Source: Terebella lapidaria (Eukaryota; Annelida; Polychaeta; Terebellida; Terebellidae). From it: a stretch of DNA of 64,000 bases. The position numbers and the translations under genes are program-made. Below the pieces are notes generated by a model. It was given only the letters and a program-made list of their open reading frames with translations. It did not search any database and was not told the origin of the DNA. The stretch lies in the NCBI GenBank assembly GCA_949152475.1, contig OX424562.1, positions 25,358,209 to 25,422,208 on the forward strand. The letters run 5' to 3'. Positions 1-64,000 of this stretch are shown piece after piece. Each line of letters begins with the position of its first letter. Position 1 is the stretch's first letter.

Positions 1-246
1 AAAGACAAACCCGCTGAGGTAGAAGAGGAAGAAGATCCCGACACCAGAGGTGACCAAGCCAAGAACGACTCTACTAACGAACCACCACAGCAGGCAGCGG
101 CCCAAACACGAGAGAAGAAGCCTATCCAAGATGTACCTCCGTACGGCTCGGGCAAGGTGCCACCTTATTCCTCTGGCAAGGTTCCACCACCCTACGGTCA
201 GGACCCTGCCCCTATGTATGCTGGCCCTGAGAAGTTCAAGATGTGA
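1..246 (+). CDS. C-terminal tail of a K2P potassium channel (partial, body left of window)
   Basis: Frame 1 is open from the first base to a TGA at 244-246 and gives 81 residues. The tail is hydrophilic: an acidic run (EVEEEEDPD), then a Gln/Ala-rich part, then a Pro/Tyr/Gly-rich part with two near-copies of a short GSGKVPP-like motif, ending EKFKM. The complete channel at 2585-4872 has an acidic run at the same distance after its last membrane helix, and the channel on the minus strand at 60.6 kb ends KVKM, much like EKFKM here. I infer this is the cytoplasmic tail of a third paralogue on the same strand as the complete one. No membrane segment lies in the window, so the family call rests on tail resemblance and on the neighbours. 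It could be another acidic-tailed protein. Confidence 0.58.
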   Translation, partial: KDKPAEVEEEEDPDTRGDQAKNDSTNEPPQQAAAQTREKKPIQDVPPYGSGKVPPYSSGKVPPPYGQDPAPMYAGPEKFKM

Positions 247-1289
247 GTGATCGTGTCATCCCAATTGATGGCTGCAATGAAAGTGCCACCAGGGTATTTG
301 TTACAGAGATTGTCATTTTTGTATGCGATGTAAATGGTGGTTATATACTGCATTTTCATACTATATGCGTACCATGTTACTGGTTTAACGGTAGTATAAA
401 GTTGTATGTATTTTGTTTGATATTGTTCGCTTGTAGTACTGACTTGTATGATTTAAATATGCTCATTTTACTTTTAGCATTGCAAGACTGAATATTCACA
501 AATTCTATTTTTATTCAGAGGCTCCAGTTTGGGACTGGTATTTGAGGTTGGGGCTGTTTGTAAATTACAACTAACGTGGAGAAGTTGATACCGGTACATG
601 TTTATAATGCAACTATAATAGCAAGATATTGTGATAATAAGGAGCCAAATAGTGTTAATCTATATTTTGTTCAATGCATTATTAGAAAACAGAACTACAC
701 TCATCCTATTATTCAACCGAAATTCTTGTTTTTTGTTGTTGTTTTTCAAATAATATTTTTAAAATTCGGATATGTTATTAAATTATTTCGTCAAAGGATG
801 AAAGGCTAAATTCTTGTTGCCAAAAACTCAATATGTATTGTGTGGTTCATTAGGTTTTGAATTGAACACGCAACTAAGTAACAAGATTTGCACATTGGTT
901 GATGATGTATAACTATTGTTGTTTTGTGTTGTATGGGTGAACGTATTATCATGATTATACTGCATTAAAACTGTGATAAGAGTGAGACGTGAAAATCTAT
1001 ACGAGAAGGTGAAAATGTACATTTTCGAAAAGTAATAAATCGTGGCTTATGATTAATTATATTGTTGTGATTTGTGATATGAATGACAGTAAAATCCAAT
1101 AATCAATGTTTTATTTATATACTCGCGTATACATGGAAATTACGTGATAGCAAAACTGGAATTGGTAGAACTGGAGATGGCACAAATGAACCACCGTATC
1201 AATTAAATACATACTTGATGGAAGCCATGTGTGATGTATTCTATCAAAACGGTATATCTTAATCCCATAACATTTTACGTTTTAACGCT
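247..1289. other. 3' untranslated and intergenic DNA
   Basis: AT-rich sequence after the first stop codon with no believable coding frame. The first 790 bases are probably the 3' UTR of the gene ending at 246, if the polyadenylation hexamer near 1034 is used. The rest looks intergenic. Confidence 0.4.
1034..1039 (+). terminator. candidate polyadenylation signal AATAAA
   Basis: A canonical AATAAA hexamer in the context AGTAATAAATCG, about 790 bases after the stop at 246 and followed by a T/G-rich stretch. It is the best candidate signal I see for the upstream gene. The hexamer is common by chance in DNA this rich in A and T. Confidence 0.3.
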
Positions 1290-1690
1290 CAGTGCACGGG
1301 GCGAAAACAATTTCGAGAGGGCAAAAAAGTACATAACAGGCACATAAAAATGATGAATGCAAGGAACAGGTAGAGCGGGACCGAGTTTTCCAGTGGCTGG
1401 TGGTATTGTCTCGGTGAGTTATCGACTGGACGACACAGGTAAAGACGGGGCCGTCGTCATGGCGCCGTGCCTTAGGGATCAATGCGCGGGTGTCATTTTT
1501 CTTCCAACGCTACTTTCAGCTTCCCCCACACGGTCCCCGCACGCTCCATCGAACAACGCGACTCGACTGTCGTCGCCCCGCTCCCCAACTCCATCCGTCC
1601 CGCACTTGTGTCGCTCTACCTGTCCGCCTAGAGAGTCAATACAATAGCTAAGGGAGATACTTCGAGGAGGTAGTAATCCGTGCTCTGGCA
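1290..1690 (+). promoter_or_regulatory. GC- and CpG-richer island upstream of the K2P gene
   Basis: This stretch is visibly richer in G, C and CpG than the AT-rich DNA on both sides and has C-rich tracts around 1525-1625. It lies about 0.9 kb before the K2P start codon and after the end of the preceding gene. A promoter or 5' untranslated exon is the natural reading. No TATA box, initiator or conserved frame fixes it, and the open frames here look like by-products of the base composition. Confidence 0.3.
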
Positions 1691-2584
1691 TTGATCTAGA
1701 TTACATTTCCACGTAAACTCAAGATTCACCTTGAATTATTCAGTGTTTTACCTGTAAATTCTAAGATTACCTATAGTATGTAGTAACCCATTAACAAAGA
1801 TCGACCATCAATTAGGACATGCTTCCTATGAATGGTAAAAAGGCAGCTTATCTCATATTGTTACTTTGTAGCCCATCTACCCAGCTCGTGGGATTTATTT
1901 CTCCATTATTCGCCTTCACATTCGTCATGTCGCCTCACAAATCCACACACACCATTGAAAATCTGAGGCCCGTATCATGAACAGCCACTGATGCGTGACG
2001 ACCACGATGCTGAAACAACTGTTCTCGTCACGGCTGACTGGGTACAATTCGTCACACATTTCCGAATCTGGCAGGCGTCCCTATTGGAACAATGCGACAC
2101 CCTTCTTCCTTTTCCCTCAAACTAATGACGATGATTATGGTGCCAAATCGATAAATGCTACCAATGGAATTGTGTTTATTCTGATAAAAGCCATTGACTG
2201 GTAAATATTTTCGATCAGACAACACTCGAGATCTGGTATCACCACGTCGAACACTGACAATTTCTTAAGGCTATGCATGCATTCACTTGGGGGGATTCAT
2301 CAGGTATATAGTGAAGACGTTATGATGCGGATAGAGTGGATTCCCCACCACGTGTGAAAATTGTTTGTTCTATTCACTGCAATATAACTTGTATTTACAA
2401 CTCGAGAAAAAGCATGACAATGTGTCATATTCAAGTGCGAATTCGTGAGCGGGCAATGGATAGCAACTGATCACACTTTCGACGATATGTCTGAGCTTTG
2501 AACGAAAAATGACAATATTGAAGATCTAAAATTGATGCTGACACGGCAACGCTAAACTTTCTATAGTAACAAACAGTATCCAAT
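1691..2584. other. 5' flank of the K2P gene, nothing recognised
   Basis: No gene, repeat or RNA recognised. An in-frame TAA at 2567-2569, just before the K2P ATG, marks the limit of the coding frame. Part of this stretch may be 5' UTR or an intron. Confidence 0.3.
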
Positions 2585-4872
2585 ATGAGTGACAAGAAAA
2601 CCGACGCCCCTATCCAGGAAGCCACCTCCACTTCTAGGACGTTTCGTGGACGCATGAAAGACTGTTGCAAGAAGTCGCTCAAGTTTTTCGCCTCGAACGT
2701 CGGCCTGTGTGGCATGGTGATAGCCTACTCGGTGGCAGGGGGCTTCATCTTTCAACACTTGGAGAGGTACAACGAGAAACAGGAATGTATGCAGATGAGG
2801 CAAAACTACTTGGAACTCGAGAGCGCTGCGATGTTCAAGCTGTGGGACATTGCTTCAAAGTTCCGCTTGGATGAGTACCAAGAGCTCGCAATGGAAGAGT
2901 ACCAGATCCAACTGGAGAGTTTCAGGAATGGCGTACTCTCCTACGGCTATGACGGTACCAATTGTACGGCCATGGACGAGGACGGGCCGCCCGGCTACCA
3001 GTGGTCCTTCCCCGGCGCTTTGCTGTTCTCCGTCACAGTCATTACCACCATAGGTAAATAAAAAAGAATATAATTCGTTACGGGAAATAATGATGGGAAA
3101 GAATTTATTTCGCTTTCCTGGATGCGTTGAGCCAAGCATTTTTACACATTATTGAAAAAATAGACCAGGGGCTAAGAAAGGTTACAAGAGTGATGTACAG
3201 TGTTACAGTGTCCACGAGCAACGCAACTCATACACGTATGTCAGAAAGATACATAAGGGGAATCTTTTGAAATAAAAATGTGTGAACAGTTGTCGAGAAA
3301 TTGGCCGCCATGGTCCGAAATTGGGCGTTTTCGGACAAAAAAGGGTTGTTTTGACATTTCAAGGTCATTGTAGGTCAAATTGAAGGTCACCACTGAAACT
3401 GCAATATATATATGATTTCCTATTTGAATGTGTCAATATTTAAGATCTATCTTAGAAGTGTTCTAGGAGCTTACTCCATACAGCTTCCAATATGAAGGAC
3501 TTTTTTGTCAATGGCGAAATTTTATTTTTGTTGGAAATGGCTCGAAACAAATAGTGACCTGGTTTGGGATGAAACATGGTTTTTCGCCGACCCGTCAAGA
3601 AATCAAAATAACAGCTATACGCACACCAGTGATTCAAGGGCGACGAAACTTCACAGAGGTGTCATGAGGGCAATGTTTTGGAACACAAATCTCAAAACTG
3701 ATCAGACATTTTTGAGAAAATTGCCACCAAAGTCAAAATGTAGACGGACTATGAAGGACGACGAAAAAACTGCATAGGTGCTTGGAAAATGAAACCTACT
3801 TCCATTTACAAAACTATGCTGGAACCACAGTTATAATTATCAAACCATCTTCAAAATTTTGTGATGTTTAGTAATGTGTGATGATTAGTGCAATCTTTCG
3901 TTCGGGTGATAATGAATATATCACTCACATATAGGTTGAGACAATTATCTGCTCAACGGATTTCTTGTTTTACTAATTTCCTGCACTATTTCATCGACTT
4001 ACATATTGATTTACACATCAATTCTAATTGTCTTTAGAATGATGATTATCTCTCCAGGTTATGGACATATTGCCCCGAAGACGTTCTGGGGAAGGCTCGT
4101 GTGTATCGCCTATGCTACCCTCGGGATCCCTCTGATGCTGATGTGCCTCGCTAACATCGGTGACGTCATGGCAGACATCTTCCGCTTCATCTACACGAAA
4201 ATGTGCTGCTGTGGCTGCTGTCGCCCGATCGAGAAGAAACAAGATGGGCAGCAAAAGGACGGCTCCACCCACGAGGCTTGGAAGACCACCTTCCAGAAAA
4301 CCATGGTGGATCCCACTACTGGTCAACTTGTAAACGTCACCGGCCCGATCATCCTGGACGATGACGAAGACGAGTATGAATACGAAGACGAGGAAGAAGA
4401 GATGAAGATCAGCGTGCCTCTCACCATCACGCTGGGTGTAATCGCAAGCTACATCTTCTCCGGAGCTCTTCTCTTCGGGCTCTGGGAAGGTTGGGACCTG
4501 CTCAAGGCTTCCTACTTCTGCTTCGTCACCATCTCGACCATTGGCTTTGGGGATATTGTACCAGGTTCCGCCAACTTCGAGAAGGCTGAAGACCAGTGGA
4601 AGATGGTAGGCGCTGCTTTCTACATGCTGTTTGGGATGGCCATCCTCTCCATGTGCTTCTCACTCATCCAAGAGGAAATCGTCTCCAAGTTTCGCTGGGT
4701 CGGTGAGAAGATCGGCATCTTGGAAAAGAACAAGAGCTCGGAGCCGGAGGACGAGGAGGAAGAAGAGGCGAAGAATCGAGGAGAAGGAAGCTCCACGGCT
4801 ACCGACAGGGAAGAGGTCATCCAGAACAGAGAGGAAACACTGCAGAAACGGAAAATAACTGACAGCACATGA
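2585..4872 (+). CDS. two-pore-domain potassium channel, complete two-exon gene
   Basis: The CDS is join(2585..3053, 4058..4872), 427 residues. It encodes a plasma-membrane leak K+ channel subunit; K2P channels work as dimers and set resting potential. Seen: TM1 at about 34-57; an extracellular cap helix region at about 60-120; a glycosylation sequon N126-C-T; pore helix 1 and filter T-I-G-Y-G ending at 159; TM2 at about 168-190 with the [13 protein letters not shown] segment; a Cys cluster CCCGCC at 206-211; an acidic cytoplasmic loop at about 256-271; TM3 at about 276-299; filter 2 TIGFG at 317-321; TM4 at about 339-361; and a charged tail. The intron is phase 1 inside the first GYG glycine codon (donor G|GTAAAT, acceptor CTCCAG|GT). 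The ATG is supported by an in-frame TAA at 2567. The pore and TM2 resemble invertebrate TWiK/sandman/TRESK-like channels; I do not assign a vertebrate orthologue. Confidence 0.95.
3054..4057 (+). other. intron of the K2P gene
   Basis: A 1004-base intron. The donor GTAAAT follows the ATAG that encodes Ile and the first base of the pore glycine. The acceptor is TCTCCAG. Joining at these sites restores [11 protein letters not shown] exactly. The intron is AT-rich with no clear transposon or coding sequence. Confidence 0.9.
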
Positions 4873-5332
4873 AAACATAGCATCTGAAAATTTGATTGAA
4901 GATCAGTAACGCTCGTACACACTGTGAATGGAATGTTCATTAAACGGTAGCAAATTGGGGAACAATTATGGGTTTAGATGAATTTTGATATTCACCGGTA
5001 CATACCACATACATCTAGACCCAAAATCAACGGCAGAGATCCGGAGATGCATTATGTGTGTTATGTTTATGTCGTGTATCAGGTGTTCCATGTTTTCCAT
5101 GCTGAAAGTGTTCCATGTGTTAGCTTAGGTATAGGCTGAAATATGTCACTATAGTTGGATGTCAGAGACAGATTGCACCTGATAACAGGCATGAGCGTCA
5201 CGAGGAGCTCTTTGATTCTTTGTAATATAAGTGTTTGATGTACCATGTTTCATTCTCTTGATGGCAATTTGCACGAATGCTCTATCAAAATTAAATTACC
5301 GTTTTCATTTTCCCGCATGTCATGGCGTACGT
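4873..5332 (+). other. 3' flank of the K2P gene
   Basis: Probable 3' UTR and downstream flank. No AATAAA lies close to the stop; an ATTAAA variant is at about 4938-4943. The stretch ends at the TA that precedes the outer transposon. Confidence 0.35.
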
Positions 5333-5646
5333 ACGGAAGCGCAGTGCTGCCACATGAGAAAACAAATTAAGTCGTTTTAACGTGATAATTAAAGGCGGGC
5401 ACACACCTGTCCGATTTTCACCATCCGCATCCGCATCCGTATCCGCATCCGTCATCAGTTAATTCAAGAGCGTGTACACACCTTGTCCGATTCATTCCGT
5501 CCGTTGTCAGCTTTTTGTGTCCGGATGAAGTGAAATTACATCACGTGAGCATAAACTGATGAAAAAACTGCATAGAAGCACGTTTCGAGATGATTAATGG
5601 GTTGAATGTTCTCAGCGTAAATTCTACTGTTACTATATTTACAATT

Positions 5647-5922
5647 ATGTCTGATGAGGAGATTGAGGAATTATTTCAGCAAGGTACAGGGCCAAAACAG
5701 AACTGTGATCCAAAAAAAAAGATATTGGGTACATAGCATTGTGCAAAAGCGCAAGAAATATGACTACCATCGGCTGGTTATGGAAATGGAACTGGACAGC
5801 GAACGGTTTCATAATTACATACGAATGTCCAAGGAACAACCAGGTCAGATTTTTGAACTAAAGTCGGCGCATAATATATTGGCGCGAACCTATCTCGTCA
5901 TATCTCGGAATTTACAGACTTG
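5647..5922 (+). pseudogene. Harbinger transposase, N-terminal remnant
   Basis: An ATG at 5647 gives MSDEEIEELFQQ. After a frame change at the A-run near 5710 the other frame gives KKRYWVHSIVQKRKKYDY, then EMELDSERFHNYIRMSKEQ. The W-V-H-x-I-x-x-x-R pattern followed by F-x-x-Y-x-R-M is typical of the N-terminal region of HARBI1-like nucleases. The frame then decays and no DDE catalytic core follows, because the next sequence is a LINE. The protein would have been the element's endonuclease/transposase. It is now a broken remnant of about 90 codons. Confidence 0.75.
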
Positions 5923-6129
5923 AAATTTATATAAAGTGAAAACGGTACTATGGCCATTATAAAATAATGGCTGTTTTTTCCGTCGTGTGCGTTTCTCGTC
6001 AATATATTCAGGAAAATATATATCCTTATGGGGTTTTACATGGGAAATCTAGCTTGCCATTGATGCTGTTTGGGATTGAGACAAATCAATGGAATAGCCG
6101 ATTCGAATAGGGGCCATCTCAAAGAAAAT

Positions 6130-7398
6130 ACAATGGTCACAAATGAATATTCAGCTCCTGCTTGAAACGCTCTACAACTGTTTCGGCGTTCGTGACTCCG
6201 CTTTGCAGTGGATTGCCTCTTACCTCTCGGACAGGGAGTTCAGCGTTAGGATTAATGCGGCAAAGTCATCTCCAATTTATATTAACTTTTCTGTCCCACA
6301 AGGTAGTGTCAACGGCCCTGTGTATTTCACATGTTACTGTAGCACCATTCAGTCCTGCATACAACCTGGTTGTGACCTCGCGGGTTATGCAGATGATCAT
6401 AGTCTCTACACGTCTTTCAAAGCCAGTGATGGCAACTCGGAAAACTCTGCTATCTCCCGGTTAGTCTCTGCCCTTCGGGACACTCGGGAATGGATGCTCG
6501 CTAACCAACTAAAAATGAACGATGAAAAGACAGAGTTTATAGTGTTTGGCAGTTCGCGTCTACTACCAAAGTGCAAGACAGCCTATATCCACGTTGGCAA
6601 CGAGGTCGTAAAACGTACTCCTTCTGTCAAGTTTCTCGGCGTTCATCTGGACGAACACCTCACGTTGAGACACCATATCTCAGTCAAAGCTCGTGCTGCT
6701 TCTCTTGGTGTATTCAGCCTCCGTAAGCTCCGACCCCACCTAAATATGGACAGCTGCCTCAAACTTGCCAATGCATTGGTGTTCTCCCACCTCGATTATT
6801 GCAATAGTGTTTTTGTGCATCTCCCCGCTAGTTCTTTAAAACCATTCCAGAGAATACAGAACTTCACAGCAAAAACCATCCTAGGCAGGAGCAATCAGTC
6901 CAGCTCAACTCAGGCTCTCAAGGACTTACATTTTCTCCCTGTCCATGTAAGATGTCAGTTCAAAATTCTCGTTTTGGTTTACAAATGTCTCCATAACCTC
7001 GCACCATCTTACCTCCAGGACTTGCTCAGTGTTCAAACTTCACGCTATGCCACCAGATCAACTTCCAGAAACGTCCTTACTGTTCCCTTCACCAAGCACA
7101 AATCCTTTGCCGATCGCTCTTTCAGCGTTGCGGGCCCCCGGTTGTGGAACGACTTGCCTGAACACATAAAATCCAGTGTTAACGTTGATCAATTCAAACG
7201 CAACCTTAAAACCCACATGTTTAACCAAACTTTCAACTAATCTCATTTATAGTATGTTCAGTGTACCAATGTATCACCTCCTGTTGTATATATTACATGT
7301 ATATGTCTATATCAATTCGTTGTACAGCGCCATTGAATACGTCGTTATCACGCAGAAATGAGCGCTATATTAAATTCAATAAACTTAAACTTAAACTT
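6130..7398 (+). mobile_element. 5'-truncated LINE (CR1/L2-like)
   Basis: It carries one long open frame at 6143-7243 (365 codons), which starts inside the palm domain of a reverse transcriptase. It has SVPQGSVNGPVYF, then the catalytic GYADDHSLY, then the ANQLKMNDEKTEF segment and thumb region. It ends with the FADRSFSVAGPRLWNDLPEH-type C-terminus found in CR1 and L2 clade elements. The endonuclease and N-terminal RT are absent, as expected of 5' truncation. The 3' end is a short tandem of AAACTT units after AATAAA, like the simple-repeat tails of CR1-related LINEs. The open frame is uninterrupted, which suggests a fairly young insertion. It sits inside the Harbinger element. Confidence 0.9.
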
Positions 7399-7604
7399 TT
7401 ATTACTCGTGCTTGATAATATTTCGCATTCACAAGAAATCACAATCACACAATATCCACGGAAGTCATTTAGGCCGAATCTGACCATACATCTAACAGTT
7501 ACTTAAGTTGAAAGACAACTTCATGATACGATTGTAGTTATTATTCGTATAAACTCCATTTTCAGACTATGAACAAGTTAGGAAAAGTCCAAATCAAACC
7601 CTGT

Positions 7605-8575
7605 TTCATCAATTATTAGAAAATTGAACGCCAACAAATCTAATGGTCCTGATGGAATCAGTGCCTTATTATTAAAGTATACACACTTGCCAATTAATGA
7701 ATTTTTAAGCAGAATATATTTGACCTATCTTTTGGGTCGGGAATCGTTCCGGTGCAATGGAAAACAGCTAATATTGTTCCAGTATACAAGAAAGGGGATA
7801 ACAAGATTGTCACCAATTATAGAAAGAATGATATGCAATCGTCCTTACGAATATAAAAAATTGTCGAGTTTCTTAATGTAGAGGAATCTCTACTTAAACC
7901 TATGGATTCTGTTATGAACCATTTGCTTTTGCTCACACATGAAAATAACTTGGCACTAGAAGATGGTCGCGACGTAAACATCGCCTTATGGATATCTCTG
8001 AGGCCCTTGATCGTGTATAGCACACGGGTCTAATTCATAAATTAAAAACTTTGGGAATTACTGGTCGGTTATTAAATTGGCTTTGAAACTATATCCATGG
8101 TCGTTCTCAGCGGGTTCATAAACGGGATTAATTCTGACTGGCGTCCCATGAATGCAGGAGTTCCACAAGGGTCGATACTAGGAGCCCTATTGTTTTAGTT
8201 CATGTGAACGATATAATACTTGATGTTGATTCCGATATTTACCTTTACGAGAGTTGTCACGAACCCGATTCTGAATCCATTATGATGAACAACGACTTGG
8301 AACTTCTGAATTGAGCCAATGGGCTGTAAATTAATTACCCCAATTTACGTTTACAGGGGTCGAATATCAAGAAAGTACAAGAACACTGTCACTTGGGAAT
8401 AGTATTTAATGAAAACTTCTCTTGGGAATCTCACATAAACAGACGCATTTCACAAGCAGCACCCTGTTTGAATTTACTGCTAAGGACAAGTGTTACTATA
8501 CCTCGACGTATAAAAGAGCTAATTTATTTAACATATAAAACTTCGATTCATTATTTTCTGTAATGACCCATTCAC
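7605..8575 (+). mobile_element. degenerate LINE reverse-transcriptase fragment
   Basis: Pieces of a second, unrelated LINE are legible in shifting frames. N-K-S-N-G-P-D-G-I near 7627 is the RT fingers motif. GVPQGSILGALLF lies at about 8159-8200. An LGIVFNENFSWESHI segment lies near 8395, followed by RTSVTIPRRIKELIYLTY. The YADD motif cannot be read. Several stops and frame changes show it is much older than the LINE just upstream. It lies in the same strand and also within the Harbinger limits. Confidence 0.75.
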
Positions 8576-8705
8576 CTTCATCGATACAATTCTTCTGCGC
8601 CGTTGACCCCTTTATCGCGGATATCATGCCCGACATAAACATCTATGACCTTACTTTCCAAGACAAAGATATTTTATTGCGATTATTCCTATTCCCTTAA
8701 TGCTA

Positions 8706-8874
8706 TGGTCACATGTCATACCCGGGGAACTCCGGGAATTTTTTTTAGCGCTCCGGGAAAAGTTGGACACGTTCAAAAATTTCTGGCCGAATGCCGGAGT
8801 ACACGCCGGCTATCTCCGGGCTTCTCCGGCTGTTTCTAAAAGTCCGTATTTGTGTCGGGAATACATGTGACCAT
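8706..8874. mobile_element. short GC-rich MITE nested in the left arm
   Basis: About 170 bases with inverted ends TGGTCACATGT and ACATGTGACCA and an interior rich in CCGG (repeated CTCCGGG and CGCCGG words), unlike the AT-rich surroundings. The right arm of the enclosing element lacks this segment, which shows it was inserted later. The exact ends are uncertain by a few bases because the enclosing arm also contains TGGTC. Confidence 0.55.
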
Positions 8875-8939
8875 TACAGTGGCTGATATATGCCATAGTT
8901 TTATTCTTTAGTTTTCATTTATTTACGATATTTTCCAGA

Positions 8940-9395
8940 CGCATGTTATACACGTACTTAATATTAAATACGCGTACTTAATATTAAATACGTGTATATA
9001 ATATTAAATACGTGTATTTATTGTTAAATACGCGTACTTAATGTTATATACGCGTACTTAATATTACATACGCGTACTTAATATTAAATACTTAATATTT
9101 AATACCAGACAGTTAGATATTTTATTTGTTTTGCAGCGCCATGTCGCTTGATACATACCTTGTTTCACAAGCCATACACAGCAACATAACCACATCCAAT
9201 TTTTGCTAATTTAATATTAAGTACGCGTATTTAACCTTAAGTACGCGTAATTAATATTAAATACACGTATTTAATATTATATACGCGTATTTAATATTAT
9301 ACACGTGTATTTAATATTAAGTATGTGTATTTAATGTTAAGTACGCGTATTTAACAATAAATACACGTATTTAATATTATATACGCGAATTTAAT
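8940..9395. repeat. ATTAAATACGCGTACTTAAT minisatellite, two opposed halves
   Basis: Repeats of a unit of roughly 20 bases built from TACGCGTA (or TACACGTA, TACGTGTA) joined by TTAATATTAAA. The block before about 9100 and the block after about 9205 flank a non-repeat spacer. The unit is itself nearly palindromic, so the whole can fold on itself. Confidence 0.8.
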
Positions 9396-9539
9396 TATTT
9401 TATTTTCTTTAGAATGTCCATCTGGAAAAAATAAATAAATGAAATCTGAAAAATAAAACTATGGCATATATCAGCCACCGTAGACCATAGCATTAGTAAT
9501 TAACAACTAGATTCTATAGTAACGTAGGCCCCTACTTAC

Positions 9540-9691
9540 CGCTGAAACCCACTTTAATTGAATCCCAGGTGTTTCGCACCAGCTGGGCGTCTTTGTATTC
9601 CGTATGCTTCCGATTATATAAGTATTCTTCACTTCTCACAAGTTCAATTAAGAGCTCATAATTAAAATCTCCTGTTTTTTTGGGCCTTCAT
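9540..9691 (-). pseudogene. MADF-domain exon of the Harbinger second gene
   Basis: On the minus strand, ATG at 9691 gives MKAQK, then after one extra A in an A7 run the frame reads TGDFNYELLIELVRSEEYLY, then NRKHTEYKDAQLVRNTWDSI. This is the first half of a MADF (Myb/SANT-like) DNA-binding domain: the LIELVRSEEYLYN start and the YKD...W pattern are diagnostic. It ends at a good donor, AGCG|GTAAG. PIF/Harbinger elements carry such a second gene, whose product helps the transposase bind DNA and enter the nucleus. Later exons are not found; the DNA element at 8700-9493 lies where they would be. Confidence 0.7.
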
Positions 9692-10058
9692 ATTCTCATT
9701 TCTGTCACTTGATTACTAGACTATTATGTTTGACAATGGTACCGACGGTTCGGTTTGAATTTAAATTGGCCTATAGGTGGCCTAGCCTAGGCCTGAGAGT
9801 CGTAGTACATGCACCGTGCACTTGTTATGCGTCTCATGTGCGTTTTTAAGCACGTGATTTTTTATCCGGAAGGGCGTCCGCATCCGTGAAAGTCGGTCCG
9901 CTACCGATTTTTCCGGACGACAGTGCGGATGCGGATACGGATGCGGAGAGGTGTGTTCACTGCCTCTCAAATAAGCCAGAGCGAATTTAACTGATGACGG
10001 ATGCGGATACGGATGCGGATGCGGATGGTAAAAATCGGACAGGTGTGTTCCCGCCTTT

Positions 10059-10330
10059 AGTCGTTTTAACGAGATAAAAAGTCGTTTTAACGCGATGAGT
10101 CGATTTAACGAGATAATTAAGTCGTTTTAACGAGCTAATAAGTCCTTTTAACGAGATAAATAAGTCGTTTTAACGAGATAAGTCGATTTACCGAGATAAC
10201 TAAGTCGTTTTAACGACCTAATAGGTCCTTTTAACGAGATAAATAAGTCGTTTTAACGAGATAATAATCTCGTTAAATCGATTCAATCATCTCGTTAAAT
10301 CTACTTATTATCTCGTCAAAAAAACGACAT
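10059..10330. repeat. AAGTCGTTTTAACGAGATAA minisatellite
   Basis: About ten units of a unit of about 20 bases, AAGTCGTTTTAACGAGATAA with small variants. From about 10262 the units run in the opposite orientation (ATCTCGTTAAATCGA), so the end of the block can form a hairpin. One unit is also found left of the Harbinger, at 5365-5390, which identifies this block as the Harbinger's target site. Confidence 0.85.
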
Positions 10331-10364
10331 CATTTTTTCCCCATGTGACAGCACTGCGCTTCCA

Positions 10365-13300
10365 TAGATATGGAAGTAAATCTCTCCGAACGACTGTCAA
10401 AATCGGCCACACTAAAGAGGTATACACGGCGAAATCCGAGGTAACAACGAGATTGAGAAAAAAAGGCTGTCATCAGGTTTTGTTGAACATGAACTATCCG
10501 TCCCTGTTCACTCCTGTGAAGCAAATTATGTGCTTAATCAGTGTACCCTCTTATTAGAACAACATATGGACTATTCACGAAATTATATCCATAGCGTATG
10601 CCTGTCGAGTTCACTGATTCGCTCGAACAACTCATTTTGGTCAGTCACGGAGCGGTGCCAGATCGAACCTAACTCTTACCGGTATCTCTCAATTGGAAGC
10701 ATACTACCATCTATAGTGGTACATTGGCTTTTCGTTGGCGACCATGAACTTGACCGAGATTAATCTTGACACGCATAAGGTTTAGCGTCCGCATGAGGTA
10801 GCTTTTCCACGAAATTTGGCACTAACACATATAGAGAAAATTTTGGTCATTTAATATTAAGACAGTTGTTCTTCAAAATTCTCACACCTTCAATTTCGGA
10901 TAAATTTATGAGCAGTTAAACGATATTTTCTTTTGAATATATCCCTTTTTTCCCTTTGTTTTTGTGTCCATAGAACATGTTTCCACTTGAAATGTACACA
11001 ATAATTAAGGAGTTGTGTGTTGCATATTGCCTTGTGTTAAAATGTACGTATGTATGTGTGTTAATATTCAGTGCTGCCTGATACCTTTCCGAAATCTGAC
11101 GGAAGCTAAACAAAGTCTTAACACAACACGGCCTAATCATTGTCATACACGTTTCATGGTCAAAACAATGATACTTTGAAAGAAATTAGCATAACAACTA
11201 TGTTCGACAAGACATATCTATGGGTAATGCTGGTCTTAATTCCAATTGGGAGCACATATGGAGTCATATATTAGTTTACTCTTGGTAAGTTCGAATTTGA
11301 CTTCGAATAACACTGGAAATTTGTGTGTGTGTAAAATTACGTATATGGACTACACATGACGATGCAATTGAATCGCTCAAAGTTGGACGTTCAAGTTATG
11401 ACCACCGATGATATTCCACCGTTGATGGGAATCACAACGTCTCCCTTGTAAGATGTTTCATGCGTGTATAATGGGGACTGTATGATGCTGGAATAACTGC
11501 ATCCTCGGTATGTCGTGGTAGGGTTCCATACATACATGTACAAGCTACAGAATAGTAGGGATGGAAAGTGTTAAGAATATGTCCGGAGGAAATGTTTCGC
11601 TGGTTTTTTTTTATATTTATAAAAAATTAAATTAATATCTCAAGGTTATTTTTTTATATTTATGTTTTTTTTTATATTTATGAATTAAATTAATATCTCG
11701 AGTCATCACTCCAGTTTTTTTTAAATGCGCATATATCCTATTCTAAGTGCGATTCTAATATGATTCTATTACATCAGCGTTATATCAGCGCGTGCATAAA
11801 ATCACTGCCTGGGCAAACAGCGTGACAATATTTGCGACCCCCGCTGTACCACACAAACATCACTGACATCTGACATTGTGAACTACAGTTCACAGCATAG
11901 TAAACGGGCGAAGCCCGCACGACAGCGCGCAACGTATATCCACCGTGGAATCACTCCCTGCCCGTCACTGCGGGAGACCTCATAAAACGGAACCAGCTGA
12001 AATTAGTGCGTTTTTAGTATATCCGGGCCCGAGGCCCGGACAATGACCGAAGTGAAAATTCGTCTCAAGCTATTTCAAGGGGCGTCCCCGATTAGTTGCA
12101 TAAAGTGTTAAGCATTTCCCTTTCTCCAACGTGAGACATTAACTGTCATGATTGACAAATAGAAGTTATCCTCAGAAGTCACCACGTCCAACTTTATCGA
12201 AAAGATCAAGACAACGTCCATCAACGAGGCACAAACAAAAGAACAATATGGTTGAATTCCAGACCCCCAATATAGTCAACTGTCCATATTTTGGAAACAA
12301 AGGGGTGATTTTGAACAATTCTGACTAGAGCTACATGTATTTACAGCAGCTACTAGATAGGCAAGGCATATATCTGCAAATATCCCAGATGAACATCACT
12401 ACCGAGGAACTACATCAAGTCATTTCACATTAAACAACTATATTTACATACTGACTGTCCCTGATAACACTTGTGTGGGCTACCAAATATAAATGTTTGG
12501 TCGAGCTTCGTTTCTATTCCAAAAAGCGTTTGATGTTAAGTATTTTTATTATATCATAAAAATCTTGTACTATACTGTAATAGGTTGATTACGTGTCTCA
12601 TAAGAACATCTGAACTTAAACACAGATGGTGTGTGTCCTCAGTTCACAATCTATATGAAAACTTTGAAAATACGCCCCACATATTAGGCCCTAATTCTTC
12701 AATAATCAAAGATAAAATAAAGGTTCTTATCATCACAGTGTAGGCCTACACGGAACACTCTACCAGCTTGGATATATCTAGTTTGAGCTTTCATAGTAAA
12801 AACGGGGTTTTTTTTGGCTAAATTGGTATTCCCTTTGCTCGAATGTAGCCAGTCCAATAACACGGATGGAAAAAAAACTCACTATGATCAGTTGACGTTT
12901 GATGCAAACATATTGTACACGTACATATATCATGGGACAGCTGCAATACTAACTAGTTTCATAACTTCGACAGGCCTATGACCAATACACACCACTTTAC
13001 AGAAAAGGTACAAATCAACTTGACCTCAATAAGAGAGTTCTTGGCTTTCGTCGTTATAGTGCTGAATTCGGATTCAAGTATGACCAAATTACCATAAATA
13101 CCGGATTACAGTATTCCAGTAGCATTCCTGGATGCCAGTAGCAATCCTGAAATAAGCAATATCGGGAATGAAAACAAAACCCTTACATAAATTACTTACA
13201 TCCACACGTGAGTCATCTGCTACGGACCTAAATATAAATGTATATTCTGTACACTGGGTGAAATTAGTATACAACTGCCCAGCAATTAACCTATTGAGAC

Positions 13301-15399
13301 ATATCGAAATTCGAAATTGAGACATATCGTCATTTGATGTCATCCTCCAACTACATGTATGCGAGTACAGAAAGAACATGATAACTTGATCATGTTACAC
13401 AACAGCGACATCATGCGCATGTATCGACCTTAACATTGATACAACGAGCTGTTGATGGTGTTACTACTAAACATAAACGAGACACTTCTGAAACAAAATA
13501 AACAAGATATTTCATCTGGTGAAATATCGTGATGTACGCCTGATTATATGAGTAAATATGGCTCAAAAATAATATTGGAAATCCCACGAATCCCACGAAA
13601 CAGCTTGTAGGTCATATACGTGAATAATAAGTACAAGTAACTAATTTAAACAATCACGAGCTATAAGGCTAAAAGTTGATTTTGTACTCATGGAAATGTT
13701 CACCACCTCTGCCAGCAGTGACTCTGACTCAATGTCCTTTTACCTCATTGCTGTATCGATCTACATATATCGTGCTGATTCCCTGAAAACATTTGGGTTC
13801 AAATATTTAGTTCAAATATATACAAGTTCGTGGGACATTTTGGTGATTTGCAGATGACGTCATAATCCTGACTTGAGAATAAGATTCGTAGGGCCTATTG
13901 TATTGCCGTCCACTCAAGGTGTTGCCGTCCAGTCAATTCTTTTCTTAAATGGTGTCGAGTTGAGCAATAGCAAACCATCTATTCATGAAAGCGCAATTCT
14001 GATCTCAGACTATTTTTTTTGCTCGCTATGAAAATATCATCAACTTCCCCTCTAAAATCAAAGGTTCCGCATGAGAACGCAATTCTCGGACTGATTCCTG
14101 TTGGAAAGCAATCTGAAAAATAAATACCTGAATATATTGATGTCCTATTCCATTAGCAACCATTTGACGTACATTTAATGGCCCGTTGCGTAAAAGTGCG
14201 GAACTGGCCCACATTGTGTTTGGTTTACTCCCGACGGAAATATTGATATATGTGTTATCGAAATGTGCTTTATATTGTAACTCACATATGATGAAATATT
14301 TATCATATGACATTGGTCTGTGCCTAATTTGGCTCCACGGAGTCGAGAATAATGCAATGACATAAATATATCATAGCATCATGTATGAAGTTGAGAGAAT
14401 ACCATGGGTATTCATTCATTGAACTATCAAACAAAAGGCACATTATAGCACATACACATGAATTAGCATTTGAATTTCTCTCATTTCATCGGAAACAAAA
14501 TGTTCACATTTCTATGGGCCTGATTTTTCAGGTCAGTGTGTTCAAGGAGCTATAAAAAGTTCAAAAGCAATTATGGCAGTAAATGATTTGATTCTTGACA
14601 TCATTTCAATGAAAGGATAGAGAGAGAGACTTCTGAAAAATAAGTACAAGTTATTCGGAAGTTTCCTTAGTAGGGAAGTAACATCTCCAGACAGTAGATC
14701 TGTCCTAGTTGAAGAACCAATCGGCTGAAAACAGTCACACGTCGTCTATATCCAGCAATATGGACGTTAATCCTTATTCAGGGTCGACCATCCGTGAGTG
14801 CCAACGCGACAGAACCACAAGCCTCTGATGCTGATGAAATATCACGAATGGATTGTCCCAATAGAAACAAAGTCCCATAAACAGTTATCTATTTTTAGTT
14901 CTGAGACAATATCAGTTGTGAAGCTCATACTACTAGAGAAACGTTAGTTTGTAAATAAATACATTTTCAGAAGAAAAACTCGTCGTTTTCGGTACATAGT
15001 GATTCGATTGAAAATATACAAAACCATACAATTTACTAGGGTTTTTTTTTTCATGTTAAAATTAGCCATCATTTCACTTTAAAAAGGCTCTTCAATCCAA
15101 AACTCTTGTATTTCAAATGTACATTACATATGTGGCGAAATAGCGTAACTACCGGCTGCTATTGAGCCGACAGGATCGTACAGTACGATGTATGGTGTGC
15201 AAAACACAAACAAATAGTCCGACGATTTAACATATAACCTAAATTATAGCATATAGTTTGAAAGAGGATAATGCAACTTTCAACAAAGGAGCATAAGAAA
15301 TCAACATAAAATGAAAATTGTGTAGTAGTTTGATGGAGTTTGAAGTGAGAAGTTTGACCGTATAAACCAGAATTTGAAATGGTTTGATGTAGTTTGAAG
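10365..15399. other. non-coding DNA, little recognised
   Basis: About 5 kb without a believable gene. Notable items are T-rich duplicated tracts (11605-11700), a GC-richer patch with two perfect short hairpins (11905-12050), and at about 12490-12610 a diverged match to a segment also found inside the hAT element (the GTTTGGTCGAGCTTCGTTTC word and what follows). No inverted ends or target duplications were found. Confidence 0.4.
11900..12052. other. GC-rich patch with two short hairpins
   Basis: ACGGGCGAAGCCCGCA near 11906 and CCGGGCCCGAGGCCCGG near 12024 are strong stem-loops in AT-rich DNA. Hairpins of this form are seen near Helitron 3' ends, but no CTRR terminus follows at the right distance, so the origin is unknown. 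Confidence 0.3.
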
Positions 15400-16597
15400 C
15401 AGGCATGGGTTAATTCAATTTTTCATTTTTAATTGAATGATGAAACTAACTCAACTAATTTAATTTAATTAATTACATTCCATTTTCGGGTCAATTTAAT
15501 TTAATTGCCAAATATTTTTTATTGAAGTCAATTGATGCAATTAAATCACAATTAACCAGCAGTTTCCCAGCATCAACTATATATTTGATAGTTCGCATTG
15601 TTAGCGGTGGCCAGACAAAATCTACCCTCCCCCACACATTGATACTTACATTCATACCACTGTCATCGAGGATACCATCAACTCAGTAGCCTCCTGGCTT
15701 GTGACTAGGTACTTATGTACTTGTCACATATCTGTTCCATGGGGGTTTGTTTCGGATTTCTAAATTATTTTCATAGGTTATTGGGCAGTTGTATACTAAT
15801 TCCATCAGGTGTACAATAGAAACAACTACATTTAACACACTGTTTGCCCCTGATGACACCAGTGTGTCTTTGGGTAAATTATTTGATCGGGCTTTGTTTC
15901 TATTGCAAAATGTTGTATTTTACGTTTGTTTTGGTATCATCAAAATCTGACTGTATTGGTGGTAATAGATTGATACTTACATACAATAAGGGCTTTCTTA
16001 ATAAATGAACCCTCTCCCCCAAAACAAAAGCCCATCCTGTAGCTCATCTGGGTGATAATCTCTTCTGTGTCTATGATGATCTCCTTAGAACCTCAAACCC
16101 GAATTCAAAGGCAGAAAATATCAACGATCATAGACAATGGTTAATTGGCCATGGCTGTTAGGCCAAATGCCAGTACTAGCAGTCAGTGGTGTGGTTGTGT
16201 AATCTAGATCAGGACAGTATATTGAACTGACACGAGATATCCTGTAGAGATGCGAGAGATTCTATCATAAAACATCACACAAACATCTGCACCCTATGGA
16301 AAAAGGTATATATAATAGAAGTGGCCGAGTCATCGGGTTCATCTCTTATAAGTTTACTGCATATATTTGAACTGCATATGTAAATTTCCAAGCCTTCAGA
16401 AATTCTACGAGGGAACTTTTAATAAAAACTTTCAGTAATGGAGAAAGTAATTGTTAATTTGATTAATTAAATGTGTCATTTAATTGTAATGTAATTAATT
16501 AACTTGATGAAATGTGTTAATTATAATTTAATTGCATGATTTATAGTTTAATTGTAATTTAATTAATTAAAAATCCAAGTTAATTGACCCATGCCTG
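15400..16597. mobile_element. non-autonomous hAT element with 8-bp target duplication
   Basis: The left end reads CAGGCATGGGTTAATT and the right end, reversed, reads CAGGCATGGGTCAATTAA. Perfect 8-bp direct repeats GTTTGAAG flank it at 15392-15399 and 16598-16605. CAG-starting inverted ends and an 8-bp duplication are the marks of the hAT superfamily. Subterminal DNA on both sides is dense in TTAATT words. No transposase frame is present in its 1198 bases. The tandem array's repeat unit begins inside this element, so the copies to the right (21480-22486 and 27372-28279) hold only its right portion. Confidence 0.88.
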
Positions 16598-19500
16598 GTT
16601 TGAAGTAGCTTGACATGATGAGTTTAATCCTGTAAACACCCAGCATCAAACTTACATCAAACTCACTTTTAAGAGTTTGAAGTAGCTTGAAGTAAATAAT
16701 TTGGAGCACTTTGAACGTGTAAACCAGCCCTAAAATCGTATTGCTACATTCAAGACGGCCACATTATACTTGTTAATTGTTAAATTTCGTACATTCATAT
16801 ATCCATATATACATTTCATAAAATATTTTTCCTTGGATCAGTTCATTAAATGTCGACTGAGGTCAAAATTAAGGACAACAAATGATATTCCTTATACAGC
16901 TTCATATATATATGCGCGTGGTACTGTCTTGAGCTTATATACAAGTGTTTGTCTGCAGAGACAAAACGATGGCACAGAAACAGACATCGGGGCATTTCTT
17001 AACTTCCAACAACGCGAGATGGTATCACTTAGCATTGTAGCCCTTCTGTATGTCTGTGAGACTAATTATGCCTAAAATGTTCTGAAGTTGTCATTGGGGA
17101 ATATCGTACATCTGTGAAGGTCATTTATGTCGTGGCATATTTGTCAGATATAAATGTTCGAGATATTTATCGCGTGTCTTATTACCCAGAGGGGCAATGC
17201 TTCAGGGGGTTAATATATAATAGAGAAGACGCAGAAAACTTAGCAAAGCAGCGAGTCTTTCAGTGATATTACCCCCCCCCCCTATTAAATGAGCCATTGC
17301 TGTGTACAGTTCGCTAGAGGAGGTGGGATGAGACGTTTTAATTCCTGCTGGATGTTTTGCCTAGTGTAGGGCATGTGTGCCAGATGGGAACATATATGAT
17401 AAATGTTTCGTGTGTCAATGTGCTATTGCTATTGCAATGAGCAAAAAAAAATATGTCACAGTTCAAATGAATAAAAGACACGCTTTTAGGTCATGGAGAT
17501 TATGTGGAAAAGGAAGTGTATGTGTTTGCCCATTTCCACAAAAGTGGTATGCCGTTATGTGTATTCACAATAAGGATACATCCAAGTGGCGTTGGTATCG
17601 TCTTGGTAATATTAATGCACCGAAAATATACAAGATGCAAGGTTATTGTGTTATGTTCCGTGATTGATTGACACATGGAAGTAAATCCCTGATGGCATCT
17701 AACTTTTCCAGAAGATTGACAAATACAGTCATGACATTGTACTCACTGGGGCAGATCGATACTCTTGATTGGTTCTATCAGCGCTTGATATAAGTAGTAA
17801 AACAATTGTACTTGTTAGTGTAAAGTACACTGATGTATGATATGTTTAGTGTGAGTGTTTGTTTCCAAGCGAGGTTTCCCAAATGACCTCTTGCAGTACT
17901 CCTGTGATGGATATATATGAAATAACTAATTACTTTCAAGCGTAAGAGGTTACCCGTAGGAGGTTATGTTTTCCTTTGCACAGTCAATTTATAACCCAAT
18001 CTAATCTCTGCTGGTTGAGTCAGGCGTGGGTGGCTCATTGCAATGCCGCACTACCAACAACAAAGACACTGCTCCATCTCTGTCGGAGTCAAAAGGCGAT
18101 TGCGTCCGAGCTGATCCGCGCAGTTTATACGCTCTACTATCGGCGAGGACATTGATATATATATAAACACACATACATTACAAGCTTAAATGTGTGTTTG
18201 AGTATGTCATAGTAATAGGATTGAGGTGATATGGGTGCCACATGATTAGGCTTGTACTCTGCATATTTAGCCAGTTATTTAAGTCTAATTGTTCAAAATT
18301 ATTGTACACTCGTGCAAATAACTTACATATCTGTCAAGTAATATATATTACAGCACTTTTGTTCATTGTTTTTAATTTGTTAGAATGGCGAAAGTCATGT
18401 GGCTGATTCAGGTCACATGAAAACAAAATTCTATTCTAAATTTGTATATGTGGAATATTTAAAGATAGATCTACGTGTACACATGTTTTTGATTCAGTCA
18501 TTTGTCGGACATAGAGACATTCGTAACTGTTTCATGGTAGATACAAGTAATATTCGTCCAATTCAGCCTTATATATCACACAATGCGACCGATTATGGTC
18601 GATTATTTGCACACTATATCGCCCATAACAATCACACCCATGACGACATTCCGTCGTATATTACAAGCGTGGAGGTGAGATGCTATAAAATACTCAGCAA
18701 GTTTCCCAAGTTCTGATGGTCAGTACAATTCATCGTCTTCTACCAGGCTCCATAAAAGGGACAAGACGAGGTACTTTGTTACAACTTAGATTGGCTATGA
18801 GGTGATTACTGAACAGACAATTCACTACTGGGACACATCACTCATGGCACGAGGGTGGTATGTAGACAGTCCTCGGCATTCTCCTCGTGTCTGTGACGAC
18901 TGATTCGATGTCTGAGGAGATATAGTTTTATTTTCCTTCATGAAAGAAAATATGATGGGGTCTATATCAAAGCGTATGGATTGTATCCTTTTTGTTTTAT
19001 ACATCAAAATACGGCGTTTGAAACCACAATAAAAAGGTTCTATTTCTCGTTCTTGCGCTGTCCATTTCCTCTATGTTGATGTGAAGAAATTTCACACAGT
19101 TACTGATGCGTCAGGGCACGTTTCCACTATTATTATCGTCATTTCATGTAGTTATAGCAAGATGGGAGATGCAGTTCAGCAATTTGTGCAATGGTAAACA
19201 GGATTAACTTGGTCGGTGTTTAGTATACCGTCAGATAATAATGGTTCTCCTCCATCATTATGACGTAATCCAAAGGTCACAAACCTAATGAACGACACTG
19301 TCGGGCAATATGTATATATGCATTTACGTTATCGTTCGAGGCTGCCATTTGCTGTGTCTTTATTAAAAAAAATTCGTATCACTAGCACAAGGTATCTATG
19401 GGGCAGCAAATTTTAAAAATACATGACCCTCATCTGCAGAGGCAGGTTCATGAAATACCAACAAAAAAAATATCACTGTTCCTGAATACCAACGAACCTC

Positions 19501-21479
19501 CAGTTTTGACCATCGGTTTCGAAGAAGTAATTCGAGAGCAATGAGACTCAGACATCTCCTTGCACTAGCATGGAGGTTTGTTTGTTACCCATGTGATGAC
19601 ACAATTAACTGACTGGCAACCGTGAGGGGACTGAGGATAATGCCTGTTTGCAATGGACAAAGTGCATGGCATTACTGAATGACATGAAACGTGGAACGTC
19701 AGGTAAATTACAATATTATATAAGATATCGTGAACATTGCTGAATATACAGATTATACCCCACAACTGTGAGTACATGTAGATTTATCGATCTGTGGAAC
19801 CTGTCAACAGTGCCGAGTGCCAGTTACATGGCGAGTTACATGCTTGCCGTCAGGAGTTCAGGGATACCCGAAAGAGTACCCAGTGAAGTGCTCAATTAGT
19901 CTCTAAACTGTTCCCACACGAATATATGTTCCACCAAATAGCTGTCTTCAGATATACATGGATATCATCAGGATCTAGTTGATCCGTACACCAAATCCGT
20001 GACGACTATGAAGCAAGACATAGAGATTTTTCCATATTCACGACGGCCGTCATTGTGAAGTAGGAAGCCTTCTCTGCGAACTACCTGATTTAACCTCCTC
20101 ATGACCACATATGGGCCTAATGAAGTTCCTTCCCGATTTTACCTGGCATTGGACCTAGTCACGAGATTTATGTAACGTGAGGATAAATTTCTTAATTACA
20201 TGGTATAAGTGACTAAACGAAAATGCATCTATATCGTGAAGCTAGTTCGGGAACTATGTTTTATGTGTATGTGTACTTATTAACCTCAAAGATGTTATTT
20301 TCCCCATATTCTGCCTTTGTGTATCTATAATGATTAATTCTCTATGGCGGTGGTGTTGCCATGGCGATATTGATGTAGCTTTGCAATTGCCACAAAAGAT
20401 GAACATAAAACAAAACCATTACGTCATGTTACGTGCCTCAATGCTTGATGGACACATGGGAGAAATTCACAGAAGACATCCAACTTTTTTTGGTATGATT
20501 GATAAATGCTATCAAGTCGATACTGGATAACTATTTGGTCGGACTTTATTTCTATTGCAAAATGTTGTATTTTACATTTATTATTGACATCATCAAAATC
20601 TGACTGTAATGGTGGTAATAGATTGATACTTACATTGATAATAACTGGATTTATTCAGTACTGGACTGTGGATAATTATCATAATTACAAACTTTCTCGT
20701 CAGTATTTGGGACTGTGACTGGTTAATGTAATGAAAATCAATGGTTATGTAAACGCAATGGAAGTGTTCTTCCGAATCACATCAGTAAACATGGTATCAG
20801 TTATTGATTGATGGATATGAAACAGCACAAGGGGCAAAATGTTATCATTTCATACTCAATATGTAACTCCTTTGATAATCAATCCATAACCCTAGCGTGT
20901 TGTGTGGCGCCAGACTGGCCTATTGTACTGCCTAATTACCATCAACAAAGGTATTGTTCCATCACTGCCAAAGTCAATGGGTGGATGAGATCGACCTATT
21001 TGCGCGGTGCTCTATACTGGCCAATTGAGGAGGACATTGACATATGGAGGCAGATATATTATAAGTAATAATATTGTGCCTGTCAGAAGGTGGCACATAG
21101 TTACACTCGTCAAATGTATAAAAGGGTAGGTAACAAATACCACTAAATTAATTGTATTTACTCGTGCTAAACATACGTATAGATGTATCTGTGATGTTCC
21201 TGGAAACTTTGTCAAATGTCAAGTAAGAACCCGTTTGCTTATGGTAGTTTATTCATTATTTTTTTAGCATTTTGGAAGAGTACAAATGTTGACACTTACA
21301 CTATGAACTCACACGTTTAGTATACATTCAAACAAGGACTACCTTGTCTGTCAAAACTCATTTACTGAACAGGGAAAACACTTTGGAAAAAACTGATCAA
21401 AGCGTGCTTCCAAATGACAACTATCTTGTCTAATCTAAATCCATCTACTCGTATGCGTATTACCCCCCCCCCCCCCCCC
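15630..21479. repeat. tandem macrosatellite, unit 1 (about 5.89 kb)
   Basis: First of three nearly identical head-to-tail copies. It begins within the hAT element near the CTACCCTCCCCCAC tract and ends at a run of 17 C (21463-21479). Matching points in unit 2 lie 5883 bases away early in the unit and 5891-5892 later; the change comes from a C-rich tract at about 17270. Inside, two related sub-blocks (about 17370-18180 and 20315-21060) share diverged sequence such as the CAACAAAGACACTGCTCC region, so the unit is itself composite. Unit 1 lacks about 33 bases near 15660 that units 2 and 3 keep. I recognise no gene; the short open frames are discussed under rejected items. Confidence 0.9.
20522..20650. 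mobile_element. 115-bp insertion with 7-bp direct repeats, in units 1-3
   Basis: A 115-base segment (20529-20643) sits between direct repeats ACTGGAT (20522-20528 and 20644-20650). The older copy at 37393-37420 has the empty site with one CTGGAT, so this is an insertion into the array ancestor of units 1-3. Its sequence closely matches a stretch inside the hAT element (about 15870-15985), and weaker relatives lie at 12490 and 59440. It looks like a short mobile repeat of unknown class. The equivalent copies lie at about 26413-26541 in unit 2 and 33152-33280 in unit 3. Confidence 0.6.
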
Positions 21480-24400
21480 TCACACACATTGATACTTACA
21501 TTCATACCACTGAGTCGGTGTCACTGCTGGCGGACCTTAAATCTGTCATCGAGGATACCATCAACTCAGTAGCCGTCTGGCTTGTGATTAGGTACTTATG
21601 TACTTGTCATATATCTGTTCCATGGGGTTTGTTTCGGATTTCTAAATTATTTTCATAGGTTGTTGGGCAGTTGTATACTAATTCCACCAGGTGTACAGTA
21701 GAAACAACTACATTTAACACACTGTCTGCCCCTGATGACACCAGTGTTTTTTTGGATAAATTATTTGGTCGGGCTTTGTTTCTATTGCAAAATGTTGTAT
21801 TTTACGTTTGTTTTTGGTATCATCAAAATCTGACTGTATTGGTGGTAATAGATTGATACTTACATACAATAAGGGCTTTCTTAATAAATGAACCCTCTCC
21901 CCCAAAACAAAAGCCCATCCTGTAGCTCATCTGGGTGATAATCTCTTCTGTGTCTATGATGATCTCCTTAAAACCTCAAACCCGAATTCAAAGGCAGAAA
22001 ATATCAACGATCATAGACAATGGTTAATTGGCCATGGCTGTTAGGCCAAATGCCAGTACTAGCAGTCAGTGGTGTGGTTGTGTAATCTAGATCAGGACAG
22101 TATATTGAACTGACACGAGATATCCTGTAGAGATGCGAGAGATTCTATCATAAAACATCACACAAACATCTGCACCCTATGGAAAAAGGTATATATAATA
22201 GAAGTGGCCGAGTCATCGGGTTCATCTCTTATAAGTTTACTGCATATATTTGAACTGCATATGTAAATTTCCAAGCCTTCAGAAATTCTACGAGGGAACT
22301 TTTAATAAAAACTTTCAGTAATGGAGAAAGTAATTGTTAATTTGATTAATTAAATGTGTCATTTAATTGTAATGTAATTAATTAACTTGATGAAATGTGT
22401 TAATTATAATTTAATTGCATGATTTATAGTTTAATTGTAATTTAATTAATTAAAAATCCAAGTTAATTGACCCATGCCTGGTTTGAAGTAGCTTGACATG
22501 ATGAGTTTAATCCTGTAAACACCCAGCATCAAACTTACATCAAACTCACTTTTAAGAGTTTGAAGTAGCTTGAAGTAAATAATTTGGAGCACTTTGAACT
22601 TGTAAACCAGCCCTAAAATCGTATTGCTACATTCAAGACGGCCACATTATACTTGTTAATTGTTAAATTTCGTACATTCATATATCCATATATACATTTC
22701 ATAAAATATTTTTCCTTGGATCAGTTCATTAAATGTCGACTGAGGTCAAAATTAAGGACAACAAATGATATTCCTTATACAGCTTCATATATATATGCGC
22801 GTGGTACTGTCTTGAGCTTATATACAAGTGTTTGTCTGCAGAGACAAAACGATGGCACAGAAACAGACATCGGGGCATTTCTTAACTTCCAACAACGCGA
22901 GATGGTATCACTTAGCATTGTAGCCCTTCTGTATGTCTGTGAGACTAATTATGCCTAAAATGTTCTGAAGTTGTCATTGGGGAATATCGTACATCTGTGA
23001 AGGTCATTTATGTCGTGGCATATTTGTCAGATATAAATGTTCGAGATATTTATCGCGTGTCTTATTACCCAGAGGGGCAATGCTTCAGGGGGTTAATATA
23101 TAATAGAGAAGACGCAGAAAACTTAGCAAAGCAGCGAGTCTTTCAGTGATATTACCACCCCCTACCCTCCCCTATTAAATGAGCCATTGCTGTGTACAGT
23201 TCGCTAGAGGAGTGGGGATGAGACGTTCCAATTCCTGCTGGATGTTTTGCCAAGTGTAGGGCTTGTGTGCCAGATGGGAACATATATGATAAATGTTTCG
23301 TGTGTCAATGTGCTATTGCTATTGCAATGAGCAAAAAAAAAATATGTCACAGTTCAAATGAATAAAAGACACGCTTTTAGGTCATGGAGATTATGTGGAA
23401 AAGGAAGTGTATGTGTTTGCCCATTTCCACAAAAGTGGTATGCCGTTATGTGTATTCACAATAAGGATACATCCAAGTGGCGTTGGTATCGTCTTGGTAA
23501 TATTAATGCACCGAAAATATACAAGATGCAAGGTTATTGTGTTATGTTCCGTGATTGATTGACACATGGAAGTAAATCCCTGATGGCATCTAACTTTTCC
23601 AGAAGATTGACAAATACAGTCATGACATTGTACTCACTGGGGCAGATCGATACTCTTGATTGGTTCTATCAGCGCTTGATATAAGTAGTAAAACAATTGT
23701 ACTTGTTAGTGTAAAGTACACTGATGTATGATATGTTTAGTGTGAGTGTTTGTTTCCAAGCGAGGTTTCCCAAATGACCTCTTGCAGTACTCCTGTGATG
23801 GATATATATGAAATAACTAATTACTTTCAAGCGTAAGAGGTTACCCGTAGGAGGTTATGTTTTCCTTTGCACAGTCAATTTATAACCCAATCTAATCTCT
23901 GCTGGTTGAGTCAGGCGTGGGTGGCTCATTGCAATGCCGCACTACCAACAACAAAGACACTGCTCCATCTCTGTCGGAGTCAAAAGGCGATTGCGTCCGA
24001 GCTGATCCGCGCAGTTTATACGCTCTACTATCGGCGAGGACATTGATATATATATAAACACACATACATTACAAGCTTAAATGTGTGTTTGAGTATGTCA
24101 TAGTAATAGGATTGAGGTGATATGGGTGCCACATGATTAGGCTTGTACTCTGCATATTTAGCCAGTTATTTAAGTCTAATTGTTCAAAATTATTGTACAC
24201 TCGTGCAAATAACTTACATATCTGTCAAGTAATATATATTACAGCACTTTTGTTCATTGTTTTTAATTTGTTAGAATGGCGAAAGTCATGTGGCTGATTC
24301 AGGTCACATGAAAACAAAATTCTATTCTAAATTTGTATATGTGGAATATTTAAAGATAGATCTACGTGTACACATGTTTTTGATTCAGTCATTTGTCGGA

Positions 24401-27371
24401 CATAGAGACATTCGTAACTGTTTCATGGTAGATACAAGTAATATTCGTCCAATTCAGCCTTATATATCACACAATGCGACCGATTATGGTCGATTATTTG
24501 CACACTATATCGCCCATAACAATCACACCCATGACGACATTCCGTCGTATATTACAAGCGTGGAGGTGAGATGCTATAAAATACTCAGCAAGTTTCCCAA
24601 GTTCTGATGGTCAGTACAATTCATCGTCTTCTACCAGGCTCCATAAAAGGGACAAGACGAGGTACTTTGTTACAACTTAGATTGGCTATGAGGTGATTAC
24701 TGAACAGACAATTCACTACTGGGACACATCACTCATGGCACGAGGGTGGTATGTAGACAGTCCTCGGCATTCTCCTCGTGTCTGTGACGACTGATTCGAT
24801 GTCTGAGGAGATATAGTTTTATTTTCCTTCATGAAAGAAAATATGATGGGGTCTATATCAAAGCGTATGGATTGTATCCTTTTTGTTTTATACATCAAAA
24901 TACGGCGTTTGAAACCACAATAAAAAGGTTCTATTTCTCGTTCTTGCGCTGTCCATTTCCTCTATGTTGATGTGAAGAAATTTCACACAGTTACTGATGC
25001 GTCAGGGCACGTTTCCACTATTATTATCGTCATTTCATGTAGTTATAGCAAGATGGGAGATGCAGTTCAGCAATTTGTGCAATGGTAAACAGGATTAACT
25101 TGGTCGGTGTTTAGTATACCGTCAGATAATAATGGTTCTCCTCCATCATTATGACGTAATCCAAAGGTCACAAACCTAATGAACGACACTGTCGGGCAAT
25201 ATGTATATATGCATTTACGTTATCGTTCGAGGCTGCCATTTGCTGTGTCTTTATTAAAAAAAATTCGTATCACTAGCACAAGGTATCTATGGGGCAGCAA
25301 ATTTTAAAAATACATGACCCTCATCTGCAGAGGCAGGTTCATGAAATACCAACAAAAAAAATATCACTGTTCCTGAATACCAACGAACCTCCAGTTTTGA
25401 CCATCGGTTTCGAAGAAGTAATTCGAGAGCAATGAGACTCAGACATCTCCTTGCACTAGCATGGAGGTTTGTTTGTTACCCATGTGATGACACAATTAAC
25501 TGACTGGCAACCGTGAGGGGACTGAGGATAATGCCTGTTTGCAATGGACAAAGTGCATGGCATTACTGAATGACATGAAACGTGGAACGTCAGGTAAATT
25601 ACAATATTATATAAGATATCGTGAACATTGCTGAATATACAGATTATACCCCACAACTGTGAGTACATGTAGATTTATCGATCTGTGGAACCTGTCAACA
25701 GTGCCGAGTGCCAGTTACATGGCGAGTTACATGCTTGCCGTCAGGAGTTCAGGGATACCCGAAAGAGTACCCAGTGAAGTGCTCAATTAGTCTCTAAACT
25801 GTTCCCACACGAATATATGTTCCACCAAATAGCTGTCTTCAGATATACATGGATATCATCAGGATCTAGTTGATCCGTACACCAAATCCGTGACGACTAT
25901 GAAGCAAGACATAGAGATTTTTCCATATTCACGACGGCCGTCATTGTGAAGTAGGAAGCCTTCTCTGCGAACTACCTGATTTAACCTCCTCATGACCACA
26001 TATGGGCCTAATGAAGTTCCTTCCCGATTTTACCTGGCATTGGACCTAGTCACGAGATGTATGTAACGTGAGGATAAATTTCTTAATTACATGGTATAAG
26101 TGACTAAACGAAAATGCATCTATATCGTGAAGCTAGTTCGGGAACTATGTTTTATGTGTATGTGTACTTATTAACCTCAAAGATGTTATTTTCCCCATAT
26201 TCTGCCTTTGTGTATCTATAATGATTAATTCTCTATGGCGGTGGTGTTGCCATGGCGATATTGATGTAGCTTTGCAATTGCCACAAAAGATGAACATAAA
26301 ACAAAACCATTACGTCATGTTACGTGCCTCAATGCTTGATGGACACATGGGAGAAATTCACAGAAGACATCCAACTTTTTTTGGTATGATTGATAAATGC
26401 TATCAAGTCGATACTGGATAACTATTTGGTCGGACTTTATTTCTATTGCAAAATGTTGTATTTTACATTTATTATTGACATCATCAAAATCTGACTGTAA
26501 TGGTGGTAATAGATTGATACTTACATTGATAATAACTGGATTTATTCAGTACTGGACTGTGGATAATTATCATAATTACAAACTTTCTCGTCAGTATTTG
26601 GGACTGTGACTGGTTAATGTAATGAAAATCAATGGTTATGTAAACGCAATGGAAGTGTTCTTCCGAATCACATCAGTAAACATGGTATCAGTTATTGATT
26701 GATGGATATGAAACAGCACAAGGGGCAAAATGTTATCATTTCATACTCAATATGTAACTCCTTTGATAATCAATCCATAACCCTAGCGTGTTGTGTGGCG
26801 CCAGACTGGCCTATTGTACTGCCTAATTACCATCAACAAAGGTATTGTTCCATCACTGCCAAAGTCAATGGGTGGATGAGATCGACCTATTTGCGCGGTG
26901 CTCTATACTGGCCAATTGAGGAGGACATTGACATATGGAGGCAGATATATTATAAGTAATAATATTGTGCCTGTCAGAAGGTGGCACATAGTTACACTCG
27001 TCAAATGTATAAAAGGGTAGGTAACAAATACCACTAAATTAATTGTATTTACTCGTGCTAAACATACGTATAGATGTATCTGTGATGTTCCTGGAAACTT
27101 TGTCAAATGTCAAGTAAGAACCCGTTTGCTCATGGTAGTTTATTCATTATTTTTTTAGCATTTTGGAAGAGTACAAATGTTGACACTTACACTATGAACT
27201 CACACGTTTAGTATACATTCAAACAAGGACTACCTTGTCTGTCAAAACTCATTTACTGAACAGGGAAAACACTTTGGAAAAAACTGATCAAAGCGTGCTT
27301 CCAAATGACAACTATCTTGTCTAATCTAAATCCATCTACTCGTATGCGTATTACCCCCCCCCCCCCCCCCC
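21480..27371. repeat. tandem macrosatellite, unit 2 (about 5.89 kb)
   Basis: Near-identical to unit 1 over its whole length, with only scattered single differences (for example in the region of 23155-23250). It starts after the poly-C run, inside hAT-derived sequence, and contains only the right part of the hAT element, ending at its terminus at about 22486. It ends in a run of 18 C at 27354-27371. Near identity implies a recent duplication or ongoing homogenisation by unequal exchange or conversion. Confidence 0.92.
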
Positions 27372-30300
27372 TCACACACATTGATACTTACATTCATACC
27401 ACTGAGTCGGTGTCACTGCTGGCGGACCTTAAATCTGTCATCGAGGATACCATCAACTCAGTAGCCGTCTGGCTTGTGATTAGGTACTTATGTACTTGTC
27501 ATATATCTGTTCCATGGGGTTTGTTTCGGATTTCTAAATTATTTTCATAGGTTGTTGGGCAGTTGTATACTAATTCCACCAGGTGTACAGTAGAAACAAC
27601 TACATTTAACACACTGTCTGCCCCTGATGACACCAGTGTTTTTTTGGATAAATTATTTGGTCGGGCTTTGTTTCTATTGCAAAATGTTGTATTTTACGTT
27701 TGTTTTTGGTATCATCAAAATCTGACTGTATTGGTGGTAATAGATTGATACTTACATACAATAAGGGCTTTCGTAATAACTCAATCCTCTCCTCCAAAAC
27801 AAAAGCCCATCCTGTAGCTCATCTGGGTGATACTCTCTTCTGTGTCTATGATAATCTCCTTAGAACCTCAAATCCGAATTCAAAGGCAGAAAATGTCAAT
27901 GATCATAGACAATGGTTAATTGGCCATGGCTGTTAGGCCAAATGCCAGTACTAGCAGTCAGTGGTGTGGTTGTGTAATCTAGATCAGGACAGTATATTGA
28001 ACTGACACGAGATATCCTGTAGAGATGCTAGAGATTCTATCATAAAGCATCACACAAACATCTGCACCCTATGGAAAAGTAATTCTTCGAGGGAAATTTT
28101 AATAAAAACTTTCAGTAATGGGGAAAGTAATTGTTAATTTACTTAATTAAATGTGTCATTTATTTGTAATTTAATTAATTAACTTGATGAAATGTGTTAA
28201 CTATAATTTAATTGCATGATTTATAGTTTAATTGTAATTTAATTAAATAAAAATCCAAGTTTTTTGACCCATGCCTGGTTTGAAGTAGCTTGACATGATG
28301 AGTTTAATCCTGTAAACACCCACCATCAAACTTGCATCAAACTCACTTTAAAGAATTTGAAGTAGCTTGAAGTAAATAATTTGGAGCACTTTGAACGTGT
28401 AAACCAGCCCTAAAATTGTATTGCTACATTCAAGACGGCCACATTATACTTGTTAATTGTTAATTTTCGTACATTCATATATCCATATATACATTTCATA
28501 AAATATTTTTCCTTGGATCAGTTCATCAAATGTCGACTGAGGTCAAACTTAAGGACAACAAATGATATTCCTTATACAGCTTCATATATATGTGCGTGGT
28601 ACTGTCTTGAGCTTATGTACAAGTGTTTGTCTGCAGAGACAAAACGATAGCACACAAACAGACATTGGGGAATTTCTTAACTTCCAACAACGCGAGATGG
28701 TATCACTTATCATTGTTGCCCTTCTGTATGTCTGTGTGACTAATTATGCCTAAAATGTTCTGAAGTTGTCCTTGGGGAATATCGTACATCTTGTGAAGGT
28801 CATTTATGTCCTGGCATATTTGTCAGATATAAATGTTCGAGATATTTATCGCGTGTCTTATTACCCAGAGGGGCAATGCTTCAGGGGGTTAACAAATAAT
28901 CGAGAAGACGCAGAAAACTTAGCAAAGCAGCGAGTCTTTCAGTGATATTACCACCCCCTACCCTCCCCTATTAAATGAGCCATTGCTGTGTACAGTTCGC
29001 TAGAGGAGTGGGGATGAGACGTTCCAATTCCTGCTGGATGTTTTGCCAAGTGTAGGGCTTGTGTGCCAGATGGGAACATATATGATAAATGTTTCGTGTG
29101 TCAATGTGCTATTGCTATTGCAATGAGCAAAAAAAATATGTCACAGTTCAAATGAATAAAAGACACGCTTTTAGGTCATGGAGATTATGTGGAAAAGGAA
29201 GTGTATGTGTTTGCCCATTTCCACAAAAGTGGTATGCCGTTATGTGTATTCACAATAAGGATACATCCAAGTGGCGTTGGTATCGTCTTGGTAATATTAA
29301 TGCACCGAAAATATACAAGATGCAAGGTTATTGTGTTATGTTCCGTGATTGATTGACACATGGAAGTAAATCCCTGATGGCATCTAACTTTTCCAGAAGA
29401 TTGACAAATACAGTCATGACATTGTACTCACTGGGGCAGATCGATACTCTTGATTGGTTCTATCAGCGCTTGATATAAGTAGTAAAACAATTGTACTTGT
29501 TAGTGTAAAGTACACTGATGTATGATATGTTTAGTGTGAGTGTTTGTTTCCAAGCGAGGTTTCCCAAATGACCTCTTGCAGTACTCCTGTGATGGATATA
29601 TATGAAATAACTAATTACTTTCAAGCGTAAGAGGTTACCCGTAGGAGGTTATGTTTCCCTTTGCACAGTCAATTTATAACCCAATCTAATCTCTGCTGGT
29701 TGAGTCAGGCGTGGGTGGCTCATTGCAATGCCGCACTAACAACAACAAAGACACTGCTCCATCTCTGTCGGAGTCAAAAGGCGATTGCGTCCGAGCTGAT
29801 CCGCGCAGTTTATACGCTCTACTATCGGCGAGGACATTGATATATATATAAACACACATACATTACAAGCTTAAATGTGTGTTTGAGTATGTCATAGTAA
29901 TAGGATTGAGGTGATATGGGTGCCACATGATTAGGCTTGTACTCTGCATATTTAGCCAGTTATTTAAGTCTAATTGTTCAAAATTATTGTACATTCGTGC
30001 AAATAACTTACATATCTGTTAAGTAATATACATTACAGCACTTTTGTTCATTGTTTTTAATTTGTTAGAATGGCGAAAGTCATGTGGCTGATTCAGGTCA
30101 CATGAAAACAAAATTCTATTCTAAATTTGTATATGTGGAATATTTAAAGATAGATCTACGTGTACACATGTTTTTGATTCAGTCATTTGTCGGACATAGA
30201 GACATTCGTAACTGTTTCATGGTAGATACAAGTAATATTCGTCCAATTCAGCCTTATATATCACACAATGCGACCGATTATGGTCGATTATTTGCACACT

Positions 30301-33300
30301 ATATCGCCCATAACAATCACACCCATGACGACATTCCGTCGTATATTACAAGCGTGGAGGTGAGATGCTATAAAATATTCAGCAAGTTTCCCAAGTTGAT
30401 TGGTTCTATCAGCGCTTGATATAAGTAGTATAACAATTGTACTTGTTAGTGTAAAGTACACTGATGTATGATATGTTTAGTGTGAGTGTTTGTTTCCAAG
30501 CGAGGTTTCCCAAATGACCTCTTGCAGTACTCCTGTGATGGATATATATGAAATAACTAATTACTTTCAAGCGTAAGAGGTTACCCGTAGGAGGTTATGT
30601 TTCCCTTTGCACAGTCAATTTATAACCCAATCTAATCTCTGCTGGTTGAGTCAGGCGTGGGTGGCTCATTGCAATGCCGCACTAACAACAACAAAGACAC
30701 TGCTCCATCTCTGTCGGAGTCAAAAGGCGATTGCGTCCGAGCTGATCCGCGCAGTTTATACGCTCTACTATCGGCGAGGACATTGATATATATATAAACA
30801 CACATACATTACAAGCTTAAATGTGTGTTTGAGTATGTCATAGTAATAGGATTGAGGTGATATGGGTGCCACATGATTAGGCTTGTACTCTGCATATTTA
30901 GCCAGTTATTTAAGTCTAATTGTTCAAAATTATTGTACATTCGTGCAAATAACTTACATATCTGTTAAGTAATATATATTACAGCACTTTTGTTCATTGT
31001 TTTTAATTTGTTAGAATGGCGAAAGTCATGTGGCTGATTCAGGTCACATGAAAACAAAATTCTATTCTAAATTTGTATATGTGGAATATTTAAAGATAGA
31101 TCTACGTGTACACATGTTTTTGATTCAGTCATTTGTCGGACATAGAGACATTCGTAACTGTTTCATGGTAGATACAAGTAATATTCGTCCAATTCAGCCT
31201 TATATATCACACAATGCGACCGATTATGGTCGATTATTTGCACACTATATCGCCCATAACAATCACACCCATGACGACATTCCGTCGTATATTACAAGCG
31301 TGGAGGTGAGATGCCATAAAATATTCAGCAAGTTTCCCAAGTTCTGATGGTCAGTACAATTCATCGTCTTCTACCAGGCTCCATAAAAGGGACAACACGA
31401 GGTACTTTGTTACAACTTAGATTGGCTATGAGGTGATTACTGAACAGACAATTCACTACCGGGACACATCACTCATGGCACGAGGGTGGTATGTAGACAG
31501 TCGTCGGCATTCTCCTCGTGTCTGTGACGACTGATTCGATGTCTGAGGAGATATAGTTTTATTTTCCTTCATGAAAGAAAATATGATGGGGTCTATATCA
31601 AAGCGTATGGATTGTATCCTTTTTGTTGTATACATCAAAATACGGCGTTTGAAACCACAATAAAAAGGTTCTATTTCTCGTTCTTGCGCTGTCCATTTCC
31701 TCTATGTTGATGTGAAGAAATTCCACACAGTTACTGATGCGTCAGGGCACGTTTCCACTATTATTATCGTCATTTCATGTAGTTATAGCAAGATGGGAGA
31801 TGCAGTTCAGCAATTTTTGTAATGGTAAACAGGATTAACTTGGTCGGTGTTTAGTATATCGTCAGATAATAATGGTTCTCCTCCATCATTATGACGTAAT
31901 CCAAAGGTCACAATCCTCATGAACGACACTGTCGGGCAATATGTATATATGCATTTACGTTATCGTTCGAGGCTGCCATTTGCTGTGTCTTTATTAAAAA
32001 AATTCGTATCACTAGCACAAGGTATCTATGGGGCAGCAAATTTTAAAAATACATGACCCTCATCTGCAGAGGCAGGTTCATGAAATACCAACAAAAAAAA
32101 TATCACTGTTCCTGAATACCAACGAACCTCCAGTTTTGACCATCGGTTTCGAAGAAGTAATTCGAGAGCAATGAGACTCAGACATCTCCTTGCAATAACA
32201 TGGAGGTTTGTTTGTTACCCATGTGATGACACAAATAACTGGCTGGCAACCGTGAGGGGACTGAGGATAATGCCTGTTTGCAATGGACGAAGTGCGTGGC
32301 ATTACTGAATGACATGAAACGTGGAACGTCAGGTGAGTTACAATATTACATAAGATATTGTGAACATTGCTGAATATACTGATTATACCCCACAACTGTG
32401 AGTACATGTAGATTTATCGATCTGTGGAACCTGTCAACAGTGCCGAGTGCCAGTTACATGGCGAGTTACATGCTTGCCGTCAGGATTTCAGGGATACCCG
32501 AAAGAGTACCCAATGAAGTGCTCAATTAGTCTCTAAACTGTTCCCACACGAATATATGTTCCACCAAATAGCTGTCTTCAGATATACATGGATATCATCA
32601 GGATCTAGTTGATCCGTACACCAAATCCGTGACGACTATGAAGCAAGACATAGAGATTTTTCCATATTCACGACGGCCGTCATTGTGAGGTAGGAAGCCT
32701 TCTCTGCGAACTACCTGATTTAACCTCCTCATGACCACATATGGGCCTAATGAAGTTCCTTCCCGATTTTACCTGGCATTGGACCTAGTCACGAGATTTA
32801 TGTAACGTGAGGATAAATTTCTTAATTACATGGTATAAGTGACTAAACGAAAATGCATCTATATCGTGAAGCTAGTTCGGGAACTATGTTTTATGTGTAT
32901 GTGTACTTATTAACCTCAAAGATGTTATTTTCCCCATATTCTGCCTTTGTGTATCTATAATGATTAATTCTCTATGGCGGTGGTGTTGCCATGGCGATAT
33001 TGATGTAGCTTTGCAATTGCCACAAAAGATGAACATAAAACAAAACCATTACGTCATGTTACGTGCCTCAATGCTTGATGGACACATGGGAGAAATTCAC
33101 AGAAGACATCCAACTTTTTTTGGTATGATTGATAAATGCTATCAAGTCGATACTGGATAAACTATTTGGTCGGACTTTATTTCTATTGCAAAATGTTGTA
33201 TTTTACATTTGTTATTGACATCATCAAAATCTGACTGTAATGGTGGTAATAGATTGATACTTACATTGATAATAGCTGGATTGATTCAGTACTGGACTGT

Positions 33301-34957
33301 GGATAATTAACATAATTACAAACTTTCGTGTAAGTATTTGGGTCTGTGACTGGTTGATGTGAAGAAAATCAATGGTTATATAAACGCAATGGAAGTGTTC
33401 TTACGAATCACATCTGTAAACATGATATCAGTTATTGATTGATGGATATGAAACAGCACAAGGGGCAAAATGTTATCATTTCATACTCAATATGTAACTC
33501 AATCCCACCTTTGATAATCAATCCATAACGCTAGCGTGTTGTGTGGCGCCAGACTGGCCTATTGTACTGCCTAATTACCATCAACAAAGGTATTGTTCCA
33601 TCACTGCCAAAGTCAATGGGTGGATGAGATCGACCTATTTGCGCGGTGCTCTATACTGGCCAATTGAGGAGGACATTGACATATGGAGGCAGATATATTA
33701 TAAGTAATAATATTGTGCCTGTCAGAAGGTGGCACATAGTTACACTCGTCAAATGTATAAAAGGTAGGTAACAAATACCACTAAACTAATTGTATTTACT
33801 CGTGCTAAACATACGTATAGATGTATCTGTGATGTTCCTGGAAACTTTGTCAAATGTCAAGTAAGAACCCGTTTGCTTATAGTAGTTTATTCATTATTTT
33901 TTTAGCATCTTGGAAGAGTACAAATGTTGACACTTACACTATGAACTCACACGTTTAGTATACATTCAAACAAGGACTACCTTGTCTGTCAAAACTCATT
34001 TACTGAACAGGGAAAACACTTTGGAAAAAACTGATCAAAGCGTGCTTCCAAATGACAACTATCTTGTCTAATCTAAATCCATCTACTCATATGCGGAATG
34101 AGAACAGCACACACACAATCCTGAAGAGCATGAATTCAAAGGTTGACTATCCTTCACAATGTACATTACTGTTGCTGGTCATTTCAATTTCGGTGTCAGG
34201 GAAGCAAAAATATACGTCAAAGCCTAAAGTTGCCATTGGTCATTTCAATTGAAGAAAAAACCCACAAAGCTACAGGTGGACAAAAGATATTGCAGACAAT
34301 AAAAACAACTCTGACAGCAAGAGACAAAATTCTTCAAGACGTGTTTGTCTGGGACGGTGAGTTCGTTTTTCACTTTTGCTCTTGTTCCAACATAACTCGA
34401 GTAAGGCGAGCCCGAAAATTACATGAATTTCCGAGATGATAACAAAAATAAATGAAAAATACTAAAAAATATCCAAATTCAGGCTAGAGTCCAAAATGAA
34501 TTATACAACATGTAATACTAGTAGTCATAATGAATATGACTGCAATTAAAAACGCTTTTATTCAGTGAAAGCTTAAAAAGCAAGTGAAATATTGGCTGCC
34601 ACTGTTCAGACTTTACACCGTTATGTCTATCGATTCAACACATTCTGAAAATGAACTCGTCCTATACATATTAAGTTCATGATAAATTCATGAAGAAAGC
34701 ACTGCAGTCCACGCAAGCAAAGTATTATCTCACAGGCACACCGATACATGATAGTTTACTCATCTCCTGGACTGCTGCCTGAGTAACAGTGACAATATTA
34801 ATGTGGCCTATTTGGTTAGAACACAAGTAACACTGATGGAAATTATCAGAAAAGATATCATTCACTCAATTATTCCCATTTGGTTATATCAGCACCTTGA
34901 ATATCTTTGCATTGTAGTGACTTTCACTAACAAACGACCACATGAATCCATACAAAT
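27372..34957. repeat. tandem macrosatellite, unit 3, with internal duplication, running into older array
   Basis: The third copy, slightly more diverged than units 1 and 2. Within its hAT-derived part about 100 bases present in unit 2 (the GGTATATATAATAGAAG region) are missing near 28077. A 946-bp tandem duplication lies inside (see 29450-31341). At about 34097 the match to the unit 1/2 end stops: where those have TATTACCCC, this copy continues GAATGAGAACAGCAC into the older monomer sequence shared with 37990-40320. It therefore forms the junction between the recent and the old parts of the array. Confidence 0.88.
29450..31341. repeat. 946-bp internal tandem duplication in unit 3
   Basis: The segment 29450-30395 is repeated at 30396-31341. 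The junction reads CCCAAGTTGATTGG and joins the sequence after CCCAAG to that before GATTGGTTC, sharing only TT, so it looks like a microhomology-type event. The two copies differ at only a few positions (AGTAAAAC vs AGTATAAC). Units 1 and 2 have a single copy, so this arose after unit 3 separated. Confidence 0.92.
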
Positions 34958-37900
34958 GATTGGTATGTGTCAACACTATTAGGCTAATACATGTTTGTAT
35001 TCATGCTGTTAAATAGTCGCCCATATCTAGTCAACTGCACCATTGCCATCCACTCGACAATATGGACTTTGTTCAGGCTAATTACATGTCGCGCGGATAC
35101 ACAATGATTATAAATCCGGTAGATATTGAATACTTTGAGGCCCCTGCCACCGTACTCCACAGAACGATAAAAGGGGCTTAATCGTGAAAAACACCAAAGT
35201 GGTATGTGCAAAAAGTTCGTCTCGGTGTATTTCGGCAAGCAATCACGCATCCGTTCATCTCAGACGTTGGTTGTTAGATTTACTAGTAATTCTCGGAGTA
35301 ACCAGGTTGGAAAAGGGACACGTAACTTAGTATTAAAGCGTGAAATATAACAGTAAATAAATATAATTTAAGGAGTTTCATGAGCCTGCCTATGGCAATG
35401 AAGCATACATGACAATTAAGAAGTGATTTTGAGGAGATATATCTTTTTTATGCACTTTGTTTGTTCAGACAGTCGTCTGCATTCTTTTTGAGTCTGCGAC
35501 GATTGATTCGATGTCTGAAGAGATATAGTTTTATTTTCCTTCATAAAAGAGAGTGTGTTGGGATCTATATCAAAGCGTATGGATTGTATCCTTTTTGTTT
35601 TATACATCAAAAGATGGTATTTAAAACCACATTGAAAATATTGCATTTATCGATATTGTGCTGTCTCATTCCTCTATGTTATTGTGCAGAAATGCGTCAA
35701 GGCAAGCTTCTGCTATTTTTATCACCATTTCATTTAGTTATAGCTAGATAAGAGATCAGCAATTTGTGCAATGTCAGACAGACACAACTTGGCCGGTGTT
35801 TAGTATATTGTCAGACAATAATGGTTATCCTCCATTACAACGTAATCCAAAAATCCGCAACACATTGATGATATTGTTGGGTGCAATGTATATAACTTTA
35901 CGTTATCGTTCGAGGTTGCAATTTGATGTCTCTTTATTAAAGAATTCTCATATCACTAGCACAAGATATATATGGGGTAGTGAATTCTCAAAACACACGA
36001 TTTCATCTCTAGAGGCAGGGTCATGAATTAATAAGCAAAATATATCACTGTTCATGATCAAACCTCCAGTTTTGACCATGGATTTCAAAAAAGTAATTGG
36101 AAACTCCTTACACTCTCACGGAGGGAGTTTTCTTATCAATGTGATGGCATGATCCACAAGTCGATTCAGTGGGCACAATATGGCTGCATGCTGTGTCAAT
36201 ATTTTTGATCGGAATTAAAGACACATTTAAAGTTATTAAATATATCTTTAAACGTATCAAGAGGAACGTGATTCTGAATTTCTGATTTCATTAGAAATCA
36301 TGAGCATCATGAAAATCTGGATATCTGAACATCCAGATTTGCCCTACGACTGTGAGTACATGTCGATTTTCTGCTTCGTGGAACCTGTCAACAGTGTCAG
36401 TGTTCCAGCTACAAGGCAAGTTGCATGCTCAAGCTCATGCCACCAGGCTTTCAGAGCTACTCGGAAAAGTGCCCAGTGAAAAATGGTCAACTAGTCCTAA
36501 GCTTTATGTCGTGACACGGATATGTTTTACCAAACAACTGCTTTCAAAAATTATATTCACATCACCAGGATCTAGTTGATACGTACACCAAATCCACGAC
36601 GACTATGCATTAAGACAAGTGCCACTTCCTACATTTTTCAGACAAACCGCAGTGCGTCATAATAAACTCGTCTGATTTTTGTCGAACAAATGATCTGAGA
36701 TAGGTATTCCGCTGGTCTTGTCGATAAAACAATATCTGAAATTGTTGTTGAGAAAGTTCAATATCATTGAAGATGTTCTTCATTGTTTAGTAAATCTGTT
36801 TCCCAGTCTGTCTACTCTAGGGGGGGGGGGGGGGGGTGACACTACTTATATCCTGTGTGTGTAAAAAATCAACATTCACGACAGCTGCCATTGTAAGTCA
36901 GGAATTCTTACTGGAATACCTGATGTAACCTCCTTATGACCATGATAATATGGGCTTCATAAAGTTCCTTCCCGATTTTACCTGACATTAGACCTACTCA
37001 CAAGATACACGTAATGTGAGGATAAATGTCTTTATTTCATAGTTGATAGTGAGGAACAAGAGCACGATGGTATAAGTGACTAAACGAAAATACAGTCATA
37101 TCATGAATATAATTTGGGAGATATGTTCTTCGTGTGTGTTTATGCTTGTTTTTTAACCTCAAAGGTCATAGTTTCCAAACATTCTCATATTGTGTATCTA
37201 TAATGATTCATTCTGTATGGCGGTGGTGTTGCCATGGCGATATTGATGCAGCGCTGCAAGTGTGACAAAAGATGAACACGAGACGAGGCCATTACGTCAT
37301 GTTACGTGCCTCAATGCTTTGATGTCCATTGGACACATGGGAGAAATTCACGGGGGAAATCCAACTTTTTCTGTATGATTGATACATGCAATCAAGTCGT
37401 TACTCTGGATTGATTCAGTGCTGGACTGTGGATAATTATCATAATTACAATACTTTTCATCAGTATCGGGGAATGAGAATGGTTAACGTAATGATACTAA
37501 TGGGTATGTGAACGCAATGGCCGTGTAATTCTAAGTTACATCTATAAACTTGATCGCTCACTATAACTCAATTTCAATCTTTGATTATAAAGCCATAACC
37601 AGTCAAGAAGATTAACTCTAGCGTGTTGTGTGGCTCCTATTGTGATGCCAATAAGCATCAACAAAGGTACAGTTCCATCACTGCCAAAGTCAAAAGGTGG
37701 ATGTGATCGACCTTTTGCACAGTGCTATATACTGGCCAATTGGCAAGGACATAATATATGTATCTTTGGTGTTCTCTGAAATTTTGTTAATGTTGAGTCA
37801 AAACACATTTGTTTATTCATTGCTTTATGAGGAAAGCATTCTGTACAAAACACTCATTCGATGAACTCACATGTCTATTGTACATTCAAACAATGACTAA

Positions 37901-38060
37901 CTTGACTCATTTAGTAAACAGGGAAAATACTTTACAAAAACTAATCCAAGCGTGCTTCCAAACGGCAAAAAATCTTGTCTACTCTAAATCTATCTACTTG
38001 TATGCGAGGTGAGAACTCCACACACGATCCTGAACAAGAACATGAATTCAAGGCGCTTGA

Positions 38061-39304
38061 CTTCATAACGTATCTCTGTAATCGATTGCAGCGGGTAAAA
38101 ATCGATAACACGACGAGTAACTGGGTGACCGCCAAAAAGGGCGTGCCTCAGGGCTCGATTCTCGGCCCGCTTCTTTTTAATATTTTATCAATGATCTTCT
38201 CCATATTGATTTGCAATGTTCAGTGTATAATTATGCTGATGATAATACGTTATCTTATACTCACATGAATTTCGACACAGTGAAACGCGTCTTGAAGCAT
38301 GATGCCCTAACTCTTATTGAGTGGTTCAAGTCCAATATGATGAGAGCCAATCCTGACAAATTCCAATTACTTTTCCTTGGTAAACAGATATCATCATCTG
38401 AACATTGTATCTCCATAGGAAACTCAACTTTCAGGGGCTCGAACGTTATCAATGTACTGGGTATAGATTTGGATCAGGACCTAAACTTTAAATCTCATGT
38501 TGAAAATGTATGTGTAAAAACTGCTAAACAGATTAACGCATTGCTCAGAATCAATTCTCACCTTGATGTTAAGAGTCGAAAAAAGTATTTATAATAATTA
38601 TATTGTACCCAATTTTAACTATTGCTGTAATGTCTGGATGTTTACAAACTTAAGAAATTTGAATAGACTTGACAAGTTGAACGAACGTGCACTGAGATTA
38701 GTGTATCAAAATCGAACTGCTTCACTGACGAATTAAAACTGCTGCAATGACGAATTATTGCATCTTGACAACTTTTATGATGTTTATAAACGTTTCACGG
38801 TTTCATTAGCTATAGAAGTTTTTAAAATTCGCAATAACTTAGCGCCGGTATATCTTTGTAATTTGCTTGAGGTAAACAATCCACACTATCATCTCAGAGA
38901 CCAAAGCACTTATGTACTCCCTAAGTTCAATTCTAAAACATATGATTACCATTCCCTAAGATATAATGCTAGTAAATTATGGAATATGCTAGAATACAAT
39001 GATAAGGATACATCGTCCCTATCTCAGTTCAAACGAAATATCAAAATATGGATTAAAAATAAGTAATCATCCCTAATAAAATCTGAATTATATTCCAATG
39101 AAATGTGATATCGAATCTACGTACCATTATGTCATGTATATGCACAAAATGTACTTCCCGTTTTCGAATGTCTGATTATGTCATGTATATATCCATCGCA
39201 CAGAAGCTGTTTGAGCTTGTATTATATAGGTGTGATTTCAAAACTGTATATACCGATTGCATGCGATGTTAAATAAATTCTATTCTTTCTTCTATTCTAT
39301 TCTA
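38061..39304 (+). mobile_element. 5'-truncated LINE inserted in array unit 4
   Basis: Comparison with the matching place in unit 3 (34128-34170) shows an insertion of about 1.24 kb between GAATTCAAGG..TTGACT and AATGTACATT. It begins inside the RT palm (KGVPQGSILGPLLF at about 38137-38178), has NYADDNTLS at about 38229, and continues through FKSNMMRANPDKFQLLFLG and an LGIDLDQDLNFKSHV segment to a RYNASKLWNMLE-type C-terminus near 39000. The coding frame is broken at about four places. The 3' end is a TTCTATTCTA pentamer run after AATAAA, similar to the tails of CR1-related LINEs. It differs from the LINE at 6.1 kb and resembles the degraded one at 7.6 kb. Confidence 0.88.
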
Positions 39305-40050
39305 ATGTACATTATTTTTGCTGGTCATTTCTGTTTCGTTGTCAGCCGATCACAAGTGAAAATAGACGTCAAAGCCTAGAGGTATTTCAACTGCACTAAA
39401 AGTATCTCTACAATAAGTGACAACAAAGCTGCTGATGGACCATATTCCAAGATATTGTAAGCAATAAAAACGACCACTCAGCAAGAGCAAAAAACCCCCG
39501 AAGACTTGTTTGTGTTGGACGATAAGTACGGGAATACCATCCGTTTTCTTCTTGTTCCAACAAAACTCTAAATTATATGAGTTGTACGCGAGCCCGTAAA
39601 TAACAGCTGTTCTGCTCTACAATGCAAGTGTTTGAGATGTTAACAAAAACTATATGAAAGATACAAGGAAAATATCCAGATTTAGGTCAGTTTCCAAGAT
39701 GGATTATTCACAATGTATTATAGTCGTCATTGATATCGTCAATGAATATGACTGCAATTCAAAAAGCTTTATGCAGCGTGAGCCTAAAAAGGCAGTTGAA
39801 ATATTGAATGCCTCTGTACAGGTTAGACTATGACTATAGATTTATCACATTCTGAGAATGAACTCGCTCTCTGTGGATTAATTTCATGATATATTCATGA
39901 AGGCAGCACTGCAGCCCACACATCAAAGTTTTTTTTACAGTATTATCTGTGCAAAATTTCACAGGTACAATGATCGCGTGATGTTGTCCTCATCTTCTGG
40001 ACTGCTGCTTGAGTAACAGTGATAATTCTAATGTGGCAGCTTCATTTGGT

Positions 40051-40149
40051 TCATGATATAGGGAAATGGTTTCTGATTTGGATATTTGTAGGAGTTACGC
40101 CTATGCCCTTCAGTAATCACATGCAGTTGCTTGTTTCCCTATATCATGG
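40051..40149. mobile_element. about 100-bp foldback element in the array
   Basis: Inverted arms TCATGATATAGGGAAA and TTTCCCTATATCATGGA enclose about 65 bases. The corresponding place in unit 3 (about 34800-34830) lacks the segment, so it is a later insertion. No target duplication is clear. Confidence 0.6.
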
Positions 40150-40320
40150 ACTATATTGGCACATAAGTCAGAACCCAAGTAACACTGATATAACTTATCA
40201 GAAAAGGTACCATTATCTGAATACCATTATCTGAATTATTCTCAGCTGGTTATATCAGCACTTTGAATATATTTGCATTGTACTGGTTTTCACTAACACA
40301 CGACCACACGAATCCATACA

Positions 40321-43300
40321 AATGATTGGTCTGTGTCAACACTATTACGCTAATACATGTTCGTATTCATGCTGTTATCTAGTCAACTACATCATTGCCG
40401 CCTACTCTACAATCTGAAGTTTGTTCAGGCTAATTACCAGTCGCATAGATACACAGCGATCATTAACGACGAGGATATTGAATACTTCGAGTCCCCTGCT
40501 ACCGTATCCCACAGAACGAAAAAAGGGGCCTAACCGAGCAGAACATCAAAGTGATCGTTCTTTGACGCTTTTTACATAAATTGAAATGGTAGAACTAACG
40601 CCCATGGCTGGCTGTGCTTGAGTTGCTCTCCGAGTGTTTCAGAAAGCAATCGTGCATACTTTTGTCTCAAACGTTAACTACCAGGTTTTCCGAAATGACC
40701 AAACACATAATTTAGCTTATTGGACGGACATATTTTGAAGCGTAAGTACAATAGATTTTAATCGTTAAGTCCTTCGTCCCACAAAACCGGTGAAATTTAA
40801 GAAGCTTCATGAGCCTGCATATGACAACAAGGCATAAGTAGATGACAATAAACAGGTGATTGTGATGATGTATATCTTGTTACAAAAGACGCATAGTGTT
40901 TGATGAAGTAGTTATAATATTATGACATAGTACATACATGTATATACAACCATGCGAGTGTGATTTTTGCAAGAAAATATCGGTCTCGTTTTTCTGGCGG
41001 ATGGACGAGTCCGAAGGAAACTCTTGCTACGTGAAAGGACCCGTGCGAGTACAATGCAGTATTTGGTTAATATTGCATTTTAAAACATTGCATTTGTCAC
41101 TTGTATTCAACATGATAATATATCATCATTTCAAGTCTTTTCAAATGGTGAGACACCAATGTGGAAACTGGCTGCATTGCTTCTGACAAGACAATAATAC
41201 CTCAGACAGAAAAGAGATGTGCCTTGCTCATTTCTCCAGATTACTTCTAAAATATCAATTATTCATGCATTGATCATTTCCGAAATACTTGATTGCATGA
41301 CAGACTTTCGTGATTGGTCATTCCAGCGACCAACGCACGAGGAAGAATCAAATGGAACAAAAAAGGGTGAGAAATTGTGTGAATTTTTTTTAGATGGGTT
41401 TACAAGAAATTTATATGGACGTTTATTAGTCTCAACCCATGAATTTAATTACACTTAGTTCTGAAATATGTATGTAGTTCTCAGGAGCTGTCAATTCGTG
41501 TAATGTGAATTGCATGTGAATTGGTATGTTACATAAAATAATACAAGCAAATGATGCATAACAGAAACAATGGATTTTCTTTCAGTTCAGTCTCTTATAT
41601 CACACAATGCAAACGATTACTTGTCATTCATTTACACATCATTGCCCAACACAATGAAACCAATGACATTCTGTGATATATTACGACCGTGGAAGTAGGA
41701 TGCCATAATTTATTCAGCAAACTGTCCACTGTTTGATGGTCCGCACATTTCACCATTTTCATATCAGGCCAATCAAAGTGATATTAGGAGAAAAACTATA
41801 TGTTCGAAATCAACTACAAATATGCCTGTGGTTTCAGAAAAAATGGTTACAAAACAAACTATGCTTGATAGGATGGATAAATCAAGTATACAGTACTAAC
41901 AGCCGCTTTTGTTTTGTTTTGTGCGCCACTCAGAGTTACCTCTGGCTGACCTAGTTCACGCTCGATTGGCTCCAATATATACGACTAAGCTGGAATCGCA
42001 TTGCAGTAAGGGATACAACGCACTGAGAATGGCGGTAATTTCAACAAACTCAAACTATCTCCACCAGAAACGGAATGGGCTGTTATGTTTTCTTTGTTCG
42101 ATTAGAAATGCATGGCAAATTCCATAACTTTGTGTCAATATCAGTGATATATTGCTTTATTACAGCGTGGCTTGGCTACCATCGCCCAACACACATCTTT
42201 CCCGGGACACATCACTCATGGCATTGCTCAAGATACCAAAGTTTATGTGCAGACAATCCGTGCATTCCTCTCTCCCGCCACGAAGATTTCTTTGATACCA
42301 AGCCTGGGGACTCACGCTAAACATTTGATGTATCATGCACACGTGAGCATGTGGTAAGGGGACTCAGTATAGAGTTAGCGGTATATACATCTTTTGATTT
42401 GATGTGCATAACAACGCTGTCTTGTGTGATCAGTCCTGCTAAATGATGTTGACTAAAGTCTAGTGTTCAACACAAAACCTCAAATGAAATTTTATATGTT
42501 TCCATTTGGTATGAAACCACATTCTCATCACCAAGAGTTCTATCCTCGAAACTAGAAAAAAATTGATAATCTATCTAATGTCAAATTTCACCTCAAACTT
42601 GTGAGTCTGGATAATTCAATATTCCAACTTCTGATTGCTTTCACAGAAGGCTATTTGATAAAAAATATACCCTCATAGATGTTCTCACAGTTGGTTAATT
42701 CCTCATGGGCATGAAAAAATATACCCTCATTGATAAAAAATATACCCTCATAGATGTTCTCACAGTTGGTTAATTCCTCATGGGCATGAAAATGATGAAA
42801 TCACAAAATTTGCTCGAATTCATGTTATCCAATTCGGGGCCAACTTTAACATTGGGTTAGATTGCCAATATTTCCAGTTTTAGAGGTAGAAAACATATCG
42901 CTCATGCAGACTGAAAATATATAAAATTTCATGTTCCATTTTCCATTCGTTTATGATCAGCATCTGATAAATGGCTGCTCATTGACTTATCCACGTTTAA
43001 AATTTAATGATATTTGATCAATCTGTCTAGTGTATGAGGTGTAGTCAAACTTTATGCTTTGCGCAATGTCACGCATATGCAGTCGAGTATTATACACTCA
43101 TCAAACTCTGGGCAGTCAAGATGTCGTATGGTAGTTCAAAATGCATAACGACATCGCAAGCAACTTTCACGATATATCAAGAACAAAATTGATCCTGATT
43201 AGCGATTGTTGTAGCTGGTCAGGTGCATGTACGATGTTGATTCTGTCACTTTCTTGGTTTTGGGACAAAATCTGTTGTACTCTATTGGCATGCTTTTGTG

Positions 43301-45294
43301 TCATTCTTACCAGCATGTACCGTTCATGCACCAATGATATGAACACATTAATATTTAGTACATCATGCAATCACACCTATTCCCACATCAATATCCGAAG
43401 ATATGACCCACTGCTTTTTTGCTATAGTTCCTTTTGTTTTTGAGATAATTTACTGAAAATGCAGGTTTCCCATTTCTAAGCGGCCTAATTGGGTAAAATA
43501 CATGTCATGTTTAGCACCGTAAAAATGTTAGCCAATTTGGCCGATGGTAAATCTCTGGTGGAATTGGCCTTGGACCGCTTCCAACCTCTGTATATGCCTC
43601 TTCCTTTATATGCCAAACGGGATAACTTACATGTTTTTCAGTCTTTCTGATATTTTGTACCCAATATTATAATGCCGCTGCAAATTAGAGAAAATAATTA
43701 TTCGGAAAATTATCGTGAAAAAACAAAGTCGGTCAGAGTTTAATGAAGCCAACTATACCATTTCGTATTGTGTCTTAAATGTCTGGTATTTGAGGCCACA
43801 ATTAACATTTGATCTATGCTGTAAAGGATGAACGTCATATCTATTGATATACCAGGATACCTTTCTGAATTATTATCACATTTTACGATGTTGTGGTATG
43901 TTGTTCGGTCATCAAGGCGATGGTGGGCAATAACACTTTAGCCGGTGTTTAGAATATTATCAGACACTAACTGTTCTGGTCCATTATGTCGTAACCCAAA
44001 GGTGACACTCTTCATCAAAGATTAACACGCGTTGAATACTGGTGGTTCAAACTGTATAACTGACTGTTTTGTTGTGTCTCGCTGTATAGTGCAAAAACTT
44101 TTGGTTTCTCATCATACACATTCGCGTATATGCTTTCACACTAAGGCTTGTACTATTAACATTTTGTTGCAATAAAACGATACTATTTAAATCGCCAGAT
44201 AGCGTGTGTTGACCACAAGTTCTGGTTTACAAGACGATGCACCAAAAGCTATTAATATGACACCCATGTATGTCTGCAATCGCCAGATCTATTATCCCAA
44301 AAACATGCTCAATAGCTAATTTACGAATGTTTAAGTAATGAAACCCTGAACCGACAAGTTCAAGGTCACCAAAATCGTACCATATATGACGTCCCATAAG
44401 TTCACAAACGCAAAAAGCTCTGTCATATTGGCTCGGAAATGATAAACAAGATGAATTATTCATGCTGACATCTTTTCCGTATTTTTTTCTGTGCCAGTGT
44501 AACTCCATTGTTTGTTTACCATGTTTATCGTGTGGTTCAATAATTATTATAATGTCCACTATACCTCGACCTGGACACCTATTTTGGCTTTATGATATGA
44601 AGTGTTACGCACATGTGTCCGATGGCAGCATGTCATCAGATATGATACATTTCTTATCCGCAACATCACTGTTCTTGTTCATAGCGAGAATTAAAATATA
44701 ATTTTAAGTGTAACAATAGAGCATCGACCAAAGATATATTGACACAAATGTGCTTCCTCAATAAAAATGTTATACTTCCGGACAATTTCGTATTGTGTAT
44801 TCATAATTCAACATGTGTGACGTTCACGTTGCCATGGTGATATTGATGCAGCTTTACAATGAACATGGTGCAATTGTATACCACGAATGAGCGCTCGTTT
44901 GACAAATGGGAGTAATTTATTGATGATACCCCATTGATGATACCCAACTTTCCTGGATTCTTGACAAATGCAGTCATGTGTATTCTCTGCACTGATTTAT
45001 TAGATGCTAAATTGTGTTTAATAAGAACGCTTCTTGACGCTATTTAAAAGTATAGACACTAAAGTATTACGTCTTTAGTGTAATGCATTATAATTATCAT
45101 GCGATTGCAATGAAACTCCGCTGCTGAATGATGTCTGTGAACAAGATCTTCCAGGTTTTGATTGACATGAAACAGTTAATTTACTATTAGATTGATATAT
45201 TTTGACTCACACTGCACTTGTTAGCTCGGAGAATTCATACCTGGGTATCGGTTTTTTGTTTATTATTAACGAGCGTGGGATGTTATATATTAGA
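40321..45294. repeat. older array copy (unit 5), left part
   Basis: Starts with the TGATTGGTCTGTGTCAACAC landmark at 40323. Blocks matching unit 1 follow: TATATCACACAATGCAAACG at 41599, GGGACACATCACTCATGGC at 42201, GTCGTAACCCAAAGG at 43988, TTGCCATGGTGATATTGATG at 44828. It breaks off in AACGAGCGTGGGATG near 45270-45294, where the equivalent point in unit 6 (55285) continues without a gap. The stretch at about 41470-43740 is missing from unit 6; at about 42400-43740 it holds DNA not matched elsewhere, with a small 75-bp duplication. Confidence 0.78.
42656..42790. repeat. 75-bp local tandem duplication
   Basis: TGATAAAAAATATACCCTCA starts at 42656 and again at 42731, and the repeat extends through TAATTCCTCATGGGCATGAAA in both copies. 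The copies are essentially identical, so it is recent. Confidence 0.9.
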
Positions 45295-45628
45295 CAGAAT
45301 CCGCACAACGCGTGTCACGTTAACGTTATGAGGTCATGAATTTGCCTTCATCACGTGATCATTTATGGTAACCAGGCTTACGAGCGAGCGTAATGTTAGA
45401 CTGGCAACGGTAAAAATTGCATCTTTGTGTGAGTATTTTCCGCTGCTGTTTAATCGTATATTTGATCACAAAATACAAGAGTAGCTACGAAAATAGATGT
45501 GCATTTTGTTCATAATGTAGTGTTATGACGTGGTGGCTACATAGTAGTGACACCACGGTTATAGCGTGAACGGCTGGTAGGTTAAGACAATTCGGTGACA
45601 CTCCAGTAATGGGGTATACCTTGTTATC

Positions 45629-46047
45629 GTGGGGTCGCCGAACTTCACAATGATTCTTAGGACTTTATATTGGTGTAGTTTTGTAGAAACAACACAGAAA
45701 ACATCTACAACACAGGAAATCCATGCAGGTTCATCATCGAGTGCTGCCACTATGCCTGCTGTGGAGAAGTGTAAGAGCACTCCCCAGCCAAAAAAACCTG
45801 TCAAACCTGCATCCGAGGGTGTGTATGAATACCTGATGAAATGTGCTGAGAGGGAGTATATAGAGTCGGGGGCTAAAATAAAATTGGAGGAAGAAAATTT
45901 GAACTGGAAAGATACAATTTCCAGTTGGAGAAACGGAGGCTCGAGTTAAGGGAAAGGAGATTTGAAGTTAGACAGATTGGTCATAAAGATGATGAATCAC
46001 ACTATAGTTTGGTAGAGTTTCCTTATTCTTTCCGGAGTTTACCGTAA
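45629..46047 (+). pseudogene. Harbinger second gene, C-terminal coiled-coil remnant
   Basis: An open frame at 45629-45949 gives a Ser/Pro/Lys-rich stretch (MPAVEKCKSTPQPKKPVKP), then EGVYEYLMKCAEREYIESG and KIKLEEEN. One base out of frame, from about 45900, the sequence continues FELERYNFQLEKRRLELRER then RFEVRQIGHKDD, a long charged helix, before a stop at about 46045. A Ser/Pro linker followed by a Glu/Arg-rich coiled coil is the usual C-terminal half of the Myb/SANT-like protein encoded by Harbinger elements. The N-terminal DNA-binding domain is not seen. The assignment is from architecture, not from a clear domain. Confidence 0.5.
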
Positions 46048-46350
46048 TCGACCTACCTTTCGACATATGGGAAAAGACTCTTAATTATGTAAATACAAAG
46101 AATATGTGTTTTGTGCCACATTTTATTCTTAGAATGTACTAGTAATTATAAACACATTGAGGAATGTATTCTGAACTCCAGTGCATTTTCTGAGCTGAGC
46201 AACTTGTGTTATATGACCAGTTTATGTGAAATGACTGTTGTGGTAGAAGAAGATATTCATTGTTTTATATTGTTTTATATGTTATGTTTTGGGAAATGTT
46301 CAATTACCTATGTTGAGAATCGTCAAACTTCTCGGCTTGCCATTGACTTC

Positions 46351-47377
46351 AGGGGCCTAGTGCACCAAACTGTCGTAATACAAGCGTCGGTGGAGTGTTG
46401 GTGGAACCTACGTCCGTCGTAGAAACGTCCCTCGTGAAATCACCGCATGTGTGGTGTGCACCAAAAAGTCGCAAATTGGTCATTGGTCCGACGCGTCGGC
46501 GTGCCTATCGACGGATCAGTACATACTTGTTTGAGCTACTAAGTGTCAAGAGTATCATTTAACCGTTAAATGCATACTATATGGGTGACTAATGTTGGAA
46601 AAAGACGTACAGTATATTTCTGGAAAGCTACTGTATTTAGTGGACAATAAATTTTAGAATCATTTACTGTAACCACTCTCGTATGCACTGCAGCTGTAAA
46701 CATAAAGCATTTGAAGCCTAAATTAATCTGTTGACAATGAATGTATATTTTACTATGTGCTATTCCAATATTTCACACATGTATTGTATTTAACATTGAT
46801 TACGACATTATGCATATAATTGCAAAAGGATCAACCATAACATGCCTTTTGTCACAATGAGCATGCAGTGTTATCGTCCGTTATCATAATATAATCTGTC
46901 ATGTACATTGATTTAGTGTAAAACATATCTAAATGTTTGGGAATAAATATGACTATTTACAGTAAACTTAAAACAAATGATATAGTATAGTTTCATAATT
47001 TGAGTTTTTTTCGCGTTCTCAAGCAACCATCAACAGCACAGTTGTTAGCATAATTATATTGATACTCTGCGATCATTAAAACCTCGATAACAACTCGCGC
47101 CCACGCTATCAGAGTGTTATGTGAACAAATCGCGCAGATAATGAATATTTTACTCCACTTATATTGTACGGTACACGATTTCAAAAGCTGTACGACCCAT
47201 TTACGACTGCTCAGTAGCAGTCGCAGATTTTACGTCCAGTGGACGTTAGTTCTCAACGACCGACAGCTTGGTGCACATCAACTTTCTGACCGACGCAGAA
47301 TTCACGACGGACGTTGGTGTTTTTACGACGGACGTTGTCACCGACGCGTCACCGACGGTTTGGTGCACTAGGCCCCT
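46351..47377. mobile_element. 1.03 kb TIR element (AGGGGCCTAGTGCACCAAAC)
   Basis: The left end AGGGGCCTAGTGCACCAAAC is matched in reverse by the right end (47358-47377, one or no mismatch). Subterminal DNA on both sides is rich in CG-containing words (CGTCCGTCGTA, ACGCGTCGG), while the middle is AT-rich and non-coding. The flanks (GACTTC and GGTGAT) give no clear target duplication. It is a non-autonomous DNA element, probably related to Harbinger from its company, nested in or part of the 45.3-50.65 kb block. Confidence 0.7.
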
Positions 47378-49112
47378 GGTGATCTTGTGCGATGTATTAA
47401 AACTTTATCATCGTTTGCAATCCAACGATTCAGTTGTGAGCAAGGATCTTTCTCCTTGAAAGTCATTCGGTACTTGATTGACAGTTTGCATAGATTGGCG
47501 TGTTGTTCTGTTGGCATTACTCGTGATGAATTGTGCACAATTTAGCATAAATGGTCAATGAGTTCGTCGGTAGAATAAATTTCAATATAGAGATATTGGA
47601 ATTGGTTCCCACGCGTCTCTTAAAATACCCAATGTACGCTTATCGTGTGCCATACCCTGTGCGATGAATGCTAATGTGCGTCTCATTCACAAGTGTCGAA
47701 TAGCATGTCTGAAATGAAAAAAATGATATTGTCAAAATCTGTGTGCAGTTATGTAGTTTTCTGTAAAGTGTTTTCACATATATTCAATACCATGTGATAT
47801 AATATAATACATGTGTAATGACTGGCTGAGCAGTGAACATACAACATCACAAGTACGTATACGTGGTCCATGAAATAAGTTTATTGTTCGATACGATTTT
47901 GTCAGATGCCATCAACCCTTCACAAGCCAGTGACCAAAACATTTTATCAACCACAGTTTTGCAACCACTGAAATACTAAATTCTAGTAAAACCCATTTTC
48001 AGGACGAATCTATTTAAGATTGCGTATCGGTTACGTTCCGGTGCTTTCAATGGTTTGATACCATGTGAAATTTTGGTTCATATCTCGGCCATTTCGTAAC
48101 AAAGTTACATGAAATTTGGAACTTATATTCTGCATATATCTATGAAGGTGACGCCGAAAGCGATTGACGATTCCATTAATAAATTAGTATATAAATAGAG
48201 TTGAATGTGGCTGGAACAAATGTAACTTACGTTGCGTACACGAAGCATTACATGGTGCAGTTTCTTAACTGCAACGAGTTCACATATCCGTGATCAATAA
48301 CCTACCCTCCAATTTCAAGTATCCCATCGATATTCATGTCAAATTGATGTGCAAATATGTATATCTATTGCGATTCACTGAAAATGTCTTGTGCCGCTGG
48401 TCAGTGAAGCGCTAAGTACAGATCAACGGATTATTCGTATGGGAAATACCGTCAATGCTCAGCTTTTGAGAACGTTGTACTCAGGAGTGAGATGTTGTTG
48501 TGATTTTGCTTATATACTACTCTTAGAAAATAATAGAGTCGCTGAATTCTTGATAAAGTTTGCGGTTGAGTTCGCAATGCCAACGGATATAGTCGTTATT
48601 ATTGCGACTGACATTCAATTTCTTTTGCCCAGTGTATTTCCAATGCGGATGATATATAACATGTTATTTTGAACATCAAATTACCACCAAGTGTCGAGGT
48701 AAACCCCAAAACAGGCAGTAGGTTATTGTTCTATGATAAGTAATCTAACTATAGTCAAGAAGCTGTACCCTAAAACGCTGTCTGTTTCCTATGTAAGTTA
48801 CATTTAATTGGCGGAGTATAACGTTCCGGATCTGTATGATTATCGACTGGGTCTTCAATTTGGACATTGGACAAAGGTTGCAGTCATGTATAGAACCTAC
48901 GCAACAATTTTCAGCGAAATCCAATGTTAAACTGCAGAGCAAAAGCTCAAACAAAACACAGCAGAATTCAGCTGATAAGGCATCGATCCTGACTGTTAAG
49001 CATCCTTAACCATAGACGAAAAATTTTGTGAAATTTATTACAACCAAAATGTAATTGGGCAACGAATTCCTGAATTTTTTGGTGGCAGTTCAAGATTGGT
49101 CTATTCACCATC
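47378..49112. other. non-coding DNA inside the Harbinger-bearing block
   Basis: AT-rich sequence without a clear gene. No homology to the array copies is visible, in keeping with its being part of the inserted block. Confidence 0.35.
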
Positions 49113-50106
49113 TCAAATAGTCTTCTCGGGGGACTTACGTGGATGTATGCGCTGGTTTGATTGCCAATAAAGGCATGTTCTACAGTTCACAAGAATTGCA
49201 AGCACGAAAAAAGTACACCGACTGACTGGAGGTACAACTTCAGATTCTTTCTGAAATCGACAAATGCAAATGTCCGGGTAATGTCTCCAAATCCCCACTC
49301 GACACATTGTCTGAGAGGTGTCATAGAGCGATTGAAAGCATTTCGTTCTGGTGATATATTAGCACCTCTGAAAAGTGCTATCACACGGGAATCGAGAGGA
49401 TAGGCTGGGTCTCCATACACGTACAACACATTTCCATTTGCGTCTCTCTTTCGATCTAGCTGCTCCAAAATCCCACTTTCTCTCAGCATGCTGGCATCGT
49501 GTCTACGTCCTGTGAATGGTCCATGTACACATTCGGAGTTTGAATGCCTTGAAATTTTGTGTCCACTGTATAGTTCTCTTTGATTGGCCGATACAGACCT
49601 GGCCGACAAATGGGCACTGGGGTCCCATCAATAAATCCCCAGCATTTTTCTGAGGGGCATCCTTTAGTTTCGATCGCTCGAGAAAATGTCTCCATGGAAT
49701 TAGCATCAAGCCATTCTTGATCGAGATCCGTCAAAAGGTGTCCAAAAGTAGAATAGATATGCTGAGTGACCCACGCAACCACAGTGCTCAACTCCGACTT
49801 TGAACGCCCAAATATATTCGCCTAATCTGTCAACCTACATGGATAGGCGAGCATTCGTAATGTGATGCACATTGCATGGCTATCAGAAAATTTGGACCGA
49901 TTTTCCAAGTAGACAGTATCCGGTATATTCAGTAATTCTTTCAGCAATGGAATGTCATTTTTCTGGAAGCGAAACATTTTCCAACACTGTTCTGGTGATG
50001 TTGTGTTGAAATCGAACCTAAACTTTTTGTCAAGGGCTTTCTCTGCTTCTAGAAGTAGCCCTTCGTCGTCTTCCATCAAAGCTATTTCTAGGAGTTGTAG
50101 GGCCAT
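49113..50106 (-). pseudogene. PIF/Harbinger (HARBI1-like) transposase, almost full length, broken
   Basis: From ATG at 50106 (MALQLLEIALMEDDEG) the minus strand reads a HARBI1-like nuclease of about 330 codons. It has an N-terminal helical region with CITLRMLAYPCRLTD, the first catalytic Asp in CWGFIDGTPVPICRPG, GPFTGRRHDASMLRES, the second Asp in YVYGDPAYPL and the Glu in RQCVEWGFGD, so the DDE triad is intact. The C-terminus NCRTCLYWQSN completes it. One in-frame TAG at about 49822 and two frame changes (near 49520 and near 49210) break it. An upstream CAACTCAG could be a splice acceptor. The product would cut and move the element. Length is near the family's usual 340-400 residues. Confidence 0.9.
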
Positions 50107-50256
50107 GTTGCTCGTGGGCGTGGTGGGTAAAACAATACTGAGTTGAAAAACAATAACAAAGCTGCATTTCAAAATAATTATCATACATTGATTATCAATA
50201 TTTGTTAGTTTGTGCGTTTTTGTACAATGGGGCGTGTTTAGTACATAGCTGCAGTC

Positions 50257-50430
50257 GCCAGCTGGCAGCACTGTTTTTTGGGGTAAAATGACGTCACTAT
50301 TCTGCTTTCTGGCATTATCAATATAAACGTAATTCAACCGCCATCATTTACGTCACTATTGATTATAGACGATTTTCGTTGGTGATTTGGAGCCAAAAAT
50401 TTACCCTAAGAACAATGCTGCCACCTGTTG
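50257..50430. mobile_element. about 175-bp inverted-repeat element beside the transposase
   Basis: Arms GCTGGCAGCACTGTTTTTTG and, reversed from the right, GGTGGCAGCATTGTTCTTAG, both leading into GGGTAAA, face each other at 50257-50288 and 50399-50430. A 13-base direct repeat resembling TTACGTCACTATT lies inside near 50287 and 50347. It is either a short MITE or part of the Harbinger terminus. Confidence 0.45.
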
Positions 50431-51170
50431 AATGAGTATATGACATGCCCAATTGGAGTTAACACACTAACTCAAACGTCAGGAATGGGCGCATATCATC
50501 TACCAGTAGGCTGCGTAATCCGTTGTGCGAAACCTAATAAAGTTGTTCCTTTGAAAATATAACGCTGACGTTATCGTTACCGAGGTGAAGTGTTGTTTTA
50601 TGGTAAATGGTCTTGCGTCTGGTAATCTTAACGGCATGCGAAACCTCGTCCTCAACGTATAACGCAATCTCACGTGTCATATCTAAGCCACAACCAGGCA
50701 AGTAAACTAACTATAGCATGTCTGTTGGCTTCAGAATTACGTTTTGTGTTGAAACATTAACAACAACAAAAATATTTCTCCATCACTGCCGAAGTTAAAT
50801 TTCATAATTGTGCAAATGGTCATACACATATTTCAAATATGAATGTAGTTGTTAAAGACCAGTCAATTAATTCTATTATTACATGCCTACGAAAATGCTA
50901 CAATAGATTACACAGAGTGAAATCGGTCCGATATACTGCGGTATTGACCTCCTTCATATTGACCGGCGTCGCGCATAGCAACCGACGGTGTTTTGACGAT
51001 TTCGTATTGATGCGCTGGTGAAATGACGTTTTTGGTTTTGTAGTGCATGAAAATGTCCATAAAATTCTTTGCTTTCATGGTCTAAAATGGCTAGAAAAGT
51101 CAGTATTTTTAATCATATCTCTCCCGACGTGTGTGCATATCACAATGCGGCATATAATAATAAGTTAATC

Positions 51171-51283
51171 GACTGGATACAGTGTTTGAGGCCCTCGGTC
51201 GTGTCTGGGCCGCGGACGCACTCGCAAGCTCGTGCGTGCTACGGCCCATACACGACCTCGGGCCTCAAACACTGTATCCAGTC
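51171..51283. mobile_element. 113-bp near-perfect palindrome
   Basis: Left arm GACTGGATACAGTGTTTGAG and right arm CTCAAACACTGTATCCAGTC are perfect complements, and pairing continues into GGCCC..CGTGT with few mismatches around a GC-rich centre. It is a foldback element or hairpin in AT-rich DNA. TTAAT on the left and AATTA on the right may relate to the target. Confidence 0.75.
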
Positions 51284-51826
51284 AATTACCTATAATACCT
51301 ACCTATCTATATGTGATGTTATTTCAGGCCGCTATGAAGAAAATGCCAATGCAGTACACACATCACAATAACAGGCCCCACTGGAAAGTATTGCGTGCAC
51401 TTCTGTGACTATGATGAGGGCTCACTCCCAGAATAATTCTGATTCAATTGCGCAGTACTGAACACTACACATAACACTATAAATATATATTATCAAATAA
51501 GCTATAGGCTTACACAATATAATGGCCATAGATATCGTTCATAATTATAGATCTTCTTCCAATAGAATGTATATTTTTTGTCAGTGGGTTTAGCATATAC
51601 GCTGATTTGTCACTTCTAAATTTTCCGTAACCAGGTGAAATGTGGCTTACATCATTTTACGTATGATGATGAATTGCCACATTTTGGGAGTGAACTCTTT
51701 ATTTAGGATTAATTCCATGATTTTCAACAAAAAAAGGAAACACTGGATCCCATGAAAACACTCCCGTACGCTTTTTCTGGAATATACGTATGAGTAGAAG
51801 TTGATACCGACAAAACAGACGTATTC

Positions 51827-52025
51827 ATCACTGGGTGGGAGCTTGCCCATGACTCTTGACGAGTCAATCTTTTCTCGCAAGGGCTTTGCTCGGCATAAAA
51901 AAATTGTCCAATAGGCTTTCAGATGCACCTGTGATTAAAGATTTTTGCCGAGCAAAGCCCCTGCGAGGAAAGATTTTTACCGAGTTGACTCGTCATGAAT
52001 CATGGACAAGCTCCCACCCAGTGAT
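51827..52025. mobile_element. 199-bp foldback element in the array
   Basis: Left ATCACTGGGTGGGAGCTTG and right CAAGCTCCCACCCAGTGAT are exact complements. The arms continue with small gaps through TGACGAGTCAA and CTCGCA..GGCTTTGCTCGGCA for about 85 bases, leaving a short AT-rich loop. Array sequence resumes directly at 52026. It looks like a MITE with very long inverted repeats. Confidence 0.8.
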
Positions 52026-52150
52026 CAAACAAAATAACACCTATGTAAGCTGTCAAACAAGAGACCATTCACTAAATGAATCCCAGTTGCTCATAGCAGC
52101 AGGCTGAATATATTTGATTTGTTGTGACTATTGTATGTTTACTATACCCT

Positions 52151-55100
52151 GACCAAATAAATCTGGAACAATGATTGGTCTGTGTCAACACTATTATGCT
52201 AACACATATTTGTATTCGTTCTGGTAAACAGTCGCCCATTTCTATTCAACTGCACCGTTGCGGTCCACTCGACAATATGGAATTTGTTTAGGCTTGTTAC
52301 ATGTCGCGTAGATATTGAATACTTTGAGCCCCTTGCTATCGTAGTCCACAGAGCGATAAATAGGGCTTACTAGTAACCGAGAAGAACATCAAAGTGATCG
52401 TTGAATCAAAATGACTCTTTTTACACACGTCAATTGAAATGTTAGAGCTGACGCCCATGACGAGCTGTGCTTGAGTTGCTCTCGAGTATTTCAGCAAACG
52501 ATCATGCACCCGTTCCTCTCAAACGTCAGCTATTAGATTCACCGAATGAGCAGGTAGGAAAAGAAACACTTAATTTAGTTTATTGGACGGACCTACTTTG
52601 AATCATCAGTAAAATAATATTCACAGATATAGAACGGAGTCAGTAATCCAATCACTAAGTCATTTGTCCCACGAAACCTGAAGGAACTTAATGAGTTTGC
52701 ATATGACAATAAGAGACACAGTATATGACAATTAAGAGGTGATTGTGATGAGGTTGATCTTGTTTGCAGGCGATGTATCGTGTTTGATGAAGTAGTAATA
52801 ATATTATTACAATTTTAAAACATGTCTTTTCAAATGGTGAGATACCAATGTGAAACGTGGCTCTATTGCTACTGACAAGACAGCAATACCTGAGACAGAA
52901 AAGAGATGTGAGATGTGTTTCATTTCTTCAGATTACCGTGTTCTACACTCTCTGAGATTACCTGTAAAATATCAATTATTCATGCATTGATACCCCCGGA
53001 GCAATGGATTGACAGAATTTCGTGATCGCTCATTCCACAGACCATCGCACGAAGAAGAAACTATTGGTACCAAAAAATAGGTGAAAATTTGTGTAATTTT
53101 TTTTAGATGGGTTTACAAGAAATTCACATGGACGTTTATTAGTCTCCACTCATGAACGCAATTACATTTAGTTGTGAAATATACCATGTCGTATGTTGTG
53201 TGGATGTCTGGTATTTGAGACCACAATCAACATTTGATCCATCGTATAAGGGATAAACGCCATATTTATGGATGCACCAGGTTACTTTTCTGAATTATTA
53301 TCACATTTTTACGTTGTTGTGGTAGATGACGTATGTTGTTCGGTCATCAGTGCAATGGTGGGCAATAATAACTTAGCCGATGTTTAGTGTATTGTCAGAC
53401 ATTAAAAGTTCTGGTCCATTATGTCGTAACCCAAAGGTGACACTCTTCATCAATGATTAACACGCGTTGAATACTGGTGGATCAAACCGCACAACTGGCT
53501 GTTTTGTTGTTAGTGCCTCTCCGTTTGGTGCAAAAAATGTTGCTTTCTCATCATTCACGAATATGCTTCACACTATACACACATGCTATAGCAAATATCC
53601 TAGCAATTGACAGTCGTCAATCGTAATGAAGCCAACCCTGCACTGTTCACATTTTGTTGCAATAAAACAATATTCTTCCAATTACCAGATTGCGTGCACC
53701 AATAGCTATCAATATGACGTCGATGTGTGCATGCAATGTCCATATCTATTTTTCGAAAGACATTTGTTCAAGAGCTATTTAATGAATGTTTGAATAATGG
53801 AACCGTGACCCGATAAGTTCAAGGTACGTGCTTTTTTTCAAATCCCATGTTTGTTGAAATAGTGCAACATTCCATTGTTTATATTCATCGAAACATAAAT
53901 GAACCAGAAGATTTCGGTCAGTATATCATACAGCTTGTCACTATTGAGCTGTCCAGAATAAATGAGTCATTGTTGTGTGCCGCGTGCTCAAAGAATTATG
54001 AACGTCTTGGACATCTATTCTATATTGATGCTATGAAAGTAAGAACCAATTTTTAAATTAGCCGAATTTTCAGCATTTTTGTTCGTCACGAAAACTTGAA
54101 AGTACATCTCGAGAATATATAGGAAATATGCACAAATCGATGACAATTACTCAGAAAATCATAGTCAACCTTGCATGAAAGCACTGGGTAGAGAATGATG
54201 GCTTGCCGACATTGCCTGATGCCACAGCATCTATACAAATACCAATGACGTCATGAGGCTGTATTCAGGATTTGTTTCAAACGCAGGTAGCATTGAGAAG
54301 ATGATCGATGAGAGACTGATTGGCTCGAGTTTGAAATTTGGTTGTGGAAGCTCATTCCAAGCACAGAAAACATGCTTTCGAATCAAATCATTATGCAATT
54401 TGTCATTCTATAGACAAATGAAAATATTACAGAATGAATAAAATCAACCAATCAATCAATTCAAGTGATTCCAGCTTGAAGAATTACATGCGTGTGCCAG
54501 ATGGAAGCATGTCACGACATATGATACATATCTTATCGGCATCATCATTGTTGTTGTTTATAGCAGGAAAAACTATGTCAGGCCTATCAGTGACCGAACG
54601 ATGTATCAGCCACAAGATATCATCCATGTCATGAAGATTATTCTCTGAAGAATGTGCGCATGTGTACTTACTCATTGAAAAGGTTACTAGTATACTTCCC
54701 GATATTTTCGTATTGTGTATTTATAATTCTACCTGTGTGGTGTTGGTGTTGCCTTGGTGACATCGATTCAGCTTTACACTCGTGACAAAAAATGAACATG
54801 ATGCAATTACATGTCCCTACCAGACTACATCGCTCAACGCTCGTATGACACATGGAAGTAATTTATTGATGATACCCAACTTTCCTGGACGATTGACAGA
54901 TGCAGTCATGTCGATTCTCTGCACTGATTTATTCAATTCTAGATTTTGGATAATCGAAACGCTTCTTTACACTATTTGTGAGTGGGCTGTTTTGGTGTAA
55001 TACATAAATTTTAATGGCAATACTAACCCCGATGTAAGTGTTTTTGCCGAATGACGCATGTAAACAAGAACAAGTTCGCTGGATATGAAACAGCTAATTT

Positions 55101-56500
55101 ACTGTTAATTGTATTTCGACTGACATTGGACTTTGAGATAGACATCATACTTGGGAAGCCCGGCAGTGTCCCAGTGACTCTCCCAAAGTTGTTGATGGGA
55201 TTCTCCCAACTGCCTGACCGATTTCTAGGTTGGAGAGGGCCACTGCTGGGGCTAATACCTGTGTATCGGTTCCATGTCAATTACTAACGAGCGTGGGAGG
55301 ATTGATGTTATCATATCCTTTTCAATCTATAACTCAATCTCACTTGCCATGTCTAAGCCACAACAAGGCAAGACAACACAACCTTTAGCATGTAAGTTGG
55401 CCCCATAATGAACTTTTACGACATAACTTGAGCAACAACAAAGACACTGCTCCACCACTAAGATGGACGCGCCCGACCTGATTTGCGCAGTGTCATATGC
55501 CGATCGATTGGAGAGGATATTGATATATGAAGGCAGATTCATAACACACTCAATAAGTGATCTTTATATGTCATGATATAATTGTGCGGGGTGACAAATG
55601 GTCATACTCGTGCTCTAAATATGAATGTAGTTAATAAAGACCAATTAATACATTTAAATAACCGTGGTGGTGTTACTTCAAGCCAATTTAGAAATTCTAA
55701 CAATACAGTGCATATATACATCATACAAACAGGACCCCACCAGAAAGAAGTGCCTGCAATTCCGGGATTATGGTGATAGCTCAATCCGAGAAGGATTCCA
55801 ATCCAATTGCGGACTACTTAATACTATATAGTTACACCAATATATATGGTAAAAGTGAGTTGATATATGGCGCCCAACATGTGTGTAAGCATGACTCTTT
55901 GTTCTCGTCGATTCATCATTTTCTGAGGATGAACTCGTTATCCATCATGGTTAATCCCACGATCTCATGAAAAACAATGGAACCTGCAAGAGCAACCGAT
56001 CATGTGTTTTTTGCCAGACTGTAATCTAGACAAACAATCTCGCGTGTACTGTCTCATGGGTGATTGCTTTTGGTTAATGATTTTAATCTGACGCACGGGT
56101 CAAAACGAAATAACACCGATGCAAGCTATCAAACACGATACCTTTCACTAAATTAATCCCATATGGTTTTGGCAGCACGCTGAATATATTTGCATTGTTG
56201 TGACTATTGTACGTTTACTAAACCCCGACCACATGAATCTAGAACAATGATTGGTCTGTGTCAACACTATCGCCCTAATACGTGTTTGTATTCATACTGT
56301 TACACAGCCGCCCATATCTAGTCAACTGCATGACTGCCATCAACTCGTCAATGGAGAGTTTGTTCAGGCTTATTGTCTGTCTCGTAGCTATACAACGATA
56401 CGAGTAGAGTGTGGGTTGTTTGAATACCTGCTGCCGTATTCCAATGATTGCGATAAGTTGGACTCAATGTACTCATTTGATACTCATTAGATACCTTTTT
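52151..56500. repeat. older array copies (unit 6 and the start of unit 7)
   Basis: The landmark TGATTGGTCTGTGTCAACAC occurs at 52172 and 56248, a spacing of 4.08 kb. Between them, in the order seen in other copies, are GGGTTTACAAGAAATTCACA (53107; like 41396), GTCGTAACCCAAAGGTGACA (53420; like 43988), GTGCCAGATGGAAGCATGTC (54493; like 44610 and 17378), TTGTGTATTTATAATTCTAC (54712) and GCAACAACAAAGACACTGCT (55432; like 18054). The unit lacks the sequence at 41470-43740 of unit 5. Unit 7 is traceable only to about 56500. Confidence 0.8.
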
Positions 56501-56661
56501 GGATACACAGATGCAAATGAAGACAACATTCCATAGTAATAATTTAAATAGATATTGACAAACAGATAAGACCGATGGACGAATTTGCTGTATACAGGTC
56601 TTATAAAGGAAGAACATAATTAAGCCCTGCAAAATGAGTGAAATGGCACAAGCTGAATAGG

Positions 56662-56683
56662 TAATAATAATAATAATAATAAT
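56662..56683. repeat. (TAA)n microsatellite
   Basis: Seven consecutive TAA units. Confidence 0.95.
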
Positions 56684-58210
56684 CAGATTTGTTTAACGAC
56701 GGTCCATGATGGTAGGCAATTCTGCCTGTCTTCCCCATCCCCCGTCGAGTGACATTTTTGAATTTGGAAAGCACATTCGAATTGCAAACAATCAACTAGA
56801 TTTCGACTGGTTTCAGAATGAATTTTTTCACAAGAATGTTATAAAACCGAAATGGCCATCGCACACAATAGTCTGATGCATAAAATTTATAAGGGAATGT
56901 CTGAGCATGTTTTCCAATAATGGCCCATCGAATCCAAAATGGCCTCCATTTTGAGTTAAATCTTGCAAACTTTAAAAAAAAACTTTACGTAAGCACTAAA
57001 GATTGAAAAGTCAACGTGTGTTCACGGATACAGCATCATGCCAACAGATCACGGTAACATCTGTCCGGCAATGAACATGGAATTATTACCCAAGCACAAA
57101 GTATTCCAAGTGAACAAAACCGAGTCCGTTATCCAATCTCAAAATCCAGTGTCAGACAAAATCGAGAAAATTTATGGAACTTCATGAAACCCCATATATT
57201 GCCATAAAGAGGTGGAATCAAGGGTTCCGTGAAAAGAATCAGCATTTCCTGCCCCACATGTGGCACCCGTCATACAAACAAGTCCTGTCGCAAATTTGGT
57301 GTAATTTTCCAACAGATCGTGATGAAGTCCATACAATTTCTCAACATACAACGATGGATAAGCACAACGCCAGAACAGTGCAAATGTGATTTAAAAAATG
57401 CACGAGTACAAAATCGAAGGGCTACCACAGAAGTACATGACAAAGGAACATTTCGGAAAATATTTTGACAGAAAAGACACTCGCCCTGCATAAAAAAGAC
57501 TAACAAATTAATCAATTAATCATTTGAATAACTTATTTTTTTCTGTGCTCTAAATATTTTCTATTATGCTTATTTTCAGATTACATTTGATATATTTCAC
57601 TAGACGTTGATGTACTTAATTTAACGCTGTTAAGGTCACGTGTATAGCCGAATATATAGTACACATATATACTCGAACTTTGGACACCCAAGCTCAATTA
57701 TGCTGGTTGCAAACTATGGCATGAACGGTATACTACCAAAAAACTTGTCAGGTTTTATTACAATAATTGCCCACAATCAAGGATTGATGCAGTTATTTGG
57801 AACTGTGTGTAACTACTCCATATACGGCTATCGAACCTCTATGTTCAGTAAATATACTTCTGCTATTTTCAGCATTGTGTATTATAGCCACGTGTGTCTA
57901 TCTGTGAAATGACTATTGCTACTCTCAAATACATCATATTGTATAATAATATCACGTGATATGTCAATATTGTGTGGTATTGCGACAAAATCCATACACT
58001 TTGATACCTCCAGCGAACTTGAACGGGCAGAAAACGCGATAAACTGTGTTTAGAAATCACATCTTGGTTACTTTCAAGGAATAAAAGGTGATGCAACATG
58101 ACCATCTATGATTGAAACATTCAAATACTGGAAACTGATTTTGGTATCAGTTCCCTCCCTGTCTGGAGTAAAAAAAAATGCTGTTCTTTTCTGTGTGACA
58201 TAGTATAGAA

Positions 58211-58310
58211 AATATTGACTGGTGCCCGTGTAAAAGACATAACAATTTGACCCTTGGGAGGGAGTGTTCAGATGATCTATTGCCCGCGGCCGAGGGCACC
58301 AGTCAATATT
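58211..58310. mobile_element. 100-bp foldback element
   Basis: AATATTGACTGGTGCCC at the left and GGGCACCAGTCAATATT at the right are perfect 17-base complements and the match extends a few bases outward. The interior is unrelated and holds GCCCGCGGCC. Likely a short MITE or hairpin. Confidence 0.7.
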
Positions 58311-58406
58311 TGTTTTAGTAAATTCTATAATAATATCTTCCTGAAGGAATTAAAAGACTGACACATGAATGTATGGTGTTTCGAAACTAACGTCATTTGC
58401 CAACTT

Positions 58407-58536
58407 CATAGGGAGCGGTCACTAGTCCTTCGTTCTGTTGCCCGGGTGCTGAATCAGCGTTATGTTGCCCGGCAAAACAAGCAGGTAGGTCATAGTGATT
58501 TCTATATGTCGACCATGTGACCGCTCCTGACCTATG
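58407..58536. mobile_element. possible 130-bp inverted-repeat element
   Basis: CATAGGGAGCGGTCAC at the left pairs with GTGACCGCTCCTGACCTATG at the right, with one small gap. Only the ends match. It may be a short MITE. Confidence 0.4.
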
Positions 58537-58736
58537 GCAAGCCAGCTTATGGTCATAGCATTCACTAATCTGACATTGTGTATGGAAAATGATTCAACAT
58601 TTGAGTGTGTAGCATATTTGGAAGTGTGCAATACGGAAAGTTGGTGTAATAATATTGACAATAATTTCATTTCACTCGCACAAAAAATAAACACTTCGAA
58701 GGGACAAGGGCGCAAAATGAACTAAAAAATGAAAGT

Positions 58737-59252
58737 ATGTTATCAGTCACAAATCACAACATGATTCGATACCACTATAGCATCCGGTGCACTTCCATGT
58801 ATTTCACTCAAGAATCTTTTGGGGGTGATCTAATGATGCATTGTGACTTCTGTAAGAAATCTGTTCAAATGCCATTCTCGGCCAATACTCCACCTCGAGA
58901 CTTGCTATGTGTTCATAGCAACTCAGCTCTATCTTACACAATATGGTCCGTTGTGGGGGAAACCTTTACCTACCTCATTTCATTTAAGCCACATGCCGAG
59001 GACACATGCCCACTCACAAATCGCAGAATCATGCTCCGTATGACCCGTATCTACGTATTATTGAAAACAGGAATTCACCATACATGTACTGTTTCACGGA
59101 TACATGCATACCGTGAACAACATGGAAGCAATGTTTATAGATTGAGGTCATGTAGCGCATCACTTGGCACGAATGTTGCAGGAGATCATGCGGGACATCA
59201 CAATACATGTCATATAAATTGTCTATTTGCTTATAAATTTTGCCACATGTAA
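58737..59252 (+). CDS. uncharacterised 171-codon open frame
   Basis: An uninterrupted frame from ATG at 58737 to TAA at 59250-59252. It has 171 residues, rich in Cys and His (for example MHCDFCKKSVQMPF), with no signal peptide, membrane helix or domain that I recognise. It has no visible splice partners. The length is somewhat more than expected by chance in DNA of this composition. It could be a lone exon, a fragment of an unknown element, or chance. Confidence 0.2.
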   Translation: MLSVTNHNMIRYHYSIRCTSMYFTQESFGGDLMMHCDFCKKSVQMPFSANTPPRDLLCVHSNSALSYTIWSVVGETFTYLISFKPHAEDTCPLTNRRIMLRMTRIYVLLKTGIHHTCTVSRIHAYREQHGSNVYRLRSCSASLGTNVAGDHAGHHNTCHINCLFAYKFCHM

Positions 59253-60647
59253 CATTCGTTTCAATTCGAAATGTCTAGGCATATGTACTGTACAAGGTAT
59301 TGAAATTGTGTTGATTTTAAGTGGGAGTCTAAAGATGATTGGAATTGTGATTTTTTTTTGTTATTTCTGATCTTGTAGTTTTGTTTGATATCGAGCTACC
59401 ACCGGTTTTACTTTCTTGTCAGAACTCAAATATATTTTCAAGAGCAAAGGTTCAACGTCTGTGTTCCTATTCCAAGAGTATTTGTTGTAGGTTATTTTTT
59501 TGCATCATCAAAAGCTTATACTGAGGTGATAGGCTAACACATGGACATTAACATAATATTCCAGGCGTATTCTTGGTATGTCCTCGTATGATTGTACAGA
59601 TCCTAGGGCGCCGAATAGTTAGAACTGCATACAAAGGGTAGTCAATGAAGATAGACAATGTATTAGTACTTCGATCTACCCGACGATGTAATGATATTGT
59701 TGTTATGTTTCCTAAAACTTGTCAAATAATAAAAACGTTTGCGTAAAGATGTTTATTCGTTATTTCATGACAAAAGCGAAACACTACAAAATGATGACAT
59801 ACATTCCATAAACTCACAGGTAAAGCATGCATACAACCAACAAAAATCACCTTGACTGTCACATAATACTCATTTATTGAACACGGCGGATACAATACTT
59901 CGAATAAGCTGCAATGAAATTCACCATCGAATAAGTCCAAGTTTACTTTCAGAAGGCAAACATTCATATATACAGAATATGACCAATCTCCAGAGTGTTA
60001 TGGTTGTTAGTTCATTACCATACAATTCGCATGCGACAAGAGAGATTCAGACATCCAGAAGTGGAGAACGCGAAGGACAATAATAATATATATAACCTTA
60101 GTCGTTGAACTGAACAGCGTAGTGGCATACCGGCATATACATGTACACATGAAGTTATTCAGTATAAACACACTCAATATACACAAACAATTGTCAATAA
60201 ATGTCAATAGCTAACATTAAAGTTGACATCTAATCAACGATTACGTCACATGCACAGTCATGATTGGACGGAATAATATCACCATTGGTACTTGAGTATA
60301 TAGGTACGAATGCTCAAATCGCAAATGCGATGCATGAAGCGTGTGTTTTACGAATCATAATCGCAGTAATGCCTTGAATACAATGCTGTAATTGTGTGCA
60401 AAAATATTAAAGCCTCCCGTTAGGAACACACACATTACACTCACTGCAGGTCTCTTACTTTCTACAGCCTAACATCAACAACACATCGCATAATCCTAAA
60501 AATATGCGTCAAAAAGCATATGGGGGAGAAACTATACATAACATAACTGGTCCAGAAACAATACTCCCAATATTACCTGTTTATGTTATTATGTATCTGT
60601 GTATATTGCTATTGTTAATAGCTCAGGAGTCTGGATCAGAGATGGAA

Positions 60648-61489
60648 CTACATCTTGACTTTGGGAGGTTCACCGTTGGGCATGCGATCACGTGTTCTGT
60701 GGTGTAGGGCTGTGTTTGAGGCTGTCATATCCTCTGGTTGACGTCTGTATATATGTGCATTTTCTTGACCCATTTCATTGTCGAAAGGAGTGGTATCAGT
60801 CGGCGGGGGTTCCTCGTCCACAGCCTCGCTTGTATGATCTCGCTCCAAGATGCCGATCTTCTCGCCTACCCAGCGGAACTTGGCGACAATCTCCTCCTGG
60901 ATCAGTGAGAAGCACATGGAGAGGATGGCCATCCCAAACAACATGTACACTGCTGCTCCGATCATCTTCCACTGGTCTGACTGCTGTTTGAATTCTGCAG
61001 AACCGGGCACCACGTCACCAAATCCAATGGTGGATATCGTTACAAAGCAGAAGTAGGCTGCCTGTAGGGGTGTCCATTCCTCCCAAACGCCAAAGAGAAT
61101 AGAACCCATGAAGATGTAGCCTCCAATAACGCCCATCGTGATGGTTAGTGGGACGCTTATCTTATCGTCGTCATCATCTTCCGCATCATCTTCATCGTCT
61201 AAAACTGTAGGACCTCCAGGTTTGGCTGTGTTTTTCTGATGGTTGTATTCGTGCTTCCAAGCCTCTGGTGAGGTGCCATCTCCGGTCAGCTGCAGATTGA
61301 TGGCTTTCGATTTATCCTTCCGACGGCAGCAGCCGCAGCAACACACCTTGGTATATACGAAACGAAAGATGTCTGCCATGACGTCACCGATGTTGGCCAG
61401 GCACAACAACATCAGGGGAATCCCAAGAGTGGCATAAGCGATACACACCAACCGTCCCCAGAAAGTCTTTGGAGCGATGTTACCATAAC
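60648..61489 (-). CDS. two-pore-domain potassium channel, last exon (gene partial)
   Basis: The minus strand reads from the acceptor GTTGCAG|GT at 61490/61489 to TAG at 60650-60648. The first two bases finish the pore glycine codon, then [20 protein letters not shown] (TM2), the same CCCGCC cluster, an acidic loop (DDEDDAEDDDDD), SVPLTITMGVIGGYIFMGS (TM3), the second filter TIGFGDVVPG, TM4 with [31 protein letters not shown] and a tail ending EPPKVKM. It is a paralogue of the 2585-4872 gene with the same phase-1 intron in GYG, very alike in helices and pore and diverged in loop and tail. The first exon (TM1, cap, pore helix 1) is not in the 2.5 kb to the right edge, so the intron is longer than that. 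It faces the left gene tail to tail. Confidence 0.94.
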
Positions 61490-62189
61490 CTGCAACATAG
61501 AACAAACTGTTAAAGCTACTGCCTTGGAATGTATGCAATATTTTTTTTTCAAAAATAAATGTTTGTGCAACTTTTCTAATGCAAGATAACAAAAGATGTG
61601 CTCAATGATTTTGACCATTACAATTGTCCGAGTTGTCTTTTCATCCGTTTTAATACACAAGTTGTACCGGTTTTGTATATCAACAATCGAAAGTGTATCC
61701 ATCAAAACCGAATGTAAACAAATGCCCAAGTCACGCTTAAAAGTCCACATCGAGTACATTTTCCAGTTCGTATGTGCATATATAGTGTAGTTATGAGAAA
61801 ATAATCAGTGATGTACCATGATGTGAAATTGGCAGTCCATCTTGCACTTCTATGCTTTGTTTACATCTGCGTGTGATGGATACAGTTCTTGTATTTACGC
61901 GAAAACCGCCTATTCAAATGAGCAAAATTTCCCAGAGAACTACTGGTTGTAGTCATTTCATTTGATATGAGTATGGCTCATTCAGTTAATTCAGCATGTT
62001 TAATATGAAATATAGTTTTCAAAAATTATTGACTGGTTTCAAAGGCAGTTGCTTTAACAAGAAAAGCAATTGGAGATGTTGTTCGACAACGAGGCCACCA
62101 TATAATTCAATTCATAGCTGTTCTAAGATATCTATTGAGAAGACACAAATGGTAAGCAGGTAATTTGTGGCTGTCACCCCATTTTGGCT
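61490..62189 (-). other. intron of the right-hand K2P gene, proximal part
   Basis: Intron sequence next to the acceptor GTTGCAG. A T-run in the plus strand at 61542-61550 and no coding sequence. The short open frame running through the acceptor is read-through. Confidence 0.7.
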
Positions 62190-64000
62190 TTGTGTCTATC
62201 GATTCATTCAAGCCAGAGAATGAACAAATGAATGTCGTGTTAATTTAATTTGAAAAACACGTACATGTCCCATGTACATAAGTCATGAAATGTTATTCTT
62301 CCTCGGGAATCTCACAGATTGTCGACCGAGGTTTTGACCATATTGACACTTTTGACAATAATGTGACACTTGGCCCAGGACAAACGCACCACTCATTCAC
62401 GATGTCAAGCAAAAGGCCACTCACCGAACTATTCAAAAGTTCGTTTGGTGACACTTCGTATTCACAACGCCGTGCCTTTCATTTAAACCCGTCCACTTGT
62501 GCAAAGGTTTGTTTGTGTTAGCACACTGTTGTGCTAATAATGTTTGTATTCATGTTGGTGAACAATCGCTTTTCATCTTCTCGACAATGTGGAGTTTGTT
62601 CAGGTCAATAACTTGTCGCATGATCACATAGTAATCATTTATCGTATAGTTATTGAATATTTCGAGTCCATCGCTACCGTATCCCATTGAACGATAGCAT
62701 CAAATGGAGCTTAGCCAAGGAGGTTTTCAAGGCACTCGTTGATTTTTCAGCTAGGTGAATGGAAATGTTGTAGACTAGATTCCATTAGGATGTGCTATAT
62801 AATTTGCTTTCAGGGTATGATACGTGTGATGTTTGGCCAGCTGTCAATGCCCCAGGCCTCCTCTGTTTAAATGCATTGTGTGATGAATTGATATATAGTT
62901 TTACCCAAAAATGTTGATGGCACACAAAACAAAAACGTGTAACTATGTATGTAGCAGAAAGAAGAAAACATAATATATATATATATTTGTGTATGTATGC
63001 AAAGTACTTGGCGCATTGACACAAAAGAGTGCCCCAATTGTACTCGGTGAGATCAGTAATGACATATTGACATACTAGTGCATACTCTTCAATATTGCAT
63101 GTTTACTTCATAGATGTCCATAGAATCAGTGTTTTTTCGTGGGCGCAAAAAACTACTAAACTATGATTTGTACGTGTGAATATATGTTGTTTATAAATGA
63201 AATGTGTAAATAGATGTTGGTCTATGGGCCATGTTAGGAATGGCCTGGGATTATGAACGACCACTACAATTAGTATGTAATTTTCGAACATCAAAATGAA
63301 AAAAAAAACAATGAATGCAATACGGACTTCGTGAAAGAAACCCATGATAAGAACATAGTTACCTCCCGAAAAGCCGACATAAACAAAAGATTTATTTCTA
63401 AATAGACATGAAGTTTTCCAGCCATGAGAAATATTTGATCTCTGATAACTATTCCACAATATACATTATGGTGATTCCTGTAGTTTAGACTCATTTATCA
63501 TCAAATGCGGACAATGTTTGGTCATTCTCCTACACATTATCGCCCATTACAATCAGACCCATGGCATCCCGTGATGTATTTCGAGCATTATGTGGAATGT
63601 TATCAATTATTCAGTAGTTTTTCTTTTCAGCTAGGTCAGCACAATTCACCATCTTCTACCAGGATCCATTAAAGCGCTTACACGAAGTGCTCTGTTACAT
63701 CGTGGTTTGGATACCAGTCATTATTCAACACAAATCATTCCTGGGACATATCACTCAAGACACTACGAGAATATGTAGACAGTCGTCTGCATTCATCTCG
63801 TGCCCAGGTTATTCATGTGGTACGATCCCTCGGGACTCACGGTAGCATTTTGATGCATATAGTTTTGATGTCCTGCATATTAGATATATCGTATCAAATC
63901 GCGAGGGATTTGTTACAGTCTGTATTCTATGGCTTGTTGAACAATCCATGCAGGTTTGGAACTTGTGTATTTGTGTAAATCAAATTCATTACAAATACAA
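62190..64000. repeat. older array copy (unit 8), inside the K2P intron
   Basis: Blocks matching the array in the usual order and orientation: TGTCTATCGATTCATTC (62190; like 34624), AATAATGTTTGTATTCATG then GACAATGTGGAGTTTGTTCAG (62535; like 35000), TATTGAATATTTCGAG (62650), ATCGCCCATTACAATCAGAC (63539; like 18619), CACAATTCACCATCTTCTAC (63641) and AGACAGTCGTCTGCATTCAT (63776). The copy runs off the right edge. At about 62285-62515 it holds about 230 bases that I do not find in other copies. Its place in the intron shows the array reaches into the channel gene. Confidence 0.75.

Follow-up and report, generated by a model that had tools for sequence, protein, structure and literature searches.

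The window that we analysed, a stretch of 64,000 bp of Terebella lapidaria DNA, holds an array of long repeats in a cluster of four closely related K2P channel genes, three on the forward strand to the left and one on the reverse strand to the right. The first exon of the reversed gene is at 76131-75646, outside the window, and is separated from the second by an intron of ~14 kb that contains one array copy, so the K2P setting is as the first-pass annotation described it. A genome search with the second exon returned four close matches (66-100%), which are the four genes themselves, and 22 weaker matches on other contigs. COX1, located on a small contig and translated with genetic code table 9, is judged by us to follow the invertebrate code, with AGA as Ser, TGA as Trp and AAA probably as Lys.

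Units of the array lie head to tail on the plus strand from ~17 to 65 kb, broken up by insertions. Based on self-comparison and profile searches, the ancestral unit is ~4.1 kb long and its segments run I-T-T2-C-D-F-G-H/E. A collinear map emerged from profile HMMs of nine segments, none of which had a match in the reversed-sequence control; the tandem array reported from the letters alone is therefore real. Its five landmark blocks were all found on the plus strand: TGATTGGTCTG at 34957 (with one mismatch), 40323, 52172 and 56248; CACAATGCGACC at 18579, 24470, 30264 and 31210; GTCAGATAATAATGG at 19230, 25121 and 31861, and at 35810 with one mismatch (allowing three mismatches adds three plus-strand matches and one on the minus strand); GTTGCCATGGCG at 20355, 26246, 32985 and 37228, and at 44828 with one mismatch; and CAACAACAAAG at 18055, 23946, 29740, 30686 and 55433. 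Raw T-to-T distances are 5366, 11849 and 4076 bp, insertions included. The order of the blocks is consistent, as had been claimed, but the recent copies lack the T block. Likewise, a single orientation holds within ~17-65 kb and not beyond: the plus-strand array runs past the window edge to about 65.2 kb, and the family is inverted at 78.1-102.9 kb, outside the window. Altogether there are about a dozen units, mostly old, in this one assembly. GC content of the array region is 35-42% per 2-kb bin. Elsewhere in a 264-kb stretch there are weak matches to the I profile (eight near -60 kb, seven near 90 kb), to the F profile (92.7 and 138.6 kb) and to the T2 profile. The features of the window are as follows.

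15400..16600, unstranded, dispersed DNA element at the left array edge (sequence, and scattered genome matches to the corresponding part of copy 2)
15660..21542, plus, recent copy 1, ~5.88 kb (comparison with copy 2)
21543..27434, plus, recent copy 2, 5.89 kb (alignment to copies 1 and 3)
27435..34095, plus, recent copy 3, with an internal 946-bp duplication (1.4-1.8% from copy 2)
34130..38060, plus, old unit I-T-T2-(C)-D-F-G-H/E, the most complete compact copy (profiles, alignments)
38077..38193, plus, reverse-transcriptase-like fragment (LINE-like) between two old units (RVT_1, below cut-off)
39270..45250, plus, old unit I-T-T2-C-D-G, C and D separated by extra sequence (profiles, alignments)
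49187..49627, minus, DDE transposase (DDE_Tnp_4) fragment between array units (Pfam, above cut-off)
50646..51497, plus, H/E fragments of an old unit (profiles, alignments)
51662..55740, plus, old unit T-T2-D-G-H-E (next T 4076 bp on)
54020..54481, unstranded, dispersed element inside the preceding unit (52 of 55 genome matches fall here)
55851..56468, plus, old unit, I(end)-T part (profiles, alignments)
60648..61601, minus, open frame with exon 2 of the reversed K2P gene (Pfam, genome search)
62188..63816, plus, old unit, T and C parts, within the K2P intron (profiles, gene model)

At the left end are three recent copies of ~5.9 kb, 0.2-1.8% apart outside the dispersed element. Each is laid out as G-H-E followed by C-D-F-G-H-E, about 1.5 old units, plus a piece of the dispersed element. 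The tandem repeat starts inside this element, whose termini, read by eye, resemble an imperfect inverted repeat, CAGGCATGGGTTAATT ... AATTGACCCATGCCTG. In copy 2 the first ~0.94 kb and the last ~59 bp match dispersed sequence, and the junctions of the recent copies sit in such sequence. The internal duplicates of copy 3 (29450-30395 and 30396-31341) have three mismatches in 946.

Identity among most old units is ~57-81% in alignments, and insertions and deletions break the units up. The reverse-transcriptase-like fragment (E 1.7e-4, 21.8 bits against a Pfam cut-off of 29.6) is followed by more open frames to about 39066, and the frame beside the DDE_Tnp_4 fragment, 49822-50343, had no Pfam match above cut-off. 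The span of repeat units is interrupted, with both of these fragments and dispersed pieces inserted within it. Beyond the unit at 55851..56468 there is an H-like remnant at 59542-59961, and the D part of the unit in the K2P intron is at 64719-65168, outside the window. In trees and tiles, kinship among the units is mosaic: T of the 34-kb unit groups with the 40-kb unit, and its D and G group instead with the recent copies. This is the pattern that unequal exchange would leave.

In searches of the whole genome at the DNA level, all matches to the T segment (8/8), the C segment (7/7), the H/I segment (7/7) and a query from 30-32 kb (10/10) were at C8 25.37-25.46 Mb. With a query from 43751-45249, three of seven matches were on other contigs, each merely 50-59 bp. 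These searches score only the best candidates, so confinement means that no copy was seen elsewhere rather than that none exists. The search with copy 2 for dispersed sequence, in which 39 of 5383 candidates were scored and the window's own copies are not among the matches listed, is uninformative about the undispersed part of the copy. We considered the array as a scattered transposon and rejected this, because the T, C and H/I segments matched this locus alone; the earlier suggestion of an unknown element's remains, if taken as one spread through the genome, is not supported, on the same result. Copies at many unlinked places were found for the inserted pieces and not for these segments. Dispersed elements make up some of the span, and to that extent similarity within the array comes from transposons. 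No transposon protein or remains were detected by Pfam in 10 array ORFs, and we noted that the reverse-transcriptase-like and DDE fragments fall between units and not within them.

Six-frame comparisons between units gave 1085 matches and were judged on the best of these; stops and frame breaks were seen in all six frames, and we found no reading frame kept across copies. All 10 array ORFs examined lacked a Pfam match above cut-off. Rfam had no match at gathering across the window (one unit has a weak match to MIR476, 27.8 bits against a gathering score of 80, in a palindromic stretch), and ARAGORN returned nothing useful. Consensus folding of T, D and C gave weak structures, with double changes in 2/23, 2/20 and 5/27 pairs and covariation terms of +1.55, +0.06 and +1.21 kcal/mol for the three folded segments. 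RNA-structure support for the units is negligible.

Within the units, similarity between distant copies appears to be concentrated in islands of ~300 bp, of which one example copy each is given here, all on the plus strand and based on tiles, anchor z and alignments.

34815..35115, plus, T island
37078..37378, plus, G island
41525..41825, plus, C island
43792..44092, plus, D island

Tiles in the islands match copies in nearly all units and adjacent tiles mainly those in close relatives; whichever of three query units is used, the same islands are picked out. Median z is 4.0-13.6 within 150 bp of the anchors and -0.4 to 0.8 beyond 300 bp; in two core tiles, 25/28 and 26/28 T pairs exceed z 4. 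We compared islands with the rest of the same alignment in a set of 22 alignments, which had one representative of the recent triplication, dropped near-duplicate starts, and left out alignments with <400 columns, >90% identity, <100 core or <150 other bases. The islands had the higher identity in 20 of the 22, including all nine rows with inverted copies, two of these by 0.005 or less; the C and D anchors were set on alignments that included inverted copies, which means that the 9/9 does not count as independent. When cores were placed on the first-pass landmark strings only, islands were ahead of the rest against inverted-copy partners in 11/13 alignments of at least 300 columns and in 3/4 of at least 400, comparisons that are not independent of one another. 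On this repeat test we consider the functional readings a little less likely. A palindrome at 51.8-52.0 kb adjoins an island, and pieces at 57.07 and 41.77 kb, beside islands, recur three times and once in the 264-kb stretch. The G core has a putative likeness to the RFX X-box, and the T core a putative inverted CCAAT. Sixteen islands searched for a CTCF-like motif with a consensus resembled 400 random 300-bp pieces.

We believe that the array probably arose when a non-coding segment was duplicated in tandem again and again, and that one edge of it was amplified recently. A segment of ~4 kb beside the K2P cluster would have been duplicated head to tail repeatedly, either through unequal crossing over or through replication-based tandem duplication, and so long ago that most copies are now ~57-81% identical. 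One part would have been duplicated or turned into the inverted orientation at 78-103 kb, and one copy would have come to sit within the reversed K2P gene, in its enlarged intron. The inverted block requires a further step beyond head-to-tail duplication. The dispersed element at the junctions of the 5.9-kb triplication may have played a part at the left edge. That the units are instead a decayed protein-coding cluster, of K2P genes or a fast-evolving secreted family for example, is very improbable: the array sits in the K2P cluster and some units have ORFs of about 100 aa, but frames are interrupted, the array ORFs drew no Pfam match above cut-off, and the second K2P exon has no match in array units. 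The first-pass term macrosatellite loosely fits the recent triplication, whose copies are ~98-99.8% identical outside the element. As kilobase units head to tail at one locus the array fits as well, but high identity between units is found only among those three, and the bulk is heterogeneous, interrupted and partly inverted, which makes a strict macrosatellite, homogenised and variable in copy number, unlikely. Copies 1 and 2 differ at only 11 of 5472 aligned bases outside the element (0.2%), as two haplotypes duplicated by the assembly might; their first 643 bp differ at 13 positions, however, and a third copy with its own internal duplication is next in tandem, so we regard such an error as quite unlikely.

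For the islands, we would put neutral decay of the old tandem duplication at just short of an even chance; they would then reflect ascertainment, together with flanks having been replaced through insertions and deletions. In four collinear old pairs, windowed identity has only 1.6-2.3 times the binomial variance, and the palindrome and recurring pieces beside islands are consistent with this reading. Against it, the same islands emerge from three queries and the landmark-only comparison with inverted copies favours them, within its lack of independence. A tentative alternative is that what has been copied is a functional non-coding feature, such as a lncRNA promoter or exon, an enhancer or an insulator, with islands under purifying selection and possibly acting on the K2P genes. 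The tile matches, the z near anchors and the island comparisons (20/22, 11/13, 3/4) speak for it. In the longest old alignment, however, conservation is lower in the islands (0.665) than outside them (0.718). Between copies 2 and 3, differences number 12/1806 in islands and 75/3256 elsewhere (Fisher p 7e-6), but they occur in clusters, and when the island positions were shifted along the copy, three versions of the test gave 0.019, 0.19 and 0.19; as the result is not robust to this, we do not claim selection in the recent copies. The neighbouring control array at 65-75 kb has far-flank similarity in 23/56 tiles against 11/40 here at an equal length cut, a modest difference; with unequal cuts (control >900 columns, old alignments >250) far tiles with z >4 were 23/56 against 7/128, a contrast that we do not rely upon since it shrinks once the cut is equal. 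Both the shifting and the control-array results suit neutral decay, and weak structure and the absence of enrichment for a CTCF consensus also count against function. Based on sequence comparison, the apparently better keeping of islands T, C, D and G than of their flanks in distant copies is a hint of a regulatory or RNA function that the remaining tests do not bear out firmly, and any selection on them may be weak. A fuller version is doubtful; in it, regulatory elements or lncRNA genes would form a tandemly amplified family whose 4-kb units each have four to five constrained ~300-bp islands, and this family would have grown over a long time between and inside the K2P genes, continue to expand at one edge and occur in both orientations about the reversed K2P gene. 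The "old non-coding gene family" suggested earlier survives as an old non-coding tandem duplication family, with its claim to be a gene weakened.

We found no description of this array in a small literature search. As described in PMC3218863 and PMC3491370, DXZ4 and mouse Dxz4 are local non-coding tandem arrays with a 3-kb unit; only short parts of the DXZ4 unit (promoter, CTCF site) are alike over long distances, and conservation of adjacent units in mouse is said to differ from primates. The array here is likewise a local non-coding tandem repeat whose distant units share short parts. DXZ4 is characterized there as GC-rich, X-linked and CTCF-bound, unlike the units here, which are 35-42% GC, mostly ~57-81% identical, partly inverted, and not enriched in a CTCF consensus. 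Human macrosatellites, in what PMC3018141 and PMC3599962 say of them, are highly polymorphic large arrays; kilobase-scale head-to-tail units at one locus are shared with them, in contrast to the dozen or so mostly old units seen here in one assembly. Duplicated conserved non-coding elements follow gene duplicates, as reported in PMC1896008, and the array has similarly short non-coding stretches, which may be slow-changing, near a duplicated gene family; it differs in that profile search gave no copy of T, C, D or G near the three left K2P genes.

Long-lived local non-coding tandem arrays are easily missed, because gene callers pass over them and repeat libraries are aimed at dispersed families. 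Should the islands not be functional, this locus illustrates well how old tandem duplication and insertions can produce an apparent mystery repeat. If they are functional, it would offer paralogous non-coding elements of graded age side by side, as a compact natural series, for asking which portions of a regulatory or RNA unit withstand decay.

The five landmark strings named in the first-pass annotation were found in the window by string search as it had described them, and self-BLAST agreed that the copies lie on the plus strand, with plus/plus matches between different units up to the window's right end (positions are window-relative, negative to its left and above 64 kb to its right). Older similarity between units was found at ~67-81% identity by self-BLAST, and was extended at 57-81% under more sensitive scoring. 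Nine segment profiles (I, T, T2, C, D, F, G, H, and E) were made from seed copies and searched against 264 kb; a single order was kept among the strong matches, and reversed-sequence controls over the same 264 kb gave zero matches for 9/9 profiles. Weak I, F, and T2 matches occurred at other places in the 264 kb, including eight of I near -60 kb and seven of I near 90 kb, with weak F matches at 92.7 and 138.6 kb.

The old unit has the order I-T-T2-C-D-F-G-H/E and is contiguous, in that at 34.13 kb the H of recent copy 3 leads directly into the following unit's I. Successive T segments lie 5366, 11849, and 4076 bp apart, uncorrected for insertions. The recent copies do not each correspond to a single unit: T is absent from them, and each consists of G-H-E and then C-D-F-G-H-E. 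The family also goes on in inverted orientation beyond the window.

Array copies and K2P channel genes at the locus
Starts 15660, 21543, 27435; +; recent copies 1-3, ~5.9 kb each (self-BLAST), leftmost in the array
~34.1-38.1 kb; +; old unit, right of the recent copies
~39.3-45.3 kb, with H/E remains at 50.6-51.5 kb; +; old unit
~51.7-55.7 kb; +; old unit
~55.9-60.0 kb; +; old unit
~62.2-65.2 kb; +; old unit
78.1-78.5 kb; inverted; C, outside the window
80.2-80.7 kb; inverted; T, outside the window
84.2-84.8 kb; inverted; T, outside the window
91.4-92.0 kb; inverted; D, outside the window
94.2-94.5 kb; inverted; C, outside the window
96.8-97.2 kb; inverted; T, outside the window
100.9-101.6 kb; inverted; H/E and G, outside the window
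102.4-102.9 kb; inverted; C and G, outside the window
Second exons starting near -8.4, -0.65, 3.94 kb; +; three left K2P genes
Exon 1 76131-75646, exon 2 61595-60726; -; reversed K2P gene

The genome comprises 761.6 Mb in 438 contigs, with the window at C8:25358209-25422208. Our genome DNA searches pass over very frequent words, and scoring is confined to the top candidates. Single-segment queries placed all matches of T (8/8), C (7/7), and H/I (7/7) within 25.37-25.46 Mb of C8, the contig that carries the window, as did a query at 30-32 kb (10/10). For a D-G query from the unit at 43.8 kb, 4/7 matches were at the locus and 3/7 were on other contigs, 50-59 bp each. Some of the DNA in the array is dispersed: a query across 53.2-55.9 kb had 52/55 genome matches on one dispersed insert, and the 5.89-kb copy begins with 0.94 kb and ends with 59 bp of dispersed sequence, going by the listed part of 171 matches (best 39 of 5383 candidates scored). 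Some of this sequence is dispersed as a 364-bp unit; among the matches listed, such units stand in tandem at other loci and are mostly 91-96% identical to the part of copy 2 that corresponds to the left-edge element described below. Elsewhere, self-complementary 20-bp tandem arrays (ATACGCGTACTTAATATTAA) occur in both orientations at 8875-9482, ~1.7 kb from a reverse-transcriptase frame (6098-7240). On the flanking pieces, L022:1231-5496 (~115-119 kb) is an open frame for an LTR-retroelement polyprotein with RT, RNase H, and integrase, and L023:2841-4205 (~127-128 kb) is a frame whose SGNH match falls below the cut-off. We also noted that COX1, in addition to its match on C438, a contig that looks mitochondrial, has a second, partial match at C417:44633-46450, which may be a copy in the nuclear genome or belong to a contig of foreign origin.

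The left-end copies are very similar. Copies 1 and 2 have 11 differences in 5472 aligned bases with the element excluded, copies 2 and 3 have 41/2319 and 53/3691 in two overlapping comparisons, the first ~643 bp differ at 13, 24, and 13 bases in the three copy pairs, and within copy 3 a duplicated stretch of 946 bp has 3/946 differences. Where the unit's H ends, copies 1 and 2 continue with the dispersed element and copy 3 with native I sequence. By eye, the termini of the left-edge element (15400 to about 16600) look like imperfect inverted repeats. Exchange at or near the dispersed element would be the simplest explanation of the recent amplification.

Four closely related K2P genes lie at the locus, and they are the only close genome matches of a K2P second exon (66-100%), with 22 weaker matches on other contigs. 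Ion_trans_2 (Pfam) was over the cut-off in both second exons tested and below it in the sole first exon tested (19.6 vs 22.5 bits). The exons are ~1 kb or less apart in the three left genes versus ~14 kb in the reversed gene, whose intron contains T, C, and D from one array unit. A further tandem array occupies 65163-75125 of the same intron (outside the window, on flanking pieces L017-L018); it has about three copies, which align over 1.1-2.6 kb with 61-74% identity, and bears no evident relation to the first. Searched over the 264 kb, the segment profiles detected none of T, C, D, or G beside any of the three left genes, so the repeats show no sign of having traveled with the channel genes.

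Decay of the old units is uneven. When three units were tiled against the region, copies in nearly all units were matched by the tiles that cover T, C, D, G, and part of H/E, and most of the intervening tiles matched close relatives only. With fixed tiles, the median z within 150 bp of the anchor was 10.3 and 13.6 for T, 7.5 and 11.0 for C, 9.0 and 10.8 for D, and 4.0 and 9.0 for G, falling to 0.0-4.4 at 150-300 bp and to -0.4 to 0.8 beyond 300 bp, part of this drop being technical because fixed tiles lose register at indels. Identity in the ~300-bp islands at these anchors exceeded that of the rest in 20/22 gapped local alignments, by a mean of 6 points. In a repeat test with cores set on landmark strings only and, as partners, inverted copies that lie outside the window and were thus unseen in the first-pass annotation, this held for 11/13 alignments with 300 columns or more, by a mean of 6 points, and for 3/4 of those with 400 or more.

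Several observations speak against constraint on the islands. The longest of the old alignments, 31487-34163 against 35457-38072, is reversed, islands 0.665 versus rest 0.718, to which misalignment may contribute; windowed identity in four collinear pairs is over-dispersed only 1.6-2.3 times; and the shortage of differences in islands between copies 2 and 3 (12/1806 vs 75/3256 in the rest) weakens to p 0.019-0.19 on shifting the islands. The neighboring tandem array is also patchy, with 23/56 far tiles at z > 4 versus 11/40 here under the same length cut, and insertions beside islands also sharpen their edges. From these alignments, constraint on the islands is possible.

Segment trees (T, C, D, G) are mosaic between units. 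For T, the units at 34.6 and 40.0 kb form a pair (support 0.93), and the first of these units groups with the recent copies for D and G (35.5 and 36.9 kb). For D, the copy at 64.7 kb and the inverted one at 91.4 kb form another pair (support 0.57), and support among distant copies in the C tree is 0.00-0.55. Because several nodes are poorly supported, the detail of this history is limited; such mosaics would be expected from shifting unequal exchanges followed by an inversion or an inverted duplication.

We found little to suggest coding or structured RNA content. Among the matches listed, six-frame alignments between old units were of similar strength in all six frames, with stops and frame breaks, and none of 10 array ORFs of 92-128 aa passed the Pfam cut-off, one being below it at E 0.056. 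Rfam gave zero matches at gathering over the whole window, and ARAGORN no tRNA. The sole Rfam match of one unit at E < 1 was a MIR476 line (27.8 bits vs 80), which comes from a 205-bp near-palindrome at 51824-52028, immediately left of a T island and perhaps a small inserted element. Compensatory pairs in the consensus folds number 2/23 for T, 2/20 for D, and 5/27 for C, and the covariation terms of these folds lend no support.

Homogeneity is taken as defining macrosatellites, and a macrosatellite in that sense fails here since the units are not homogeneous. The array is local, non-coding, and built on a kilobase scale, which places it among macrosatellite-like and tandem segmental duplications. 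No description of it was found in the literature searched; for the keeping of only short unit parts over time, the nearest described parallel is DXZ4 (PMC3218863, PMC3491370). The original observation stands, with corrections on unit makeup and extent: the array is an old family of locally tandem-duplicated non-coding DNA that has recently expanded at one edge. Its extent and age are unusual; its kind is ordinary unless the islands are functional.
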